The notes under the pieces are model-generated. The model searched no databases, was not told the DNA's origin, and saw only the letters and a list, made by a program, of their open reading frames with translations. This document shows positions 1 through 64,000 of a stretch of 64,000 bases of DNA, one piece after another (position 1 is the first letter of the stretch; each line of letters opens with the position of its first letter). The position numbers were made by a program, and so were the translations under genes. The stretch comes from Arachidicoccus rhizosphaerae (lineage in GTDB: Bacteria; Bacteroidota; Bacteroidia; Chitinophagales; Chitinophagaceae). Where the stretch lies: contig NZ_FNQY01000004.1 in assembly GCF_900107765.1 (NCBI RefSeq), positions 186,001-250,000 of the forward strand, read 5' to 3'.

Positions 1-370
1 TGATTTTGCTCCATGGAGAGCCGCCCTTGTTTGTCCAGACCCTGACCCGCCAGTAAACCTTCTGAAAACTCTGCAGCAGGCTGCCTCCATAGACTACATT
101 CAATTGCTGGTCACTGATCATCTTTTTGCTATCCCATAGGTCAGCTGCGCCTGTCACTAGCATCGCCGAATCGCTGGCGACCTGAATCTGATAGGCTGTC
201 TGCAGCACGTTTTTAATACCTGCCCCCACGGTGATCTGCCAGCTTAATTCCGGTGTTTTCATATCCAGATTATTGGGTGCGGTAATGCCTGCACAACTCA
301 GGTTCTCTGCAATGACATCGGCTCCGTATAAACGGTTACCAGCTATTGAGACCATAACCACCATAAGCAT
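1..370 (-). CDS. GH78 alpha-L-rhamnosidase, N-terminal part (runs off left edge)
   Basis: This reading frame stays open to the left edge, so only about 123 N-terminal residues are visible. After a hydrophobic signal segment the protein reads IAENLSCAGITAPNN, then TPELSWQI, QTAYQIQVASD, LWDSKKMISDQ and KVYWRVRVWTNKG. That order is the N-terminal fibronectin-like domain of bacterial GH78 alpha-L-rhamnosidases, which release terminal rhamnose from pectic chains. The catalytic (alpha/alpha)6 domain lies outside the window. The first in-frame ATG is at 370. It gives a short signal peptide, and the in-frame codons upstream (ARRLFLFAV) would make a better one, so the true start may be a non-ATG codon. 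It follows the GH2 gene by about 127 nt on the same strand and is probably the next gene of that operon. Confidence 0.8.
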   Translation of the reverse strand, partial: MLMVVMVSIAGNRLYGADVIAENLSCAGITAPNNLDMKTPELSWQITVGAGIKNVLQTAYQIQVASDSAMLVTGAADLWDSKKMISDQQLNVVYGGSLLQSFQKVYWRVRVWTNKGGSPWSKI

Positions 371-497
371 GACGGCGAATAAAAATAACCGACGTGCAAC
401 AGATGCCCATAGAGCATGAACGCTCCTCAGGCACGCTTCATCAAGTCCGATCTTTTTAATATTTTGTTTATATGTGATAGTAACAATCAATTTTTAA

Positions 498-3491
498 TTA
501 TTTATCAGACTTATCGCCAAAGATGAAATACAGCACTAAAGGTTTGGCATAATCCATAGATTTCCCATAATCATAATACATATTTTTTCTGCCGGAAGGA
601 CCCATATTTTCAGCTACCTGAGATTTTGTTCCGATCGGGTTAATGGCATGCATAAAGGAAATATCACCACCAGGGAATCTGGGTGCCGTATTATAAGGTT
701 TGTTGGCAGAATCAGGCGTATACAGTCTAACAAAAACATCTTCTGAACTGCATATTACGGTAATAGGCACTAGTTTAGTCTGTAACTGCATCCAATACAG
801 GTTGGCAAAATATCCTTTAAACTCAGGATAAATCATTTTCGGAACATTCTCACCGGTAATGGTATTATTATAACGATTTTCCCAAGTCCCCAGCTGCACT
901 CCTTCCATCCTGTTTTTCCAGACCCTGTAAGGCCCTGCACCCATTCTTTTTACACCTGTCACCAGATTTTCAGGAAAGTTAAAGCTAAGCCCCATAAAAT
1001 CATAATCATACTGATGCGGGAAATATCCGCAGTCTAATTTCAATACCCCGTCCGGATAAACAGTCCAGGTAAGTTTCTGAATATCACTTTTTCTCTCAAA
1101 ACTGGATGTAAGGACGACCGAATCTTTATATTCAGAAATATCAAAGCTTTTTAGCTGCGCCGATCCATCACATAAAACAGGACCGTTATTAAAGGGAATC
1201 TCCTTTCCTTCTTTTACGACTTTTGTCAAAACACCGGTAGCCCTATCAAACCGGTAACTGAAGTCACCATCCTTACCGTCTGAGATGTCATAAAAATCAG
1301 GTTGCTTGTCAATAAGCCATTGTACCTGATTTTTTTGCCGGGTAAGATGCAGTTTCTGCACAGTTGCAGCCGCTTTTTGCAATGGACTGCGTATTGCATA
1401 GGTCTTAGCCACAATAATCTCCCCCTTCGCATCTCTCACTACCAAAGACAAGTAATCTGCCTTTTCAAAATCACGGGGCAAATCAATGGAAAGCGCACCC
1501 CATTCATGGGGCTGTACGTCGGGCAATTTATTTTCAGGTACGAAACCACTGTCTAATACAACGGAACCAGACAGCAGGGCATTATAACCGGGAGATAATT
1601 GATTAAAACCTTTCGCATGAGCATTGACTACAGGAAGAGCTCCCTGCATTAATTTCCACTGATAAGTAAGTGTATTTAAATTAGTAAAATCATACCGGTT
1701 TTCTACCCTGAATATCCCGTCAAAACCTGGTGTAATTTCCCTATGTTCAATAAATACGGGCGACCAGATATCCTTAATCGCAAAATAACTCCCTTCTTTT
1801 TCATGATATGGCCCGACAATACCATCAGGACCGTGATCTCCATCAGCATCCAGGATGCCATTTTTATCCGTTCTCACGACTGCCTCATCGGCGAAGACCC
1901 ACAAAAACCCTCCTGCCGACAGCGGGTTAGACCACATCTCCCGCCAATAATCACCCAGCCCGGCACCCAGCCCGCCGTCATAAAGGCCATGTAAGAATTC
2001 AGTAGGGAAAGTAATTTCATGACCATGCAGATGAGTTCCATTGCCATAGTCATAATTAATATAATGCTGGGTATCCATATGACCAAAGACAGCCCAGGGA
2101 TGAATAAGCGGTCTTTTTTGGATATCATATTGATCAAAGAGATGATCCAGATCAAAATTAAACCCCCCTTCATTGCCATTATCCCACATAACGATACTTG
2201 GATGATTCTCATCCTTCACCATCATTTCACCAACTAACTTTGATCCTACCTGTGTATCATAATGCTGATGCCATCCTGTCAGCTCGTCTAAAACAAATAA
2301 ACCCAATGAATCGCATGCATCCAGAAAATGAGCATCCGGCGGGTAATGAGACATGCGAACCGCGTTCATATTCATATCCTTCAGCATCAATACATCCTTT
2401 ATACTTAACGTTTTGGACATCGTTCTGCCTGTGGAAGGCCAAAAACTATGGTGATTGACCCCTTTGAATTTAATTTTTACGCCGTTAACATATATTCCGT
2501 CCCTTGGCCTCACTTCCACCGTTCTGAATCCGATTTTCTTTACAACTTCATGAATCAGTTTTCCATCCCTTAGCAGTTGAACCCGCAGTCTATAGAGCTG
2601 CGGTGTTTCAGGAGTCCAGGGTTTTATTTCTGTTTTACCATAGTGGCCGTGAATTAGAAAAACCAGTTGGTGCTGCTTTAATTTCAGCGAATCAATGACC
2701 TCCAGCGGGCGGTTATCCTGACCCGTGGGGTCGCCCTTTAAAAGGGTTCCGATTTTACCATCTTTTTCATCCAAAAGCTGGGCCGTTACCGTCAATCCTT
2801 TATTAAAATCAGTCTTACTTTTTTCAGGCAGATTAATATGTAACAGGCCGTTCAAGTCTCCGCTGCCCTTTGCATCAACAGATACGCGGTTAATATAAAT
2901 ATCAGGCAAAACTTCCAGATAGACAGGTCTGAAAATACCTCCAAAAATCCAAAAATCTCCTTTTCTTTCTGCTTTGTTAACCGAAGTATTACTGGAATTT
3001 TTTGAAACAATCACTTCCAGCTGATTCTCCTTCCCAAAATGCAGCAGCCTTGAAATATCATATTTAAATGTGTAGAAAGCACCTTGATGAACAGGTCCTG
3101 CAGATTTGCCGTTTATTTTCACATCAGCATCTGTCATTACGCCATCAAAAACAATGCGCACTACTTTTCCCTGCCAACTCTTCGGCACATTAAAAGAATG
3201 CCTGTAAATCCCTTTTTCATTGAGTCTAAGGCTATCTTTATCCAGCCCGTAATTATACCCGCCAAAGCCCTGCAATTCCCAGTTGGATGGAACAGGAATC
3301 GTTGTCCATTTCCCACTGTTGTTACCAGCCGTACAATAAAACGCCCATGGCACGCTTTGATCACTACCGGTTCCTGATAGCATGACTACCTGCGTCTGGG
3401 TATTTTCCTGGGCACAGACATGGGTAAAAGACAGTCCTGCTAAAAAGAGCAAACCAGCCAATACCGTGTTTTTAATTACATTTCTTTTCAT
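498..3491 (-). CDS. GH2 family glycoside hydrolase (beta-galactosidase-like)
   Basis: A 997-residue secreted enzyme with an N-terminal signal peptide ending near HVCAQ. The layout is that of GH2: sugar-binding jelly roll (about 50-195, with WTTIPVPSNWELQGFGGYNYG and DADVKINGK), immunoglobulin-like domain (200-325), TIM barrel (330-620), then beta domains. The acid/base is probably E441 in GNEGG and the nucleophile E498 in PTEFLHG. GH2 enzymes retain the configuration of beta-galactosides, glucuronides, galacturonides or alpha-L-arabinopyranosides. The sequence does not tell me which applies here. It lies 40 nt after the acetylesterase gene in the third PUL transcription unit. Periplasmic action on pectin side-chain oligosaccharides is inferred from neighbours. 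Confidence 0.88.
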   Translation of the reverse strand: MKRNVIKNTVLAGLLFLAGLSFTHVCAQENTQTQVVMLSGTGSDQSVPWAFYCTAGNNSGKWTTIPVPSNWELQGFGGYNYGLDKDSLRLNEKGIYRHSFNVPKSWQGKVVRIVFDGVMTDADVKINGKSAGPVHQGAFYTFKYDISRLLHFGKENQLEVIVSKNSSNTSVNKAERKGDFWIFGGIFRPVYLEVLPDIYINRVSVDAKGSGDLNGLLHINLPEKSKTDFNKGLTVTAQLLDEKDGKIGTLLKGDPTGQDNRPLEVIDSLKLKQHQLVFLIHGHYGKTEIKPWTPETPQLYRLRVQLLRDGKLIHEVVKKIGFRTVEVRPRDGIYVNGVKIKFKGVNHHSFWPSTGRTMSKTLSIKDVLMLKDMNMNAVRMSHYPPDAHFLDACDSLGLFVLDELTGWHQHYDTQVGSKLVGEMMVKDENHPSIVMWDNGNEGGFNFDLDHLFDQYDIQKRPLIHPWAVFGHMDTQHYINYDYGNGTHLHGHEITFPTEFLHGLYDGGLGAGLGDYWREMWSNPLSAGGFLWVFADEAVVRTDKNGILDADGDHGPDGIVGPYHEKEGSYFAIKDIWSPVFIEHREITPGFDGIFRVENRYDFTNLNTLTYQWKLMQGALPVVNAHAKGFNQLSPGYNALLSGSVVLDSGFVPENKLPDVQPHEWGALSIDLPRDFEKADYLSLVVRDAKGEIIVAKTYAIRSPLQKAAATVQKLHLTRQKNQVQWLIDKQPDFYDISDGKDGDFSYRFDRATGVLTKVVKEGKEIPFNNGPVLCDGSAQLKSFDISEYKDSVVLTSSFERKSDIQKLTWTVYPDGVLKLDCGYFPHQYDYDFMGLSFNFPENLVTGVKRMGAGPYRVWKNRMEGVQLGTWENRYNNTITGENVPKMIYPEFKGYFANLYWMQLQTKLVPITVICSSEDVFVRLYTPDSANKPYNTAPRFPGGDISFMHAINPIGTKSQVAENMGPSGRKNMYYDYGKSMDYAKPLVLYFIFGDKSDK

Positions 3492-3531
3492 TCCTTTAGT
3501 TCAATATTCTATCCAAGAATTTACGGATAGC

Positions 3532-5025
3532 CTAATTTAATTTAATGTTTTTATAGGGACTATCCGTCCTGAACGGTACAGCCGGCAACCCCGCCTGATT
3601 CACAAAATCAGGTTGCGCAGATTCTATCCAGGCAAACCGGGCGTTAACAGGATCTGCCACCTCTTTACTGGACAGTTCAATATGATCACCTATTACTTTA
3701 GCGTTGGCCGGGTAATATTTTCCGTCTCTGGCAGCCAGTTCAAAATAATCCAGCGGCTTTCCATTGCTGGATTTGAGTCCGCCTTCCGCATGATCAAAAT
3801 ACAGCAGTAATTTATTTCCAACAGTCTTTGCATATTTAAAGCTGGGGCCGCTGAACGATCTTTTTTGACCATAGGTCTTAGCCAGCGCTATGTCTGCCAG
3901 CCTGTCCCCAACTGCCCATTTTCCTGGCGGATGAATATTATTTAAATTATCGGGTAAATCTGTAGTTACCGCCATGCCCGTATTGGGTATCTGTAAGCAT
4001 AAAGACTGCGCCTCCCAAAATTTAGGTAAACTGAATGTATCCAGCGCATAGTCTCCTTTATTCTTACTGTAATAGAAAGGAGCAATTTGTACATAATAAA
4101 AAGGCAATAAACGGTCTCCCCAAAGCGTACGCCACTGGTGAATCAAAGCCTGCATTTTGTAGGCATATTGCAAGCTGTCATTCATAAAACAATTCGTTTC
4201 GCCCTGGTACCATAAAAAACCTCTAAGTGTAAAAGGTGCTAAAGGCTGAACCAGCGATGGATAAAATTTACCCGGATTGCTGTAATCAAAATACAACTGA
4301 TCACTAGATGGTTCAATGGCTGTAATCTGACCGGCCAGCCAGGGTTCAATTGCACTGCCAGGAATGGCATTCGCAATCATGCCTACAGGCACTTTTAATT
4401 CCTTATTTATTTTTCTGGCAAAAAAATAGGCCGCTGCGGAAAAGGATCGAAGTGCAGAATCTTCAGCAACAGACCAGCCTTCATGCTCAGGATGCGGTTT
4501 TTCCAGCGACTTTCTCAAACCTAAAAATATTCTGATTTCATCATTATGAGCATATTGAATGGCATTTACCGGGGAATGCTGATAGCCAACCGGCAGGGAT
4601 GTGGATGCTACCTTGCTGTTTTTCCTCATTGTATATTCCATATTGGACTGACCGGAACACAGCCAGACTTCTCCCACCAGGATATTATGTAACACGATTT
4701 TATTAGTGCCTGACACTTCCATTGTAGCAGGTGTCGCGCTGGCCTTCATAGGACTAAGCACCACCAGCCAATGTCCGCTCGCATCAGCAGTTGTCTGCAA
4801 GGACTGTCCTTTAAACTGCACGGATACTTTTTCTAAAGGAGCAGCCTCTCCCCATATGGACACTGGTTTGTCTCTTTGGAGTACCATATTATTACCAATC
4901 ACCTGTGGCACAGTGACAGCCGCAGAAACGCCGCTGATCCAGCCGAGCATCCCTGGCATCAGCAGTCCCCAGAACCTGATGCTGGCTAAAGGATGCCGCC
5001 TCCGATATTTTGCTTTTATTTTCAT
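3532..5025 (-). CDS. SGNH-type carbohydrate acetylesterase (sialate O-acetylesterase-like)
   Basis: A 497-residue secreted esterase of the sialate O-acetylesterase type. The nucleophile block GEVWLCSGQSNMEY places the catalytic serine at residue 127, and the Asp/His block appears as NNIHPPGKWAVGDRLA near residue 375. FLWYQGETN is also typical of the family. An N-terminal beta domain (VIGNNMVLQRDKPVSIWGEA) precedes the SGNH fold. Family members remove O-acetyl groups from plant glycans. In a pectin locus the likely targets are acetylated galacturonan or side-chain sugars. Longer homologues of 600-700 residues carry a GH2-like jelly roll inside the SGNH domain and this one does not. A domain of that kind occurs instead in the GH95 of this locus. 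It is separated from the upstream propeller gene by 2 nt, so the two are probably translationally coupled. Confidence 0.86.
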   Translation of the reverse strand: MKIKAKYRRRHPLASIRFWGLLMPGMLGWISGVSAAVTVPQVIGNNMVLQRDKPVSIWGEAAPLEKVSVQFKGQSLQTTADASGHWLVVLSPMKASATPATMEVSGTNKIVLHNILVGEVWLCSGQSNMEYTMRKNSKVASTSLPVGYQHSPVNAIQYAHNDEIRIFLGLRKSLEKPHPEHEGWSVAEDSALRSFSAAAYFFARKINKELKVPVGMIANAIPGSAIEPWLAGQITAIEPSSDQLYFDYSNPGKFYPSLVQPLAPFTLRGFLWYQGETNCFMNDSLQYAYKMQALIHQWRTLWGDRLLPFYYVQIAPFYYSKNKGDYALDTFSLPKFWEAQSLCLQIPNTGMAVTTDLPDNLNNIHPPGKWAVGDRLADIALAKTYGQKRSFSGPSFKYAKTVGNKLLLYFDHAEGGLKSSNGKPLDYFELAARDGKYYPANAKVIGDHIELSSKEVADPVNARFAWIESAQPDFVNQAGLPAVPFRTDSPYKNIKLN

Positions 5026-5027
5026 TT

Positions 5028-6887
5028 CTAATGAGCTGTTGTCCTAAATGAGGTTATAAAATAAGTTGCTTCCGGATCTGTTTTACCGGCGTCTGGTAAA
5101 TCATCCACAGGATCTGTCGGCGTATCTGCATCCGGAAATCTTCTTACGCCGCCTGTTCTAAATACAACCCGGCTGATTTCATGGACCGGTGCAAAGAACA
5201 GATTGCGCATTTTCTCCTGTCCGTTAACATTTACCGTATAAAACCGGTTATCGGTATTTAAGCTAACTTCAATATGATACAGTTTATCTGCATCATAATG
5301 CATGATTTCTTTATTTCTGTATCCGGCTTTTGTATAAAAAGACCCAAGGCTGTCAAGACTTAAACGAATAGCCGCTGTACCTACACTATCCTGGAACTCA
5401 ATATCCAGATGTCCCAGATTATTCTGAGCAGCCATTAAGTTAATTTCAGTCACCAGGGATCTGGCCGGCGGTATTAAACGGGTTGCCTTTGCATAATCAA
5501 AATGATCTTTATCTTTTAATGTTAAAGCCTTCCGACCATTTTTCATTTTAGTTATCCTTACCGGCGCCATCAGCGGACTATAATAATTCCACCACCTCAG
5601 TTCCTGGCCATCCGGTAATGCATTAAAATCATCATCTGCCTGATTTTTCACAGTGCTGGTCACAGGAACGGGGATATCCGCCACCCAGATATCCTCCTTA
5701 TTCATACTATAAGTCACCCAGAGATTTTTATCCGGCACCTGTCCATTGCCCTCAATAATTCCTCTGGTATACTGTGGGCCATAGGATTTATAGGCTCCTC
5801 CGTAGCGCATGGGAGCGATTTCTCCATTCACTAAAAGTAAATTGGTATAATTTAATCCGTCACTGCTGGTGGAGATGGCCAGCGGCCATCTAAACTCAGA
5901 TGGATTATAAACCGTTGCATATTTCCCGTCGCTGGTACGCTGTCCCCAGATCTTCGCATTCGAATTAACAAAACCTGGAGCTCTTAGCGCAGACACCGGC
6001 CAGCTATGCCCATCATCCTTGCTTATGGCAGTTAACGCATATTTCCACAGGCCGACAACGCGCCCATCGGGTAAATGATAAAAATTAAACGCCTTGTAAT
6101 TTTTCTTTAAAGGAATAAGACTGTCATTCCTGTCCGTCTCTTCCTCCCATTGCATCATCATTAAAGGATTGCCCATTAATTCATTACATCCCTCAACAAA
6201 GCCCTTGTCTTTACTTTCTGTATAAAAAGGATAAGCCGTATTTTTAGTGGTCCATCCGGGATTATAATGAATAAAATATATCGGTCCCCAACTACCATCT
6301 TTATAAATTTCCCTTATTACCCTTCCGATTCCTTTGCCGTCATTTGGATCATCATGTGCATGGAGAACAATTCCATAAAAACCTAATATAAAAAGCCTGC
6401 CTGATTTGGTGACATAAAAGCCCATTCTCTGATGCATGACCGCATCCAGGTTTTTAGCAACTCCATCCACCCCCGGCTTGGTTGTACCATCTGGTATCCG
6501 GTAAATAGGGAAAACGACCTTAGGCTGTGTCCAGTCCTGTCCGTTTTTGGAGGTCAATAATAATGTCTGACCAGGCGGGACGCTTTCTCCAACTTTATCG
6601 CTCAGATATTCAACATAAAACTGCTGATTCCAGTAAGCCATCATCGGTTGATGGTTATACGTCCAGCCATAGCCTTCTGCCAACTGGGGATGTTGTCTGT
6701 TTGCTCTGAAAATCTGTTGGTTATGAACACCAACTGCCATCGGGAGTCGTCCATCGTGATAATCAACATTCACCTGTTGCTTACCACTATAATGCACCGT
6801 ATCCTGAGCCTCAGCTTTTGAAGCAGCCAGGCCGGTTAATCCGGCAAGGATAATAAGACAGTCCCGAAGGAGGCTTTTTTTATTCAT
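5028..6887 (-). CDS. Secreted beta-propeller enzyme, sialidase-like, with C-terminal jelly roll
   Basis: A 619-residue protein with a signal peptide ending near KAEAQ. Residues about 40-410 have the feel of a sialidase/BNR-type propeller: several blades pair an aromatic strand with LLLTSKNGQDWTQP, AISKDDGHSWP or ISTSSDGLNYTNL motifs. Residues about 415-619 (WWNYYSPLMAPVRI, LDIEFQDSV, YHIEVSLNTDNRFYTVNVNG) look like a concanavalin/LamG-type jelly roll. I cannot assign a CAZy family. Candidates are GH33-like exo-hydrolases or propeller lyases/hydrolases acting on rhamnose-uronic acid linkages such as GH145. Position inside the PUL between GH43 and the acetylesterase supports a role in oligosaccharide breakdown, but its chemistry is unknown. 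Confidence 0.7.
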   Translation of the reverse strand: MNKKSLLRDCLIILAGLTGLAASKAEAQDTVHYSGKQQVNVDYHDGRLPMAVGVHNQQIFRANRQHPQLAEGYGWTYNHQPMMAYWNQQFYVEYLSDKVGESVPPGQTLLLTSKNGQDWTQPKVVFPIYRIPDGTTKPGVDGVAKNLDAVMHQRMGFYVTKSGRLFILGFYGIVLHAHDDPNDGKGIGRVIREIYKDGSWGPIYFIHYNPGWTTKNTAYPFYTESKDKGFVEGCNELMGNPLMMMQWEEETDRNDSLIPLKKNYKAFNFYHLPDGRVVGLWKYALTAISKDDGHSWPVSALRAPGFVNSNAKIWGQRTSDGKYATVYNPSEFRWPLAISTSSDGLNYTNLLLVNGEIAPMRYGGAYKSYGPQYTRGIIEGNGQVPDKNLWVTYSMNKEDIWVADIPVPVTSTVKNQADDDFNALPDGQELRWWNYYSPLMAPVRITKMKNGRKALTLKDKDHFDYAKATRLIPPARSLVTEINLMAAQNNLGHLDIEFQDSVGTAAIRLSLDSLGSFYTKAGYRNKEIMHYDADKLYHIEVSLNTDNRFYTVNVNGQEKMRNLFFAPVHEISRVVFRTGGVRRFPDADTPTDPVDDLPDAGKTDPEATYFITSFRTTAH

Positions 6888-6950
6888 GATATCCGTGCTA
6901 TTTGTTGTTCAATTCTTATTACACAAATCAGTTCCCGTTTTAACGCATCA

Positions 6951-7967
6951 CTAGCGCCTTTTGGCCTTCAGTTTATTTAAAAAACGACGGGATACAGGCA
7001 GAATTGTTCCATGTTTATGCCCTTTAGGAACTACTACCTTATTGGTTATATCTTCAAAATGCTTAAAATCCCTGGTTCTGGCAGCACCAAACCGCCCCTG
7101 CCTGTACCAGTCATAATAAATTAAATATTCGTCTTTTGTTTTGAGTACAGATGGCCCTTCACTATACATAGGTGTAAACGCTTTGGACGAACTGGTAAAA
7201 GGACCCAGTGCGCTTTTCCCAAAAGCGACCTTTATATCCCTTTCATTTCTCGTATTATCTTTGAATACCAGCACAAAATCTGAACTGCCTCTTTGCACCA
7301 GCGTCGCGTCAATACTGCTGTAACCGGGATCATAATAGAGTTCAGGGCTGCTGAAATGTTTAAAATCCTTTGTTATGCTGTAATATAGTCTGTGGTTGTT
7401 ATCTTCATCTTCAATGCCCTTAGCGAACTTAAAAGGGATGGTAGATGCCCAGACGACTAAAAAATCCTTATTTTTTTTCCTGTAAAAGAGTTCAGGCGCC
7501 CAGACATTCACCGTTTGCGGCTGTGTACTCATGATAGGAATTACTTTTTGCTCAGACCAGTGTATAAGATCTTTAGAGCTGGCATAGCCAAATCCGTGGT
7601 TCCCCTTCCAGGCCAGGGTCCACACCAGATGAAAAACACCGTCCGGTCCCTGAACCATGGAAGGATCTCTCATAATCTTATCCGGACCCACTTCAGGTTG
7701 TAAAAAAATACCCGGTAAGCTGTCCCAGTGGTAGCCATCCTGACTATATAATAGTCTTAATCCCTGATTAGCAGGTTCGTGAAACGAAGTGTATAAAAAA
7801 GCATGCCGTTGGCAGGAGGTGGTGAGTATCATACTCATCACGCATAACCATAGCACCCCACCCAACCGGGCAGAGAAAAGCCTGCTATAACAAAGCAGCA
7901 ATGCTTTAAAAATCGATTTTTTCTGTTGCATTAAATTCGGACTTAAATAAATTGATCGCCAAAACAT
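6951..7967 (-). CDS. GH43 family lipoprotein (five-bladed propeller glycosidase)
   Basis: A 338-residue lipoprotein. Lipobox LTTSC puts the acylated cysteine at residue 52. An alternative ATG at 7931 would remove twelve residues and give a more usual signal sequence (MQQKKSIFKALLL). The propeller shows the GH43 catalytic set: Asp101 in MRDPSM as base, Glu in YSEGPSV as likely acid, and Asp in SIDATLV as pKa modulator, plus WAPELFYR and GYASSKDLIHWS. The sequence resembles the GH43_34-like group from Bacteroidota PULs, whose members are often arabinofuranosidases or galactosidases. It is the first gene of the third transcription unit, about 122 nt downstream of promoter site A, and 63 nt before the propeller gene. 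Exact specificity is unknown. Confidence 0.87.
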   Translation of the reverse strand: MFWRSIYLSPNLMQQKKSIFKALLLCYSRLFSARLGGVLWLCVMSMILTTSCQRHAFLYTSFHEPANQGLRLLYSQDGYHWDSLPGIFLQPEVGPDKIMRDPSMVQGPDGVFHLVWTLAWKGNHGFGYASSKDLIHWSEQKVIPIMSTQPQTVNVWAPELFYRKKNKDFLVVWASTIPFKFAKGIEDEDNNHRLYYSITKDFKHFSSPELYYDPGYSSIDATLVQRGSSDFVLVFKDNTRNERDIKVAFGKSALGPFTSSSKAFTPMYSEGPSVLKTKDEYLIYYDWYRQGRFGAARTRDFKHFEDITNKVVVPKGHKHGTILPVSRRFLNKLKAKRR

Positions 7968-8079
7968 AAAACCCTCAAAAGCTGCACTTATTATCAGAAG
8001 CTCAGCGCACTACTCCCCATATATTCATGGCCTGATGATTTGCGCCTTGCATATTATAAAACAAATCAACGTTCGTCAC

Positions 8080-8117
8080 TTTATATATCAAAAGTACATT
8101 TATATATAAATAATAAC
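8080..8117 (-). promoter_or_regulatory. PUL promoter/operator site A (upstream of GH43 unit)
   Basis: Read on the minus strand this site contains TTTATATATAAA, then a -7 box TACTTTTG (8089-8096) matching the Bacteroidota TAnnTTTG consensus, then ATATATAAA. It aligns over its length with sites B and C upstream of the other two PUL units. The conserved A/T-rich block sits where a -33 element would be. The match is a little weaker than B to C and needs one inserted base. It predicts a start of transcription near 8084. Confidence 0.65.
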
Positions 8118-8156
8118 TTGCCATAAATTTGCATTATATCATCATATATTATCACA

Positions 8157-8200
8157 AAATGGGCTATTCAAACGATTTATCCGTTTTGAATAGCCCATTT
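8157..8200 (-). terminator. Hairpin terminator after GH140 (end of PUL unit 2)
   Basis: Inverted repeat with arms 8157-8174 and 8182-8200 (AAATGGGCTATTCAAACG and its complement with one bulged base) around a 7-nt loop. It begins 22 nt past the stop codon of the GH140 gene and lies just upstream of promoter site A. It therefore separates the two transcription units. Confidence 0.75.
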
Positions 8201-8222
8201 AAATCAACAAAAAGAGTCATTG

Positions 8223-9707
8223 TCAACCTGCCTTTTGGAGCACCAGTACCCAGTCATTACCATGCCCTTTTTGTCCCGGTGGCCGGGCATCGTAAGTATT
8301 TTCCGTAATCACTGCTTCTTTTGGCGAAATTTCCCCGGTCCTCGGATCGAACCAGCTGATATTAACCTTTTGATGATTTAACTGTAATTCACTGAGGTCA
8401 ACTTTAAATGCTCTGCCGTTCGGCGTATAAAACATGGCATATCCGGGCCCCTTTGTGGCCGCCACGTAATTATATTTCTCCCCCTGATCCAGCACGCAGA
8501 CCGTATCAGGCACCCTGGTTAGATAAGGTTTACTCAACATTAAGGTTTTCAGATAGATCATCTGACCGGCGGCTGTATCCTGAAGCCCCTGTTGCCAGCT
8601 TTTAGTCACGCCGTACGCCCCTGCCAAACCTGTTGACGGATCATAAAACTGCATCACTGCATTCGCTCCATAAGTAAAACCACAGGCACCTGCAAACACA
8701 GACCAGTAAGCATATCTCCTAATGGATGCGGCATCCCATCTCGGCTGTAAGGAGTCATGCAATCCCTGTGGAATCCCTTCATAAGACGGCTCCGCATCCA
8801 GTGTTGGTTTTATTGGCTTTTTCTGATAATCGTCTAATACGTATTTATAATTATCCTCACCATATCTAAGGCTCCCGGATTCATTATCCTGATCATAACG
8901 GCGGTGGCCTGATTGAAATACATTAAAATCCAACCATTCAGCCGTCTGAAACCAGGTAGAGGACTGTGTTCTTCCCCTTGGGTGGAAGCTCATTAACTGT
9001 TGGGGATTTATTGATTTTATAGTTGTCCCGATAGCTTGCCAGATACCTAGAGAATCACTGCCTGGAATATCCCCCCCGTTTAACCAAATCACATTTTTAG
9101 CGCTATGATATCTGTGTGCTAAAAAACGGGCAAACGACGTTGCCTGGTCTGAACTTACTTTTCCTGATTTTACTACAGAGCCCCAAACCGGCACCAAGGC
9201 GACCAACATATGACGGCTGTCCGCTTTTACCACAAGAGAGTCCAAGCCCTGCCAATAATTAAGTATATGACCTCCCTGAGCCGTAGCCGTATCAGGCCTG
9301 CTCAGATCCTTATTGATCAAGGCCGTCCGGCCGTCTGCATTCTCTTCAGCCAGATCATGAATAACCATCACCTGAATCACATTAAACCCTTTGTCTGCCC
9401 TGTCTTCCAGATAGCTGTCTACCTGTCCCTGCCTGAGCTTGCTTAGTATTAACCAGCCGGTATCACCCAGCCAGAAAAACGGCTTCCCGGACTGATCCAC
9501 AAAATACCTGTGATTATCAGACACTTTAATAGGAAACGCAGTCCCATCCTCCTGTTGCGCCTTTTTTGATTCCTTTTGACGGCTTCCGGATTGGCATCCG
9601 CCCAATAACAGTGCAACCGCAGCTGTCGCAAGTCCTGCCTTAACGGATTTTCCCTTTATTTTAGGCTTGAATAACTTTTGTGATACATCGCTGCTCATGA
9701 ATTTCAT
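8223..9707 (-). CDS. GH140-type TIM-barrel lipoprotein (putative apiosidase)
   Basis: A 494-residue lipoprotein (LLLGGC, cysteine 38). Residues about 65-390 form a DUF4038-type TIM barrel (FFWLGDTGWLILSKL, NVIWLNGGDIPGSD with Asp213, TLDAEPSYEG with Glu306). The C-terminal 90 residues (ISWFDPRTGEI, GNDWVLVLQK) match the beta-sandwich usually annotated as a putative collagen-binding domain. This pairing is that of GH140, whose characterised Bacteroides member removes apiose-linked side chains from rhamnogalacturonan II. By analogy Asp213 and Glu306 are the likely catalytic pair. It is the last gene of the second PUL unit, 40 nt after the beta-helix/TIM fusion. Apiosidase function is inferred from family resemblance only. 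Confidence 0.8.
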   Translation of the reverse strand: MKFMSSDVSQKLFKPKIKGKSVKAGLATAAVALLLGGCQSGSRQKESKKAQQEDGTAFPIKVSDNHRYFVDQSGKPFFWLGDTGWLILSKLRQGQVDSYLEDRADKGFNVIQVMVIHDLAEENADGRTALINKDLSRPDTATAQGGHILNYWQGLDSLVVKADSRHMLVALVPVWGSVVKSGKVSSDQATSFARFLAHRYHSAKNVIWLNGGDIPGSDSLGIWQAIGTTIKSINPQQLMSFHPRGRTQSSTWFQTAEWLDFNVFQSGHRRYDQDNESGSLRYGEDNYKYVLDDYQKKPIKPTLDAEPSYEGIPQGLHDSLQPRWDAASIRRYAYWSVFAGACGFTYGANAVMQFYDPSTGLAGAYGVTKSWQQGLQDTAAGQMIYLKTLMLSKPYLTRVPDTVCVLDQGEKYNYVAATKGPGYAMFYTPNGRAFKVDLSELQLNHQKVNISWFDPRTGEISPKEAVITENTYDARPPGQKGHGNDWVLVLQKAG

Positions 9708-9747
9708 AGCTTTTCTTTTAGCAATAATATTTAGTCCTGAGGGCCCA

Positions 9748-12700
9748 TTACTTCTTTAATAGGAAAACAGTATCTCCCTGATCCGCCTGTAAGGTATCGC
9801 CATCTTTTAAGGTAAAGTCCGCTATCACAGCTCCTGACTCAGGATTTATTTTTTCCACCTTATAACGCCCTTTAAAGCCTGGAGCTCCACTTTTTAAAGT
9901 ACTTGCCTTCGGCAGGTAAATAATAAAATTTCCTTTATCATCACCCAGTACATAGCTTTTCCCGGCAGTAGCTGTCAGATCTTTAATATGCATCCCGGTA
10001 GCCGCCGTCAAAAATGAAGTAGCCACCCCTGTTGGTAAATCCGGCAAAGAGCCGCCTGCCATAAAACTGGCCCAGGCAAGTTCAGGTGCGTTTTTGGCAG
10101 AATACATGACTGCTTTATCCGGATATAATTCCCTGTATTCTCTTACTGCCCGATACACCTGTTCAAAATTGGTATTTTTGGGCTTAAACTGCCGCGCCTG
10201 TTGTCTGGGAGCCAGGCTTTGGCCTCCTTTAGGTGCGTAAGCAGATCCGTCCTGCTGATAATACCAGTATCTGATATCAATTATTTTAATCAGTTTATTT
10301 AAATCCGGATCCTTTAATATACTGTCCTGGACATCCTTTGTGGTACTTAAACCAATAAAAGGTGCATTTACCCCCGTTTTATGGTTTTTAATTTCCCAGT
10401 CTCTGATTGTTTCCAGCCAGAACCGGACAAAATGAGTAGGGCCGGTAAATTCTTCACAAATAAACTGTATAACGTTATGTTCTTCCTTAAAATTCTCAAG
10501 ACACTGATCGATAAAAGCCTGATGGAGTTTTCTTCTGTCCGGATTTGTTTCGTCATAAAACTGTTCCGCCATAAAAAGCCTTTTATCCGCCGCATAATTT
10601 ACAGGCTCGGGGAATCCGGTATGATTAATATTATTAACCGGCCGCCATGGGAAATCTGCATAATGCGCTCCCGCTTCAATAATATTATGCTGAAAATAAT
10701 TGTGATGGATTAATACCAGACCTTTTTGATCTGCCAGTTCGGCAAACCTTTTCAACCTGGACCAGTAAAAAAGATTATATTTTGTCAGATCATATTTACT
10801 TAATCCATCCCAGGCAATGCCTTGTCCGCTTCTTGCAAAGGGAAGTTCATAAAATGGCGGCCAGACATCGCCATCCTGACGCCGCACTCTTTCATGGTCG
10901 TCTCTTCGCCTGTCATACCATAAACCATAATTTTGTTCCATCACCAAAATATGATTGTCTTTCATTTGACTGGTGACTGTATCCAGGTTATCGGTAAGAC
11001 CGGTTCCGGTCCTGCCGGGGACAAACCTCGTGATCGCGGGCTTGGCTTTGCTTATAAAATCGCGCTCTACCGTTCCAAACCACCAGGGTGTCTGTTGTCT
11101 GGCTCCTGTCAGCACCACACCGCCTCTTGCAAGCCAGCCATTTTGAAGGGTCATAGGGGTAATGGCGACCGGTTTCGCAGCAGGTTGAATACCGATTTGC
11201 TCTATTGTTTTTACACCTTTTATTGCTACCGGTATCGGATCCGATTTTTCTACAGTTTCAATCCAGTCCTTCATGGTCGTAGCAGCCTGATAAGCTTCCT
11301 TTGTCAGAGCGGCCGCTGCCTGTGCAGTAGGGCTACTGCTGGCTTCTCCCTCAAATGGTTTGAGTCGGGCCTGATTATCCACCTGTTTTCCTAATCTTGA
11401 GGACAGTTGCGCATAAAAAAAGCTTCTGGGTGTGATCCAGTTGTTGGATTCCGCCCAATAACCATCCCCTGCAAATTGTGACCAGGTTCCAAAAGCATAG
11501 TTTTGCGCCGTTGGCGGCTTAGCCACGTTTACCATAGAGGCATAACAGTTCCAAAGCAGGCAATTGGCTGCGTTCCATCCCGCCCCTTGTTCATCCTGAC
11601 CCAAATTGGCAAATTTTATGGTCTGACCGTCCAGGCGAACAATGTCAAAAAGCACACCCGATGCCCAGGAATTTACCGGACCGCTATAACTCAGAGACTG
11701 TTCTGCCTGACACTGTACAAAAGCATTCGGTCCTGCAGCGCAGTAGCCTACAGAGAAATCATGGTAGCCCTTTTCGCTATATAAACGCTGAAATAAGTTC
11801 TGCTGTCCGGTAGTACTGAATACATACCGCCTTTGCCCCCCGACTTCAGAAACAGGATCGGTGGCGATACAGTCCTCTACCGTAAAACGCTGTGCACCTT
11901 CCAGAAGGCTGACGGCAGAACCGGCAAAATACTTAAAGTCAACCCTTCTGACCCATCCATCTGCTGCATTATTTACAACGATGGCCATCCATCTGTGGTC
12001 TTCATCTTTAGGTTGGCTATGGTCAAATGCAGATTCTAACCGGAGGTTCTCAACACCCACCCGGCTTATCCTTCCAGGCCATTTGAAGGTGGCTATCGTG
12101 GCACCCCCATATTTTTTATCCAGGGCTGTAGTTATGGGTGCATCCAGCTCTACCCCTTTACTGGTCACACTTTTTACCCTTCGGCTCCAGAAAATATCTT
12201 CAGCCCCCGCCTTCCAGCCCAGGGCAGAGACACCACCCCCGAAACTGGAAGTGCCTAACTTTTCTATCCATGCATCCGTGCAGGGTCTGTGGATGACAAC
12301 CAGGTCTCCTTTTTTAAAGGCTGCAGGATCCGGAAGGGTCAGAAAAGCACTATTAACAGGTACATAAGGATCCAAAATGTGCACTGCCGGGGCCACAATA
12401 CTGTCTTTTTTCCCCAGAACCTTAATCAGCGGGGCCCTGGTGGTTCCCTCTGCTACGATAACCGTTCCATCTGCCTGCGGCCCCGAACCCCTGAGCACCA
12501 CACCGGATTTATTAATCTCAATGGTGCCATTTACATGATAGGTGCCAGGTGCCAGCAATACGACTCCTCTGAAGCCTGCACTGTCCGCAGGTAGTCCGCC
12601 AACATAATCCAGCGCCGACTGAATCACCCTTGTGGCATCCTCCTTTTGAACAGGAACCAATACTTTAACAGGCAGGGCCTTAGCAATAGCTTCATCTGAA

Positions 12701-12978
12701 GCCATATATCCACAATAAGAAAAATCAACTATTCTATTCCCCAGAGAATCGGCATGGTAAATGAAGCCCCCTGATTTATTCCACTCTAATGGCGGTATGG
12801 GTTTTGCCTCCTCATTATTTTTTTTATTTTGTCCATAACCAAGACTCATGACGAAAATCAGGACACAACTCAGGCTGGATTTTGCCACCGAAGACCTACA
12901 AATAGCTAAAGCAGGAATGATACATTCCTGCTTTAGTTTTTTTGTACCCATCTTCATTTTGTAGCGCTTTTGATTCAT
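9748..12978 (-). CDS. Beta-helix / TIM-barrel fusion protein, putative two-domain pectin enzyme
   Basis: A 1076-residue secreted protein of unknown function. Residues about 60-560 look like a right-handed parallel beta-helix of the pectin-lyase type (VVLLAPGTYHVNGTIEINK, GVVLRGSG, GRISRVGVENLRLESA, FKYFAGSAVSLLEGAQRFTVEDC). Residues about 640-1000 look like a TIM barrel (LVLIHHNYFQHNIIEAG, VIQFICEEFTGPTHFVRFW, KIIDIRYWYYQQ). Residues 1005-1076 form a small beta-sandwich ending GDTVFLLKK, similar in style to the C-terminus of the adjacent GH140 protein. I recall similar proteins carrying DUF labels such as DUF6298 but cannot verify this. The architecture suggests a polysaccharide-binding or cleaving helix joined to an exo-glycosidase. 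It lies between the PL1 genes and GH140 in one operon. Confidence 0.68.
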   Translation of the reverse strand: MNQKRYKMKMGTKKLKQECIIPALAICRSSVAKSSLSCVLIFVMSLGYGQNKKNNEEAKPIPPLEWNKSGGFIYHADSLGNRIVDFSYCGYMASDEAIAKALPVKVLVPVQKEDATRVIQSALDYVGGLPADSAGFRGVVLLAPGTYHVNGTIEINKSGVVLRGSGPQADGTVIVAEGTTRAPLIKVLGKKDSIVAPAVHILDPYVPVNSAFLTLPDPAAFKKGDLVVIHRPCTDAWIEKLGTSSFGGGVSALGWKAGAEDIFWSRRVKSVTSKGVELDAPITTALDKKYGGATIATFKWPGRISRVGVENLRLESAFDHSQPKDEDHRWMAIVVNNAADGWVRRVDFKYFAGSAVSLLEGAQRFTVEDCIATDPVSEVGGQRRYVFSTTGQQNLFQRLYSEKGYHDFSVGYCAAGPNAFVQCQAEQSLSYSGPVNSWASGVLFDIVRLDGQTIKFANLGQDEQGAGWNAANCLLWNCYASMVNVAKPPTAQNYAFGTWSQFAGDGYWAESNNWITPRSFFYAQLSSRLGKQVDNQARLKPFEGEASSSPTAQAAAALTKEAYQAATTMKDWIETVEKSDPIPVAIKGVKTIEQIGIQPAAKPVAITPMTLQNGWLARGGVVLTGARQQTPWWFGTVERDFISKAKPAITRFVPGRTGTGLTDNLDTVTSQMKDNHILVMEQNYGLWYDRRRDDHERVRRQDGDVWPPFYELPFARSGQGIAWDGLSKYDLTKYNLFYWSRLKRFAELADQKGLVLIHHNYFQHNIIEAGAHYADFPWRPVNNINHTGFPEPVNYAADKRLFMAEQFYDETNPDRRKLHQAFIDQCLENFKEEHNVIQFICEEFTGPTHFVRFWLETIRDWEIKNHKTGVNAPFIGLSTTKDVQDSILKDPDLNKLIKIIDIRYWYYQQDGSAYAPKGGQSLAPRQQARQFKPKNTNFEQVYRAVREYRELYPDKAVMYSAKNAPELAWASFMAGGSLPDLPTGVATSFLTAATGMHIKDLTATAGKSYVLGDDKGNFIIYLPKASTLKSGAPGFKGRYKVEKINPESGAVIADFTLKDGDTLQADQGDTVFLLKK

Positions 12979-13037
12979 ACTTTAAATTTACACTTTGGTG
13001 ATTAAATCAGCTAAGGCAACAGCAAAAACAGGTAATC

Positions 13038-14717
13038 TTAAGGTCTCACTCTTTTTAAAGGAACAAGACTGTTTAAATAGACTTCGATATTGGTATAGCC
13101 GTCACCGTTTTTGGCTAACTGACTGGCATCGGAAGCGTCATTTGGATTTAAACCGTGCTTTGTCTCATAGCTGTCAGGGATACCGTCCCGATCTGCATCT
13201 GCATAGGGCGTTCCCTTGTAGGTCGGATAGCCTCCTACCTGACTAATATCACTAATGATTCCTTTCTTATACGAATCTGCCGGCATCCGGCGTTTGATGT
13301 ACGGTGTCACCCCTGATTTGCCCCCTTCAGTATATACAATCTGACCTGTTTTTACTTCTTTTATAACACGGGTATCTACCGGGTCACGAACTGGCAAAAA
13401 CGAGCCTACATTATTCAACACATAATCATAACTTTTCTTTGCACTCATGATACTGACGTTTCCCTTTAACGGGAAAGGCTTATCCACTTTAACAGATGCA
13501 GTAAACTCCCCTGCATTGGGCATATCTTCAATCTGCACACCGCCGTCCCAGTTGTCTTTTGTCACCTGCTTACTCCCCACCACATAATTCCCATGCACAT
13601 AGGCTTTTCCATAATGTTTCACCCGTTGTTTATCTCTTCCCGCTTCCGGCTTTAAGATTCTATGGGTAATGGGTTCATCCTTAGGTGTAATGGGACCGGG
13701 TTTATAATAGTTATTGATAAAGTTATAAAAAGAATGATCATCTCCGCCATCCACACTTCTGTTCCACCAGTTGAATATAACATTATTGACGAAACCAAAA
13801 CTCCCATACATACCAACAGAAGGATTACGGGCTACATTATTAGCCCACAGATTGCGCATAAAGGTACTGTTCAAACCGCCTAAGGTGCTTCCAAATGCGT
13901 GATTATAAGTATCTAACCCTTCTGAAAATATGGAGTTCTGGATGGTTACATTTACAGTCGGCATTTTTTCTTGTTTCATGCCGCCCCTGTCATATACATG
14001 TCTGTATATGGACATATTTTCATCTAATCCCCAGCTGGCTGAAACGTGGTCAATCATGATATTTCCCACCGGATTGCCGCCCAAAGCATCATCACGCCTT
14101 CCGACATCCGTGGCGCCGCGTCTAAAACGCATAAAACGAATCAACACATCGTGCGTATTAATCCAGACTGACTCACCGGCAATGCAGATACCGTCACCAG
14201 GAGCCGATTGTCCTTCAATCGTTACATAGGGAGCCCGTATAATTACCGGGCTTTTTAAATGGATAATTCCTGCGACATTAAATACAATGGTTCTCGCACC
14301 TCCCTTTTCGCAGGCTTCTCTGAATGTACCTGGCCCGCGGTCTTCCAGACTGGTGACAACATATACCTTTCCGCCTCTTCCGCCGGGCGTATAAGCGCCT
14401 CCTCCCTGGGCACCCGGGAAGGCAACGATGCTCGCCTGTTTCAGATCCTCAGGCTTAGAGGCCCATGGAACATAAGGCTTGCCTTGCTGGGCTTCTTTTT
14501 CTACAATTGGTAATGCCTTTGCCCAGGCCTCATCGGAGCGCTTTTGTTCAACGGCTAATGCGCTGTCTGATTTTGCCTGAACAGCAGGCGGTATTTTAGG
14601 ATACTGCGCTTTTGCAGCAGCCCCCATCATTAAAAAGGAAACCGCCAACAGAATATTTTTGCGCACAAATCCACTATTAAAAGAATTTGTCTGAGACAAA
14701 TTAAAAGAATTATTCAT
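13038..14717 (-). CDS. PL1 family pectate lyase (paralogue 1)
   Basis: A 559-residue secreted lyase. After a signal peptide ending near AAKAQ and a helical linker, the PL1 helix starts at VAFPGAQGGGAYTPGGRGGK. Hallmarks include GPGTFREACEKGG, TIVFNVAGIIHL, VTIEGQSAPGDGICI, IMIDHVSASWGLDEN and the NNYYKPGP block common to Bacteroidota PL1 proteins. The Asp of IDHVSASWGLDE probably binds calcium, and ARNPSVG probably carries the catalytic arginine. The C-terminus (DADRDGIPDSYE, GLNPNDASDAS, NGDGYTNIEVYLNS) is a thrombospondin type 3-like calcium motif. PL1 enzymes cleave polygalacturonate by beta-elimination. It is closely related to the upstream gene, so the pair arose by tandem duplication. 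Confidence 0.92.
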   Translation of the reverse strand: MNNSFNLSQTNSFNSGFVRKNILLAVSFLMMGAAAKAQYPKIPPAVQAKSDSALAVEQKRSDEAWAKALPIVEKEAQQGKPYVPWASKPEDLKQASIVAFPGAQGGGAYTPGGRGGKVYVVTSLEDRGPGTFREACEKGGARTIVFNVAGIIHLKSPVIIRAPYVTIEGQSAPGDGICIAGESVWINTHDVLIRFMRFRRGATDVGRRDDALGGNPVGNIMIDHVSASWGLDENMSIYRHVYDRGGMKQEKMPTVNVTIQNSIFSEGLDTYNHAFGSTLGGLNSTFMRNLWANNVARNPSVGMYGSFGFVNNVIFNWWNRSVDGGDDHSFYNFINNYYKPGPITPKDEPITHRILKPEAGRDKQRVKHYGKAYVHGNYVVGSKQVTKDNWDGGVQIEDMPNAGEFTASVKVDKPFPLKGNVSIMSAKKSYDYVLNNVGSFLPVRDPVDTRVIKEVKTGQIVYTEGGKSGVTPYIKRRMPADSYKKGIISDISQVGGYPTYKGTPYADADRDGIPDSYETKHGLNPNDASDASQLAKNGDGYTNIEVYLNSLVPLKRVRP

Positions 14718-14794
14718 AATTTATTTAGATTCGAAAACCGGATAGAAAATTTTTTCTATTCATTTTTCGGTTTATAATTTATTGCTTAGGCCAC

Positions 14795-14876
14795 CTGAAA
14801 ACTCAATACAGCGTACATCCGGAAAAAGTTTTCAGAAAGCCTGTGTTTCTCTTTTTCGGGTCAAAAGAGAAACACA
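14795..14876 (-). terminator. Intercistronic hairpins between the two PL1 genes
   Basis: Two hairpins lie in the 227-nt gap after the 14945 stop codon. One has 9-bp arms (14795-14803 and 14827-14835, CTGAAAACT/AGTTTTCAG). The other has perfect 14-bp arms (14842-14855 and 14863-14876, TGTGTTTCTCTTTT and complement) with loop TCGGGTC. They could terminate part of the transcription or stabilise the 3' end of the upstream cistron. Confidence 0.6.
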
Positions 14877-14944
14877 TTACTTTCAACATCAAAACTTACT
14901 TTGCGGCCTATAATCGGCCACGCATTATTCAAACAAAACAAAAT

Positions 14945-16618
14945 TTAAGATGGCTGATAATCAGGCCTTACCGTATTTACCGGTACGACACTATTCAGGT
15001 ATACCTCTATATTGGTATAACCTTTCCCATTTTTAGCTTCTTTGGAAGCGTCCGACGGGTCATTTGGATTGAGGCCATTTTTAGATTCATAAGCATCCGG
15101 CATTCCGTCTGCATCACTGTCTTTATAAGGAGTTCCTTTGTATTCAGGATAACCTCCCACTTGTTTAATTTCCGTAATGATCCCTAATTTATAAGAATCC
15201 TTAGGCAATTTACGAACCTTAAACTGATAATCATCATCCGTATTGATTTCCTTATAAGCAATTTTACCCGTCCGAACCTGTTCCACCACGCGCTTATCTA
15301 CCGCATCTCTGACGGGTAAGGTTGCACCAACATTATTTAAGACATATTGAAAAGCTTGCTGAGCGGGTAAAATTGTCACGGAGGCATGCGGGAAAGGCTT
15401 ATCCCATTTCATATACGGGAAATATTTGCGAGCACTATCTAGCGTCATCAGCTCTCCGTCAACACCTTCCATCTGAACGCCACCATCCCAGTTATCTTTT
15501 GTAACTTGTTCATTACCGTCTACTACATTACCATGCACGTAGGCTCTCCCAAATACTTTATAGGGAAGTTTACTGCGCCCGGATTCAGGCTTTAGGATCC
15601 GGTACCCTACAGGATCATCCTTAGGCGTAACAGGACCGGGTTTATAATAATTATTGATTATATTATATAAGGAAGTATAGTCACCGCCATCCGTTGAACG
15701 GTGATGCCAGTTAAATACGACATTATTCACAAAATTAAAGATACCGTTCCAACCGATTGAGGGGTTTCTACCGGTATTATCCGCCCATAAATTTCTTGCC
15801 AGCATACAGTTTTCCCCGCCCATCGTAGAACCAAAAGCATGATTCCAGTAATCCAGCGATTCAGCAGAAATGCTGTTCTGAACAGTCATATTGACCGTTC
15901 CATGCTTTTCTTCCTTGGATCCGTCTCCAGGATCAAACATGTGTCTGTAAATAGACATATTCTCATCTAATCCCCAGCTGGCTGATACATGATCAATCAT
16001 GATATTACCAACAGGGTTACCGCCTAAAGCATCATCTCTTCTGCCTACCCAGGTCTTACCTCTTCTGAACCGCATATAACGAAGTATAACGTCATGTGTA
16101 TTAATCCAGAATGACTCCCCGGCAATACATACCCCATCGCCTGGAGCTGTCTGCCCTTCGATGGTAACATAAGGCGCTCTTAAAATAATAGGTGTTTGCA
16201 GATGAATAACCCCCGCAACATTAAAAACGATGGTCCGGTGACCACCCTTTTCACAGGCTTCTCTGAAGCTGCCAGGTCCATGATCCGCAAGGCTGGTTAC
16301 CACATATACCTTGCCGCCTCTTCCGCCTTCCGTATGCGCGCCCCCTCCTTCTGCTCCGGGAAAGGCCAGAAGAGCCGATTGCGGCAAATCAGTAGGTCTT
16401 GCCGCCCACGGAATATAGGGCTTGCCTTCTTTTGCTTCCTGTTCAACGATGGGATAGGCTATTTTCCACATGGAATCCGAATGCGCCTCAAACCCATCTG
16501 AAAAATGTTTAATGGAATCACGCACCTGAGCGGTGATTGTCGGATACTGTGCCTTGACAATTTTTGATCCGCCAATCAGCAGTGTGCAAAAGAGTAAAGG
16601 CAAAGAATAATTTTTCAT
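14945..16618 (-). CDS. PL1 family pectate lyase (paralogue 2)
   Basis: A 557-residue secreted PL1 lyase with signal peptide ending near KIVKAQ. It shares almost every conserved block with its neighbour: FPGAEGGGAHTEGGRGGK, GPGSFREACEKGG, VTIEGQTAPGDGVCI, WINTHDV, GRRDDALGGNPVGNIMIDH, SASWGLDENMSIYRH, NNYYKPGPVTPKDDP, and the TSP3-like tail DSDADGMPDAYESKNGLNPN. Differences lie mainly in the loops (DPGDGSKEEKHG, LMTLDSARKYFPY), which may tune the substrate cleft. The enzyme should cleave demethylated homogalacturonan by beta-elimination. The 296-nt gap to the DUF3826 gene holds a weak hairpin (16831-16838 with 16862-16869) and no further promoter I can recognise. Confidence 0.92.
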   Translation of the reverse strand: MKNYSLPLLFCTLLIGGSKIVKAQYPTITAQVRDSIKHFSDGFEAHSDSMWKIAYPIVEQEAKEGKPYIPWAARPTDLPQSALLAFPGAEGGGAHTEGGRGGKVYVVTSLADHGPGSFREACEKGGHRTIVFNVAGVIHLQTPIILRAPYVTIEGQTAPGDGVCIAGESFWINTHDVILRYMRFRRGKTWVGRRDDALGGNPVGNIMIDHVSASWGLDENMSIYRHMFDPGDGSKEEKHGTVNMTVQNSISAESLDYWNHAFGSTMGGENCMLARNLWADNTGRNPSIGWNGIFNFVNNVVFNWHHRSTDGGDYTSLYNIINNYYKPGPVTPKDDPVGYRILKPESGRSKLPYKVFGRAYVHGNVVDGNEQVTKDNWDGGVQMEGVDGELMTLDSARKYFPYMKWDKPFPHASVTILPAQQAFQYVLNNVGATLPVRDAVDKRVVEQVRTGKIAYKEINTDDDYQFKVRKLPKDSYKLGIITEIKQVGGYPEYKGTPYKDSDADGMPDAYESKNGLNPNDPSDASKEAKNGKGYTNIEVYLNSVVPVNTVRPDYQPS

Positions 16619-16914
16619 TAATTAATTTTGACTAATTTTGTTTTTTAAATTTGTTACGATTTTCAACTGATCTACAACCAATACCAGGGTACTCCCGGGA
16701 ACTTATCCAATTGCAGCAGGATACAAAGTTCTTTATTCGGTTCAGTCGGGCTCAAAGCCAACCATCACATCTTATCTAATCTAATACAAATAGGGAAGCG
16801 CTATATAAACCGGCACTTTCACTAAATAATTTTGTTGATTTTCCGCTTATAATCTATCAAGTCAACAAAGGAATCATATGGCTCGCAATCTATGTTTGAA
16901 TTGATTAACCTATT

Positions 16915-17592
16915 TTATTTACCAGCGGAGTCTCTTCGCTTTTTCCAGGCAACCTCCGCCTCTTTCATATCAATACCTGACTTGGACAGATAATTATTGA
17001 TACGGCCTTTGTATTTACCAAACCAGGCATGTTTCTCTTTGGAACTTCCGCCATCTATTGCATGTTCACGGGCTTCCTCGAGCCACTGCATAATCTGCTT
17101 TTTTTGTTTACTGGTCAGCTGAGGCAGCATATCCGTGTACGCACCATAAGTTACTTCCAGGGTATGATAGGTCATACCGTCCTTTACCTCTGCTACCTGA
17201 TCTTTATTTAATAATTTATTTAAACGACTTACAAAATGAGGATGTAAGGAATCAACACTTGCAGTGGCATTTTCATTAATCCGGGCCATTTCAGCTTTCT
17301 CAGCCTGCTTTGCCTGAGTACCGGTTTTAACGGCGCTAAGAGCCGTCTGCTTGTTTTGATCGATTCTGTTTAAATCAAAATACTGTTGTTCAATGACCCG
17401 TTGAACTTTCCCCGCCTTATCCTGGTTTTTTAGATGTAAGGGTTCTACAATTTTAGAGACCCTTTGTTGAATAACCTTAACATAGCCTGGATCTTCCTTT
17501 GCAGTTGTATTCAGATTCTGGGCATTTGTCCATTGATTTAAACCGCCGATTGCCATACTCAGTAAAAATAATTTCGCGACAACACTTTTCAT
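16915..17592 (-). CDS. DUF3826 secreted protein
   Basis: A 225-residue secreted protein (signal peptide ending WTNAQ) that matches my recollection of DUF3826 proteins found next to pectin-degrading PULs. It is mostly helical and charged. Recognisable pieces are VQRVIEQQYFDLNRIDQNK, HPHFVSRLNKLLNKDQVAEVKDGMTY, VTYGAYTDMLPQLTSKQKKQI and EAREHAIDGGSSKEKHAWFG, ending AEVAWKKRR. No catalytic motif is evident. It is the first gene of the second PUL transcription unit, about 195 nt downstream of promoter site B, and precedes the two PL1 lyases. A binding, chaperone or accessory role is possible. I cannot assign a function. Confidence 0.8.
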   Translation of the reverse strand: MKSVVAKLFLLSMAIGGLNQWTNAQNLNTTAKEDPGYVKVIQQRVSKIVEPLHLKNQDKAGKVQRVIEQQYFDLNRIDQNKQTALSAVKTGTQAKQAEKAEMARINENATASVDSLHPHFVSRLNKLLNKDQVAEVKDGMTYHTLEVTYGAYTDMLPQLTSKQKKQIMQWLEEAREHAIDGGSSKEKHAWFGKYKGRINNYLSKSGIDMKEAEVAWKKRRDSAGK

Positions 17593-17773
17593 TGCTTTTT
17601 AATTTTAATTGGAGGGAAAACAAATGTGGAAAAGCCGCTTGGAGCCCCCTCGTCACTTACTTAACACACATTTGTTATTTTGAATCCCCGATTGTTCAGA
17701 CCTTTAATATTTAATAATAACGCGATTTTTAATGTAGATTTCTTTTCGGTTAAAACAACAGGACTAATTCTCG

Positions 17774-17813
17774 ATATTTATATGTCAAAGTTAATTTTAT
17801 ATATAAATATAAC
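17774..17813 (-). promoter_or_regulatory. PUL promoter/operator site B (upstream of DUF3826-PL1 unit)
   Basis: On the minus strand the 40-nt site reads GTTATATTTATATATAAAAT followed by the -7 box TAACTTTG (17786-17793) and ACATATAAATAT. It aligns without gaps to site C before susC, with about 34 of 40 positions identical. ATATTTATAT and ATATAAATAT at its two ends form an inverted repeat flanking the -7 box, suggesting an operator. The rest of the 17593-18015 gap holds a 5' leader of about 185 nt and the terminator of unit 1. Confidence 0.72.
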
Positions 17814-17958
17814 TTTCCTTATTATTTTCATAAGATTGTAGAAAATTATCATAATCATACACATTCAGGACATTTACCCGGAATTGAGCGATGTCGTGAA
17901 AACCTTCAGATTTGTCATACAACCGCTAAAAACTACAAATCAATATCTTATAAAATAC

Positions 17959-17991
17959 AACTACCCGTCAATTTGAGCATTGCGGGTAGTT
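17959..17991 (-). terminator. Hairpin terminator after GH2-malectin gene (end of PUL unit 1)
   Basis: Arms AACTACCCG (17959-17967) and CGGGTAGTT (17983-17991), extended inward by CAAT/ATTG past one bulge. It starts 25 nt beyond the stop codon of the gene ending at 18016 and lies before promoter site B. Confidence 0.75.
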
Positions 17992-18015
17992 AATGGATTT
18001 ATATGCAAGAAATGC

Positions 18016-21000
18016 TTACCGTAATTTCATATTATAAAGGTAAACGTCTCCGGCCTTTAAAGGATTTTTATCCTTTTCCCAACTGATTTTCAATTGATAA
18101 TGGCCTGCATTAATCATTGTAGGGGTTACCAGTTCGCTACTGTTCCACTTGCCCTTTCTGGTAGGTGTAAGCCAAATCTGCTTGGATGCCAGCAGCGTGC
18201 CGTCCAAGGCCGTGAGCGTCAGATTAGCCCGAAGGCTATCTGTCCCTTCATAGGCATATTTCACCTGAAAAGAATGAAAATCAGCGACCCCTGTTACAAA
18301 TGGCCAGCTTAAAGCGTTTAACCCCGCTTCCTTAAACAGCAGACAATCCTTATTATCTCTTTGAACTACTTTTCCTTTGTGCCGGCCGTCCGCATCCTTT
18401 ATCCCAAAAGTAAATTCCGGCTTCTGATCAAAAGGAGGCTGCATCTGGCTGGCAGGTTTAAAAGCAATCAGACTCCGTGACCACCAGGGCTCAACAAAAA
18501 GTACATCTCCCGTCTTCAGATCCTTTTCCAGTAAGATAAGGCTGTCCTTTTTTGGCATTTCGCTCTTGCTATTTATAACCAGTACAGACTGAAGCGTATT
18601 GGCAAACCCCTGTCCTTCCAGCTTTTTAATCTCAGCACTATCCTTGTTTTGTAATCCGACATATAACTTAAGATCACCTGTGGCTTTCCACTTATTTTCA
18701 GTAGCCTCTTTCAAATATCCCTTCTTTAGTGCCAGCCACTGCGCTCCAAATAAAGCTGCCGGCAAACTGGAAATATGCAGGTGTATCAAATCTTTTATTG
18801 CGCTATTATACGGTTGAGTTATGCCAGGCTTCAAAACAGGTTCTATGTCAAACTCATCACCTGTGTTTAACCAGTCTTGTACTATAAATCCGGTAGCATT
18901 TCTGTTTGAACTTCCGTTTGCCGGTTCTGCTGGCCTGATGGCGGACAATATCGGCGCAGGCGAATTGGCTACAGGCGGTATCTGCTTTTTGTGCAATGTC
19001 TGATCTAGGGTCTTTTTGGCAATAGCGATGGCTGATATGACCGCCTGACCGCTATACGTATTGGGAAAATCAATTACAATTTGACCATTATTTACTTCCA
19101 CAGGTATTTCTTTCTTTAATGCCCTGAGACTACCCGCTTCCTTAAATATATCAAAATGCGGCAATACAATTTTTCCATTTATTGCAACATCGAAATCTCG
19201 CCAGCGATTACAATTATAATGACTGCCTTTGCCCCACCAGGGCTCGATAAAAAACAGCTGCACGATATACCTGCCATTTGTAACCGGGAATATAAATTTC
19301 AATTTATCTCTTCCATAACGAAAACGCTGAAAAAGCTGATCATCGCTGGTCTCTTTAACGGGGTCATTCACCGAGCGCTGGCTGGCAAAATAAGCAGGCA
19401 ACCCTTTATAATCTGCTGTCCAGGAAACGGAACCGAATTCCTTTCCGGTTACGCAGTTAAGACAGTTACGGTCTGCGGACCATACGTTCCCGTAATGATC
19501 TGTGTAAGCCCCCGCACCGCAGTTGTATCTGTATACATACTGGTAACCCTGAACTGGCGCCAATACATCTTCATCTGCATTATCCCGCTTTTTAATGACG
19601 GGAAAAGGAGGGGCTGGCAAATTATTTACCTGCATCTCATCCGAGCAAACTGCGTTTCCGTTATAATATCCAACCGCATATATCTGATTATATCTTAGCG
19701 AAACACCTTTCCAGCTAAAGTGCGTTCCGATTCCACCGCGTGTCCTGCCGCCAAGTGAGACCTGCCCCTTTCCATTAAACAGTACCACCGAATCACAGTT
19801 TGAATAAATAGTGATATCTTTTGGTTCATTTATGCCTGTCCAACGCTCCTGCCAGTCGTGGCCGGCAATATGCACCATCGGCGCCGTATCCGCACGCGTA
19901 AAATTAGCAGCATATAAATAGAAAGCCTCCGTAGGTTCTTCCCAGGCCGTTAATATCCCTTTATAGTTAACGGGACCGATTCTGTCCAGATCTCTATATC
20001 CTTCTGCTGCCTGTTGTCTTCCCGGATTGTCATGAGAATTAAAAAGCCATAAAAACTCACCGCATACGCTGTCTTTAACAGCGTATGCCAATCTGATTTT
20101 CTTTTCCAGTAAAGCACACCAGCTTTCAATACTATAAGGGCCATCCTGACGGAAGCCTCCCTCTGAATGTAAATCCACCGTGCGCCAACCACCATACTCT
20201 CCTACCAATACATCCTTTTTGAGATCTTCACTATAAGTATCCGGATTACCCCCATAAGTTCCACTCCAGTTCTGAGAAACGTTCCAGTCCGTTCCCTCTC
20301 CTCCGTTACAGGTGGTGATCAGCCGCTGACTGGAAGCAGTCGGATCCAGACTTCTGATTAAAGCCACACATTGTCTGGCAAAATCAGCTGGGAGCTTACT
20401 CTCATTTTGCAGCCCCCACATAATATTCGAAGGGCTGTTTCTTCGCTCCAGCACCCAATCCTTCAGCAGCCGTAAAAAATTCTTTCTAAAGGCAGGCGTA
20501 TCAAACCAGATATGCGCCGAGAACTGAGGCCACCACAGCAGGCCCTCCTGATCCCAGTAATACTGAAATCTTAAATTATGCGGCTGATGAGCATCCCTGA
20601 AAGCATTGAAGCCCATTGCCCTAATCATTGCTACGCGGGTGGCAATTTCCTCTGCGGTAAAAGCATGGCTTTTACCCAAAGCATGTTCATAGCCTGCAAT
20701 CCCATTAATGAAAACGGGCTTACCGTTGAGTAGGAACTGCCTGGGCGCCTGGCTGTTTAAATCGGGCCATTTAATCCAACGAATACCATAAGGAGTACTC
20801 ACCTCATCCAGGACTTTCCTGGTGGAAATATCGATTACGCTGGTCTGAAGCTGATATAAATACGGAGATGCCAATGACCACAATTTTACATCACCTGCCA
20901 GCCTCAGGCTACCGCTTATCGTTTGTTGGCTATCTCCTATGACTATACGCTGCCGGGCTGTGCTGACCAGCCGGCCGTTTCTATCCAGTAAACGTTGCCT

Positions 21001-21822
21001 GATCACGACGTCTTTGGATCTTTTTGCATCATTTGACAAGCTGGTTTCCCAAAATAAGGTGGCCGACCGTTCACTCACCGTTGTGTCATTATAAATATGG
21101 ACGCCAAAAGGAATAATCCGCACCTGACCGGTTTCTATCAAATGCACCGGTCTGAAAATACCCATAGGCTGACTACCTTCGGAAAAGCCGATTTCTTCAG
21201 AACAACCTCCACAAACCCAGGGTAAATCCCTTATTGACGACGGATGCTGTACATACACGGCCAATAAGTTCTTTTTTCCACTGGCATTTAAAAAAGAGGT
21301 AATATTTACACTAAAACCCGTTCTCCCGCCGCTATGCTGTCCGACCAATTTACCATTTAAGTACACGGTCGCATAGGAACTCACTCCTTCAAAAAATAAA
21401 AAACAGGATTTGGTGCTGTCATAAGGCGCGTCAAAATACTTTCTATACCAGGCATCCCCGTGTCTGTTACCATGCTTCTTACGGATATATCCGCCATAAT
21501 CATCCCAGTTATGTGGTACGTTTACCACTTTCCAGTTGTGTGGCCGGTAACTTAATTTTTCAAATCCATCAAAATTATGACTACCAGAACTGTCCGCCAC
21601 GCTGGACCAGTCATTATCGAGTAAAATATCTGCACGGGTATCAGAACTCCAGGGTAGCTGCGCCTGCAACACCGGAGCAAGGAAAATAAAAAATGCCGCA
21701 ACAAAAACCGCACGGTATAACCTCCGGTAAACACACCCCGCTTTTATCAAATCAGCTATGTGCCGGTTACCGGCCCCCTCACTGCCGTATATTTTTTTAT
21801 GTTTTCTGATAACCATATTCAT
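18016..21822 (-). CDS. GH2 glycoside hydrolase with malectin-like domain
   Basis: A 1268-residue enzyme. An unusually long N-terminal tail (about 35 residues) precedes the hydrophobic signal RAVFVAAFFIFLAPVLQAQ, with no later ATG that would shorten it. GH2 domains follow: jelly roll (VNVPHNWDDYGGY, FEGVSSYATVYLNGK), immunoglobulin-like domain, then TIM barrel with acid/base E474 (WGLQNES) and nucleophile E542 (VGEYGG). Residues about 760-930 match a malectin domain (RYNCGAGAYTDHYGN, YIVQLFFIEPWWG, FDVAINGK, VIDFPNTYSG), probably for carbohydrate binding. The last 250 residues are beta-rich and unassigned. It is the final gene of PUL unit 1. Substrate unknown, with galacturonide, glucuronide or arabinopyranoside side chains all possible. 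Confidence 0.88.
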   Translation of the reverse strand: MNMVIRKHKKIYGSEGAGNRHIADLIKAGCVYRRLYRAVFVAAFFIFLAPVLQAQLPWSSDTRADILLDNDWSSVADSSGSHNFDGFEKLSYRPHNWKVVNVPHNWDDYGGYIRKKHGNRHGDAWYRKYFDAPYDSTKSCFLFFEGVSSYATVYLNGKLVGQHSGGRTGFSVNITSFLNASGKKNLLAVYVQHPSSIRDLPWVCGGCSEEIGFSEGSQPMGIFRPVHLIETGQVRIIPFGVHIYNDTTVSERSATLFWETSLSNDAKRSKDVVIRQRLLDRNGRLVSTARQRIVIGDSQQTISGSLRLAGDVKLWSLASPYLYQLQTSVIDISTRKVLDEVSTPYGIRWIKWPDLNSQAPRQFLLNGKPVFINGIAGYEHALGKSHAFTAEEIATRVAMIRAMGFNAFRDAHQPHNLRFQYYWDQEGLLWWPQFSAHIWFDTPAFRKNFLRLLKDWVLERRNSPSNIMWGLQNESKLPADFARQCVALIRSLDPTASSQRLITTCNGGEGTDWNVSQNWSGTYGGNPDTYSEDLKKDVLVGEYGGWRTVDLHSEGGFRQDGPYSIESWCALLEKKIRLAYAVKDSVCGEFLWLFNSHDNPGRQQAAEGYRDLDRIGPVNYKGILTAWEEPTEAFYLYAANFTRADTAPMVHIAGHDWQERWTGINEPKDITIYSNCDSVVLFNGKGQVSLGGRTRGGIGTHFSWKGVSLRYNQIYAVGYYNGNAVCSDEMQVNNLPAPPFPVIKKRDNADEDVLAPVQGYQYVYRYNCGAGAYTDHYGNVWSADRNCLNCVTGKEFGSVSWTADYKGLPAYFASQRSVNDPVKETSDDQLFQRFRYGRDKLKFIFPVTNGRYIVQLFFIEPWWGKGSHYNCNRWRDFDVAINGKIVLPHFDIFKEAGSLRALKKEIPVEVNNGQIVIDFPNTYSGQAVISAIAIAKKTLDQTLHKKQIPPVANSPAPILSAIRPAEPANGSSNRNATGFIVQDWLNTGDEFDIEPVLKPGITQPYNSAIKDLIHLHISSLPAALFGAQWLALKKGYLKEATENKWKATGDLKLYVGLQNKDSAEIKKLEGQGFANTLQSVLVINSKSEMPKKDSLILLEKDLKTGDVLFVEPWWSRSLIAFKPASQMQPPFDQKPEFTFGIKDADGRHKGKVVQRDNKDCLLFKEAGLNALSWPFVTGVADFHSFQVKYAYEGTDSLRANLTLTALDGTLLASKQIWLTPTRKGKWNSSELVTPTMINAGHYQLKISWEKDKNPLKAGDVYLYNMKLR

Positions 21823-21872
21823 AAGATAAAAACACGAACCTGTTTACTATTCCCGTTACTTATAAAAAATGC

Positions 21873-24779
21873 CTATTGATTGATCGTTTCCAGTTGACCG
21901 TTCAGATAATACCAATGATCCGGTTTCACGGACAAGGCCCTATGCAACTCGCCATATCGCACATTACAACTACCGCCGGCTATTGCCTTTATGGCTACTT
22001 TCTCAAGCCGGTGATGCTTCCACCAGATATTTAATTCATAACCACCCCTGGCACAGATGCCGCTGACCCAGCCAGTTTCAAGGCTATCAGGCAGCGCGGG
22101 TAAGAGATCAATATATCCATTCTGGCTCTGTATCAGCATCTCAGCGACGCCTGCAGCACCACCAAAGTTTCCGTCAATCTGAAAAGGCGGATGTGCGTCC
22201 ATTAAATTACGATAAACACCCCCTCTTTCTCCACCACCGGCCCCCTCAGCCGGTCTCAGTAATTCTTCCAGTATTTTTAATGCATGGTTACCTGACCTAA
22301 ATCTGGCCCATAGATTTACCTTCCAGGCCAGGGACCAGCCTGTTCCCCCGTCCCCTCTGTAAATCAAAGACTGTCTGGCTGCACGCATCATAGCCGTATC
22401 TTTTTCCCAGTTGATATCATTACCAGGATAGACCCCCCATAAATGAGATACATGGCGGTGCGTATCGCTGGTATCATCGAAATCCTGCATCCACTCCTGC
22501 AACTGGCCATACCGCCCGATTTTATTGGGTGCTATTTTATTATATTTATCCTCCAGACTATCCCTGAAGGATTGATCTACCCCTAGAATAGTCCCTGCCT
22601 GAATACAATTTTCAAATAAGTCGCGGATCATCTGGTGATCCATGGTGGGCCCTGCTACCAGCCCCCCGTGTTCAGGAGAGTTAGAAGGGGATGACACTAA
22701 AAATCCGGTTACAGGATCTTTTACCAGAAAATGCACATAAAACTCCGCGGCTTTTTTCATAATCGGGTAGCCGGTATCCCTTAAAAAAACAGTATCTCTC
22801 GTAAAGGCAAAATGATCCCATAAGTGATGACTCAGCCACGCACTTCCTCCAACCCAAATACCGTGTTTGGCCGCATCTATAGGAGCACTGGCCCCCCATA
22901 TATCCGTATTATGATGCAGTACCCAGCCCGGTGCACCGTAATGCCTGTTGGCAGTTACGGCTCCTGTTTTAGCTAAAGTCTCCATCAGCTCAAATAATGG
23001 CTGCGTGCAGGCAGATAAATTAAGCGGCTCCGCCGGCCAGTAGTTCATTTCCAGGTTGATATTACTGGTATATTTAGACCCCCAGGGCGGTGTAAGTAAT
23101 GGATTCCAGATTCCCTGCAAATTAGCAGCACGGCCGCCCGGAGGTGTTGCGCTGATCATCAGATATCTGGCATATTGTGTATACAAATCTATCAGTCCCG
23201 GATCAGTAGACACGGAGAATTGACGAATCCGTTGATCCGTTGGAAGATCAGATCTTGATCGAGTCCCTATCCGGATATCAAAACGGTCAAACAGGCGGTG
23301 ATAAACCCTCTGATGACGCTGCAGCAACTCTCTATAATCACTCTTTTTATTTTCTTCCAAGGAAGCAAGATAGGCTTTGCAAAGGCTGTCAGGATTGCCG
23401 GATACATCCTGATAGCTGATAAAATTCGTTGCCGCCACAAGGTATAGCACTGCGCTGTCCGCTCCCTGGACTTTTAGAGCGCTGTCAGTAACGCTCACCC
23501 GGGCATTAGGGCCAATTGCCTTAACTTTTAAGGCGCTCACGCCAAACAGGGCACCGTTTTTTACCTGGACCTTTAAACCTATCGTCTGATCGTCTATTTT
23601 AAAGAATCGATGTTCTTTATGAACCGTTCCGAAATTAGTCTCAAATTGAACAGCACCTGCCTTATCCGCCTTTAAATCAATCACCATCACCGGATCTGCC
23701 GCACTGGCAAAATAATTCCTGGTATAAGTGACACCTCCTCTTTTATAAGTAACAACAGAGAGCGCATTTCTGATATCTAAAGAACGTCTGTAATCTTTGA
23801 CTTCCCCATCGGCAAGCCTGCCTTCATCTTTTATAAAAATATCACCAAATGGCTGGTAGCTAGCCTCATACTGCGGATAAGCAGGTGGGTTATCATCCTG
23901 AATCCAAAATTTCCAGATTCGGGAAATATTAACACCCCCTTTCGGGGTTTTATCCGTGGGATATGCGACAAAAAACGGCCGGTCATTTTTTACCCCGGTA
24001 AAGCCGCCTTTATCAAAAAAGTTGACCACCTGCACGGCTAACAGATTACGCCCCGTGTGTAATACACTGGCAGGTATTAAATAATGCCTTTTAGTGGATA
24101 TGCCGGAATCACGTCCTATATAGTTACCGTTCACATAACAAAAATCAAGATCTCTGATACGTCCTAAATCAATAAACAAGTCTTTGCCTTTCCAATCTTC
24201 AGGCACATCAAAACCCACTCTGAACCATACGGCTCCGTCCAGGCCCTGATGTCCGGCTGTCTCCCATCCGTTCAACAGTGGCAACTGCATAACGGGCCAG
24301 TCAGCGTCATTATAAGCTACAGCAGCAGCCGTCGTGTCACGACGGATCTTTTTCAGCCATGCCAGACGCAACTTCCGGTAGGTCTCGGGATCATGATTTT
24401 TAACGCCCATGAAATGCGCCTCAGCCAACTGTTCCGCCTGCTGCTGCTTACCGGTAAAAAGGAAATTTCTTATCTGATCTAAATATTTGTATGCCCCCTC
24501 ATGCGCATAGGACCTTGGACCGTCCGTCCAAAGCGAAGATTCATTAAACTGAATATGATCCGTATCTGCACCTCCAAAAATCATGGCACCGATATGACCA
24601 TTGCCAACGGGAAGCGCATCCGTCCAGTCCGTATTGGCAGCCGGTTGATTATACCATAAAATCAGAGCATCAGGTGCCAGCTCCTTTTGGCTCACTGAAT
24701 TTGTTCCACAACCAGTGGACAGAAGACCTAATAAAGCTATATAAACCGCCTTCCGTAAATATCTGTAGTTGTCATTCAT
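21873..24779 (-). CDS. GH95 alpha-L-fucosidase/galactosidase with inserted jelly-roll domain
   Basis: A 968-residue lipoprotein (STGC, cysteine 24). The N-terminal GH95 domain starts LWYNQPAANTDWTDALPVGN and resumes at YQPFGDIFIKDEG. The catalytic (alpha/alpha)6 domain carries RAANLQGIWNP, NLEMNYWPAEP, HHNTDIWG, SSPSNSPEHGG, LQEWMQDFDDT (likely general acid E762), HRHVSHLWGVYPG and GNFGGAAGVAEML. Between residues about 126 and 305 lies an extra domain not expected in GH95. Its DADWPVMQLPLLNGWE, GAVWFRVGFDVPEDWKGKD and GRIRDLDFCYVNGNYIG match the GH2-like jelly roll that interrupts many sialate O-acetylesterases. GH95 enzymes remove alpha-L-fucose or alpha-L-galactose by inversion. In a pectin PUL either is plausible. 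Confidence 0.9.
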   Translation of the reverse strand: MNDNYRYLRKAVYIALLGLLSTGCGTNSVSQKELAPDALILWYNQPAANTDWTDALPVGNGHIGAMIFGGADTDHIQFNESSLWTDGPRSYAHEGAYKYLDQIRNFLFTGKQQQAEQLAEAHFMGVKNHDPETYRKLRLAWLKKIRRDTTAAAVAYNDADWPVMQLPLLNGWETAGHQGLDGAVWFRVGFDVPEDWKGKDLFIDLGRIRDLDFCYVNGNYIGRDSGISTKRHYLIPASVLHTGRNLLAVQVVNFFDKGGFTGVKNDRPFFVAYPTDKTPKGGVNISRIWKFWIQDDNPPAYPQYEASYQPFGDIFIKDEGRLADGEVKDYRRSLDIRNALSVVTYKRGGVTYTRNYFASAADPVMVIDLKADKAGAVQFETNFGTVHKEHRFFKIDDQTIGLKVQVKNGALFGVSALKVKAIGPNARVSVTDSALKVQGADSAVLYLVAATNFISYQDVSGNPDSLCKAYLASLEENKKSDYRELLQRHQRVYHRLFDRFDIRIGTRSRSDLPTDQRIRQFSVSTDPGLIDLYTQYARYLMISATPPGGRAANLQGIWNPLLTPPWGSKYTSNINLEMNYWPAEPLNLSACTQPLFELMETLAKTGAVTANRHYGAPGWVLHHNTDIWGASAPIDAAKHGIWVGGSAWLSHHLWDHFAFTRDTVFLRDTGYPIMKKAAEFYVHFLVKDPVTGFLVSSPSNSPEHGGLVAGPTMDHQMIRDLFENCIQAGTILGVDQSFRDSLEDKYNKIAPNKIGRYGQLQEWMQDFDDTSDTHRHVSHLWGVYPGNDINWEKDTAMMRAARQSLIYRGDGGTGWSLAWKVNLWARFRSGNHALKILEELLRPAEGAGGGERGGVYRNLMDAHPPFQIDGNFGGAAGVAEMLIQSQNGYIDLLPALPDSLETGWVSGICARGGYELNIWWKHHRLEKVAIKAIAGGSCNVRYGELHRALSVKPDHWYYLNGQLETINQ

Positions 24780-24823
24780 AAATAATCATTTCTGTAATAC
24801 CACAAAGTTTCATGCCTGCCAAA

Positions 24824-26479
24824 CTATAAGGAAATCACCACTTTTTTCAGCGTTTTGCTATGCCTTACCTGGACGCCGTCTACAAACACCCTGAATCCTT
24901 TGCCTTTTTCGTAATGATGACCTGTCTTATCCCAGAGGACCGTCAGATTTCTATCATGATAACTTACGTTATCAAGGCAAAACCAGTCCCATGCCCCTTT
25001 TGGAATCAAAGGTGCGATGATGAATGTATTACCCGAAGCAGGCTTAATACCCACCAGGTCGTTAATGACCAGATCCGCAAATCCTGAATGATTATAATAC
25101 CTGCTGCGCGGATTATTACGAAGCCAGAATCCGGTCTTTTCATCCTGATATTCTCCGATAAAAGGTTTGCCATCTTTTTGCTGGGCCCAGCTGTATTTAT
25201 GGAGCGCATCAAAAAACACTTTTTTGGACATGTTATTCTGATGCTTATAGTTATTGAGAAGATTGGAAAGCGCCTTTAAGGTTTGTGTTGTGGCATAAGG
25301 CCATACAGCCCCATCCCATTCACAACCGTGACCGGTTCCGTGTGTCCTGAATAAAGGATGTCTTCTTTCTGCCGTTGTAATCCCCCAGGGTGCGCTAAAA
25401 CCTGCGGTATCTGTTAATTGATCCCAGGCAATCGCATAAGTTTTAGCGTCATAAGGCAGATTAAAATACCAGGGAATAAATCCTATGGCCTCTCTGGCAT
25501 CCGCAAATCTTCCATTTGGATGCTTCACTTCAAAAAATCCTGCTTTTGGATCCCAGAGACTGTCCATTACCAGTGTCCGAAGCCGGGACGCTTTCTTTTC
25601 AAAAAAGGCGGCCTGCTCCTGCTGCCCGGTTAAATGGTACATTTTAGCAAGAGCTGCGGCGTTGCCAAACATATAACTATTAATCGTAGGCCTCATATTT
25701 TTAACTTTTCTGGAACCACTGATGGACTCTTCCATGGCATCTCTTACATCGAATTGCCAGAAAAGCTGATTAGGCAATAAATTTTCCGATTCCCATTTTT
25801 TATAATCAGCCGCTAGTGCCGGCAGCATCCTTTCCACATATGCGCTGTTGTTTTTGACTAAATAAAGCCCATAAACGGCATCGTCAATCCAGGTACTGAA
25901 TTTATGAAATACAGGCTTTTTTTGCTGAGGATCTCCAAACATCCAGTAAGCCGCATACTGTTCAATATAAGCAGCGTTCCGCAGCCATCTGCCTTCATAC
26001 ACCTGGTGCCCTGTAGCGGAGCTTATCCCATTAAAAGCCCCACCGAATTTTACAGGTGTGATGAATTCTGTAAATATGAATCCGAAGGGAGTTTGCACCA
26101 AATGTTTTCTAAAGCTCCACCACCTGAAATAATAAATCTGTTGCAATGTGCTGTCCGGACAGTCAAATAGCGGAATATTCGCACTGAGCCATTGATATGC
26201 ATCCGCATTATCAACATAATTCACCACATCCCCGCTGTCCTGGCTGTTAAATAAGGTAACCTGACGCTGCATGATGGAAGGATCCAGTATCAGTGCTTTA
26301 TGAACGGGATCCTGCTGCTTATAACTGCTCTTTTGCTGTGCCTTCGCTAAACCAAATAAAATACATAGTAAGCATGTGATGCAGACGCTGCTCACCCTTC
26401 CATATTTGCAGTCTCCTGCCTTACTATATATTATTTTATTTCTTCCCATAAAGTTTTTCATTTTTACCACTACCATCAT
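24824..26479 (-). CDS. (alpha/alpha)6-barrel glycosidase, GH63/GH142/MGH1-like
   Basis: A 551-residue secreted protein whose signal segment (VCITCLLCILFGLAKAQ) sits about 30 residues in. Motifs IYYFRWWSFRKHLVQTPFG, NGISSATGHQVYEGRWLRNAAY, NQLFWQFDVRDAMEESISG, TINSYMFGNAAALAKM, WGITTAERRHPLF and CEWDGAVWPYATTQTL are those of trehalase/GH63-like (alpha/alpha)6 barrels. In Bacteroidota pectin loci the closest match I recall is GH142 (beta-L-arabinofuranosidase) or proteins labelled MGH1-like. Asp in WQFDVRDAMEE and Glu in GCEWDG are candidate catalytic residues. It sits 20 nt after the stop codon of the preceding TIM-barrel gene. Family assignment is tentative. Confidence 0.72.
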   Translation of the reverse strand: MMVVVKMKNFMGRNKIIYSKAGDCKYGRVSSVCITCLLCILFGLAKAQQKSSYKQQDPVHKALILDPSIMQRQVTLFNSQDSGDVVNYVDNADAYQWLSANIPLFDCPDSTLQQIYYFRWWSFRKHLVQTPFGFIFTEFITPVKFGGAFNGISSATGHQVYEGRWLRNAAYIEQYAAYWMFGDPQQKKPVFHKFSTWIDDAVYGLYLVKNNSAYVERMLPALAADYKKWESENLLPNQLFWQFDVRDAMEESISGSRKVKNMRPTINSYMFGNAAALAKMYHLTGQQEQAAFFEKKASRLRTLVMDSLWDPKAGFFEVKHPNGRFADAREAIGFIPWYFNLPYDAKTYAIAWDQLTDTAGFSAPWGITTAERRHPLFRTHGTGHGCEWDGAVWPYATTQTLKALSNLLNNYKHQNNMSKKVFFDALHKYSWAQQKDGKPFIGEYQDEKTGFWLRNNPRSRYYNHSGFADLVINDLVGIKPASGNTFIIAPLIPKGAWDWFCLDNVSYHDRNLTVLWDKTGHHYEKGKGFRVFVDGVQVRHSKTLKKVVISL

Positions 26480-26498
26480 TATCTAAGTTATAAAAGGA

Positions 26499-29450
26499 TT
26501 ATCTGAAGAGCCAGTCCAAATCAGGAGCAGATCCCGCATTACCAATCCCGGCATCAAAGGCCGGCAAATCATCAGCACTGCCTTTTGCAAAGCCCAGTAA
26601 TAAACAGATGCCCTTACCCAGCTGTAAATCATGTATTCCTTTGTCAAAGGTATAAGTATGTATGTTAATTGCCGGATACCCACCTAATGCTGCGCCGTTG
26701 GCTATTTTTGTTGCAGCCTGCCCATAATCATTGGCACTGGCGTCCGTTTCCAGTTCAGGCTCCTTGAGCAGCACTTTTGATTTCTGAATAAAATATCCTA
26801 CAAATAAAGTGACGGGCTGATCCGTCTTAAATCGCAATCTGGTGCCTGCCTGAACCTGCCTGTTACGATTCACTTGTATGCCATGAAGCCCAGTCAAAGC
26901 GACTGCCATAGAATCAAATCCAGCCGTTGTGTCAGCAAAAGGGCGGGCGGATTTCATTAGCGGATACGTACCCGCCATATCTTTACTTCCTTGCTGTATA
27001 TAATAACTGCCCAAGCCGTTTCCATCTAAACGATCCGCAACAGACGGGGCCAGAAAATGCACGGAAGCCGGCCGCAAATGATGCCATGGGCTGCCAGTGG
27101 CAGACTTTGCATCTTTATGATATTTAAGCGACTGAATATTTTGTTTAAGATGCGTAAGCTCCCCTTCATAAACCGGCAATAGCTCAGACCAGCGCTTATA
27201 CTGACCATCTTTGCCCGTCATAGGAATTTTCCTTGCTCCTGTCTGCAGGCTGTTGGCATATAAATAATGAGCACCCGCAACCTGAGCAAGTCGTCTGAAA
27301 GCTTCCACACTCGCTGTCATTAAAGGGACAGCTTTCTCCAAATCGGAGATATCATGACTATAGCCATATCGTAAAATTTTCAGGGCCGCAAGTGCTTTGT
27401 TGCTATAAAAGGATGCCAGATACTGATAGCTGTACATATCTGCCTTCAGCCGATTAAACTCATCCAGATTCTTTGTAACGCCGCCGGATGCAGCCTCTAT
27501 GGCAGACACCGCTTCCTTACCCTTTTGGACTACCTCACCGGCCACCTGCACGGGCGTTTCTCCGATATGTTTTTCATGTAACCAGTCTCTTTTAGCATAT
27601 TGCGTAATCATTTCTCCTTCGGGAGATTCAGAGGTATATAAAAGCGTGAATAAACCATATCTCTCAGGATCAATTAATTGACTCATTGTCATACCCAGAC
27701 TTAAGGTCTGTCTGTTTCCGTCTGTTATGCCATATCGCCTTAGCAGCTTCGGAGCAATTTCTCCGCTGGCTTCATATGCCTTTAATATCTCTGATCCCGT
27801 TTCAAGGCTGCTCCCGTATTTCCCCGCCAGCTGACCAGCCCAGTACTTCCTTTCTGAGGCCCTGTCCCTGTCAGCATTCCAGCTGTAACGGGCCCACTGA
27901 CTATACCAGATCCAGTCCCGATTGATTTGCAAGAGTCTCGGGTCTGTTTTATCAGCACTATAAGGCCAGTCCCAGTAGGAGGCTTGCGGATACAGGTGCA
28001 GGCCGTTTGAGCCGTAAATCTTATGCATCGCCTGGACACATTTCTGAATAAAATCATCGGCACCATATCTGAAAGGCTCCAGATTTGCCAGAATATGCAC
28101 GTTTTCTACCTGAACAGGTGCTATATCACTTAAGGTACGGTGTAGCTCAGCCCAGGATCCTCTTGGCTGATAAGTCGTCAGGGCCTCACCGTTATATTTG
28201 GCCATTGTATATAAATTACCATATAAAGGCTTGGCCGCTGCAATGACGGCCGGAGCATCTGCATCGTGTGCTCTTAATATAATCGGAGGTTCCTGGGTTT
28301 CTCCCAGCGCGCTCAGTCCATCTTTTACGCCAGGAATAATGGTCTTTGTAAACCATTCAGTATCATCCGGACCCACGCCTTCCATTGCTTCCCCCAAAGT
28401 AACAAGTAAGCCCACATTTGGATATTGCCGTACAAAAGCAGCAATAGATTTACGGGTATAATCGGCAATCAAAGGCAAAATCGGTCTGTTTCTATCCTGT
28501 GTTTTAATATGGTGTTTTTCGGCAAAGGGCTTGGAAACGATTATATTATAAAATGCCTGGATCACCCAAATACCCCTTTTATTAGCCTCCTTTGTCAGAA
28601 ATGCAAACATATGCTGATTCGCAGCAAAAGTAGCACTATCCACCTCCACCGCATCCGGATACTCTTTTAACCGTACTAAGGAAGCAAAAGGATGACCTGA
28701 CCAGAGATACAGTGTGTTCATTCTGTTATCTACCAGCATATCCAGATATTTAATCCATAACTCTTTATTGTAAAACCACGGAAAATTCTCTCTGGTAATC
28801 GGATATTCATAAGTACCTCTGCCAGGCAACAAAAATGTTTTCTGAAGTCCGATACACGCTCCCCGAAGCACCATCTGGGGCTGATCGCTACAGTGGAGGG
28901 TGTCCATCAAAGCATTTAGTGAAAGACGCTTTCCAGTTGCAGTTTCACTCTCTGATGCCAGATGCAGGATTCTATCTCTCAATTCCAGGCATCCGTATAA
29001 AGTGCCTGACGCATCGGCGCCGGCAATCACCAGTTTTCCGTCTTTACAACCCAGCAGGCTAAATCCTTCCTTAACCGTATCAGGACGAAGATTCGTTTTT
29101 TGTAACGCAATCAGTGTTTTTAAAAATTTAGTACGGCTGGTTCCGATATAAATCACTCTTCCCGCCTGAGGGGTAACAGGCGACTCAGACTGCCTGAATC
29201 CTATTAAATCAATGCGGTAACCTACTTTTCTAAATGTTTCCGCAAGCCTTTCTGCTCCATATTTAATTCTGCCCGTTGATTCCATTTGGTAGGCTAAAAC
29301 ATAAGGATCATTCTGACTATTTAAAGACTGACTATATAATCCGGGATGTAGGAGCAGCAGTACCATAAAAAGCAACAAATGCCCTCCTGCCAAATGAAAG
29401 CATCTTTTCAAATGCCGGTCTCCGGATTTTACAACATCCATCAGCTCCAT
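26499..29450 (-). CDS. Large TIM-barrel hydrolase, GH115/GH67-like, unassigned
   Basis: About 983 residues from the ATG at 29450. A longer frame reaches 29546, but its extra residues (ICCTSWTRSWYFNF) do not look like protein start, whereas the chosen start precedes a signal segment HLLLFMVLLLLHPGLYSQ. Residues about 45-190 form an alpha/beta domain like the N-terminus of alpha-glucuronidases and GH20 enzymes (VIYIGTSRTKFLKTL, KLVIAGADASGTLYGCLELRD). A barrel follows (MVLRGACIGLQKTF, LDMLVDNRMNTLYLWSGHPF, RGIWVIQAFYNIIVS, VGLLVTLGEAMEGVG), then helices and a beta-rich C-terminus. I infer an exo-acting uronidase or related glycosidase. It is the fourth gene of PUL unit 1. No CAZy family is assigned with confidence. 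Confidence 0.65.
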   Translation of the reverse strand: MELMDVVKSGDRHLKRCFHLAGGHLLLFMVLLLLHPGLYSQSLNSQNDPYVLAYQMESTGRIKYGAERLAETFRKVGYRIDLIGFRQSESPVTPQAGRVIYIGTSRTKFLKTLIALQKTNLRPDTVKEGFSLLGCKDGKLVIAGADASGTLYGCLELRDRILHLASESETATGKRLSLNALMDTLHCSDQPQMVLRGACIGLQKTFLLPGRGTYEYPITRENFPWFYNKELWIKYLDMLVDNRMNTLYLWSGHPFASLVRLKEYPDAVEVDSATFAANQHMFAFLTKEANKRGIWVIQAFYNIIVSKPFAEKHHIKTQDRNRPILPLIADYTRKSIAAFVRQYPNVGLLVTLGEAMEGVGPDDTEWFTKTIIPGVKDGLSALGETQEPPIILRAHDADAPAVIAAAKPLYGNLYTMAKYNGEALTTYQPRGSWAELHRTLSDIAPVQVENVHILANLEPFRYGADDFIQKCVQAMHKIYGSNGLHLYPQASYWDWPYSADKTDPRLLQINRDWIWYSQWARYSWNADRDRASERKYWAGQLAGKYGSSLETGSEILKAYEASGEIAPKLLRRYGITDGNRQTLSLGMTMSQLIDPERYGLFTLLYTSESPEGEMITQYAKRDWLHEKHIGETPVQVAGEVVQKGKEAVSAIEAASGGVTKNLDEFNRLKADMYSYQYLASFYSNKALAALKILRYGYSHDISDLEKAVPLMTASVEAFRRLAQVAGAHYLYANSLQTGARKIPMTGKDGQYKRWSELLPVYEGELTHLKQNIQSLKYHKDAKSATGSPWHHLRPASVHFLAPSVADRLDGNGLGSYYIQQGSKDMAGTYPLMKSARPFADTTAGFDSMAVALTGLHGIQVNRNRQVQAGTRLRFKTDQPVTLFVGYFIQKSKVLLKEPELETDASANDYGQAATKIANGAALGGYPAINIHTYTFDKGIHDLQLGKGICLLLGFAKGSADDLPAFDAGIGNAGSAPDLDWLFR

Positions 29451-29578
29451 ATAATTCAATCGTTTATAAGATTTATTTGATTCCTTAAAATTAAAATACC
29501 ATGACCTTGTCCAACTGGTACAGCAAATAAGCTTCCTTCCTGCCAATAGTGGTGAATCACTACATATTATGAAAATAG

Positions 29579-32119
29579 TTACTGGTCAATGTCCACCCCA
29601 ATGGCTATATTTACTTTACGCGTCATGGAGCTACCCCTGGCATCTTTAACGGTAAAATCAAAGCCACCCAGTTTGGTATTCTGTCCTTTATTTATATCCG
29701 GCGTAAATATCAATTGCCCATCTCGCTCGATTTTGACCCTCCCGTTTAAAATATGAGTCACCGTAAATTGAGGGGCCTTCTGATACCCCACCGCGAGTTT
29801 CTTCAGGTCAATATATACAGGTCCTCCCTGCGCACTTGAATAGTGTGCATGTGCCATCCAGTCTAAATAATCATCCAGATTGGTAAACCCGTCCCCATCC
29901 GGATCAGCATTGCTTTCGCTGCTGTCATTTTTTGCGGAATGCGGGTTGAGCCCCCGAGCGATTTCCCACCAGTCTGGCAGACCATCCTGGTCCGTGTCCC
30001 AGTTGTCTGAACGATGAGTAGTGGGATAATCCTCGTAACCACCGGCATCAGCCACCTTATCAGGAAAGCCTTTTTTATGAGTATAACTGCCTGTTACGGA
30101 AGTCACACCTTTTAAGGTTTCCGAAATAATACGCTGATCATGCTCATCCAGTCCGCCGGCATTGCAGCCTACATCGGACAGCACATCTTTATAAGCGTCT
30201 TCGGCTGTTTGTGTGGTCACATAGGACGGGAAAAAAGGTTGATCCACATAGGTCGCGTAACTGCTGGTATCGCCATGGCTGTGACTAATTTTCCTCCCGG
30301 CCTGCTGACTTGACAGGTCAAAGTACCCCGGCATTATATTACCTGCAAAGAAACAACGCTGCATCCCCAGGCCAACGCCCTCATGCTGTGCATTAAAAGC
30401 ATAAAAAAAGTCTGTTCCCGGACCGGGTTTATAGTAATTGCCAACAAAGTTTACTTCATGCGCGCCACCGTCAGTGGCACGGTGCCCCCAGTTATACACG
30501 ACATTATTTCTTATGTCCATTCTGCCGCCATAATGGCCGTCTACCAGTCCTCCGCCCAGGCTCCAGTTCCTGCCGTAACAATCGGCCAGCAGGTTATGAT
30601 GAAAGCTTCCGATATCTCCGCCAATTGTTGCGGCAAATCCGTGTTCTTTACCCTTTGGGTAATTTTTATGTCCCGCGGCATTTAAAGCCTCAGAGATAAG
30701 CGTCCTTTGCAGGGTGATATTGTGCGCTCCCCTGGAACTAAAAGACTCGTCTTTTGTCCAACTGATAGAGCAGTGATCTATAATACTATGATCAGCTCCT
30801 GTCAGCCCCATTCCGTCATAAGTAGGCCCGTCTCCGACCCGTACGCGAACAAAACGGACCATATCATCATTGCCGGTAACACCAAAAGGGGCAGACCGAA
30901 TACAAATTCCTTTGCCGGGCGCGGTCTGCCCTGCAACGGTTACATAAGGAGTACTGAGCACTAGCCTGGATTTTAATTCAATCACCCCACCTACATTAAA
31001 AATGATGACCCTTGGTCCGGAACTATCCATTACCGCTGCCCTCAGACTACCCGGCCCGTCGTCGTTTAAATTCGTGACAGCAACGACCTTTCCGCCTCTG
31101 CCACCACGGGCAAAACGCCCGTATCCTTCCGCATCTGGAAATGCCAGCTGCCTCAGGCGAAATTCCCATACAAGACCTTTAATGGTCTTATTGCCAAATA
31201 CCTCATCTACTCGCCAGTAATAAGTATCCAGACTATTCAGCTTTGTTAACGTAAAACTCGTATCTGCGGCCGCGGCACTCCCTTTAAAACAGGGAGATTT
31301 AGTACCTGCAGTAGCTACCTGTGCGGAATCCGTACCAAAATAGATTTCATGAGAAAGCGCTCCTTGTGCGGCCTGCCATTTTAAAAGACTGTTACCATCC
31401 TTACTGATCTGAATATGTTCATCTCTGTTAGCAGGCAAAGGCGATCTGGACTGTAAGGCGGGATTTATACCATCCAGTTGAAAGCCATTCAGGATTATTT
31501 TATGATAAGATGCATTACCGCTACCATCTGCCACAAACCTTACAACAATGTCCTTTCCGGATATCACGTTTAAACCAAAAACAGCCACGGCGCAGTCCTC
31601 TACCCTGGATGCGCGGATAGTAGGATGCAGCCCTGAAATTACCTTTTTATCATCTACATAGATATCCAAGGGGCAAGGATCTGATTCATTTAACTGATCG
31701 GTTAAATTATGGTAGGTGATCAACGTATGCTTACCCGGTGTCAATCCCCTGATACGAAGCCGGATTTCTTCTGGCTGACTCGACTTGCCATCGCTCGCCT
31801 GGCGAACCATAAGCCCGTCATCTGAAAACTTCGCCTTGGCCTCGCCCCTCACTCCGGCCTTAAACCAGGACGCATTTAACTTTTGGTCCCCTGCCGCAGA
31901 GACGATAAAATCAATCCCTTCCCTTCTTAACGTATCCGGTCCTCCGTTAACCACTTCCCAGGGGGTATAACCAAAGGCATTCACTTCAGCAGTTTTTCTG
32001 CCAGACATATTAAAATCAACTTTAACCACGGTCTGCTGCGCACTTAGCTGAAAGCTACTGAACACAACGGCCCATAGGACAAAGCATAAAGGTTTTATTT
32101 TGATGGGTGAGCGGTGCAT
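29579..32119 (-). CDS. Multidomain PL1 pectate lyase with N-terminal carbohydrate-binding domains
   Basis: An 846-residue secreted enzyme. After a signal peptide (FSSFQLSAQ), residues 30-215 form a malectin/CBM-like beta domain (VKVDFNMSGRKTAEVN, YHKIILNGFQLDGIN) and 235-325 a fibronectin type III-like domain (HEIYFGTDSAQVA, DTYYWRVDEVFG). The PL1 helix (about 330-700) has FPDAEGYGRFARGGRGGK, GPGSLRAAVMDSSG, VTVAGQTAPGKGICI, SIIDHCSISWTKDE, YGRNWSLGGG and NYYKPGPG. A TSP3-like calcium segment follows (DWDTDQDGLPDWWE, DGDGFTNLDDYLDW), then a C-terminal cadherin-like beta module. It is the first enzyme after SusD and probably acts early, near the cell surface, cutting pectin for the SusCD transporter. 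Location is inferred. Confidence 0.9.
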   Translation of the reverse strand: MHRSPIKIKPLCFVLWAVVFSSFQLSAQQTVVKVDFNMSGRKTAEVNAFGYTPWEVVNGGPDTLRREGIDFIVSAAGDQKLNASWFKAGVRGEAKAKFSDDGLMVRQASDGKSSQPEEIRLRIRGLTPGKHTLITYHNLTDQLNESDPCPLDIYVDDKKVISGLHPTIRASRVEDCAVAVFGLNVISGKDIVVRFVADGSGNASYHKIILNGFQLDGINPALQSRSPLPANRDEHIQISKDGNSLLKWQAAQGALSHEIYFGTDSAQVATAGTKSPCFKGSAAAADTSFTLTKLNSLDTYYWRVDEVFGNKTIKGLVWEFRLRQLAFPDAEGYGRFARGGRGGKVVAVTNLNDDGPGSLRAAVMDSSGPRVIIFNVGGVIELKSRLVLSTPYVTVAGQTAPGKGICIRSAPFGVTGNDDMVRFVRVRVGDGPTYDGMGLTGADHSIIDHCSISWTKDESFSSRGAHNITLQRTLISEALNAAGHKNYPKGKEHGFAATIGGDIGSFHHNLLADCYGRNWSLGGGLVDGHYGGRMDIRNNVVYNWGHRATDGGAHEVNFVGNYYKPGPGTDFFYAFNAQHEGVGLGMQRCFFAGNIMPGYFDLSSQQAGRKISHSHGDTSSYATYVDQPFFPSYVTTQTAEDAYKDVLSDVGCNAGGLDEHDQRIISETLKGVTSVTGSYTHKKGFPDKVADAGGYEDYPTTHRSDNWDTDQDGLPDWWEIARGLNPHSAKNDSSESNADPDGDGFTNLDDYLDWMAHAHYSSAQGGPVYIDLKKLAVGYQKAPQFTVTHILNGRVKIERDGQLIFTPDINKGQNTKLGGFDFTVKDARGSSMTRKVNIAIGVDIDQ

Positions 32120-32226
32120 CTATTATCTTTTATTATTCCAGTTAAATTCAAAAAACTCCTTCAGGTGGACGGGATTAATATCAGCTGCTTACATCTATTT
32201 AATCCGGCATATTGTCCTCCAAAACA

Positions 32227-32269
32227 AATATTTCTGGACAGAATACTTAATTCTTCTGCCAGAAATATT
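32227..32269 (-). other. Hairpin in the SusD-PL1 intergenic region
   Basis: Perfect 11-bp arms AATATTTCTGG (32227-32237) and CCAGAAATATT (32259-32269), with a nested AGAAT/ATTCT pair inside. It lies about 50 nt past the susD stop codon, within the 198-nt gap before the PL1 gene. A hairpin here could act as a partial terminator or protect the susCD message, making transporter mRNA more abundant than enzyme mRNA. That role is inferred. Confidence 0.55.
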
Positions 32270-32317
32270 GCTACAATTACGAAAATCAATAAACCCTATA
32301 ATCAAACATTAAATCTT

Positions 32318-34285
32318 CTAATTTTGATAATCGAAACTACCTGTTGCCCCTGAATAATCATTCCAACCTTGGTTTTGTTCCAACCAGCTGTTTGTACTGA
32401 GTACAGAAGCAGGCAAGCCCGACAGATAATAGTTCGGCTGAAATTCAATGGTAGTAGCCGTACTATTTACCTGATCCCAAGGTTTATCAAGCGGCGTCAT
32501 GACAAAGTGTGCCTGATAGATGGCCTTCAGGCTATCCAGCTGGGCTTTAAAATCAGCAGCATCCGGATCAATCAGAATACTGCGGTCCTCAGCTGTCAAC
32601 GGGTCACTGTCTGAATAGTCTTTTGCCTGCCAGTAATAACCTTCACGGGCAGTTCCGTTGATAGGCGTTAATCCCAATTTAGAGACCGAACTGCCGCTCT
32701 TATCAGTATTATCATACAACATCCAGCGTTGAATGTCCCAGAACCTTTTTCCTTCATAGGCCAGCTCTACCCTTCTTTCATATAATACAGCTTCAATGGC
32801 CTGATATTTAGTACTTAAGTTTCCTACACCATAGTTATTATCTGAAGGAATACCTACTCTGGCTCTTATTTTCCCAATATATTCAATAGCATGACTAATA
32901 TCGCCGGTGGCCGCATAACACTCTGCAATATTGAGCAGTAACTCTGCATAACGATATTCTATGATACTCGTATTAGAATAGGAATAGCCGGTGCTGTCCG
33001 CATTAGGATTTGAATTTTTCCGAACAATAGCCGGACTATTGGTCTGATTAGTCCCATAATAAGTGGCTGAACCAGATTCAGTTTTTTTCCAACGGTAAAA
33101 CCAGGTCGTTTTGTTTTCATTACCTTTTATGCCCCACTTTTCTCCTGAGAATTCAAAAGTCCGGTAAAATCTGGGATCACGATTTTCAAAGAAGAAAGTA
33201 TCTACATATCCATTTGCTGCCGTTGGTCTCTGCCCGCTAGCCAGAGGGAATAAATCCAACATTTGTTTGGTCGCTGATAATCCGCCATCCCCATCATAAT
33301 CCTTTGGTCGTAATTGATCTTCCCATGTATTGTTATACCCTTCTGATGAAGTGGAGGAACTGCTGAATAAAAACACCATAATAGCTTCCTTATTAAAGGC
33401 CGTATTGCCGGTGAAGGCCATATTTGACCAGTCCTTCGCACTTGAGCCATACAGTCCGTAACCGGCGGCTGTTAATTTTGTTTCCGCATCCAGACCTGCC
33501 TGTAAGGCTGCCTTCCATTTTTCACTACCCTGATTATCCCAATCTTTATTAAATAAAGGACTTGCTGCAGTTAGTAAAACCCTGCTCTTCATGGCAATGG
33601 CGGCAGCCGCGGTAAACTTGCCGTAATTATCACTTAAATCATCCCACACCATAGGCAGCAACGCTGCAGCTGAATCCAGATCCTTGATAATCTGCGCAAA
33701 ACACTCCGAAGAAGAGGATCTTGGTGTCTGAATGGATGCATCCGTAGTACTGTTATTCTGAACACTCAACACCAGCGGCACTCCCCCATAAACCCTGACC
33801 AAATCAAAATATTGCAATGCCCTCAGCATATAAGCCTGACCTTTAGCCTCCTTTTTAAAATCCGCAGATAAAGGATCGGAAACAGGCTCTTCCATCTTTT
33901 CCAGAAGATCATTACAGTACCTGATGCGCGTATAAGGGTTATTGGTTACACTGGAGGAAGTAGTTCCATAATAAGTGTCTGCATCAGTTGCATTGACGAG
34001 CGTCTTCGTGGAATTAATATAGTCAGGTATCGTCCCTCCTATTTCTTCCGTCATATTGGACCTGTTCGTATTATAGAGTCCGATCACATTCTGCAATGGA
34101 TTCTTATAACTCACAAAATAATAGTTGTATAACCGGGCAATATACCACTCTGTCAGCTCTTCATTGGAGAATACCTGATCTTCCCCGTATTGGTTATAAG
34201 GCTGCATATCCTCCAGGAATTTTTTGCTGCATCCCGTCGTAATGACCAGCAAGACCCCGATCAGTAAATAAAATATCTTTTTCAT
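32318..34285 (-). CDS. SusD/RagB-family outer-membrane glycan-binding lipoprotein
   Basis: A 655-residue lipoprotein with lipobox ITTGC (cysteine 19) and the family start CSKKFLEDMQPYNQY. SusD features include RIRYCNDLLEKMEEP, KGQAYMLRALQYFDLVRVYGGVPLVL, AAAAIAMKSRVLLTAASPLF, ELLLNIAECYAATGDISHAIEYIGKIRARVG and LYERRVELAYEGKRFWDIQRWML, with helical repeats throughout. It should cap the SusC channel at the cell surface and bind the incoming oligosaccharide. It follows susC by 32 nt. Length is above the usual 500-600 residues, mainly through loops rich in Ser and Thr. Ligand is not predictable from sequence but the neighbours point to pectin. Confidence 0.95.
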   Translation of the reverse strand: MKKIFYLLIGVLLVITTGCSKKFLEDMQPYNQYGEDQVFSNEELTEWYIARLYNYYFVSYKNPLQNVIGLYNTNRSNMTEEIGGTIPDYINSTKTLVNATDADTYYGTTSSSVTNNPYTRIRYCNDLLEKMEEPVSDPLSADFKKEAKGQAYMLRALQYFDLVRVYGGVPLVLSVQNNSTTDASIQTPRSSSSECFAQIIKDLDSAAALLPMVWDDLSDNYGKFTAAAAIAMKSRVLLTAASPLFNKDWDNQGSEKWKAALQAGLDAETKLTAAGYGLYGSSAKDWSNMAFTGNTAFNKEAIMVFLFSSSSTSSEGYNNTWEDQLRPKDYDGDGGLSATKQMLDLFPLASGQRPTAANGYVDTFFFENRDPRFYRTFEFSGEKWGIKGNENKTTWFYRWKKTESGSATYYGTNQTNSPAIVRKNSNPNADSTGYSYSNTSIIEYRYAELLLNIAECYAATGDISHAIEYIGKIRARVGIPSDNNYGVGNLSTKYQAIEAVLYERRVELAYEGKRFWDIQRWMLYDNTDKSGSSVSKLGLTPINGTAREGYYWQAKDYSDSDPLTAEDRSILIDPDAADFKAQLDSLKAIYQAHFVMTPLDKPWDQVNSTATTIEFQPNYYLSGLPASVLSTNSWLEQNQGWNDYSGATGSFDYQN

Positions 34286-34317
34286 AATTTATAATCTATA
34301 ATTAGAAATTTATTGTT

Positions 34318-37300
34318 TTAGAATCCAATATTTACACCTAAGGCCCAGGTACGCAAAGTAGGATAACCTACATCTGCTGCATCGTACATATTTCTGAACT
34401 TTTTAGGATATGGATTATATAAATCCCACAAATTGTTACCAGAGAGGAAGAAACGTGCGCTTTTCAACCGGGCCTTATTGACCAGCTTAGTTGGCATCGT
34501 ATATCCCAGACTCAGGGTTCTGATGACCATTCTAAAAGTTGGCAGCATAAAGAAATCGGATTGTGAACCGCCGAAATTATCATAATAGGCAATGTTGGGG
34601 TATTTACCATTTGGATTGGTATCTTCATCATACATGTCTACCAGATAAATAGGTTGTCCCCACATCGCATTTGTGCTGGAGGTTCCTTGTTTTACATAAT
34701 CCAGAAAACGTGTTCCACCCCAGGAAGTGGCCACCTGCATGTATAAGGACAGGCTCTTCCAACCTAAATTGATATTGGTGGAAAGTCCGTAACTTCTGTT
34801 GGATTTTTTAAGTTTCACATAATCCTCATCAGCTTCAATCCGACCATTGGGTCCTGCAATTGTTTTGCTGTTTGCGTCCAGGTCACCGGCTACATCTTCA
34901 TAAACCAGCATACCTTTTTTCAAACCCGATTTATCAGTAATACCCAAAAAGTTCGGAGCTGCTCCATCCACGCCGGAACTGGCCGCATTCTGGGACAGAT
35001 AGTTCCAGTAATTGTCAATATCGGCATCTGTTCTCAGCATACCATCTCCGCCCGAAGTCTGTTTCCAGGTCTTGAAACCCCATACCGGCACGATACCATA
35101 ATTCCCCATTGCTCTTCTGGTGGTAGATTCTGAAGGATAGGCAAATGCCTGATCATAATATTTAGTCACTTTATAATTGCCCAGTCCTGTATTGACACCA
35201 ATGGAATAGCTGAAATCTCCGACATGATCTTTCCAGGTAATGGACAATTCTGAGCCCCAGGCATTAACAGCGGCATAGTTCTGTTCTGCAAAGGCTCCGC
35301 CAACGGATATAGGTGTATTTATAGCCTTGGACATATCCGTTAACATATCTGAAGTAGAATTAAAATACTGATCAAAAGTTACTGATAATCGGTTTTTTAA
35401 GAAATCCATATCTAATCCGAAGTTTCTTTGCAGCGTTCTGTCCCAGTGAACATCCCGGTTAGGCGTCACCCCGGGGGTCATGCCAGTGGTATATAAACCG
35501 CCGTCACTCCCGAAACCAAACCCTTTATCTGTCTGTGCTGTATATACCTGCAGCCATTTCCAGGCTTTAATATTATTATTACCCGTTATACCCCAGGATG
35601 TCCTGAACTTCAGAAAGTCCATCCATTGAATATTATTTTTGAAAAAAGGCTCGTCAGAGATTACCCAGCCAGCTGACACTCCGGGAAAAAATCCCCAATA
35701 ATTCTCCGGAGCAAATACTGTTGAAGCGTCTGTGCGGAACACAAAGTCAAACAGATATTTATGTTTATAATTATAACTGGCACGGCCCAGATAGGACAGA
35801 CTACCACTTTCATATTTATAAGTGATAGTATTTCCATCATTTAGTGTACCTGCGCTTACAGAAGTACCGTTGTAGATACCTGCAGTAGGATTATCATATA
35901 TCTGATATCGATCTTCCAGCTCATTGGTCGATTTTTCCACTGAAGCCATCGCTGTAATATTATGATCACCGAAGCTCCTGGTATAATTTATGAAAAAGTT
36001 GGACTGCTCGCTTTTAGAGGTTGTATTGTCATATGTCACACGGGAATTTGCGGTATTATTGGTCGCCTTAAATTTACCATCCTCTGTCTCACTGAATAAA
36101 TGCATGCCAGCAGAAGCAATCGTGGTTGCCTGATACAGCATCTGCGGCATCATTATCTGTTCGGTATTGGTAGCAGCCTGTGATAAACCATAATTCAATT
36201 TAAAGCTGAGGCCTTGTATAAATGGAACATCGTAGGCTAAAGAGAAGTTTACATTATAATTGAAATTCTTATTAGTTGTTTTAGATCCGTTATTCAATAA
36301 TGCATAATAGTTCCAGTTACTTAAGGAATTATTACCCTTAACATTACCGGCTCTGTTAGAACCTAAAGGCGGAGAAACATATACATCCTGGCCATCTACA
36401 TTATATATCCATGGAATATATTTAGGCATATGCAATAAGACGCTATAGTCATTTTGTTCACCACCATTTGCATATCCGTCACTAAAGTTGATCTTGGTAA
36501 AAGATTTTTCAACATTGGTATTGGATGCCGCTATGGTCGCCCCCAGATGTAACCCGCTCATTAATTTCACATCGGCTCCCCCGCGGTAGGTCCAGCGATC
36601 AAAATCCTGTTTTCCTAAGTTTGCGCCTTGTGTATAATAGGATGCACCCATAAAATAAGTAGCATTATCCGATCCTCCACTGATATCCAAAGAGTGCTGC
36701 ATGGTATTAGCAGCTCTCCAATCGTTGCCTAACCAATCATAATTCAGCGTATCCATCATATTTAATTCATCCGCTGAATACTGATAATCGTCGCTACGGC
36801 CCAGCGCCTTGTTGAAACTGTTGGAATATTCACCATATTGCCTGGCATTCATCACCTTACTATGGCTAACAGCATCATTGCGTTCAAATTTTCCACTATA
36901 AGTTACTTTAGGCGCACCAATCTGGCCTCTTTTAGTTTTAACAATGACAACACCCTGAGAAGCCCTGGAACCATAAATGGCGGCACTTGCATCCCGAAGA
37001 ACAGTAATGCTTTCCACTTCAGAGAGATCCAGCTGATTGAAGCGGTCCAGCGTCGGAAGACCTGTTTGCGGGTCCACCTGCAACACATCGTCAATAACAA
37101 TCAAAGGTGCCTCATTTCCACCATCCTTGCCCCAGTTAAACTGCTGACGGATGCTGAGTGTGGCCATTTCACCCGGCCTTTGTGCTCCGCCGGAAACATT
37201 TAAGCCAGGCACCTGCCCACGCAACATCTCAGAAATAGAGGCGGCAGGCATATCCTCGATCTGCTTCAAATTAACCGTTGCCATGGATCCTGTGATATCC

Positions 37301-37659
37301 CTTTTATTTTGAGTTCCATAGCCCACAACAACGACATCATTTAAATCAGCAGAAACTGTGGAATCCAATCGAATCGTAATAAAATCTTCTGAACCTACCT
37401 TTTGCTGCACTCTTTTATAACCAATAAAAGAAACCACTAAAACCGAGTCTGTAGGCAGTAGTTTAATAGAAAAAGTGCCATCGTATTTGGTACTCACATT
37501 ACTGGGTCTGCCCTTGGCACTTATGATAGCACCAGGGAGATGTTCCCCGGATTTTCCATCAACAACCACCCCATTAACCGTCCGCTCTTGTGCAAAGAGC
37601 GCAGTACAGCAAAGGGTGAGCAGGAATAGAAATACAAATTTCATGTTTTGTCTACTCAT
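34318..37659 (-). CDS. SusC/RagA-family TonB-dependent outer-membrane transporter
   Basis: A 1113-residue TonB-dependent transporter. The signal peptide ends CCTALFAQ. Residues 27-105 form a carboxypeptidase-regulatory-like domain (VNGVVVDGKSGEHLPGA, YDGTFSIKLLPTDSVLVVSF). The plug follows (DVVVVGYGTQNKRDITGSM, ISEMLRGQVPGLNVSGG, SITVLRDASAAIYGSRASQG), then a 22-strand barrel. It has no N-terminal secretin/TonB (STN) domain, so signalling through an anti-sigma factor is unlikely. It imports oligosaccharides captured by SusD. Two ATG codons lie five residues apart. The first is used here, after an A-rich stretch. It heads PUL unit 1 with a 5' leader of about 210 nt. Confidence 0.96.
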   Translation of the reverse strand: MSRQNMKFVFLFLLTLCCTALFAQERTVNGVVVDGKSGEHLPGAIISAKGRPSNVSTKYDGTFSIKLLPTDSVLVVSFIGYKRVQQKVGSEDFITIRLDSTVSADLNDVVVVGYGTQNKRDITGSMATVNLKQIEDMPAASISEMLRGQVPGLNVSGGAQRPGEMATLSIRQQFNWGKDGGNEAPLIVIDDVLQVDPQTGLPTLDRFNQLDLSEVESITVLRDASAAIYGSRASQGVVIVKTKRGQIGAPKVTYSGKFERNDAVSHSKVMNARQYGEYSNSFNKALGRSDDYQYSADELNMMDTLNYDWLGNDWRAANTMQHSLDISGGSDNATYFMGASYYTQGANLGKQDFDRWTYRGGADVKLMSGLHLGATIAASNTNVEKSFTKINFSDGYANGGEQNDYSVLLHMPKYIPWIYNVDGQDVYVSPPLGSNRAGNVKGNNSLSNWNYYALLNNGSKTTNKNFNYNVNFSLAYDVPFIQGLSFKLNYGLSQAATNTEQIMMPQMLYQATTIASAGMHLFSETEDGKFKATNNTANSRVTYDNTTSKSEQSNFFINYTRSFGDHNITAMASVEKSTNELEDRYQIYDNPTAGIYNGTSVSAGTLNDGNTITYKYESGSLSYLGRASYNYKHKYLFDFVFRTDASTVFAPENYWGFFPGVSAGWVISDEPFFKNNIQWMDFLKFRTSWGITGNNNIKAWKWLQVYTAQTDKGFGFGSDGGLYTTGMTPGVTPNRDVHWDRTLQRNFGLDMDFLKNRLSVTFDQYFNSTSDMLTDMSKAINTPISVGGAFAEQNYAAVNAWGSELSITWKDHVGDFSYSIGVNTGLGNYKVTKYYDQAFAYPSESTTRRAMGNYGIVPVWGFKTWKQTSGGDGMLRTDADIDNYWNYLSQNAASSGVDGAAPNFLGITDKSGLKKGMLVYEDVAGDLDANSKTIAGPNGRIEADEDYVKLKKSNRSYGLSTNINLGWKSLSLYMQVATSWGGTRFLDYVKQGTSSTNAMWGQPIYLVDMYDEDTNPNGKYPNIAYYDNFGGSQSDFFMLPTFRMVIRTLSLGYTMPTKLVNKARLKSARFFLSGNNLWDLYNPYPKKFRNMYDAADVGYPTLRTWALGVNIGF

Positions 37660-37863
37660 TTTTTAATTTTTTCAAAGCAGTGATAAAATGATTTTAATTT
37701 TTAATATTTATGGAAAAACCTGGAATCCCCCTGAAATAAAAACATTGCTCAAATGCCAAAATCTCTAACAATTGCCACTTTATTTAGCTTTTAAAAGCAG
37801 CTTTTGATCTACAATTCCTTAACAATTATTTACCCGGTATTAGGGGTTTCAAAAACAAATTGA

Positions 37864-37903
37864 ATATTTATAAGTCAAAGATAAATTCATATATAAAATA
37901 AAC
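37864..37903 (-). promoter_or_regulatory. PUL promoter/operator site C (upstream of susC)
   Basis: On the minus strand the site runs GTTTATTTTATATATGAATT, then the -7 box TATCTTTG (37876-37883), then ACTTATAAATAT. It aligns gap-free with site B. Transcription should start near 37870, giving susC a 5' untranslated leader of about 210 nt. The remainder of the 37660-38341 gap is strongly A/T-rich. I see no gene in it, only a small palindrome GCTTTTAAAAGC in the leader and the terminator of the neighbouring HAD gene. Confidence 0.72.
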
Positions 37904-38277
37904 ATTGTCGATTATTTACATTATTTTATACAAAACTTTCCTTTTTTATTAATTTTTTGATATCAAATCTAAATTCACAGCCAGCAGGCACACAAAATAA
38001 TGACCGTTAATTAGCTGAACATTATTTACTGAATTAAAAGAAATTATACATTTATTTTAATCATATTTATAAAACTCAAACCATTGTTAAATAAACAGTT
38101 AGAAGAATTCCTTTCAAAAATTATAAAAAAAATGAAAATTAGTTTCAGAAAAGATTAACAATCAATTCAATAAAGCTTTAAGATGGCAAAACGGAAAGAA
38201 AGCAGATTTTGAAGTCAGATTTCACCAGCAGAGGGCAAAGTCTATTGGCGCATCCTATATGGATTGATATGTAAAAA

Positions 38278-38318
38278 ATTACCCCCTGTTGAACCCAGAA
38301 CATCCAACAGAGGGTAAT
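38278..38318 (-). terminator. Hairpin terminator after HAD nucleotidase
   Basis: Arms ATTACCCCCTGTTG (38278-38291) and CAACAGAGGGTAAT (38305-38318), 14 bp with one mismatch and a 13-nt loop, 23 nt past the stop codon of the gene ending at 38342. Confidence 0.75.
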
Positions 38319-38341
38319 CCATATTTGATTAGGGAACTGTC

Positions 38342-38917
38342 CTAATTTTCGGAAGTGACCTTTAATTCCAGGTCAAGTTCCCGCTCAAACCAATTAAGCA
38401 CTTCCTGCCAGGAACGAACCCGGTAATGGTGATCTAAAGTTGTGTTGTGATACGCGTGAAACATGAGCGTTTTACCTTTAAATACATCCAGATTCTTACA
38501 ATAATCATCAATCATATAGTCTGTATTAATAATACTTTTATCACCACACATGACAATATTATGCCAGTCGATAAAAGGAAAATACTGCTGCAGCCATTCA
38601 TACTTCTCCATGAGCGACAGTGGAAATTCCATGGCCGCAGATACCACGTATACCTCATAATGCTTCATGAGTTTCTTCACTGCGTCCACAGCACCTTCCA
38701 TCACCTCCAAATCTCTGAAAAAACCAGGCAGATTCAGCATTTTACGGGTGGCTGCATCTTTTGGGAAAGCCTCAGCGCCAGACATACCCTGGATTTGCTC
38801 CAAAGTGAGGCTCGCTCCATAGACCTGATTATAATATTTTACCAACTGCGGTTCAACACTTGCCAGAACGCCATCCATATCAATGGCGATTGATTTTCGT
38901 TTAATTAGATGCTTCAT
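38342..38917 (-). CDS. HAD-superfamily 5'(3')-deoxyribonucleotidase-like phosphatase
   Basis: A 191-residue cytoplasmic phosphatase of the NT5C type. The HAD nucleophile block SIAIDMDGVLASVEP gives D13 and D15. The Thr/Ser block is VYVVSAAMEFP, and the C-terminal acidic block TDYMIDDYCKNLDVF binds magnesium. FPKDAATRKMLNLPGFFRDLEVMEGAVDAVKKL is shared with bacterial and mitochondrial deoxyribonucleotidases. The enzyme should dephosphorylate deoxynucleoside monophosphates or similar small phosphates. It is divergent from the DeoR regulator with only 67 bp between the start codons. The TGCA repeat array in that space could control both. Confidence 0.85.
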   Translation of the reverse strand: MKHLIKRKSIAIDMDGVLASVEPQLVKYYNQVYGASLTLEQIQGMSGAEAFPKDAATRKMLNLPGFFRDLEVMEGAVDAVKKLMKHYEVYVVSAAMEFPLSLMEKYEWLQQYFPFIDWHNIVMCGDKSIINTDYMIDDYCKNLDVFKGKTLMFHAYHNTTLDHHYRVRSWQEVLNWFERELDLELKVTSEN

Positions 38918-38938
38918 GCAACAAATTTACTACAAATA

Positions 38939-38982
38939 TGCATATTATTGCACATACCTGCATTATTTTGCATATTTTTGCA
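38939..38982 (+). promoter_or_regulatory. Five TGCA repeats at exact 10-bp spacing (probable DeoR operator)
   Basis: TGCA begins at 38939, 38949, 38959, 38969 and 38979, ending two bases before the DeoR start codon. Another TGCA is at 38917, overlapping the first codon of the divergent HAD gene. The flanks are A/T-rich. One repeat per helical turn would place bound protein on one face of the DNA. Autoregulation by the adjacent DeoR protein is the natural inference. Confidence 0.6.
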
Positions 38983-38984
38983 AT

Positions 38985-39734
38985 ATGATTAAAGAAGAGC
39001 GCCTCAATCTGATCTTATCGATACTTAGCAAAGACCAGCGGGTATTACTGCCCGAGCTCAGTAAAGAGCTTAAGGTCTCTGAGGACACTATACGCAGAGA
39101 TATTAAGTCCCTGTCAGAGCGTGGCTTATTAAAAGCAGTACGTGGCGGCGCTGTTCCCCACTCTTCCATACCCAGACACTATAGAGCCCGGGAGCATTAT
39201 GATCAGGATTCCAAAGATCTTATTGCCGCAAAAGCCGTTCAATTTCTGGCTAATGGCCAGGTCGTCCTGTTCGATGGAGGCACGTCCACCCTGGCCGTAG
39301 CCGCCAGCATTCCTCCTGATATACGCATTACCATTATCACCAACAGCTTCCCTATTGCCAACGCCTTAGAGGATCATCCTTTATCGGAGGTGATCTTTGC
39401 AGGCGGCAGGCTGGATAAAGATACTTTTACAACCATGGGACAAGATACCATTAAGACCTTTCAATCTATTAGAGCAGATATTTGTTTTTTTGGGATTTGC
39501 AGTATTCATCCAACGCTGGGTGTTACTACAAAAAACTACGAAGAAGCACAGCTAAAAGCCCAAATGGTCACCATGGCCAAACAAACCATTGCCTTAGCCA
39601 CTACACAGAAAATTAATAAAGCAGATCCCTATTATATTTGCCCCGTAGAAGCTATTGACACGATTATCACCAATTCATCCCCGGATCATAAAGAGCTGAC
39701 TCCTTTTAAAAATTTGGGCGTCACCATTGTTTAA
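38985..39734 (+). CDS. DeoR-family transcriptional regulator
   Basis: A 249-residue regulator. An upstream in-frame ATG at 38883 would add 34 residues rich in Tyr and Cys that overlap the divergent gene. The start at 38985 (MIKEERLNLILSIL) gives the normal family N-terminus. The helix-turn-helix spans residues about 20-45 (LLPELSKELKVSEDTIRRD). The sensor domain is of the phosphosugar type (FDGGTSTLAVAASIP, ITNSFPIANAL, DICFFGICSIHPTLGVTTKNYEEAQLK). DeoR proteins usually repress sugar-phosphate metabolism and are released by a phosphorylated sugar. It lies between the PUL and the GH28 pair, but a link to either is unproven. Confidence 0.92.
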   Translation: MIKEERLNLILSILSKDQRVLLPELSKELKVSEDTIRRDIKSLSERGLLKAVRGGAVPHSSIPRHYRAREHYDQDSKDLIAAKAVQFLANGQVVLFDGGTSTLAVAASIPPDIRITIITNSFPIANALEDHPLSEVIFAGGRLDKDTFTTMGQDTIKTFQSIRADICFFGICSIHPTLGVTTKNYEEAQLKAQMVTMAKQTIALATTQKINKADPYYICPVEAIDTIITNSSPDHKELTPFKNLGVTIV

Positions 39735-39746
39735 CCCCCCGGGGGG
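39735..39746. repeat. Perfect C6G6 palindrome after the DeoR gene
   Basis: CCCCCCGGGGGG follows the TAA stop codon directly, flanked by GTTT and AAAC that extend the dyad. The composition is striking in an A/T-rich intergenic region. With no T-tract it is a poor intrinsic terminator. The 195-nt gap to GH28 otherwise holds only a near-consensus box TATCTTTA. Confidence 0.4.
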
Positions 39747-39928
39747 CAAACAAATTGCAGGACAGAGCAGGACAGTTTTAAAAAACAATACCATATCTTT
39801 ACACCTACTTAGTGATTGGAAGCAAATACCAATAGCCCCCTGATATTTGCGCCGTTTATTGTTATTTTCTATTGAAAAATCAGCAATAAGCATCATCTGA
39901 CATTCATCATCCATATAAATTATTATAG

Positions 39929-41599
39929 ATGTTTAATCTGCAAAAGGGGCGTTTCAATTATTTTTTACCTGTACGTAGCCTTTTAGGTGTATTATTAATT
40001 ATGCTGGCATTAACCTTCAGCGCCTGTGCGTCTGGCAGTGATCGTGACCGCAATCACTTCCTGGACTACCTGCCTGATAGCATGCAGGTAGGTGCAGCCC
40101 ACTTGCCGGACTCAATTACACCAATTAAAGCACCTTTTGCCACAGTGGATTTTAAAAGGCCTGATTTTCCAGACACCACCGTTAATATAGCAAACAACGG
40201 CGCAGATACCAGCAAATCAGTCACAACGATCATTCAACAAGCAATTGACCAGCTCAGTGCCACAGGAGGCGGAACCGTGCTCATCCCCGCTGGTCATTGG
40301 AAAACGGGCAGAATCGAATTAAAAAGCAATATCAATTTACATCTCAGCGACCAGGCCACGCTTAGCTTTAGTGGCGCGGTGGAGGACTATCAGCCAGCCG
40401 TCTTTACCCGTAGCGAAGGAATTGAAGTCATGTCTTTAGGTGCCTGTATATACGCAAATAACGCCGACAATATCGCCATTACCGGCAAGGGAAAACTTAT
40501 TGGTCCGGCCCTGAATGGGTCTGTCAGAAATCAGGTGATGGATTCCATCGTTATAGAAGACTTTGTGTCATATAAAACACCCGTTAAAGACAGGGTATAT
40601 GACGGCAAAAATGGCGGTTATATATTTCTACCCATGTTTATTTCTCCCATTAACTGCACCCACGTATTTATAGAAGGCCTGTCTTTAGAAAATACTGCCT
40701 TTTGGAACATTGTGCCTGTTTATTGCGACAATGTAATTATAAGAGGGATCACTGTTCATTCAGTAGGCATTCCAAGGGGTGACGGCATGGATATTTCTTC
40801 TTCTAAAAATGTACTGGTCGAATACTGCACCTTAAGCTGTGGCGATGACTGCTTTACCTTAAAAGCCGGCAGAGGCGAAGACGGGCTCAGGGTCAACAAG
40901 CCTACCGAGAACGTCGTCATCCGCAATTGCCTGGCCATTAAAGGACATGGTGGCGTCACCATTGGCAGCGAGACCGCTGCCATGATTAAAAACGTATTTG
41001 TACAAAACTGCCTATTTGAACAGACCAATGTCGGACTGCGTTTTAAAACCAGACGTCCCAGAGGCGGAGGCGGAGACAGTCTGTATTATGAAAATATCCG
41101 GATGCTTACAACAGGCAAGGCTTTTCAGTGGGATATGTTGGGCAGCACCGTTTACGTTGGCGACCTGGCTGCCAGACTACCCGCCAGACCCGTAAATGCG
41201 CTCACGCCCTCCTTTAAACATACGTACTTTAAGAATATAAAAATAGACAGCGCTGAGTGGTTTATTAAATTAAATGCCATACCTGAAAGTCCTTTAACCC
41301 AGGTGCAGATAGAGAACCTTCAGGTCTATGCCGATAATCTGCTCAGAGCTGCTGATGTGGATAGTTTTAGCATTAAAAATGCCCTGATATCCACAAAAGA
41401 CACCGCGATACACTTACTGGACTGTCGCAATATGCGTTTTGACAATACCCGCTTTAATACGAAAGCGAGGAAGCTGGTGATGGATGTGCAAGGCCCGGCC
41501 TCCCGCAATATCACCTTCAAAAACTGCCAACCAGAGCGCCCCAATGGCTGGCAGACTAACACCTATGATACCAGCGACCGCCCATCATCAGAAAAATAA
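39929..41599 (+). CDS. GH28 polygalacturonase-family lipoprotein
   Basis: A 556-residue lipoprotein (TFSAC, cysteine 33) with a parallel beta-helix. GH28 catalytic motifs are complete: NTAFWNIVPV, GDGMDIS (D285, D288), CGDDCFTLK (D306, D307), GHGGVTIGSE (H340) and LRFKTRR (R371, K373). ATGGGTVLIPAGHWKTGRIELKSNINLHL is the usual N-terminal turn. GH28 enzymes hydrolyse galacturonide linkages with inversion. Exo-polygalacturonase or rhamnogalacturonan-type hydrolase activity are both possible. It forms an operon with the propeller enzyme six nt downstream and complements the PL1 lyases of the main PUL. The lipid anchor suggests the periplasmic or surface membrane face. Confidence 0.92.
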   Translation: MFNLQKGRFNYFLPVRSLLGVLLIMLALTFSACASGSDRDRNHFLDYLPDSMQVGAAHLPDSITPIKAPFATVDFKRPDFPDTTVNIANNGADTSKSVTTIIQQAIDQLSATGGGTVLIPAGHWKTGRIELKSNINLHLSDQATLSFSGAVEDYQPAVFTRSEGIEVMSLGACIYANNADNIAITGKGKLIGPALNGSVRNQVMDSIVIEDFVSYKTPVKDRVYDGKNGGYIFLPMFISPINCTHVFIEGLSLENTAFWNIVPVYCDNVIIRGITVHSVGIPRGDGMDISSSKNVLVEYCTLSCGDDCFTLKAGRGEDGLRVNKPTENVVIRNCLAIKGHGGVTIGSETAAMIKNVFVQNCLFEQTNVGLRFKTRRPRGGGGDSLYYENIRMLTTGKAFQWDMLGSTVYVGDLAARLPARPVNALTPSFKHTYFKNIKIDSAEWFIKLNAIPESPLTQVQIENLQVYADNLLRAADVDSFSIKNALISTKDTAIHLLDCRNMRFDNTRFNTKARKLVMDVQGPASRNITFKNCQPERPNGWQTNTYDTSDRPSSEK

Positions 41600-41605
41600 A
41601 AAACA

Positions 41606-42700
41606 ATGACGTGTAATAAGTTTACTATAAAATCAAACAATCTTGCACTGATTGTATGGTTATTCAGTTCCTTATTTATATTGACTGGAAGCCTTGATGC
41701 CCAGCTACCCACGAGGCTGATCCTGAAGAGTGCCCCTGAATCACCTGTTATTGACAGTAAAAACCCGGATGTGATCTCCAGCCATAATAAATCCGGTTTT
41801 GAAACTGGGCAGGTTATCAAAATCGGGGACACCTATCATATGTTTATCAACGAGATGTTTGACCGGCCACATAAAGATATGCGTATTGCCTACTGGACCA
41901 GTAAGGACGCCCTCCATTGGCATAGAAAGTCCACCATCGTCAATAGCATACCAGGCAGAACCGCTACGAACCCCAGAGCAGAGGTCTGGGTGACAGGCGT
42001 TAAATACAATCACCTGGAAGACGCCTGGAATATCTTTTACGTAGCATACAGAGCTGGAGATTCAACGAAAGCAGAGATTGCCGGCAATGATTATTCCGGC
42101 AGAATCTGGCGGGCAAAGTCTACGGTTAATGGCACAGGCGGCATTGCCGGTCCCTATGCAGATATGGGCATTGTACTTGAGCCGGATAGCAATAGCCAGC
42201 GCTGGGAAGGACAGCAGGCCGTTGCCTGCTTTAACCCTTATAAAGTAGGCAATACCTGGTATGCGATGTACGATGGGCATAATCATGTACCCAGAGGCCC
42301 TTGGCCCACCGGTATGGCATTCGCCAAAAAGCTGTCCGGTCCCTGGACCAGGATGCCTGAAGGCTTTAACCCCATTGGCGTTGCCAAAGTATTTATGGAA
42401 AACGAGGTGGTCTCAAAATTAAAAGATGGCAGGTATATGATGGTTTTTGATAGTTTCGGAGATCAGCAGATTGGTTATAGCCTTTCCAGCGACGGACTCC
42501 ACTGGACTGGTGAGCAGAGAGTCAAAGTACAGTTCCAGGACCATATCTGGGCAGAAAATGGCGATCACAGCACCAGGACACCCTTATGTGCGATTGAACA
42601 GGAAGACGGCAGTTTTGCTGTTATTTATACGGCGCTTACAACAAAAGGCGGTAAAAAGTTTTTCGCTGTAGGCAGGTGCACCTTAGTCTGGGATAAATAA
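41606..42700 (+). CDS. Secreted five-bladed-propeller glycosidase-like protein
   Basis: A 364-residue secreted protein (signal ending GSLDAQ). Blade motifs such as GQVIKIGDTYHMFINEM, RIAYWTSKDALHWHRKST, WNIFYVAYRAGD, VGNTWYAMYDGHN, FMENEVVSKLKDGRYMMVFD and IGYSLSSDGLHW fit the GH43/GH32/GH117/GH137 propeller group. Glu in RWEGQQAV and Glu in FMENEVV are candidate catalytic residues by position. The specific family is unclear. GH137 beta-L-arabinofuranosidases from pectin loci would be a sensible comparison. It starts six nt after the GH28 stop codon, so the two are co-expressed and likely act on one substrate. Confidence 0.72.
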   Translation: MTCNKFTIKSNNLALIVWLFSSLFILTGSLDAQLPTRLILKSAPESPVIDSKNPDVISSHNKSGFETGQVIKIGDTYHMFINEMFDRPHKDMRIAYWTSKDALHWHRKSTIVNSIPGRTATNPRAEVWVTGVKYNHLEDAWNIFYVAYRAGDSTKAEIAGNDYSGRIWRAKSTVNGTGGIAGPYADMGIVLEPDSNSQRWEGQQAVACFNPYKVGNTWYAMYDGHNHVPRGPWPTGMAFAKKLSGPWTRMPEGFNPIGVAKVFMENEVVSKLKDGRYMMVFDSFGDQQIGYSLSSDGLHWTGEQRVKVQFQDHIWAENGDHSTRTPLCAIEQEDGSFAVIYTALTTKGGKKFFAVGRCTLVWDK

Positions 42701-42755
42701 AAAAGAAAATGAGTAACCAACTCCAATAAGCATTCAGTATCCAGAACAAATAAGG

Positions 42756-42935
42756 TTATCTGAGCTTTTTGACCTTCCCATAAATTACGGAACATACAAC
42801 CATACCCAAAGCAGAAAGATATTTTAGTATACTGTAAATCCGGTTATCTTCCTTCGAGTCCAGCATAACAAACAAGATCAATAGAATCAAGAAAAACAAT
42901 AATAAACCGCGAATAGTCTTTGAAGATATTTTCAT
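42756..42935 (-). CDS. Small membrane protein, 59 residues
   Basis: A short frame in the 330-nt gap between the GH28 operon and the AraC gene encodes 59 residues with two hydrophobic stretches: residues 10-25 (GLLLFFLILLILFVML) and about 38-52 (KYLSALGMVVCSVIYG). Charged segments SKEDNR and KVKKLR lie between and after them. It starts with Met-Lys and ends in a basic tail, as expected for a two-helix inner-membrane protein. It lies 95 nt downstream of the AraC gene on the same strand. Function unknown. Reality is supported by composition only. Confidence 0.55.
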   Translation of the reverse strand: MKISSKTIRGLLLFFLILLILFVMLDSKEDNRIYSILKYLSALGMVVCSVIYGKVKKLR

Positions 42936-43030
42936 TGTATTTAAAACTGCTTATTTATAATAAAGATAGCTCAAATGTCCAATAAATGATTTTTAAAGCA
43001 TACCCACACTGAAAAAAAGGAGCTATATAC

Positions 43031-44014
43031 CTAAACTAAGGCACTTTTATGATACCTGCCTCGATAGTCTATAGGCGTTAGCCCCGTTATCCTTTTAAAT
43101 ACGGACCTAAAAGCCGTCACATCCGAGTAGCCTACCTCATACATCACCTCTGTCACATTTTTAGAAGTTGATTCCAGCATTTTTTTAGCAGATTCTACCC
43201 GGATACGCTGCAGATATTCCAGCGGAGTGTTACCGGTAGCCTTTAAAAAACGCCTGTCAAAATTGCGCCTGCTCACCGCAAATTGCCCGGCTAAAGCACC
43301 CAATGAAAAATTTTCCATAAAATGATCCTCCATGAAAAGCTGCGCCTGCCTGACGATATCATCCTCATGCGCTTTCTGCCCGGTAAAGACCGCAAAACTT
43401 GACTGGTTATTTCGGTCCATTTCTATCTGAAAAATCTTGGCACATAATATAGCTACTGACCGGTCATAGAACTTCTCCACCAGATAAATAATCAGGTTCA
43501 GAAAAGAATATGCCCCTCCATTGGTATAGATCCCTTGCTCATCGGTAATAATCTGATCAATCTGTAAATCAACTGCCGGGAATCTCTCCTTAAAATCATG
43601 GGCGGCCGACCAGTGTGTAGAACAAGTCTTACCGTCCAGTAATCCAGCGGCAGCCAGCAAAAAGGCACCTGTACAAATGGAGGCCACTTCTGCTCCCCGG
43701 TGATACTGAGCGTCGAGCCAGTCGACTATCGCTGCATTTTGATCCACAGCTTGCTCATAACAGTGATTCAAGGAAGGAATAATAATTAAATCCGTCTTTT
43801 TCAGCTCATTAATCGTCTTTTGTGGCTGCACAGAAAACAATCCCCCATAATACTGTTCACAGTCATTTAAGCCTACCAACTCAATTTTAAATACTTCATG
43901 TCCATGACGCTGTTTGTAGATAGCATTGGCCCTGGAAAAGATCTTAAAGGCCCCAACAATACTGCTGAGATTATTCCCGTCGCCGGTAGGCACTAAAATT
44001 GTCAGATGTTTCAT
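43031..44014 (-). CDS. GlxA-type AraC-family transcriptional regulator
   Basis: A 327-residue regulator. Residues 1-190 form a DJ-1/PfpI-like domain (LTILVPTGDGNNLSSIVGAF, EVASICTGAFLLAAAGLLDGK with Cys in the nucleophile elbow, THWSAAHDF, YTNGGAYSFLNLIIYLVE). Residues about 225-325 hold the AraC double helix-turn-helix (NFSLGALAGQFAVSRRNFDRRF, NVTEVMYEVGYSDVTAFRSVFKRITGLTP). This is the GlxA/FtrA arrangement. It is divergent from the tandem SRPBCC gene 210 nt away, a pairing that suggests the two are functionally linked. The effector is unknown. Confidence 0.93.
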   Translation of the reverse strand: MKHLTILVPTGDGNNLSSIVGAFKIFSRANAIYKQRHGHEVFKIELVGLNDCEQYYGGLFSVQPQKTINELKKTDLIIIPSLNHCYEQAVDQNAAIVDWLDAQYHRGAEVASICTGAFLLAAAGLLDGKTCSTHWSAAHDFKERFPAVDLQIDQIITDEQGIYTNGGAYSFLNLIIYLVEKFYDRSVAILCAKIFQIEMDRNNQSSFAVFTGQKAHEDDIVRQAQLFMEDHFMENFSLGALAGQFAVSRRNFDRRFLKATGNTPLEYLQRIRVESAKKMLESTSKNVTEVMYEVGYSDVTAFRSVFKRITGLTPIDYRGRYHKSALV

Positions 44015-44224
44015 AGCTATGTACTATTTGGATAAAGATACAGTAATATTTTGGCCAATTCACCACCTAAGATTGTCTATATCGCACTGTATCCAAACTG
44101 ACTTTTACCTTTAACTTCGCTGTATCGCCCTGTTAACACAGCAAAACACTCTAAACATTTACGATAAAACATCAAAATTCAATGGCATAATCTAAAACAC
44201 GCTTACTTCAAAATCAAAAAAACC

Positions 44225-45154
44225 ATGAAAAATCAAGATTTTACGATTCAATTTACAGTAGACCAGACACCGTCATCGGTCCTTGAAGCCATAAATAATG
44301 TCAGAGGCTGGTGGTCTGAGAATATTAAAGGAGACACCGATCAGTTACACAGTATCTTTGATTATCATTACCAGGATGTTCATGAAGCCACCTTCCAAAT
44401 CATGGAACTTAGTGAACAAAAAGTCAGATGGCATGTACTCAAAAACCGCTTTAAATTCCTGGAAGACCAGCATGAATGGCAGGATTCTGATATCATTTTT
44501 GATATCCAGGCAAAAAATGGAGGCACCTTAATTACTTTCACCCATAAAGAACTCACCCCCGCTTACAGCTGCTATGATCTATGCAAGGACGCCTGGACGC
44601 ATTATATACAAGGCAGCCTGAAGCAACTGATTACAACGGGCACAGGAGAACCCACCCCCAAAGAGGACGCCACTATTCAAAAAGAACCCGAACCCGTTTC
44701 CAGTTCAACGAATATAGATATCCACCATCGATTAAGAATTGACGCACCCATAGAAACGGTATACAAGGCACTGACCACAGTGACAGGACTCAAAGGCTGG
44801 TGGACACCAAGTGTCATAAGTGAACGGGAGGACCCGCAAACGGGTGATTTCATCCAGTTTAGCTTTGGATCCAAGCAGGAAAATGAGATAAGGATTCAAG
44901 TGGCCACGCTGCATCACTACGATCTGGTAAAATGGAACGTTATAGATGCCCATCCAGGGTGGGCAGACACCAGTATCCGTTTTGAGCTGGAGGCAAATAT
45001 CAAGGGTACCATGCTTAATTTCTCCCATACTCACTGGAAGGAAATGTCCGATGAATTTGCCAGTTGTAATTATGTCTGGGCCCTGTTTTTAAAAAGCCTT
45101 AAACAGCTTTGTGAGACGGGTAAAGGTCGGCCTTTCCCGGATTTTGACAAATAA
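44225..45154 (+). CDS. Tandem SRPBCC (AHSA1-like) domain protein
   Basis: A 309-residue cytoplasmic protein made of two SRPBCC/AHSA1-like domains, residues about 5-138 and 165-303, joined by an acidic, Ser/Pro-rich linker (PTPKEDATIQKEPEPVSSS). Matching blocks in the two halves are NNVRGWWSENIKG and TTVTGLKGWWTPSV, VRWHVLKN and VKWNVID, GGTLITFTHKEL and GTMLNFSHTHW, YIQGSLKQLITTGTGEP and FLKSLKQLCETGKGRP. Such domains bind hydrophobic ligands or co-chaperone Hsp90. Bacterial versions are often paired with regulators. It is divergent from the GlxA-type regulator. Function not assignable. Confidence 0.85.
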   Translation: MKNQDFTIQFTVDQTPSSVLEAINNVRGWWSENIKGDTDQLHSIFDYHYQDVHEATFQIMELSEQKVRWHVLKNRFKFLEDQHEWQDSDIIFDIQAKNGGTLITFTHKELTPAYSCYDLCKDAWTHYIQGSLKQLITTGTGEPTPKEDATIQKEPEPVSSSTNIDIHHRLRIDAPIETVYKALTTVTGLKGWWTPSVISEREDPQTGDFIQFSFGSKQENEIRIQVATLHHYDLVKWNVIDAHPGWADTSIRFELEANIKGTMLNFSHTHWKEMSDEFASCNYVWALFLKSLKQLCETGKGRPFPDFDK

Positions 45155-45156
45155 AC

Positions 45157-45214
45157 AAATAGTGTCAGCGTATTGAGGCAAGCTATAATTACTCCCAATG
45201 CGCTGACACTATTT
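45157..45214. terminator. Bidirectional terminator between convergent genes
   Basis: 19-bp arms AAATAGTGTCAGCGTATTG (45157-45175) and its complement (45196-45214) with one G/T mismatch and a 20-nt loop. It starts two bases after the stop of the SRPBCC gene and lies 47 nt from the stop of the opposite gene. A-rich and T-rich flanks would serve both directions. Confidence 0.85.
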
Positions 45215-45260
45215 AATCTTAATGAAGCTGCTCTTCCCGCAGTATGTGATCAATGCAGGG

Positions 45261-46433
45261 CTACTGTACTGATATTTTTGTAAACGGAGCATCGTCTTTA
45301 GCACTGGCTCCCGTCCATTTGTATTTATATAAAGTGGTCTGCTGCTGTCCGTCTTCGGACTTGCCATTATGCGATATATAAAAATAACCGTCCCCTAATG
45401 GAAAAATCCCGGTTGAGCCCCATTTAAAATGCCAGCCCCGGACCCCAGAAGAACTGTCAGCCTTTCCGTTACTGGCCAGCGAAAGAAAATCAGCCCTTTG
45501 CTGCCGGTCATCGACCTGCAGTTTTCCCTTATGCGGCCTGCGATGACCATCGAGCACAAAAAAGTCATAGTTTGGAAAACGGGACTTTTTGCCCGCATAT
45601 ACCGCCGCGTAATAATTACCTGTATAAGCGTCATATTCCAGGTTCTGGATGCCATAGGTCGTATTACCGGTATAAACAAAATAAGTATGCAGGGGCTTGG
45701 AAGGACCGGAGCGGTGCGGATGACTTTGGATTAGCGGGCGGCCGTACTTATCCCACCAGTCCTTATCATCAAACTGCACAATCACCTGATTGTCATTATC
45801 GGTCCTTAAAGTGTCTCCATAGATACCGTAGGCAACATATAAATAGTTTTTACCCTTACGGCCGCTTTCTGCGCCAAATGCAGGTCCAATGGTAATACCG
45901 TCGATACCCGAACAGCCGTACCTGTGCTTATATGCCTTCCCATTATCCTCAACCTTACTTTCATAATCATCTACCACATTTTGCAGATGGACGGCTCTAA
46001 GTATACTAGGATCAGTGGCCGGCATATCAGGCCGGGTAATCTGACTACCGTCAAAGATTGCTATATAAAAATGTACCCCACTGCTGTCTTTTATCCCAAG
46101 TTTTTGCCGGATACCATTGCCTATCGCATCATCTTTATATTCTAAAGATCCATATATCTTGCCTGTGCGGGCATCCATGGTGAGATCTCCTAAATGCCCC
46201 ACCAGCCCTGTAACGCTCCCCACAAGATGGCCCTTTAGGTCCAGTTTTAAAAGTTTATCCGTAAAAGACAAATAGACACATCCGTTTTGCCTATCAACGG
46301 CCATCCCCTGAACATGGAACGCCCCTTGCGCACCTGAGGCTATTACATCAGGAAAACTGCCTGCCGTATATGGCTGGGCCGGGCTCCAGCCATACAATAG
46401 CAATCCGATAATCATACAACTTAGGCGTTTCAT
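45261..46433 (-). CDS. Secreted beta-propeller-like protein of unknown function
   Basis: A 390-residue protein with a signal peptide ending GWSPAQ. Repeats such as HVQGMAVDRQNGCVYLSFTDKLLKLDL, LGDLTMDARTGKIYGSLEY, IQNLEYDAYTGNYYAAVY and STGIFPLGDGYFYISHNG indicate a beta-propeller of the NHL/SMP-30-like sort that follows accumulated data or ligand. It carries no recognisable catalytic motif. It starts eight nt after the stop of the GH20 gene, so it belongs to that operon and may act on the same sugar or bind its product. I do not recognise a named family. Confidence 0.7.
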   Translation of the reverse strand: MKRLSCMIIGLLLYGWSPAQPYTAGSFPDVIASGAQGAFHVQGMAVDRQNGCVYLSFTDKLLKLDLKGHLVGSVTGLVGHLGDLTMDARTGKIYGSLEYKDDAIGNGIRQKLGIKDSSGVHFYIAIFDGSQITRPDMPATDPSILRAVHLQNVVDDYESKVEDNGKAYKHRYGCSGIDGITIGPAFGAESGRKGKNYLYVAYGIYGDTLRTDNDNQVIVQFDDKDWWDKYGRPLIQSHPHRSGPSKPLHTYFVYTGNTTYGIQNLEYDAYTGNYYAAVYAGKKSRFPNYDFFVLDGHRRPHKGKLQVDDRQQRADFLSLASNGKADSSSGVRGWHFKWGSTGIFPLGDGYFYISHNGKSEDGQQQTTLYKYKWTGASAKDDAPFTKISVQ

Positions 46434-46441
46434 AGGCTGTG

Positions 46442-48400
46442 TTATTTTTTATTACGCTTTTCAAGATCGTTGCGGTTAATAGTAATCAGCCTGCCAATTG
46501 GTTTGCCGTCCCGGTAACTGATCACCCGGAGCATGGCAGCGTCCTTGGGCAGATCAAATGGCACTGTATATCTAGGGTAAAAGTTATCCGGAAAAGAATT
46601 GTCTACACTATAATAGAGATCAATATTATCCAGCTCTTTTAAGAGCGTAATTTTAAGGGTGCTATCCCCGTTTTGACTAACTGCAATATCAGGATCATAC
46701 ATACTGGGGGCATATTTTACGCTATCTCTGTCAAAAAGAGCGAACTGCGCTTCCACCCTGCTTACAAAACTATCCCAGTTTTTCTGATGCTTAGGTGTCC
46801 AAAGGCATTCGGCAATCGCCAGCCCTCTGGGCCAGGTCATGTACTGGGCGTGTCGGATATTATATAATTGCTCTGACCATAAATTAGCCTGTCCACCTTT
46901 AATAAAAGCCGGATCTGCACCCGCCGGAACGGGATCAAACTGATAAGCTTTCTTGAGTCTAAGCGAAGCATATACGCGGGGTTCCAGTGCCGGATCCCCT
47001 TGCATATAATCCAGATAAGCATAGGTCGTCGGGCTCATAACCACATCGTGCTTCATTTTAGAGGCGGCAATCCCTCCTTTTTCTCCACGCCAACTCATAA
47101 TGGCAGCATTGGGCGCTACACCGCCCTCCAATATTTCATCCCAGCCAATTACTTTTTTGCCTTTGGATTCTACAATTTTCTCTACCTTTTTCTCAAAATA
47201 ACTCTGCACCTCATCCATATTTTTCAGGTGCTCTTTTTTCATAAGGGCCTGGATTTCCGGATTTATTTTCCAAAACGTTTTAGCACATTCATCTCCCCCG
47301 ATATGAATATAACCAAAAGGGAATAACTCCGCTACTTCCCCGAATACTTTATCCAGAAAGTCATAGACTTTAGGATTAGCCGGGCAAAGGGTATTATCAT
47401 AATGCGCCACAATACCACTGTCTGTCCAATCCATAAAGCCTGCCTCTCCGGATCTTACATGATATTTATCAGCTCCGGGTGTGCAGGAAAGTTCCGGATA
47501 TGAAGCGATGGCAGCCATACTGTGCCCCGGCATATCTAGTTCCGGTAAGACATTGATAAAATGAGCTTTAGCAAAAGCAACCACCTCTTTTATATCCTCC
47601 TGAGTATAGAATCCGCCATAGTCGTATTTATCATCCGCAGTCACCGGTGAGAAAGTACCAAAATAACCTGTCTTTTTTACGTTCCATGCCCCTACACTTG
47701 TCAGTTTAGGAAATGCTTTAATCTGAATACGCCATCCCTCATCATCCGTCAGATGCCAATGAAACATATTGTATTTGTAATGGGACATTTCCTGAATATA
47801 ATCCATTACTTCCTGCTTGGTAAAAAAATGTCTGGATACATCCAACATAAGCCCACGCCAGCCAAATCTGGGATAATCTGCAATGACTACACAAGGTATC
47901 CCAACAATTTGCTGTTCATGAATGGCTCCCGTGGTCATTTCCATCACAGGCATTAATTGCCTAAGCGTTTGAATACCGTAAAAAAGTCCTGCCGGTTTAT
48001 TGGCCACTACCTTAATCCCCCTGCCATCTACCGTTAACCGATAACCTTCTTGTTTTAAAGCAGTATCTTCTTTCAATAGAAGTTCAAATCGAACGTCAGC
48101 TTTACTGGCTGCAGACGCTGCTTCTTTGATCTGAATGGAATTATTTTGTTGATGCATCGTTCGAATAAAGGCCGCCTTTACGTAATCCATCTGCTCATTT
48201 TCTCCTTTTTCGATTCCCTGATAAGACACGACGAGTTGACTGGGCAAAGAAAAGGTTCCGGTCCCTGGCAATACACTTACCGGCTCGGGTATAATTTTAA
48301 TAGATTCAGGTGGGTTTCCCTGCCCGAGTAAGACATTTCCTGAAAGCAGCCCCCCCATGATGGTTATGAGTCCGGCTAAACGTTTAAAGCGTTTAATCAT
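46442..48400 (-). CDS. GH20 beta-N-acetylhexosaminidase
   Basis: A 652-residue secreted enzyme with signal peptide ending SGNVLLGQ. Residues 30-160 form the GH20b alpha/beta domain (IKIIPEPVSVLPGTGTF, EGYRLTVDGRGIKVVA, AGLFYGIQTLRQLMP). The barrel (175-530) contains GWRGLMLDVSRHF, MFHWHLTDDEGWRIQI, INVLPELDMPGHS, and the catalytic pair D370-E371 in YIHIGGDECAK, with VIGWDEILEGG and QANLWSEQLYN closing the site. The last 80 residues are a beta domain similar to those of other Bacteroidota hexosaminidases. It removes terminal GlcNAc/GalNAc by substrate-assisted catalysis. It is the first gene of a two-gene operon and stands outside the pectin PUL. Confidence 0.95.
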   Translation of the reverse strand: MIKRFKRLAGLITIMGGLLSGNVLLGQGNPPESIKIIPEPVSVLPGTGTFSLPSQLVVSYQGIEKGENEQMDYVKAAFIRTMHQQNNSIQIKEAASAASKADVRFELLLKEDTALKQEGYRLTVDGRGIKVVANKPAGLFYGIQTLRQLMPVMEMTTGAIHEQQIVGIPCVVIADYPRFGWRGLMLDVSRHFFTKQEVMDYIQEMSHYKYNMFHWHLTDDEGWRIQIKAFPKLTSVGAWNVKKTGYFGTFSPVTADDKYDYGGFYTQEDIKEVVAFAKAHFINVLPELDMPGHSMAAIASYPELSCTPGADKYHVRSGEAGFMDWTDSGIVAHYDNTLCPANPKVYDFLDKVFGEVAELFPFGYIHIGGDECAKTFWKINPEIQALMKKEHLKNMDEVQSYFEKKVEKIVESKGKKVIGWDEILEGGVAPNAAIMSWRGEKGGIAASKMKHDVVMSPTTYAYLDYMQGDPALEPRVYASLRLKKAYQFDPVPAGADPAFIKGGQANLWSEQLYNIRHAQYMTWPRGLAIAECLWTPKHQKNWDSFVSRVEAQFALFDRDSVKYAPSMYDPDIAVSQNGDSTLKITLLKELDNIDLYYSVDNSFPDNFYPRYTVPFDLPKDAAMLRVISYRDGKPIGRLITINRNDLEKRNKK

Positions 48401-48926
48401 AAAATTTAATTATATAAGATGACACTAGTAATATTAATGGACCGATATACCTTATCTGAATCACCAAACAGGTCTCTAAGTTAACAAAAAATCTTCGGCC
48501 AACGCCCTGAGAATGATATTACTTTATTAATAAGCTTTCTGGTGTTTAACATTTAAATTCCAGATTTTCTTATATCTACCTCACTAAAAGTCTAAAAGTT
48601 ATCAATAACCAGACTCAAAACAAGGCATTCAGGTCTTTGTATTCCTCTTTATTTAAAGTCATTATTTTAAAGCGATTAAAATTGAATAACATTTAAAAAA
48701 GCCTCAAACCCCTATATTTGTAGGGAAGAAATTGAATAACTACAGGAGTATTAGGTTTAAAGACCGGGTAATAATAAAGGAGATTAGGAGTAGGTCCTGA
48801 ACGAACATCGAAATTGTGATAAAGGCGGATTTATTATTCTACTTATACGGTTTCAGGAATCTATCAAATAATATTTTTATTTAATTCAATCGTCGCGAAA
48901 CAAACAAAAAACAAAATAAATTCAAA
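48401..48926. promoter_or_regulatory. Divergent intergenic region with TATATTTG box
   Basis: This 526-nt region separates the GH20 gene from the phosphoesterase gene. On the plus strand TATATTTG at 48713-48720 matches the Bacteroidota -7 consensus, about 200 nt before the phosphoesterase start. ATTGAATAAC occurs twice (from 48682 and about 48731), around this box. I see no open frame or stable hairpin. Confidence 0.4.
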
Positions 48927-50273
48927 ATGCGTTCATCCCGATTATTGTATGCTGGCCTGATTGGTCTTGGTTTAGCCAGTTGTGGCACTGCCAAAAAAGC
49001 ACAGAACCAGAAAACAACCTTCGATCAAGGAATTAATCAGATCAAACATGTTGTGGTGGTTTATATGGAAAACCACAGTTTTGACAATCTCTATGGTGAA
49101 TTTAAGGGAGCCAATGGAATAGATAATGCTATAAAAGGTAATTTTGTACAAGTGGACAAAAAAGGCCAACCCTACCAGTACCTGCCTGCTATTCCAAGAA
49201 ATAATTCATTCCCGACCAACCTGCCTAACAAGCTTTTTAATATTGACCAGTATGTCCCAAATGATAAGCCTACCCCCGATGTAACCCACCGGTTTTATCA
49301 CAATCAGTTGCAGATCGATGGCGGAAAAATGGACAAATTCGCCGCCTATAATGATTCCAAGGGATTAGCCATGGGCTATTATAGTACTCAAAAACTGCCT
49401 TTATATCAGTTTGCCCATAATTACACGCTTTGTGATAATTTTTTCCAAAGCGTATATGGAGGTTCCTATTTTAACCACATTTTCCTGATTTCCGCCGGAA
49501 TTCCGACATGGCCGGATGCCCCTGAATCAGAAGTGGCCAAAATCGGGCCAGACGGCAAAATCATTAAAGACGGTGTAGTTTCCCCAGATGGCTATGCTAT
49601 CAACCATGTGCTCTCCAGAAACTGGCCTTATCCTTTAAAATCAGATACCTCTAAATTTTTACCTTCTCAGAACTTCCCAACCATTGGAGACCGCTTAAGT
49701 GAAAAAAATATCTCCTGGGCTTGGTATTCTGAAGGCTGGGATGATGCAGTGGCCGGGAGAAAAAATAATTTCGCCTATAACCATGAGCCGTTCCTATACT
49801 TTGATAATTACAAACCCGGCACAGAAGGACGTAAACATTTAAAGGATCAAAATGACTTTATTAAAGCAGCCAAAGAAGGTACCCTTCCCAGTGTCAGCTT
49901 TGTTAAACCGGGTGCAGGAAATGATGAACATCCAGGAGCTTCAGCCGTTTATTCTTCAGAACAACTGGCAGTCAATCTTATTAATGATGTCTTGAACGGG
50001 CCTAATGGTAAAGATGCCCTGGTTATTTTAACTTATGATGAATTTGGCGGCTTTTTTGACCATGTAAACCCTCCTAAAATAGACCAGTTTGGCCCTGGCA
50101 GCCGTATTCCCGCTATTATCATCGGACCATTCGCTAAAAAGAAATTTGTGGATCATACACAGTATGAAACGGTAAGCCTGCTGGCATTTATAGAAAAAAG
50201 ATGGGGACTTGCGCCGTTGGCAGACAGAGACAAAAATGCCAGCCCGCTCAGAAATGCCTTAATATTTAAATAA
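48927..50273 (+). CDS. Phosphoesterase-family lipoprotein (AcpA/phospholipase C-like)
   Basis: A 448-residue lipoprotein (GLASC, cysteine 19) of the phosphoesterase family that includes acid phosphatase AcpA and nonhaemolytic phospholipase C. Diagnostic blocks are IKHVVVVYMENHSFDNLYGEF near the N-terminus (Glu and Asn as metal or nucleophile-region residues), PLYQFAHNYTLCDNFFQSVYGGS, LPSVSFVKPGAGNDEHPGAS, and ALVILTYDEFGGFFDHVNPP (Asp/Glu/His metal site). It should hydrolyse phosphomonoesters or phosphodiesters outside the cytoplasm. It is followed after 28 nt by the diheme peroxidase gene, forming an operon. Whether it acts on phospholipids or soluble phosphates cannot be read from the sequence. 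Confidence 0.9.
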   Translation: MRSSRLLYAGLIGLGLASCGTAKKAQNQKTTFDQGINQIKHVVVVYMENHSFDNLYGEFKGANGIDNAIKGNFVQVDKKGQPYQYLPAIPRNNSFPTNLPNKLFNIDQYVPNDKPTPDVTHRFYHNQLQIDGGKMDKFAAYNDSKGLAMGYYSTQKLPLYQFAHNYTLCDNFFQSVYGGSYFNHIFLISAGIPTWPDAPESEVAKIGPDGKIIKDGVVSPDGYAINHVLSRNWPYPLKSDTSKFLPSQNFPTIGDRLSEKNISWAWYSEGWDDAVAGRKNNFAYNHEPFLYFDNYKPGTEGRKHLKDQNDFIKAAKEGTLPSVSFVKPGAGNDEHPGASAVYSSEQLAVNLINDVLNGPNGKDALVILTYDEFGGFFDHVNPPKIDQFGPGSRIPAIIIGPFAKKKFVDHTQYETVSLLAFIEKRWGLAPLADRDKNASPLRNALIFK

Positions 50274-50301
50274 AGCCAGTAGGAGGCAAAAGGCAAAGAG
50301 G

Positions 50302-52155
50302 ATGAAATATCGGAAGACGGGACTGGTTTTACTGTTATTATTAGGCTTATTTATGGCAGGTTTTACCTCTATAAACAAGGAACAGAACGCCTATAATCAA
50401 AAAGAGAATCATTCCCGGGCAAAAAAAATACACCGGGAGATACAGCAGCAAATCCAGCAATTCCGTGATTATCTTCAGGACAGCCTGCTTTTGGTAGCAA
50501 GCCAGCCGCACCTTAATCAAAAAGAAGTCGAGCACTGTTTTATAAAGTCCAGATTATTATTTAAAAAATTCGAATGGGCTACCAGTTATTTTACAGCTGA
50601 TTTAACCAACCGGCTCAACGGTCCTCCCGTACAGGAAATAGAAAACGCGGATTTATTGGATCCAACCTTGGCAAGAGGGTCGGATCCAATGGGTTTGCAG
50701 GTAATCGAGGAGCTTATTTATCCTCAGATTGATACGAATAGCCCAAAAGCACTTTCAGATGGCATCAACTATCTGATTCATAATACCGACTACCTGATTG
50801 ATTATTACGCCGATCATGGCTTCGTAGACTGGCGCATACTGGACGCTGCTAAATTGGAAATATTCAGAATCATCACCTTAGGTATAACCGGTTATGATGC
50901 ATCACTCTGCTTAAACAGTATACAGGAAGCGGCAGTTGCGATCAATAGTCTGCGACAAGCCCTAAGTTATTATATTGACAGAAAACATCAGCCTGAATTA
51001 TTAAATCAGCTAATAGCTGCAGAAGCCTACCTAAAAGACCACCAGGATTTTAATAGTTTTGACAGAGCCGCTTTTATTACTCTTTTTGCCAATCCGGTCA
51101 GTTCAGCAATTTATCAGTTAGAAAAGGAACTGCCTGGACCTAAGATCCATTACAACCGCTTGCTGAACCAGGATATCAATACCATGTTTGATTCGGGTGC
51201 TTTCAATGTAAACGCCTTTACTCCCGGCGCTAAATTTGATATCACTCCTGCCAAAGTTGCTTTAGGCAAAAGGCTTTTTTATGATAAAATGCTATCCGGC
51301 ACCCATACCAGAAACTGCGCCAGTTGTCATCAGCCTGATCTTGATTATACAGACGGGCAGGTAACACCTGCCGATATTTTGGATTCCAGTAAACATATTT
51401 CCCGAAATGCTCCGACACTCGTAAACGCTGCGCTGCAGTCCAATTATTTCTATGACATGCGGGCACTTACCTTAGAGGATCAGATTAGGGACGTTATCAG
51501 TAATAAACATGAGATGGATGGCTCTTTAAGCGCTGCCATTCAATATGTGCGTAATAATCCTACTTATAAAAAATTATTCGCCCAGGCATTCCCGAGCAAC
51601 CATTGGGATAATAAAATTGATAACGATCAATTCACGAATGCTTTAGCTTCTTATGTCCGCAGCCTGGTAAAACTAAATAGCAGATTCGATGAATATATGC
51701 AGGGAAAGAAAAATCAATTGAGTCAGCAGGAAATCAGAGGCTTTAATCTCTTTATGGGAAAAGCGAAATGCGGTACCTGTCATTTTATGCCATTATTTAA
51801 TGGCATAACACCTCCTAAATACATACAAAGTGAAACAGAAGTCCTTGGCACTCCTAAAAGCCTTACGGATTCTACCTTGGATCCTGATTTAGGATATTAT
51901 GCGATAATAGGTGTTGACTCTTATAAATATGCCTTTAAGATTCCTACCATCCGCAATATATCTAAAACCGCTCCTTATATGCATAACGGAGTATATAATA
52001 CGCTAGAAGAAGTAATGGAGTTTTATAATAATGCCGGAGCCGTAGGCTTAGGCATTGACCTTCCGAACCAAACGCTTTCAACCGACAGCCTGGGCCTCTC
52101 TAAAGATGAGCAAAATGACATAATTGCGTTTATGAAGAGCCTGGACAGCAAATAA
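50302..52155 (+). CDS. Imelysin-like domain fused to diheme cytochrome c peroxidase
   Basis: A 617-residue exported protein. The N-terminus (MKYRKTGLVLLLLLGLFMAGF) is a signal or anchor. Residues about 35-275 are helical (HLNQKEVEHCFIKSRLLFKKFEWATSYF, GLQVIEELIYPQID), resembling the imelysin-like domain often joined to these peroxidases. Residues about 310-615 form a MauG/CCP-type domain with two c-heme sites, C339-x-x-C342-H343 (CASCH) and C490-x-x-C493-H494 (CGTCH), plus FKIPTIRNISKTAPYMHNGVY as distal ligand region. Such enzymes reduce hydrogen peroxide in the periplasm or oxidise protein partners. It is the second gene of the phosphoesterase operon. The functional link between the two is unclear. 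Confidence 0.88.
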   Translation: MKYRKTGLVLLLLLGLFMAGFTSINKEQNAYNQKENHSRAKKIHREIQQQIQQFRDYLQDSLLLVASQPHLNQKEVEHCFIKSRLLFKKFEWATSYFTADLTNRLNGPPVQEIENADLLDPTLARGSDPMGLQVIEELIYPQIDTNSPKALSDGINYLIHNTDYLIDYYADHGFVDWRILDAAKLEIFRIITLGITGYDASLCLNSIQEAAVAINSLRQALSYYIDRKHQPELLNQLIAAEAYLKDHQDFNSFDRAAFITLFANPVSSAIYQLEKELPGPKIHYNRLLNQDINTMFDSGAFNVNAFTPGAKFDITPAKVALGKRLFYDKMLSGTHTRNCASCHQPDLDYTDGQVTPADILDSSKHISRNAPTLVNAALQSNYFYDMRALTLEDQIRDVISNKHEMDGSLSAAIQYVRNNPTYKKLFAQAFPSNHWDNKIDNDQFTNALASYVRSLVKLNSRFDEYMQGKKNQLSQQEIRGFNLFMGKAKCGTCHFMPLFNGITPPKYIQSETEVLGTPKSLTDSTLDPDLGYYAIIGVDSYKYAFKIPTIRNISKTAPYMHNGVYNTLEEVMEFYNNAGAVGLGIDLPNQTLSTDSLGLSKDEQNDIIAFMKSLDSK

Positions 52156-52453
52156 AAGTATCCTCATACAATTTAAATTAAAAGAACTTTTACGCTTCAC
52201 CTTTGTACCTGCAGCAGAAGTTGACAGGTTCTTTAAATGCAACGCTTCATCGACACCGGCCAAATAATAAAAGGGGCGTTGGCGTAAGTAAATGAATTGA
52301 CATCGGGTCGTTAGGCAACGGCATATATTTTATCTGCATCAGCCCCAGGTATGTAAAATTTTAAGCGCTATTTTATCTATCAGAAAAAGCTCATCAGGAA
52401 TATCTATCAGAAAGTCCACGAAATAAACCGGGCATTGATTAACTTTAATACCT

Positions 52454-53743
52454 ATGAAAACCATGAATATTCGGGTCCTGGCATTTCTTATGTTGCTTAT
52501 GATGCTGCAATATAGTACCCATACGGCGGCGCAACAGCAACTCCCGGTATTAAAATCTGGTGACGTCCCGATAGATATCCGGGATGGCAAGCACCTGAAA
52601 AACGGATTTTGGCGGATGGTGCCGGAGCGAAAACCTGACGATTATTACGTAGAGATTCCAGAATCTGCTCATAAGGTCACCTTTATCACAGATCAGGACA
52701 GCCTGGCCTTTAATGTTGAGTATAACCATGAATATAATTTTATCATCTTGCGGGATGGAAAGGACAGTTGTTATACAAGAATTGTTACCCGATATAAAGA
52801 TGACAGGAGCCTGCTTCATGCCCCGATGACAAACAGCATACCAGATACACTTCCTTTTCATTTGGGAGAGAACGGAAAACTCTATCTGAATGGCCAATTA
52901 AATGGATCTCCCGTTAAAAATTGCCAATTAGATCTGGGCTCCGGCGGCATTGTTATTAATGAAAGCTCTATTCCAAAAGTCAGAATTCAGTTTGATCAGA
53001 AAACCATGCTATCGAATTCAGATGGTGTGAACGAGGTGCCTTTAAGCACCATTAATCAATTGAAATTAGGCAAACTGACCTGGGATAGCCTCCCGGTCCT
53101 GATGGCTAAAAATCTGCAGCCAGCCGAAGATCTGGTATTGGGTAATGCCCTATTTAAAAACAGAATTTTGGAGATTGATTATAACAAACAAATACTGATT
53201 ATACGCGATACGCTGCCTTTGGACATACAATCTTATACCAAGTTGAACCTGATTCTGGATCAGGGAATTATACCTTATATTCCTGTACACCTTAATTTGT
53301 CTGATTCGACACTTAGTGGCTGGGTCATGTTTGATACGGGAGCCTGGACCACGATTCTAAACAATAATGATGCAACCATGACCTTGCGACTGATGGTTCA
53401 ACTGGCTTCACTGATAGGCCTGAATCAAGGGTTTGCGCCAAGCATTTCCATGGCTAATTATCAAATGAAAGGGTTCCATTTTAAGACTCGAGAAATGGGT
53501 AAAGTTCCAGGCTTAAGGGCGATTCTCGGTATAGATTTACTACACAGATTTAATATGGTGCTGGACAACAGAAATGGATATATGTATCTGAAACCAAATT
53601 CATTTTGGACTGCTCCTTATAAGAAACCAGACGAATATTACGCGGTAAGGATTACCGGCACTATCCTATTGATATTCGTTTGCTATTTTTTGTACAAAAG
53701 AATAAAAAAAATCCGGCGCAGGCAAAATCAAAGCGTTGTATGA
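52454..53743 (+). CDS. Retropepsin-like aspartyl protease with C-terminal membrane anchor
   Basis: A 429-residue protein with a signal peptide (ending YSTHTAAQ), two retropepsin-like halves and a C-terminal transmembrane helix (ITGTILLIFVCYFLY) followed by a basic tail KRIKKIRRR. The second half has a good active-site motif, SGWVMFDTGAWTTIL. The first has LDLGSGGIVINES, with Leu-Gly where Thr-Gly is usual. ILGIDLLHRFNMVLDNRNGYMYL is the typical C-terminal family block. If both halves pair, the enzyme is a pseudosymmetric aspartyl protease facing the periplasm. Loss of the Thr in the first motif may mean weak or no activity. The 298-nt upstream gap holds ATCTATCAGAAA twice, 28 nt apart, and no gene. 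Confidence 0.75.
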   Translation: MKTMNIRVLAFLMLLMMLQYSTHTAAQQQLPVLKSGDVPIDIRDGKHLKNGFWRMVPERKPDDYYVEIPESAHKVTFITDQDSLAFNVEYNHEYNFIILRDGKDSCYTRIVTRYKDDRSLLHAPMTNSIPDTLPFHLGENGKLYLNGQLNGSPVKNCQLDLGSGGIVINESSIPKVRIQFDQKTMLSNSDGVNEVPLSTINQLKLGKLTWDSLPVLMAKNLQPAEDLVLGNALFKNRILEIDYNKQILIIRDTLPLDIQSYTKLNLILDQGIIPYIPVHLNLSDSTLSGWVMFDTGAWTTILNNNDATMTLRLMVQLASLIGLNQGFAPSISMANYQMKGFHFKTREMGKVPGLRAILGIDLLHRFNMVLDNRNGYMYLKPNSFWTAPYKKPDEYYAVRITGTILLIFVCYFLYKRIKKIRRRQNQSVV

Positions 53744-53990
53744 TTTGATAAATAGATTGCAGCGCAATTTAAAGTCAAAGCAAACTGGCTTTTTCTTTCA
53801 GGCCATTTTGTCAAAAAAACAATGATGGTAATTCAAGCCCTTCTAGGGCAGGTAAATAGAATCTCTTTAACCTAAAAAAGCGCGGGAGCAAAGAAATTGT
53901 TGAAATTGCCATCAGCGCTTTACCCATAACACAAATAAACTATGAGTTGCAGAATACTTTTCATTTGAAATACTTTCTATATTTATTTTT

Positions 53991-54030
53991 TGCAACGTTG
54001 TTGCATTTATGGATAATTTCCTTATGTTTG
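53991..54030 (+). promoter_or_regulatory. Promoter and palindromic operator of the CobW-type gene
   Basis: TGCAACGTTGTTGCA (53991-54005) is a perfect 6-bp inverted repeat with a 3-bp spacer. A -33 TTG at 54001-54003 overlaps it, and a -7 box TATGTTTG lies at 54023-54030, 19 nt further on. Transcription near 54036 leaves a leader of about 25 nt and excludes the ATG at 53947. A Fur-family repressor such as Zur would fit a COG0523 gene but is inferred. The rest of 53744-53990 shows nothing I can name. Confidence 0.65.
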
Positions 54031-54060
54031 CACTCTTGTATCAATAATAAAACAGATTTT

Positions 54061-55278
54061 ATGACTACAGATAAGCAAATAAAAAGACTCCCCGTCACAG
54101 TTCTGAGTGGCTTTCTGGGGGCAGGCAAAACCACTCTGCTGAATCATATACTCCATAATAAGCAAGGTCTTAAAGTGGCTGTCATCGTCAACGACATGAG
54201 TGAGGTAAATGTGGATGCGAGATTAGTTGAAAACCAGCAAGTACTTTCCCGTACCGAAGAGAAACTAGTGGAACTAAGCAATGGTTGTATCTGTTGTACC
54301 CTAAGGGAAGATTTGATTAAGGAAGTGGAGCGGTTGGCGGCGGAAAACAGGTTTGATTATCTTCTCATTGAAAGCAGCGGCATCAGTGAGCCTATCCCGG
54401 TTGCTCAGACTTTCTGCTATGTGGATCCGGTAAATCACATCGACCTTTCCCGCTTCAGTTATATCGATACGATGGTCACCGTGGTAGACTGTCAGAATTT
54501 CTTCCGCGACTTCAGCACCTCGGATTTACTCTTGGACAGGGACCTGACTAATATGAAGGGAGATGATAGAACGATTGTAAATCTATTGACCGACCAGATT
54601 GAGTTCGCGAATGTAATCTTGCTAAATAAAATTGACCTTGTGGACAATCATACGGTTGGTTTACTCGAAGCTGCCATTCATAAACTGAACCCTGGAGCTA
54701 AGATCATCAGAGCCAGCTTTGGCCAGGTTCATCTGGAAGAGATAATAGGCACCGGAAATTTTGATTTTGAAGAGGCTTCGATGTCTGCCGGCTGGCAAAA
54801 AGAACTGGAGACGGATGGTCATACACCAGAAACGGAACAATATGGAATCAGTTCATTTGTATACAGAAATAAACGTCCATTTCATCCGCAGAGATTCTGG
54901 AACTACCTAAATAAAGATTATCCCATGGGTGTAATCAGGGCCAAGGGACTCTTCTGGTTGGCATCCAGGCCAGATGAAGCTTTTAATTTCTCCCAGGCAG
55001 GAGGTTCCTCAAGGTTAGACAAAGCCGGAGTCTGGTGGTGCAGTATGCCATATTCTGACAGGATAAAATACCCGGCCTTTGTTTATAATCAGCAGGTAAT
55101 TGAAAGTGGGTGGAGTAAAAAATGGGGAGATCGAATTAATGAAATTGTCTTTATTGGTCAGGACATAGCAAAAGAACAGATGGTCAGTGATCTCAACCTT
55201 TGCCTGTTACAGGAAAATGAAGAATATTTATTGGAAAACAATATTGCTTTTATGGATCCTTTTCCGGTGGAATATTAA
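54061..55278 (+). CDS. CobW/COG0523-family GTPase (metallochaperone, zinc-type)
   Basis: 405 residues from the ATG at 54061. An earlier in-frame ATG at 53947 lies upstream of the promoter and would add a non-homologous Tyr/Leu-rich tail. Walker A is [10 protein letters not shown] (residues 16-25), the metal motif is C76-I-C78-C79 (NGCICC), IESSGISEP is switch-like and LLNKIDLV is the G4 motif NKxD. The C-terminal CobW domain contains [39 protein letters not shown] and [10 protein letters not shown]. Members load zinc or other metals onto client enzymes, often under zinc limitation. The palindromic operator fits metal-dependent control. It appears monocistronic. Confidence 0.92.
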
Positions 55279-55505
55279 ATATCAGGGTATAATGACTGTA
55301 ATGCTGTCTAATACAACTTTGAGGACGTTAAAAATGCTATTTCCTATTTTGGTGTAGTTATTCCCATCCGGTTATACATGAACTTTCATTTTCATTGATT
55401 ATCCATTAGCTCTGAATCACTTCTTCCTTTATCATTATATAAATCAACTAATATCAATAAGTTAAGAATCCAGAAGTTGGAATATTCAAATCCTTCGAAA
55501 ATAAG

Positions 55506-55552
55506 TTTGCGAAACCGATTAGTTGCACTTATATTTGCAACTAATCGGTTTC
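55506..55552 (+). promoter_or_regulatory. Promoter with 17-bp inverted-repeat operator for the ArsR gene
   Basis: Perfect arms GAAACCGATTAGTTGCA (55511-55527) and complement (55536-55552) flank an 8-nt loop. A -33 TTTG (55506-55509) and a -7 TATATTTG (55530-55537) with 20-nt spacing are interleaved with the repeat, so a dimer on the repeat would block RNA polymerase. The start of transcription is about 25 nt before the ArsR ATG. ArsR autorepression is the simplest reading. The remaining 55279-55505 holds no gene I can support. Confidence 0.75.
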
Positions 55553-55571
55553 ATAAAACAACTTAGACGTA

Positions 55572-55892
55572 ATGCGAAGAGATATTTTCCAGGCAATCGC
55601 AGATCCAACAAGAAGAGCCATTATCGCTCTAATAGCCTTGCAGGCCATGACTCCAAATGCCATTGCCGACAATTTCAATTTTACAAGGCAGGCTGTTTCC
55701 AAACATTTGCGAATTCTTAAGGAATGCGACCTTATAAAACAACAAACAAAGGGCCGGGAGATATACTATACTTTGCAGATTGAAAAAATGAAAGAAATCG
55801 ACGAATGGCTCCATCAGTATCGCAAAATTTGGGAAAGCCGATTCAGTCAACTGGATGATTTATTATTAACCATAAAAAATAAAGAAAAATGA
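55572..55892 (+). CDS. ArsR-family transcriptional repressor
   Basis: A 106-residue winged-helix protein: [22 protein letters not shown] at the N-terminus, recognition region [30 protein letters not shown] (about residues 26-55), wing [14 protein letters not shown], and a C-terminal helix [24 protein letters not shown]. No metal-binding cysteine pair is present, so it belongs to the non-metal ArsR branch that is habitually paired with SRPBCC genes. Its stop overlaps the next gene by four bases (ATGA). A near-perfect operator overlaps its promoter. The inducing signal is unknown. Confidence 0.92.
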
Positions 55893-56386
55893 ACCATTTA
55901 TTATTCAATTTTACCGTGGATAAGTCAAAAAAAACAGTATTCATCCATAAGGAATTTAATGCGGAACAATCTCTCGTATGGGATGCTTTTACCAAACAAG
56001 AACTTTTAGATCAGTGGTGGGCGCCCAAACCCTGGGTATCCAAAACAAAAATAATGGATTTTAAAGTGGGTGGTAGAAGGTTTTACGCAATGGTCAGCCC
56101 AGAGGGTGCAGAAAGCTGGGCATTACAACAGTATACGTCTATAACGCCCATCTCTGAATTCAAGTTTTTCAACACCTTTGCTGATAAAAATGAAAATCAA
56201 CAATTACCTGGCTCTGACTGGACATTAGACTTTCGTGAACATGACAGCATCACAAGCGTCAGGATTTCTATTTATAACGAATCGTTGGAACGTATGGAAA
56301 AAATGATTGAAATGGGCTTCAAGGAAGGCATTACGGCGACTTTGAATGATCTGGAGGAATTCTTGAATCAGATAAAAAAGGGTTAA
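55889..56386 (+). CDS. SRPBCC (AHSA1-like) domain protein, ArsR partner
   Basis: A 165-residue single-domain SRPBCC protein: [34 protein letters not shown] at the start, [20 protein letters not shown] and [13 protein letters not shown] in the middle, and [23 protein letters not shown] at the end. It overlaps the ArsR gene by ATGA and is translationally coupled to it. This ArsR-AHSA1 pair is widespread in bacteria. The SRPBCC partner is thought to bind a hydrophobic ligand or act in stress, without a settled function. It resembles each half of the tandem protein at 44225 only at family level. Confidence 0.88.
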
Positions 56387-56734
56387 TCAACAAATAGTCT
56401 CTTTAAAAATCCTGAAGGCCTTCTTTTAGGGCATACCGTTATGTTCAAGACATAACAAAAGCCTGATGATACAACGCAATACCATTTAGAAGACTGGGAA
56501 AGTGAAGCCGTAATTCATAATATGAAATAAGATTCCAGCCATATTGGCCAGAACTATTCCATACAGTTCTATTAACGCGGTTATCCATGTCTACCTTCAT
56601 CTGAAGTTGGTTACAGTAAATTCGGCTACCCTATTCTTGCTCTTGCTTTCTAAAACAAATAAAGAAAAATTGACCTTTACTTTTAGCATTGATGAATATT
56701 CCATTCAAATTTTAAAAAATAGTACAGAACCGGG
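56387..56734. other. Gene-poor gap with a short membrane-protein-like fragment
   Basis: No complete gene is supported here. On the minus strand 56486-56590 stays open for 34 codons and reads like the end of a membrane protein (ITALIELYGIVLANMAGILF, then HIMNYGFTFPVF and a stop), but a stop codon lies directly upstream and there is no start. It may be a remnant of a lost gene. A plus-strand frame from 56544 that overlaps fabF has no family-like features. Confidence 0.3.
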
Positions 56735-57982
56735 CTAACTGTTATCATATTTTTTAAATATACTGGTTGCAATATGGCCGCCGAATCCAAATGTGTTATT
56801 CATGGCATAGATAATCTCTTTTTTCTGAGCCGACCCCAGTGTAAGGTTAAACGCGTTTTGAAACTCAGGATCTACCTGCGTTGTGTTAATAGTTGGAGGA
56901 ATGGTCTTTTCTTTTATCGCCAATACACAGGCAATGGCTTCAATGGCTCCTGCAGCGCCCAATAGATGACCGGTCATGGATTTAGTAGCGCTGATATTTA
57001 TTCGATCAGACCGGCCAAAAACCTGAGCGATTGCCCTTAGCTCACTTGTGTCTCCCTGGCTGGTAGAAGTGGCATGCGCGTTCAGGTAGCCAATCTGGTC
57101 GGGGCCGACCTGAGCATCTTCCAGTGCCAGACGCATACCTAAAACCGCCCCTTCACCGTCAGGATGTGTACCTGTCAGGTGATAGGCATCGGCCGCCATG
57201 GCGCCGCCTGCTATTTCTCCAATGATTGTCGCTCCCCGCTTTTTGGCATATTCCAGTTCTTCCAAAATAATAGCCCCTGCCCCTTCGCCTATTACAAATC
57301 CGTCTCTGGTGACATCGAACGGCCTTGATGCCGTACCGGGGCTTTCATTATTAGTGGAAAGAGCTCTGGCCGCATTAAAACCGCCGACAGACGCTTCTGT
57401 GATGGGCGCTTCCGATCCACCGGTTATAATCATATCCGCCTTTCCCCATTTAATGTAATTAAACGCATCAATAATGGCGGTATTAGAAGTGGAACAGGCT
57501 GATACCGTGGCATAGTTTACGCCCCTTAAACCATATTTTATTGAAATTACGCCAGCTGCGATGTCTACAATCATCTTAGGAATAAAAAAGGGATTGAACC
57601 TTGGGGTACCGTCACCATTATTAAACGCCGTAACCTGCTCCTGAAAAGTGCTGATGCCTCCATTGCCGGAACCCCAGATAACTCCAATCCGGGTTTTATC
57701 GAGTTTTTCAAAGTCAATATTTGCCTGCCTGATAGCCTCCTCTGTGACGGCCAGTGCATATTGGGTGAACAGGTCATATTTTCTTGCGGCAGACCTTTCC
57801 ATATAATCCAGCGGGTCAAAATTTTTAACTTCCGCAGCAAATCTTGTTTTGAAGTTTTCTGCATCAAATTTGGTTATCGGTGCAACTCCGCTCTGCCCTT
57901 TAATCAGGGATGCCCAAAACGCCGGAACACTATTGCCTATCGGTGTTAATGCACCCATTCCTGTTATTACTACTCTTCTCAT
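56735..57982 (-). CDS. fabF: Beta-ketoacyl-ACP synthase II
   Basis: A 415-residue condensing enzyme of standard FabF length. The catalytic triad is present: C163 in VSACSTS, H303 in NAHATSTSQGD and H339 in SMTGHLLGAAGA. MRRVVITGMGALTPIGN, GVIWGSGNGG and NTFGFGGH are further family blocks. It extends acyl-ACP by two carbons with malonyl-ACP in the cytoplasm. It sits 10 nt behind a TetR-type regulator rather than in a fatty acid synthesis cluster, so it may be a second, regulated copy that adapts membrane lipids or serves a special acyl product. That role is inferred from context only. Confidence 0.93.
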   Translation of the reverse strand: MRRVVITGMGALTPIGNSVPAFWASLIKGQSGVAPITKFDAENFKTRFAAEVKNFDPLDYMERSAARKYDLFTQYALAVTEEAIRQANIDFEKLDKTRIGVIWGSGNGGISTFQEQVTAFNNGDGTPRFNPFFIPKMIVDIAAGVISIKYGLRGVNYATVSACSTSNTAIIDAFNYIKWGKADMIITGGSEAPITEASVGGFNAARALSTNNESPGTASRPFDVTRDGFVIGEGAGAIILEELEYAKKRGATIIGEIAGGAMAADAYHLTGTHPDGEGAVLGMRLALEDAQVGPDQIGYLNAHATSTSQGDTSELRAIAQVFGRSDRINISATKSMTGHLLGAAGAIEAIACVLAIKEKTIPPTINTTQVDPEFQNAFNLTLGSAQKKEIIYAMNNTFGFGGHIATSIFKKYDNS

Positions 57983-57992
57983 TTTCGTTTTC

Positions 57993-58544
57993 TTATTTTG
58001 TCAAGTCTGCAAGGAGCGTGGCCTTGATTTCCTGAAAATCATGTTTGAATGTAATTCTTGCCAGCTGTTCTGCACCGAGGATGTTTGTAATGATCATAAG
58101 TGCTTTGGTTCTGTGGTCCATGCTATAATGGAACTCTCCCCCTGTCTTGCCTTCTTTTAGGGTATCGGTTAACCAGTTTAATGTGTTTTCCATAAGGATT
58201 TTAAGTTCGGTCTGAATCGGCGCTTCAAAAGTGTAATAATCATTGGTCAGAGCCCCCAGGATACTGATCTTGTTATTGAACCTTCCGGCAGCGTAAACAG
58301 AAAGGAACTTCGTCATCTTTTCCATACTGCTTCCTGCAGAGACTGACATTTTGAATTTTTCCAAAATCAACTCATGTTTTTGGATAATGGAGATGACCAA
58401 CATGGATTTGGTGGGAAAATAATAGTGGATGGAAGCGTTTTTAATCTTTAGTTCTTTTGATATATCACTAAAGCTAAACGCATTATAGCCTCTATTGCGG
58501 ATTAATTCATCGCCGACCTGAATGATCTTTTCCCGTGTATTCAT
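57993..58544 (-). CDS. TetR/AcrR-family transcriptional regulator
   Basis: A 183-residue regulator. The N-terminal helix-turn-helix is typical: MNTREKIIQVGDELIRNRGYNAFSFSDISKEL, then IKNASIHYYFPTKSMLVISI (residues about 25-50). The C-terminal ligand domain is helical (FLSVYAAGRFNNKISILGAL, LKILMENTLNWLTDTLKEG, TKALMIITNILGAEQLARI). It precedes fabF by 10 nt in the same operon. Its promoter contains a palindrome set exactly between the -33 and -7 boxes, pointing to autorepression. The predicted start of transcription coincides with the A of its ATG. Confidence 0.92.
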   Translation of the reverse strand: MNTREKIIQVGDELIRNRGYNAFSFSDISKELKIKNASIHYYFPTKSMLVISIIQKHELILEKFKMSVSAGSSMEKMTKFLSVYAAGRFNNKISILGALTNDYYTFEAPIQTELKILMENTLNWLTDTLKEGKTGGEFHYSMDHRTKALMIITNILGAEQLARITFKHDFQEIKATLLADLTK

Positions 58545-58548
58545 ACAG

Positions 58549-58580
58549 CAAATGTACCTACCTATTAGTAGGTAGACAAA
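58549..58580 (-). promoter_or_regulatory. TetR-fabF promoter with embedded palindromic operator
   Basis: On the minus strand: -33 TTTG (58577-58580), 20 nt, -7 TACATTTG (58549-58556). The palindrome CTACCTA-TTAG-TAGGTAG (58558-58575) fills the spacer. With a -7 box only five nt before the start codon at 58544, the message should be leaderless. Confidence 0.78.
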
Positions 58581-58969
58581 TTAATCTCGCAACAAACATT
58601 TTTTTTAACAGAAGCAATCATTGTTGTTCTACGTAACTTATTGTAAAACAATTCGCTCTTGAACGCTATTCTGTTAAAAGAAATGGGGACTGTAATTTTT
58701 GCAACCAATTACAGATATAGCCCCTGGATCTGCGATAGATTGGACAGTAAACCTAAAAATAACGGGCTTTCACTTTCAGACGAAAGTTATAAAAGAAAAT
58801 TTTCTCTGATTACTGCATGTTATGCATAACTGTAAAATGAGAGCCTGCCTACGACCGGACTATCTTCTACTTTTCATAAAAACCACCCGTCAGGGTAGGT
58901 GATACTATGTTATTTCTTTTTTCCTTTGTAGGGCTAATTTAAATTATTTACCTCTGCTAAACGCCGTCC
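58581..58969. other. Intergenic region with hairpins, no gene
   Basis: No open frame of note. An 8-bp hairpin CTGTAATT/AATTACAG has arms 58690-58697 and 58707-58714, loosely closed by outer GGGG and CCCC. A 6-bp hairpin ACTTTC/GAAAGT lies at 58772-58787. I do not recognise a riboswitch. No clear promoter box lies immediately before the gene at 58970. Confidence 0.35.
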
Positions 58970-60616
58970 TTGAAGATGAAAAGACTTTTACTTATAATTT
59001 TATCAGGTTGCACACTTGCCTTCTGCGGGAGCCTTAAAGCGCAAATAAGCTTTTCCGATCCTGTATCCTATTCATTTTTACCAAATGCCACGTTTTCGAA
59101 AATCAGATCTGCAGATTTCAATATGGACGGGTATAAGGATATTATTGGTATAGGCATGCAGGCTACTGGCGTTACAATTTTACTGAATAAAGGAGATGGC
59201 ACCTTCCAGTCAGGATTCAGCCAAAGTTTAACACAATCAGGCTATGCTATTACCATAGGGGATTTTAATAAAGATGGTTATCAGGATTTCGCGGTGATCG
59301 AAGGTATTCAAAGCGGATATGGGCAAGTCGATATCTTTTTGAATAATCCAAGCAATCCTGGTCAATTCACACAAGGAGCTACATTTCAAACAGCCCAAAA
59401 CCCTACGGATCTGGAATCAATTGATTTTAATAACGATGGCAATCTTGATTTGATCATTACCAGTGCGTCCGATGGGCTGAGTTTCTTTCAAAATGATGGA
59501 AATGGCGGCTTTGGCGTAGCCGGTAGCCAGAATGCAGGGCAGACCCCCTGGTGTGCAGCCGTCGGGGACCTTAACGGGGACGGCTTTAATGATATTGTCA
59601 TTGGCAGCCAGTACGCTCAGAACGGCGACGTAAATGATATTAAAATATACTTAAATAATCAGAACGGAACATTTACCCTTTCAAATTCCTATGCAGCAGG
59701 TACAACCGTATTTTCACTTGTCATTAAAGATATTAATAACGATAACAAGCCTGATATTGTATCGACCTCTTTTAATGACAATGCATTTTTCTCATTAATC
59801 AATAACGGAAATGGAAACTTTGCCGTGTTTGGACCGCTTGCTACACCGTCGGGGACTACAGCGCTCGCTGGCAACGACTTTAACGGAGATGGATTGACTG
59901 ATCTTATAGTCTCAGGCTTGAGCGCGAATGCACTGGACATTTTTTTGAATAACGTTTCCGCTCCAGGCACTTTTTCAGCGGCCGGCACGATTCCCGCAGT
60001 ATATACGGTGGCCATGTTAAGTGAAGATTTTAATAATGACAATAAACCTGACCTGGCTGCACTAGATATGTCAACCGGTACGCTGTCTGTATTTCTCAAT
60101 ACAACTACATTTTCACTGCCAGTAGACTTAAAAACATTTACAGGGCAAATAAATAACGGAAATGCGGATTTGAAATGGACCAGCGGCGTAGAATCCGAAT
60201 TTGAAGGTTATGAAATTGAAAAAAGCCTCGACGGGGCTGCCTTTATCAGGATTGGGTCCGTGAAAGCTGAAGGCAGTGGCAAAAGCTATCATTTTTCTGC
60301 TGTCCAAAATGAGCGAATTGCTTATTACCGACTGAAACTAATTAATAAAAACGGAAACCCTGATTACAGTGACGTGGTCACCATTCAAGATCCGCTAGCC
60401 AAAAATGGCATAACACTTACACCCAATCCCGCAAACAACTTCATACATATACAGACCACTACAAACGAAACACTTCATATTTATGACGGGTCCGGGAAAT
60501 TGGTCCTTACCGAAAGCTTAAGTGCCGGAGATAATAAGATAGATGTGCATAGCCTGAGTTCGGGAATTTATTTTGGAGTCATTGGTCACTCTAAGCTCAA
60601 ATTTATCAAAAACTAA
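58970..60616 (+). CDS. FG-GAP/VCBS-repeat protein with type IX secretion signal
   Basis: A 548-residue exported protein with signal peptide ending GSLKAQ. From about residue 40 to 385 it has repeated FG-GAP/VCBS units carrying calcium-type motifs: DFNMDGYKDI, DFNKDGYQDF, DFNNDGNLDL, DLNGDGFNDI, DINNDNKPDI, DFNGDGLTDL and DFNNDNKPDL, spaced about 45-55 residues apart as in a seven-bladed propeller. A beta domain follows. The C-terminal 70 residues (LTPNPANNFIHIQT, YDGSGKLV, SLSSGIYFGVI, KLKFIKN) are a type A sorting domain of the type IX system. It is probably a surface or secreted binding or adhesion protein. No catalytic motif is seen. Confidence 0.92.
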   Translation: MKMKRLLLIILSGCTLAFCGSLKAQISFSDPVSYSFLPNATFSKIRSADFNMDGYKDIIGIGMQATGVTILLNKGDGTFQSGFSQSLTQSGYAITIGDFNKDGYQDFAVIEGIQSGYGQVDIFLNNPSNPGQFTQGATFQTAQNPTDLESIDFNNDGNLDLIITSASDGLSFFQNDGNGGFGVAGSQNAGQTPWCAAVGDLNGDGFNDIVIGSQYAQNGDVNDIKIYLNNQNGTFTLSNSYAAGTTVFSLVIKDINNDNKPDIVSTSFNDNAFFSLINNGNGNFAVFGPLATPSGTTALAGNDFNGDGLTDLIVSGLSANALDIFLNNVSAPGTFSAAGTIPAVYTVAMLSEDFNNDNKPDLAALDMSTGTLSVFLNTTTFSLPVDLKTFTGQINNGNADLKWTSGVESEFEGYEIEKSLDGAAFIRIGSVKAEGSGKSYHFSAVQNERIAYYRLKLINKNGNPDYSDVVTIQDPLAKNGITLTPNPANNFIHIQTTTNETLHIYDGSGKLVLTESLSAGDNKIDVHSLSSGIYFGVIGHSKLKFIKN

Positions 60617-60621
60617 ATTTT

Positions 60622-60658
60622 ATCAAAAGCGCTGCCTTAAATGTGCAGCGTTTTTGAT
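60622..60658. terminator. Bidirectional terminator between convergent genes
   Basis: Arms ATCAAAAGCGCTGC (60622-60635) and GCAGCGTTTTTGAT (60645-60658), 14 bp with one G/T pair and a 9-nt loop, followed by T-rich sequence on the plus strand. It serves the gene ending at 60616 and, in reverse, the gene ending at 60681. Confidence 0.85.
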
Positions 60659-60680
60659 TCGTAAATAGGGATGATATATT

Positions 60681-61283
60681 TTACGCCTGCTTGGATTCAG
60701 GGACATAGGTATGGACAACAATACCGCCCGGAAACGACCTGGCCTCTATTAACTTTACATCCATCGCTTCTGTTATTCCGTTTAAAATAGGTAGTCCTTT
60801 GCCTAAGAAAACAGGGTGAACTGCCAGCTGATACTCATCTACCAGTCCGGTTGCAATGAGATTCCTCATAAACTCGGCACCTCCAATAGCAACAATGGGT
60901 TTTCCTTCACCTGCTTTGAGCGCTTTGATTTCTTCTGCCAGATCGCCGTTAAATACTCTTGTCTCTAGCCAGGAAGCAGCGGCAGGAAGGTTTTTATCTT
61001 TATCTGCGATACTACTTGTCGGATCATAGCCCTTTTGAGTGAATACCCCTTTAGGAATTGCATTCATAGGCGCAGCAAATGGTCCGGTGGCAGAGGGCCA
61101 GTATGGAGCCATTGCATGGAAACTTTTCCTCCCCATAATAATTAATCCTGCTTCCGCAGATACTCCGACCGCCCAGGCCCGGGATTCTTCATCTGAACTT
61201 TTAAAGACCCAGTCCATTTTTCCGTCTTCTCCGCTTACGAAACCATCAACAGAAATGGACATTTTCATCATTAATTTGCGCAT
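60681..61283 (-). CDS. RibD C-terminal/dihydrofolate reductase-like protein
   Basis: A 200-residue cytoplasmic protein of the RibD_C/DfrA-like family: MKMSISVDGFVSGEDGKMDWVF at the N-terminus, GLIIMGRKSFHAMAPYWPS, VAIGGAEFMRNLIATGLVDEYQLAVHPVFLGKGLPIL and IEARSFPGGIVVHTYVP. These are small NAD(P)H-dependent reductase-like proteins common in Bacteroidota, mostly without a defined substrate. The minus-strand box TAATTTTG (61307-61314) fits the -7 consensus and predicts a leader of about 20 nt. It is monocistronic. Confidence 0.9.
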   Translation of the reverse strand: MRKLMMKMSISVDGFVSGEDGKMDWVFKSSDEESRAWAVGVSAEAGLIIMGRKSFHAMAPYWPSATGPFAAPMNAIPKGVFTQKGYDPTSSIADKDKNLPAAASWLETRVFNGDLAEEIKALKAGEGKPIVAIGGAEFMRNLIATGLVDEYQLAVHPVFLGKGLPILNGITEAMDVKLIEARSFPGGIVVHTYVPESKQA

Positions 61284-61482
61284 AATTTAAATGTTTAATT
61301 ATTTACCAAAATTAAATCTATCAGCACATATATCTGAGGGGTAATAGCGACAAAATAAAGTGGATATTATGCTAGTGAATCGTCTACTGACAATGAGGAT
61401 ATTGGCTTATTTAAGGCAAGAAATTTTAATAGCCAGGATAGAAAGACTGTCCACCAACAGCGTATTCGGTTATCGGGTACCC

Positions 61483-61517
61483 CTACCTGATAAGAATTAG
61501 ACGATTTTATCAGGTAG
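61483..61517. repeat. Perfect 11-bp inverted repeat in a gene-poor gap
   Basis: CTACCTGATAA (61483-61493) and TTATCAGGTAG (61507-61517) with a 13-nt loop. It lies inside the 61284-61743 gap, where the only other candidate is the interrupted small frame at 61590-61730. It could be a terminator remnant or an operator. Confidence 0.5.
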
Positions 61518-61589
61518 AAGGATTTTCAGTTAAGGGCGAACAGCCTATAAATGAAAATGTGATGTTGTTTAAGGCTATTTATGAGGAGC

Positions 61590-61730
61590 ATGATCAAGCG
61601 CGTGGTTCCAATACTCTCGGCCCTAATTGGCGCCATCTTATTCCAGATCATACTGAGCGGCCAAGGCTAAAAGTACGGCGCGACCGTAGGACTGTTTTTG
61701 GGGCTGAGGGGAATCAGAAAATTTAAATAG
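61590..61730 (+). pseudogene. Interrupted small membrane-protein frame
   Basis: Starting at ATG 61590 after GAGGAG, the frame reads MIKRVVPILSALIGAILFQ then IILSGQG, a TAA stop at 61668-61670, and resumes KYGATVGLFLGLRGIRKFK to a TAG at 61728-61730. Both halves look like one two-helix, basic-ended membrane protein of about 46 residues with a single nonsense codon. One base change would restore it. Chance cannot be excluded at this length. Confidence 0.35.
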
Positions 61731-61743
61731 TTAGCCTTAATTG

Positions 61744-63087
61744 TCAATTTTGAGTTGTTAATGAATCAATGACTTGTTTTAGGCTGTCGAGCTGGTGTTG
61801 GGTTTGGAGTTGGGCGATTTGTGCGGTGGAAAGACTGGTTTGGAGTTCCGCTTTCAACTTTTCGAGGGCCTGTTGACTCCTTATATCTGCCTTCTGGATT
61901 TCAAGTTGCAGGCTGTCCATTTGCAGACCTTTTTGCAGGGTGTACATTTGATTTTGCAGCAGTGATTTTTCGTAATTCAATTTTTCGTTTTCAAGGGTGG
62001 TTGACCTTTTGGTATTGTCGATTCTGAACTGGATGAGCTGCGCGGGAATGGAGACAATGGATTTAGCGATATTGATGGGAATGGAAATGAAGCCTTCCAC
62101 GGAGGAGGGCTTGTAGATTGAATTAGACAGAACGACTCCGTCAGCGATAGTAACATTATTTGTTTGTCGAACAAATGCCGTTCTTTTAATAGGGATCACG
62201 ATTAATTTACCGGGATCCGCAATTGTCACATATGAGGTTTGTGACTGGATCTGATCAGGTTTCGATTCTGAAATCGGACTTATCTTAACGGTTATATTTT
62301 TAAGGGGTCTGGTTAAAATACCTTTAACTTCTCTTCTATTACTATCCCTTTTAGTCAGCAAATACCCAATTGTAGTATCAATTCCTGGTCTAGAAACTGC
62401 ACGTGGAAGTTTAGACAGATTATCTGACGAAATATTAAAATTAGCAGCCAATGTTGCTGGTAAAGCCTCGGGCTTAACTTCATTTTCGAGTACCAGATTC
62501 CAATGAACTTCTTTAGGTACCTGTGATAATTCAGACACCTTGATTGCAATGGTATCTGTAAAGTCTTTTATTTTAACAAAGGAACCAGCAAGTATCGGTT
62601 GGTCGCCTGCCCAATTTTTTTTATCAGCATCTGAAAGGGGAAGGATAACCTCTGATCCTTGGGCAATAGCCTCAACTATAGCGGCAGTTTTGTCTTCTGT
62701 GACAACATTTACAGTTTCTAGGAGTCCTTTGGCATTAACCGCGTATTTAATGGAATCCGTCATCAATGCATTAGGTTTGTAATTCAGCGATAACAATTCC
62801 CTCGTATCGGCGATCATTTCGGGCATGAGTTCAAAACGCTCCGAAAGGACTCTGCTGTATGGCGTAAGTACACTGTCTTTTTTTGTGTAGACCACGGCCA
62901 CTTTAGCGGTCACATGAATATTAAGCAATGTTTCGGGGAGATAGTAATAAACGGTGGCGTCTTTGGCTATGTCAGAGGAGTAATTGGTTTTCACGACGGC
63001 GCAGCCTGCGAAAAACAGTAGGATAATCAGGCCGAGAAGAAAGACAGTCGTAACAGTTTTTTCATTTAATGGAATACAAGTTTGCAT
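61744..63087 (-). CDS. Coiled-coil lipoprotein of unknown function
   Basis: A 447-residue lipoprotein (FFAGC, cysteine 29). Residues about 40-350 are beta-rich and begin NYSSDIAKDATVYYYLPETLLNIHVTAKV, with ELLSLNYKPNALMTDSIKYAVNAKGLL, WNLVLENEVKPEALPA and VVLSNSIYKPSSVEGFISIP. The final 95 residues form a long coiled coil rich in Gln, Leu and Lys (LENEKLNYEKSLLQNQMYTL, LQLEIQKADIRSQQALEKLK, TQHQLDSLKQVIDSLTTQN). No catalytic motif or named family is recognised. The layout, a lipid-anchored beta body with a tail coil, suggests a periplasmic scaffold. It has no close operon neighbours. Confidence 0.75.
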   Translation of the reverse strand: MQTCIPLNEKTVTTVFLLGLIILLFFAGCAVVKTNYSSDIAKDATVYYYLPETLLNIHVTAKVAVVYTKKDSVLTPYSRVLSERFELMPEMIADTRELLSLNYKPNALMTDSIKYAVNAKGLLETVNVVTEDKTAAIVEAIAQGSEVILPLSDADKKNWAGDQPILAGSFVKIKDFTDTIAIKVSELSQVPKEVHWNLVLENEVKPEALPATLAANFNISSDNLSKLPRAVSRPGIDTTIGYLLTKRDSNRREVKGILTRPLKNITVKISPISESKPDQIQSQTSYVTIADPGKLIVIPIKRTAFVRQTNNVTIADGVVLSNSIYKPSSVEGFISIPINIAKSIVSIPAQLIQFRIDNTKRSTTLENEKLNYEKSLLQNQMYTLQKGLQMDSLQLEIQKADIRSQQALEKLKAELQTSLSTAQIAQLQTQHQLDSLKQVIDSLTTQN

Positions 63088-63352
63088 AAAGGCAATAGTT
63101 AAGTCCGTTTATAGTTTTCAAGACAAAGTCAGTCAATCAATAAATCCGGGTGGATTTCATTAGTTAGTGGCAAAAACATTCAACGCAAAAACGAATGCGT
63201 TTGTAAATACTTAAACGAAGATAACGAGATTTGAGAACAGAAAAATCAGAGGATGAGGGGAATTTTTAAAATTAGGGAAAATTATAATCTGTATAGATTG
63301 ATTATCAATGATGGAATTTTTGAAATCGGTGGCCACGTATTTTATATTTAAA

Positions 63353-63387
63353 AGGCCGCTCAGGTAAAATAAATTCCGGAGCGACCT
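63353..63387 (-). terminator. Terminator of the 20-residue peptide gene
   Basis: On the minus strand AGGTCGCTC and GAGCGGCCT (63379-63387 and 63353-63361) form a 9-bp stem with one G/T pair, followed by TTTAAATATAAAA. A second, weaker hairpin (63399-63425, ATCAACAGC/GCTGTTTGAT) lies between it and the peptide stop codon. Beyond it, 63088-63350 contains nothing I can support. Confidence 0.68.
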
Positions 63388-63440
63388 CTTAATGAATTAT
63401 CAACAGCTTGATTCTGCTGTTTGATAGTAGGAGGAGGATA

Positions 63441-63503
63441 CTAAAGACCCAGACCGCCTAATAACGAGGCTAAAGTAGCCAGTAAACCTGATAGGATACC
63501 CAT
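63441..63503 (-). CDS. Candidate 20-residue hydrophobic peptide
   Basis: ATG at 63503 opens a 20-codon frame reading MGILSGLLATLASLLGGLGL. It is uncharged apart from the termini, made almost wholly of Gly, Leu, Ala, Ser, Ile and Thr, and long enough to cross or insert into a membrane as one helix. A consensus promoter and palindrome lie 80-115 nt upstream and two hairpins lie downstream, so the unit would be a transcript of about 230 nt. It sits next to an AbiH-like gene on the same strand. Small toxins, modulin-like peptides or a peptide encoded on a regulatory RNA are possible. Expression is unproven. Confidence 0.5.
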   Translation of the reverse strand: MGILSGLLATLASLLGGLGL

Positions 63504-63584
63504 AGTTTTACATTTATAATTGTGATAGCCTACTCTGTTTTGATAATAGGGTTTTCGGCAAATCCCCTTCAGCTAACCGAGACA

Positions 63585-63619
63585 CAAAAATAAATGCGGC
63601 AGTGTCAGAATCTGACAAA
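63585..63619 (-). promoter_or_regulatory. Promoter with palindromic operator for the small peptide unit
   Basis: On the minus strand: -33 TTTG (63616-63619), 23 nt, -7 TATTTTTG (63585-63592). The perfect palindrome TGTCAGA-A-TCTGACA (63603-63617) overlaps the -33 box and spacer. A start near 63580 gives a leader of about 77 nt. It lies 37 nt past the AbiH stop codon. Confidence 0.6.
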
Positions 63620-63655
63620 ACCATCAGGCGCTTGGATTTAATTATATCGAAGCTC

Positions 63656-64000
63656 CTAGTCTACCTGCGGCATGTGGGAAGATTTATCGATGGATACGAT
63701 TTTGCGACGCATCATGGGTTTGTCTTTAAAATGGCGGGAGATTTCCTGGGTAAGTTCAGTGTAGTTATTCTTGTGTTCATTTTCCTGATAATAGTAGATT
63801 TTGATGGATTTACAGTTTTCATGCTCGAAGATCATATTAAGCATAGTACGACCGGAAAGACCGCAGGAGTGGCCGAGAATGAAGACCTGGTATTCATCGG
63901 AGTCCAGAAAACGAATGAGGTTATAGTAGTTGGAAGTCTTGAAGTATCCGAAGGATTTGATGTGCTCGAAATAGTCATTGGTTTTCTCCAGTTGCATTTT
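63656..64000 (-). CDS. AbiH-like abortive infection protein, C-terminal part (runs off right edge)
   Basis: The frame is open to the right edge, where codon AAA precedes an internal ATG at 63997, so these 114 residues are the C-terminus only. EYQVFILGHSCGLSGRTMLNMIFEHENCKSIKIYYYQ followed by NNYTELTQEISRHF and MRRKIV resembles the C-terminal region of AbiH-type proteins, where a GHSxGxSD-like motif is conserved. Here Cys stands for the common Leu and Gly for Asp. AbiH systems abort phage infection by an unclear mechanism. The rest of the gene and possible partners lie outside the window. Confidence 0.65.
   Translation of the reverse strand, partial: KMQLEKTNDYFEHIKSFGYFKTSNYYNLIRFLDSDEYQVFILGHSCGLSGRTMLNMIFEHENCKSIKIYYYQENEHKNNYTELTQEISRHFKDKPMMRRKIVSIDKSSHMPQVD

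Follow-up and report, generated by a model that had tools for sequence, protein, structure and literature searches.

We found that the three transcription units of a pectin-utilization locus in Arachidicoccus are headed by copies of one promoter element, and that a single AraC-family activator, a 291-aa cupin/HTH_18 protein, very probably switches on units A, B and C together, judging from sequence comparison. Its predicted binding site is a direct repeat with a 21-bp period, directly upstream of a 40-bp site that is mainly core promoter, a TAnnTTTG box within an A/T-rich, genus-special stretch. The original prediction that one regulator coordinates the units is upheld as regards the single regulator and the locus-specific sites, but it placed the operator in the A/T-rich 40 bp, whereas the signal shared across genera consists of the upstream 21-bp direct repeat and the TTTG box. 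The window, the whole stretch of DNA that was analysed, is 64 kb of the home contig (C5) of a 4.87-Mb genome.

All three sites are on the minus strand, each ahead of minus-strand genes. Unit C, headed by element C, comprises SusC, SusD and five enzyme genes (37659 to 18016); unit B has five genes (17592 to 8223) behind element B; and unit A, with 16 genes, leaves the window and continues for about 31 kb further left, to C5:162721. Counted by strand and adjacency, the three units hold about 28 genes instead of the 16 or so first proposed. The encoded enzymes and domains include an apiosidase, DUF6298 (presumably GH143), a BT_1020-like propeller, GH141, GH95, GH106, GH127, GH78-type rhamnosidases and an alpha-galacturonidase, families which we take to be tied to rhamnogalacturonan II. 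A SusC/SusD pair together with this enzyme set makes the locus a polysaccharide utilization locus of the rhamnogalacturonan-II type. Few plant polysaccharides are as complex as rhamnogalacturonan II, the most complex of plant pectins, which the three units probably digest. Two hairpins that may be terminators separate the units (Table 1); both are absent from the intrinsic terminators called by a consensus scan.

Among the 29 ORFs of the window (to 55.9 kb) and 20 ORFs of the left flank, Pfam searches found no hybrid two-component, SusR or sigma/anti-sigma gene, in agreement with the original prediction. The view that the locus has no regulator of its own is not supported: an AraC-family gene adjoins the left end of unit A. 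The C-terminal two-HTH DNA-binding domain of its product matches PF12833 at residues 209-286 (64.4 bits against a cut-off of 33.6), which places the protein in the AraC/XylS family; in the N-terminal part, where a sugar-binding type of cupin would be expected, PF02311 scores above its cut-off (22.2 against 21.1 bits) and the cupin family PF07883 below (25.5 against 27.2 bits). Cupin/AraC-binding and HTH families are the only ones found in this 291-aa protein, which is thus not a hybrid two-component regulator.

By direct count, the gap-free alignment of sites B and C has 34 identical positions out of 40, as had been proposed. Site A lines up gap-free across a 29-bp core and, upstream of that core, with a shift of 1 bp. 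The TAnnTTTG box is present in each site, as described (Table 1). A degenerate 29-bp pattern, derived from these same three sites and applied with at most three mismatches, matches exactly three times in the window, where 100 shuffles gave 0, and exactly three times in the whole genome, namely at A, B and C, against one for a reversed control pattern. These counts support the view that the sites are specific to the pectin locus. Outside the genus, 16 single matches with two to three mismatches in a family-wide scan of 294 genomes were rejected as being at chance level (reversed control 23). Within it, G018:4058144 (three mismatches) was dropped because it has no direct repeat, and G116_D, likewise with three mismatches and no direct repeat, was excluded from the lag test and from model R1. 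The leaders had been called unrelated outside the sites; this is the case downstream, where promoters within one genome have a mean identity of 0.30, but not upstream, where identity is 0.64 from -47 to -12 against 0.34 at -75 to -50 (12 pairs). The inverted repeat proposed around the -7 box is present in the sequence. Because the register of its best 8-bp arms varies from site to site, it is a weak feature, and we rejected it as a defined operator.

Directly upstream of the 40-bp site, and overlooked in the original prediction, lies a direct repeat of the form TGATAAT…TGAAAAT, with half-sites 21 bp apart, ending beside the -33 region. In a lag test on 12 sites, lag 21 gave the best match among every window and lag tried (identity 0.722, against a mean of 0.355 with sd 0.072). 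If the -7 box is set at -12 to -5, the distal half-site spans about -71 to -57 and the proximal one about -50 to -36, right beside the -33 region. Operators of the AraC/XylS family have this geometry, with two direct half-sites spaced by about 21 bp next to the promoter, and the repeat is therefore a putative binding site for such a protein; the half-sites of A and C are degenerate.

Table 1. Elements, hairpins and candidate regulator gene, in window positions except for the regulator.
Feature	Position	Strand	Remarks
Element A, entire conserved promoter/operator, unit A head	8077..8156	-	model R1 E=2.6e-13 (element A in R1 training)
Element A distal half-site GTGATAATATATGAT	8141..8155	-	
Element A proximal half-site ATGCAAATTTATGGC	8120..8134	-	21 bp downstream of distal
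Element A A/T-rich core	8078..8111	-	-7 box TACTTTTG at 8089-8096
Element B, entire conserved promoter/operator, unit B head	17774..17853	-	other-genus matrix score 28.2, top in 104 kb
Element B distal half-site ATGATAATTTTCTAC	17838..17852	-	
Element B proximal half-site ATGAAAATAATAAGG	17817..17831	-	
Element B A/T-rich core	17775..17808	-	-7 box TAACTTTG at 17786-17793
Element C, entire conserved promoter/operator, unit C head	37864..37943	-	scores 14.7 with the other-genus matrix, second-best in 104 kb
Element C distal half-site AGGAAAGTTTTGTAT	37928..37942	-	degenerate
Element C proximal half-site ATGTAAATAATCGAC	37907..37921	-	
Element C A/T-rich core	37865..37898	-	-7 box TATCTTTG at 37876-37883
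Hairpin, possible terminator, between unit B end and element A	8150..8220	-	z -4.76
Hairpin, possible terminator, between unit C end and element B	17940..18015	-	z -4.76
Candidate regulator gene, 291 aa, cupin/HTH_18 AraC-family	G000:C5:161711-162586 (= L033:11711-12586)	+	beyond unit A end, outside window

The repeat was searched for in 66 loci of other genera (L091-L156), chosen for relatives of the regulator with 47-61% identity, at a threshold corresponding to about one expected false match per set. An untrained consensus gave 110 matches in 52 of the 66 loci, and iteration raised this to 169 matches in 65. Most of the latter (131 of 169) are intergenic and at most 450 bp before a same-strand ORF, against 239 of 5000 random positions. 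The spacing of TTTG is constant in 85 of 90 non-redundant sites, and Arachidicoccus shows the same spacing. A hold-out matrix of 62 training sites, none from Flavobacterium, Cytophagales, Parapedobacter, Sphingobacterium or Mucilaginibacter, exceeded the best permuted score in all 24 loci of the left-out groups, the match list itself having originally been gathered using all 66 loci. Comparison of the home regulator with eight relatives (L091 to L150) gives identities of 68-75% in the DNA-binding half and 41-52% in the N-terminal half. The regulator gene lies between DUF3826 and GH2-malectin homologues in 27 of the 66 loci, and at home element B occupies that place.

The A/T-rich core might instead be the operator of a second, unlinked regulator, such as a repressor over the -7 box, which would coordinate the units in place of the AraC protein. 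Conservation is higher in the core than in the direct repeat (0.91 as compared with 0.70 between species; 0.84 as compared with 0.64 inside one genome), a difference inflated by the use of the core pattern to find the Arachidicoccus sites. With three copies in the genome it is not a general promoter type, and in other genera there are no conserved bases between repeat and box. However, the repeat and the regulator are common far beyond the genus and the core is not, the inverted repeat keeps no fixed register, and this explanation has no candidate protein; we consider it quite unlikely.

It is also conceivable that the repeat is bound by another AraC-type protein, either a paralogue or part of a hybrid two-component system encoded elsewhere, and that the linked AraC gene is incidental. 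Bacteroides hybrid two-component regulators likewise have an AraC-type DNA-binding domain and predicted direct-repeat operators averaging 21 bp (as described in PMC3878776), and of the 22 matches to the regulator in the home genome, four are in ORFs of hybrid-system size (1357-1466 aa). Moreover, the corresponding locus of G235 has two repeat-type sites by the other-genus matrix (C12:39147 and 24575), while no AraC orthologue was found in the assembly (98% complete); the contig ends within the gene cluster, so an assembly gap may explain the missing orthologue. The two sites also ended the use of G235 as a natural knock-out, a cluster with neither sites nor regulator. Against another binder, the repeat is paired with the linked gene across genera: loci scoring at least 14 make up 62 of the 66 fetched solely for relatives of the regulator, against 3 of 13 with more distant AraC relatives, and the repeat is often in the same gene cluster as the regulator. 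As those three loci also match, the repeat is not exclusive to the orthologue group; control by another AraC-type protein is nevertheless very unlikely.

Within the genus, the unit-head sites are kept in three of five other genomes (G275, G018 and G116). Four of the six genus genomes have all three sites, and in these four an orthologue of the regulator lies at the left end of the locus (identities outside the home genome 93, 92 and 64%); in the two genus genomes without core sites the best match is at most 36%. At home the adjacency is loose, since the regulator is far from the sites. Two other regulator genes, of DeoR type (38883-39734) and AraC/DJ-1 type (43031-44014), lie beside unit C and within about 6 kb of element C, but distribution across the genus largely refutes them as binders of the sites. 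G275 and G116, both of which keep all three sites, lack any match to the DeoR protein at E<=1e-40, and the match in G018 carries two stops. G187, a genome with no site, retains the AraC/DJ-1 protein at 63%, and in G275 that protein is split in two; the G116 cluster contains no orthologue of either. Binding by either is highly improbable.

When an ungapped matrix built solely from the 90 other-genus sites is scanned over 104 kb of the home contig, the three best matches are, in order, B (28.2), C (14.7) and A (14.3), the fourth scoring -2.9. Among 200 permuted matrices, a single one attained 14.3 at any position and none did so three times; 2 Mb of A+T-rich random sequence gave one match of at least 14.3 and none at 28.2. 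Covariance model R2, from 47 other-genus sites, carried a much weaker signal than the ungapped matrix and failed as independent whole-genome proof. Over the 104 kb it placed C first (E=0.008) and B third (E=0.38), with A absent from its list; genus-wide, with 150 of 5809 candidates scored, it listed C alone of the three (E=0.42), below two unrelated matches from the home genome. Chance similarity, or a remnant of promoter duplication with no common control, is scarcely credible: weak matches come easily in A+T-rich sequence and the covariance model loses much signal, but the shuffle and genome-wide counts, the retention of sites across species while flanks diverge, the relocated SusCD block of G116 that keeps its own site, and the ungapped match to other genera all speak against it.

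We propose that a dimer of the 291-aa regulator would bind the two direct half-sites, which at 21 bp (two helical turns) apart would lie on the same DNA face. Its ligand is probably a sugar from rhamnogalacturonan II, and the ligand-bound regulator would recruit RNA polymerase, turning on the three units as transcripts that presumably span the genes assigned to each. The A/T-rich core is, on this view, a genus-specific addition to an older promoter, either an easily melted segment or the site of a second protein. One tentative extension, which we regard as possible, is that the Arachidicoccus promoters are two-input switches, in which an ancient AraC operator, common to several Bacteroidota families, would be combined with a nearly invariant A/T-rich element of about 32 bp covering the -7 box and start site. 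The second control would come from a further DNA-binding protein or from DNA melting, and the AraC gene, formerly situated at element B, would have been released to the locus edge.

Activation by the linked AraC protein would mean that rhamnogalacturonan-II-type loci of many Bacteroidota from soil and water have a small AraC-type regulator and a precise operator. The proposal brings a directly testable spacing rule and a matrix usable for finding the regulon in other genomes, and it has the position of the regulator gene varying while its predicted sites stay at unit heads.

The literature searched holds no report of this regulator-operator pair, and related systems are described. CgrA (ZGAL_3159), the AraC-family positive regulator of the Zobellia galactanivorans carrageenan cluster, is needed for normal growth on the glycan; by its description it resembles our candidate in family and in being encoded in the polysaccharide locus that it controls, in a member of the Bacteroidota, and differs in its glycan, carrageenan (PMC5698469). 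RhaR, an AraC-family activator of rhamnose genes in Bacteroides, is similar as described in family and in having a related substrate, but its reported targets are rhamnose catabolism genes (PMC3870299). The rhamnogalacturonan-induced Bacteroides locus BT0977-1030 has a hybrid two-component regulator, BT0981 (PMC3878776, PMC11253607); the former paper predicts no motif for it. Bacteroides regulators of this kind are large sensor kinases with receiver domains, unlike the 291-aa home regulator with its putative cupin; the best solved structure match to the latter, 12aw, is a hybrid two-component-type protein matching over the last 130 residues only. Finally, the -7 box of each element is like the Bacteroidota sigma-A promoter, described as having TAnnTTTG at -12 to -5 (PMC9723704). 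The elements depart from that promoter at -33, where no TTTG box was seen in them and where the putative activator half-site ends.

The three sites, all read on the minus strand, lie where the original prediction had placed them at the heads of the gene units. A 29-bp pattern derived from these three sites themselves has three matches in the window, against none in 100 shuffles, and three matches at up to three mismatches in the whole 4,867,350-base genome. A model built from 13 Arachidicoccus sites (R1), with elements A, B and C among its training sites, places only these three below E = 1e-12 in the home genome, the next candidate being at E = 0.03 (first look, 150 of 7362 candidates scored). 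The genome is therefore not strewn with comparable matches, which would have told against the original prediction. Each -7 box stands far from its start codon (121, 193 and 216 bp), and the intervening sequences are mutually dissimilar.

Features of the locus and of related genomes
Feature	Position	Strand	Content or basis
Element A	8077-8156	-	heads unit A
Element B	17774-17853	-	heads unit B
Element C	37864-37943	-	heads unit C
Unit A	7967 leftwards to C5:162721		sixteen genes; strand and adjacency
Unit B	17592 to 8223		five genes; strand and adjacency
Unit C	37659 to 18016		SusC, SusD and five more genes; strand and adjacency
-7 box to start codon, unit A	7968-8088		
-7 box to start codon, unit B	17593-17785		
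-7 box to start codon, unit C	37660-37875		
Strong hairpin	between unit B end and element A		z -4.76
Strong hairpin	between unit C end and element B		z -4.76
Strong hairpin	past unit A end		z -3.12
Proposed regulator gene	C5:161711-162586 (L033:11711-12586)	+	outside window
Palindrome TGCAATCGATGCCG	G000:C5:161509-161522 (L033:11509-11522)		outside window
Palindrome, G235	C12:13475		before first gene of cluster
AraC/DJ-1 regulator	43031-44014		
AraC/DJ-1 pieces, G275	G275:C1:836076-837049		two, overlapping
Fourth full element, G018	G018:C1:1608159-1608236 (L067:10159-10236)		R1 E = 2.2e-12
Fourth unit head, G116 (G116_D)	G116:C1:2012246-2012326		core-like stretch
Regulator fragment, G116	G116:C1:1953199-1953306		short
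LacI-family-looking gene, G116	L078:1639-2679		judged from letters alone

The original description of the sites lacked an upstream direct repeat. An alignment of 15 sites (column statistics from 14) reveals two additional conserved blocks upstream of the A/T-rich core, each with a near-invariant G and 21 bp apart, and a lag of 21 was the best among all windows and lags, its identity of 0.722 comparing with a mean of 0.355 (sd 0.072; 12 sites). With TAnnTTTG set to -12 to -5, where the accessible part of one study places it in the Bacteroidota sigma-A promoter (PMC9723704), the distal half-site spans roughly -71 to -57 and the proximal one roughly -50 to -36. Within a genome, promoter identity reaches 0.84 for the core and 0.64 for the repeat but 0.34 farther upstream and 0.30 in the leader; the corresponding values between species are 0.91, 0.70, 0.38 and 0.44, the core values being inflated because the sites were collected with the core pattern. 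The half-site placement resembles closely that of I1 and I2 at E. coli araBAD.

Our candidate regulator, a protein of 291 residues with HTH_18 and cupin/AraC-binding matches, is encoded beyond the end of unit A. Among the six Arachidicoccus genomes compared, home included, G275, G018 and G116 have its orthologue at the same place (93%, 92% and 64% identity) and carry the same unit-head sites; in G116 SusCD is immediately upstream of the unit A head, not apart, and every block is still headed by a site. The best match to the regulator in G187 and G235 is 36%, and neither genome has a core-pattern site at three mismatches. The other-genus matrix finds two repeat-type sites in G235, where the regulator was not found and the contig stops within the gene cluster.

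The fourth full element of G018, itself in the R1 training set, stands before a TIM-barrel gene that resembles xylose isomerase and is divergent from an oligogalacturonate-lyase-like gene. This gives a predicted extra member of the regulon in that species. At G116_D the core-like stretch has three mismatches and an altered -7 box; this unit head lacks the direct repeat and has the LacI-type palindrome instead. About 0.5 kb beyond the intact regulator gene of G116, a fragment with 64% identity to its last 36 residues is perhaps the trace of a duplication.

From the regulator-alignment scan of species genomes the best 80 of 112 loci encoding a relative were kept: 66 relatives (L091-L156, 47-61% identity), 13 distant controls (L157-L169, 34-43%) and, outside both sets, A. 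ginsenosidivorans itself (L090). An untrained seed consensus gave 110 matches, in 52 of the 66 relative loci; after iteration, at a threshold set from permuted matrices at about one false match per set, there were 169 in 65. Of these matches 131 are intergenic and at most 450 bp before a same-strand ORF, compared with 239 of 5000 random positions, and 13 fall within ORFs. TTTG stands at a single offset in 85 of 90 non-redundant other-genus sites, the same as in the Arachidicoccus elements; the interval from repeat to box shows no base conservation in those genera, and the A/T-rich core is therefore an Arachidicoccus feature. A 62-site matrix trained on sites outside five left-out groups beat the permuted maximum in all 24 of their loci.

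Of the 66 relative loci, 39 contain three or more different homologues from this cluster, and in 27 the regulator gene sits between DUF3826 and GH2-malectin homologues, which is element B's place in the window. The regulator is thus an old part of this locus, placed elsewhere in Arachidicoccus. A repeat match was found in three of the 13 distant controls, L163, L166 and L167 (AraC relatives at 36-38% identity), with scores of 17.7-23.2, so related regulators may use similar operators.

Scored on 104 kb of home DNA, a 90-site matrix with no Arachidicoccus sites ranked B (28.2), C (14.7) and A (14.3) ahead of a fourth match at -2.9. One of 200 permuted matrices reached 14.3, none reached 28.2 and none gave three matches at the 14.3 level. 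Random sequence with the composition of these spacers, 2 Mb in all, held one match of at least 14.3 and none at 28.2. When the genus was scanned with a covariance model of 47 other-genus sites (R2), C was the only home element found (E = 0.42); on the 104 kb this model ranked C first (E = 0.008) and B third (E = 0.38) and did not find A; we read this loss of signal as due to local alignment and composition correction.

The three units together hold 28 genes by strand and adjacency, unit A extending about 31 kb past its site, largely outside the window. Families in the locus include apiosidase, DUF6298, a BT_1020-like propeller, GH141, GH95, rhamnosidases, GH2, SASA esterase and alpha-galacturonidase, and GH106 and GH127 genes are located past the regulator; on the basis of these enzyme families, we take this to be a rhamnogalacturonan-II locus. 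The hairpins after units B and C are absent from the terminators listed by a consensus scan.

The palindrome TGCAATCGATGCCG occupies the spacer that separates the AraC gene from the divergent GH106 gene; G018 and G116 retain it at this place, as does G275 with one change. It also occurs by G116_D with one change, and two copies precede the LacI-family-looking gene of G116; a LacI-type repressor may act above the AraC gene. The AraC/DJ-1 regulator is split in G275 and the G018 match to the DeoR neighbour has two stops, and these neighbours may be decaying in relatives.

The comparisons establish, at the level of sequence, the promoter anatomy, its fixed spacing and the cross-genus partnership of repeat and regulator. 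We infer that the units are activated by the AraC-type protein, which would bind the direct repeat adjoining the -33 region; binding, activation, ligand, dimer and transcript ends are all predictions. The A/T-rich core would be either an easily melted part of the promoter or a second input, and as a genus-specific element it may be a new variant. No report of this regulator-operator pair was found in listings of the open-licence literature. AraC-type control of a polysaccharide locus, as proposed here, is already known from CgrA, according to the accessible part of PMC5698469. The 21-bp spacing likewise has counterparts in the direct repeats predicted, in the portions available of the respective papers, for the hybrid two-component regulators (PMC3878776) and RhaR (PMC3870299) of Bacteroides.
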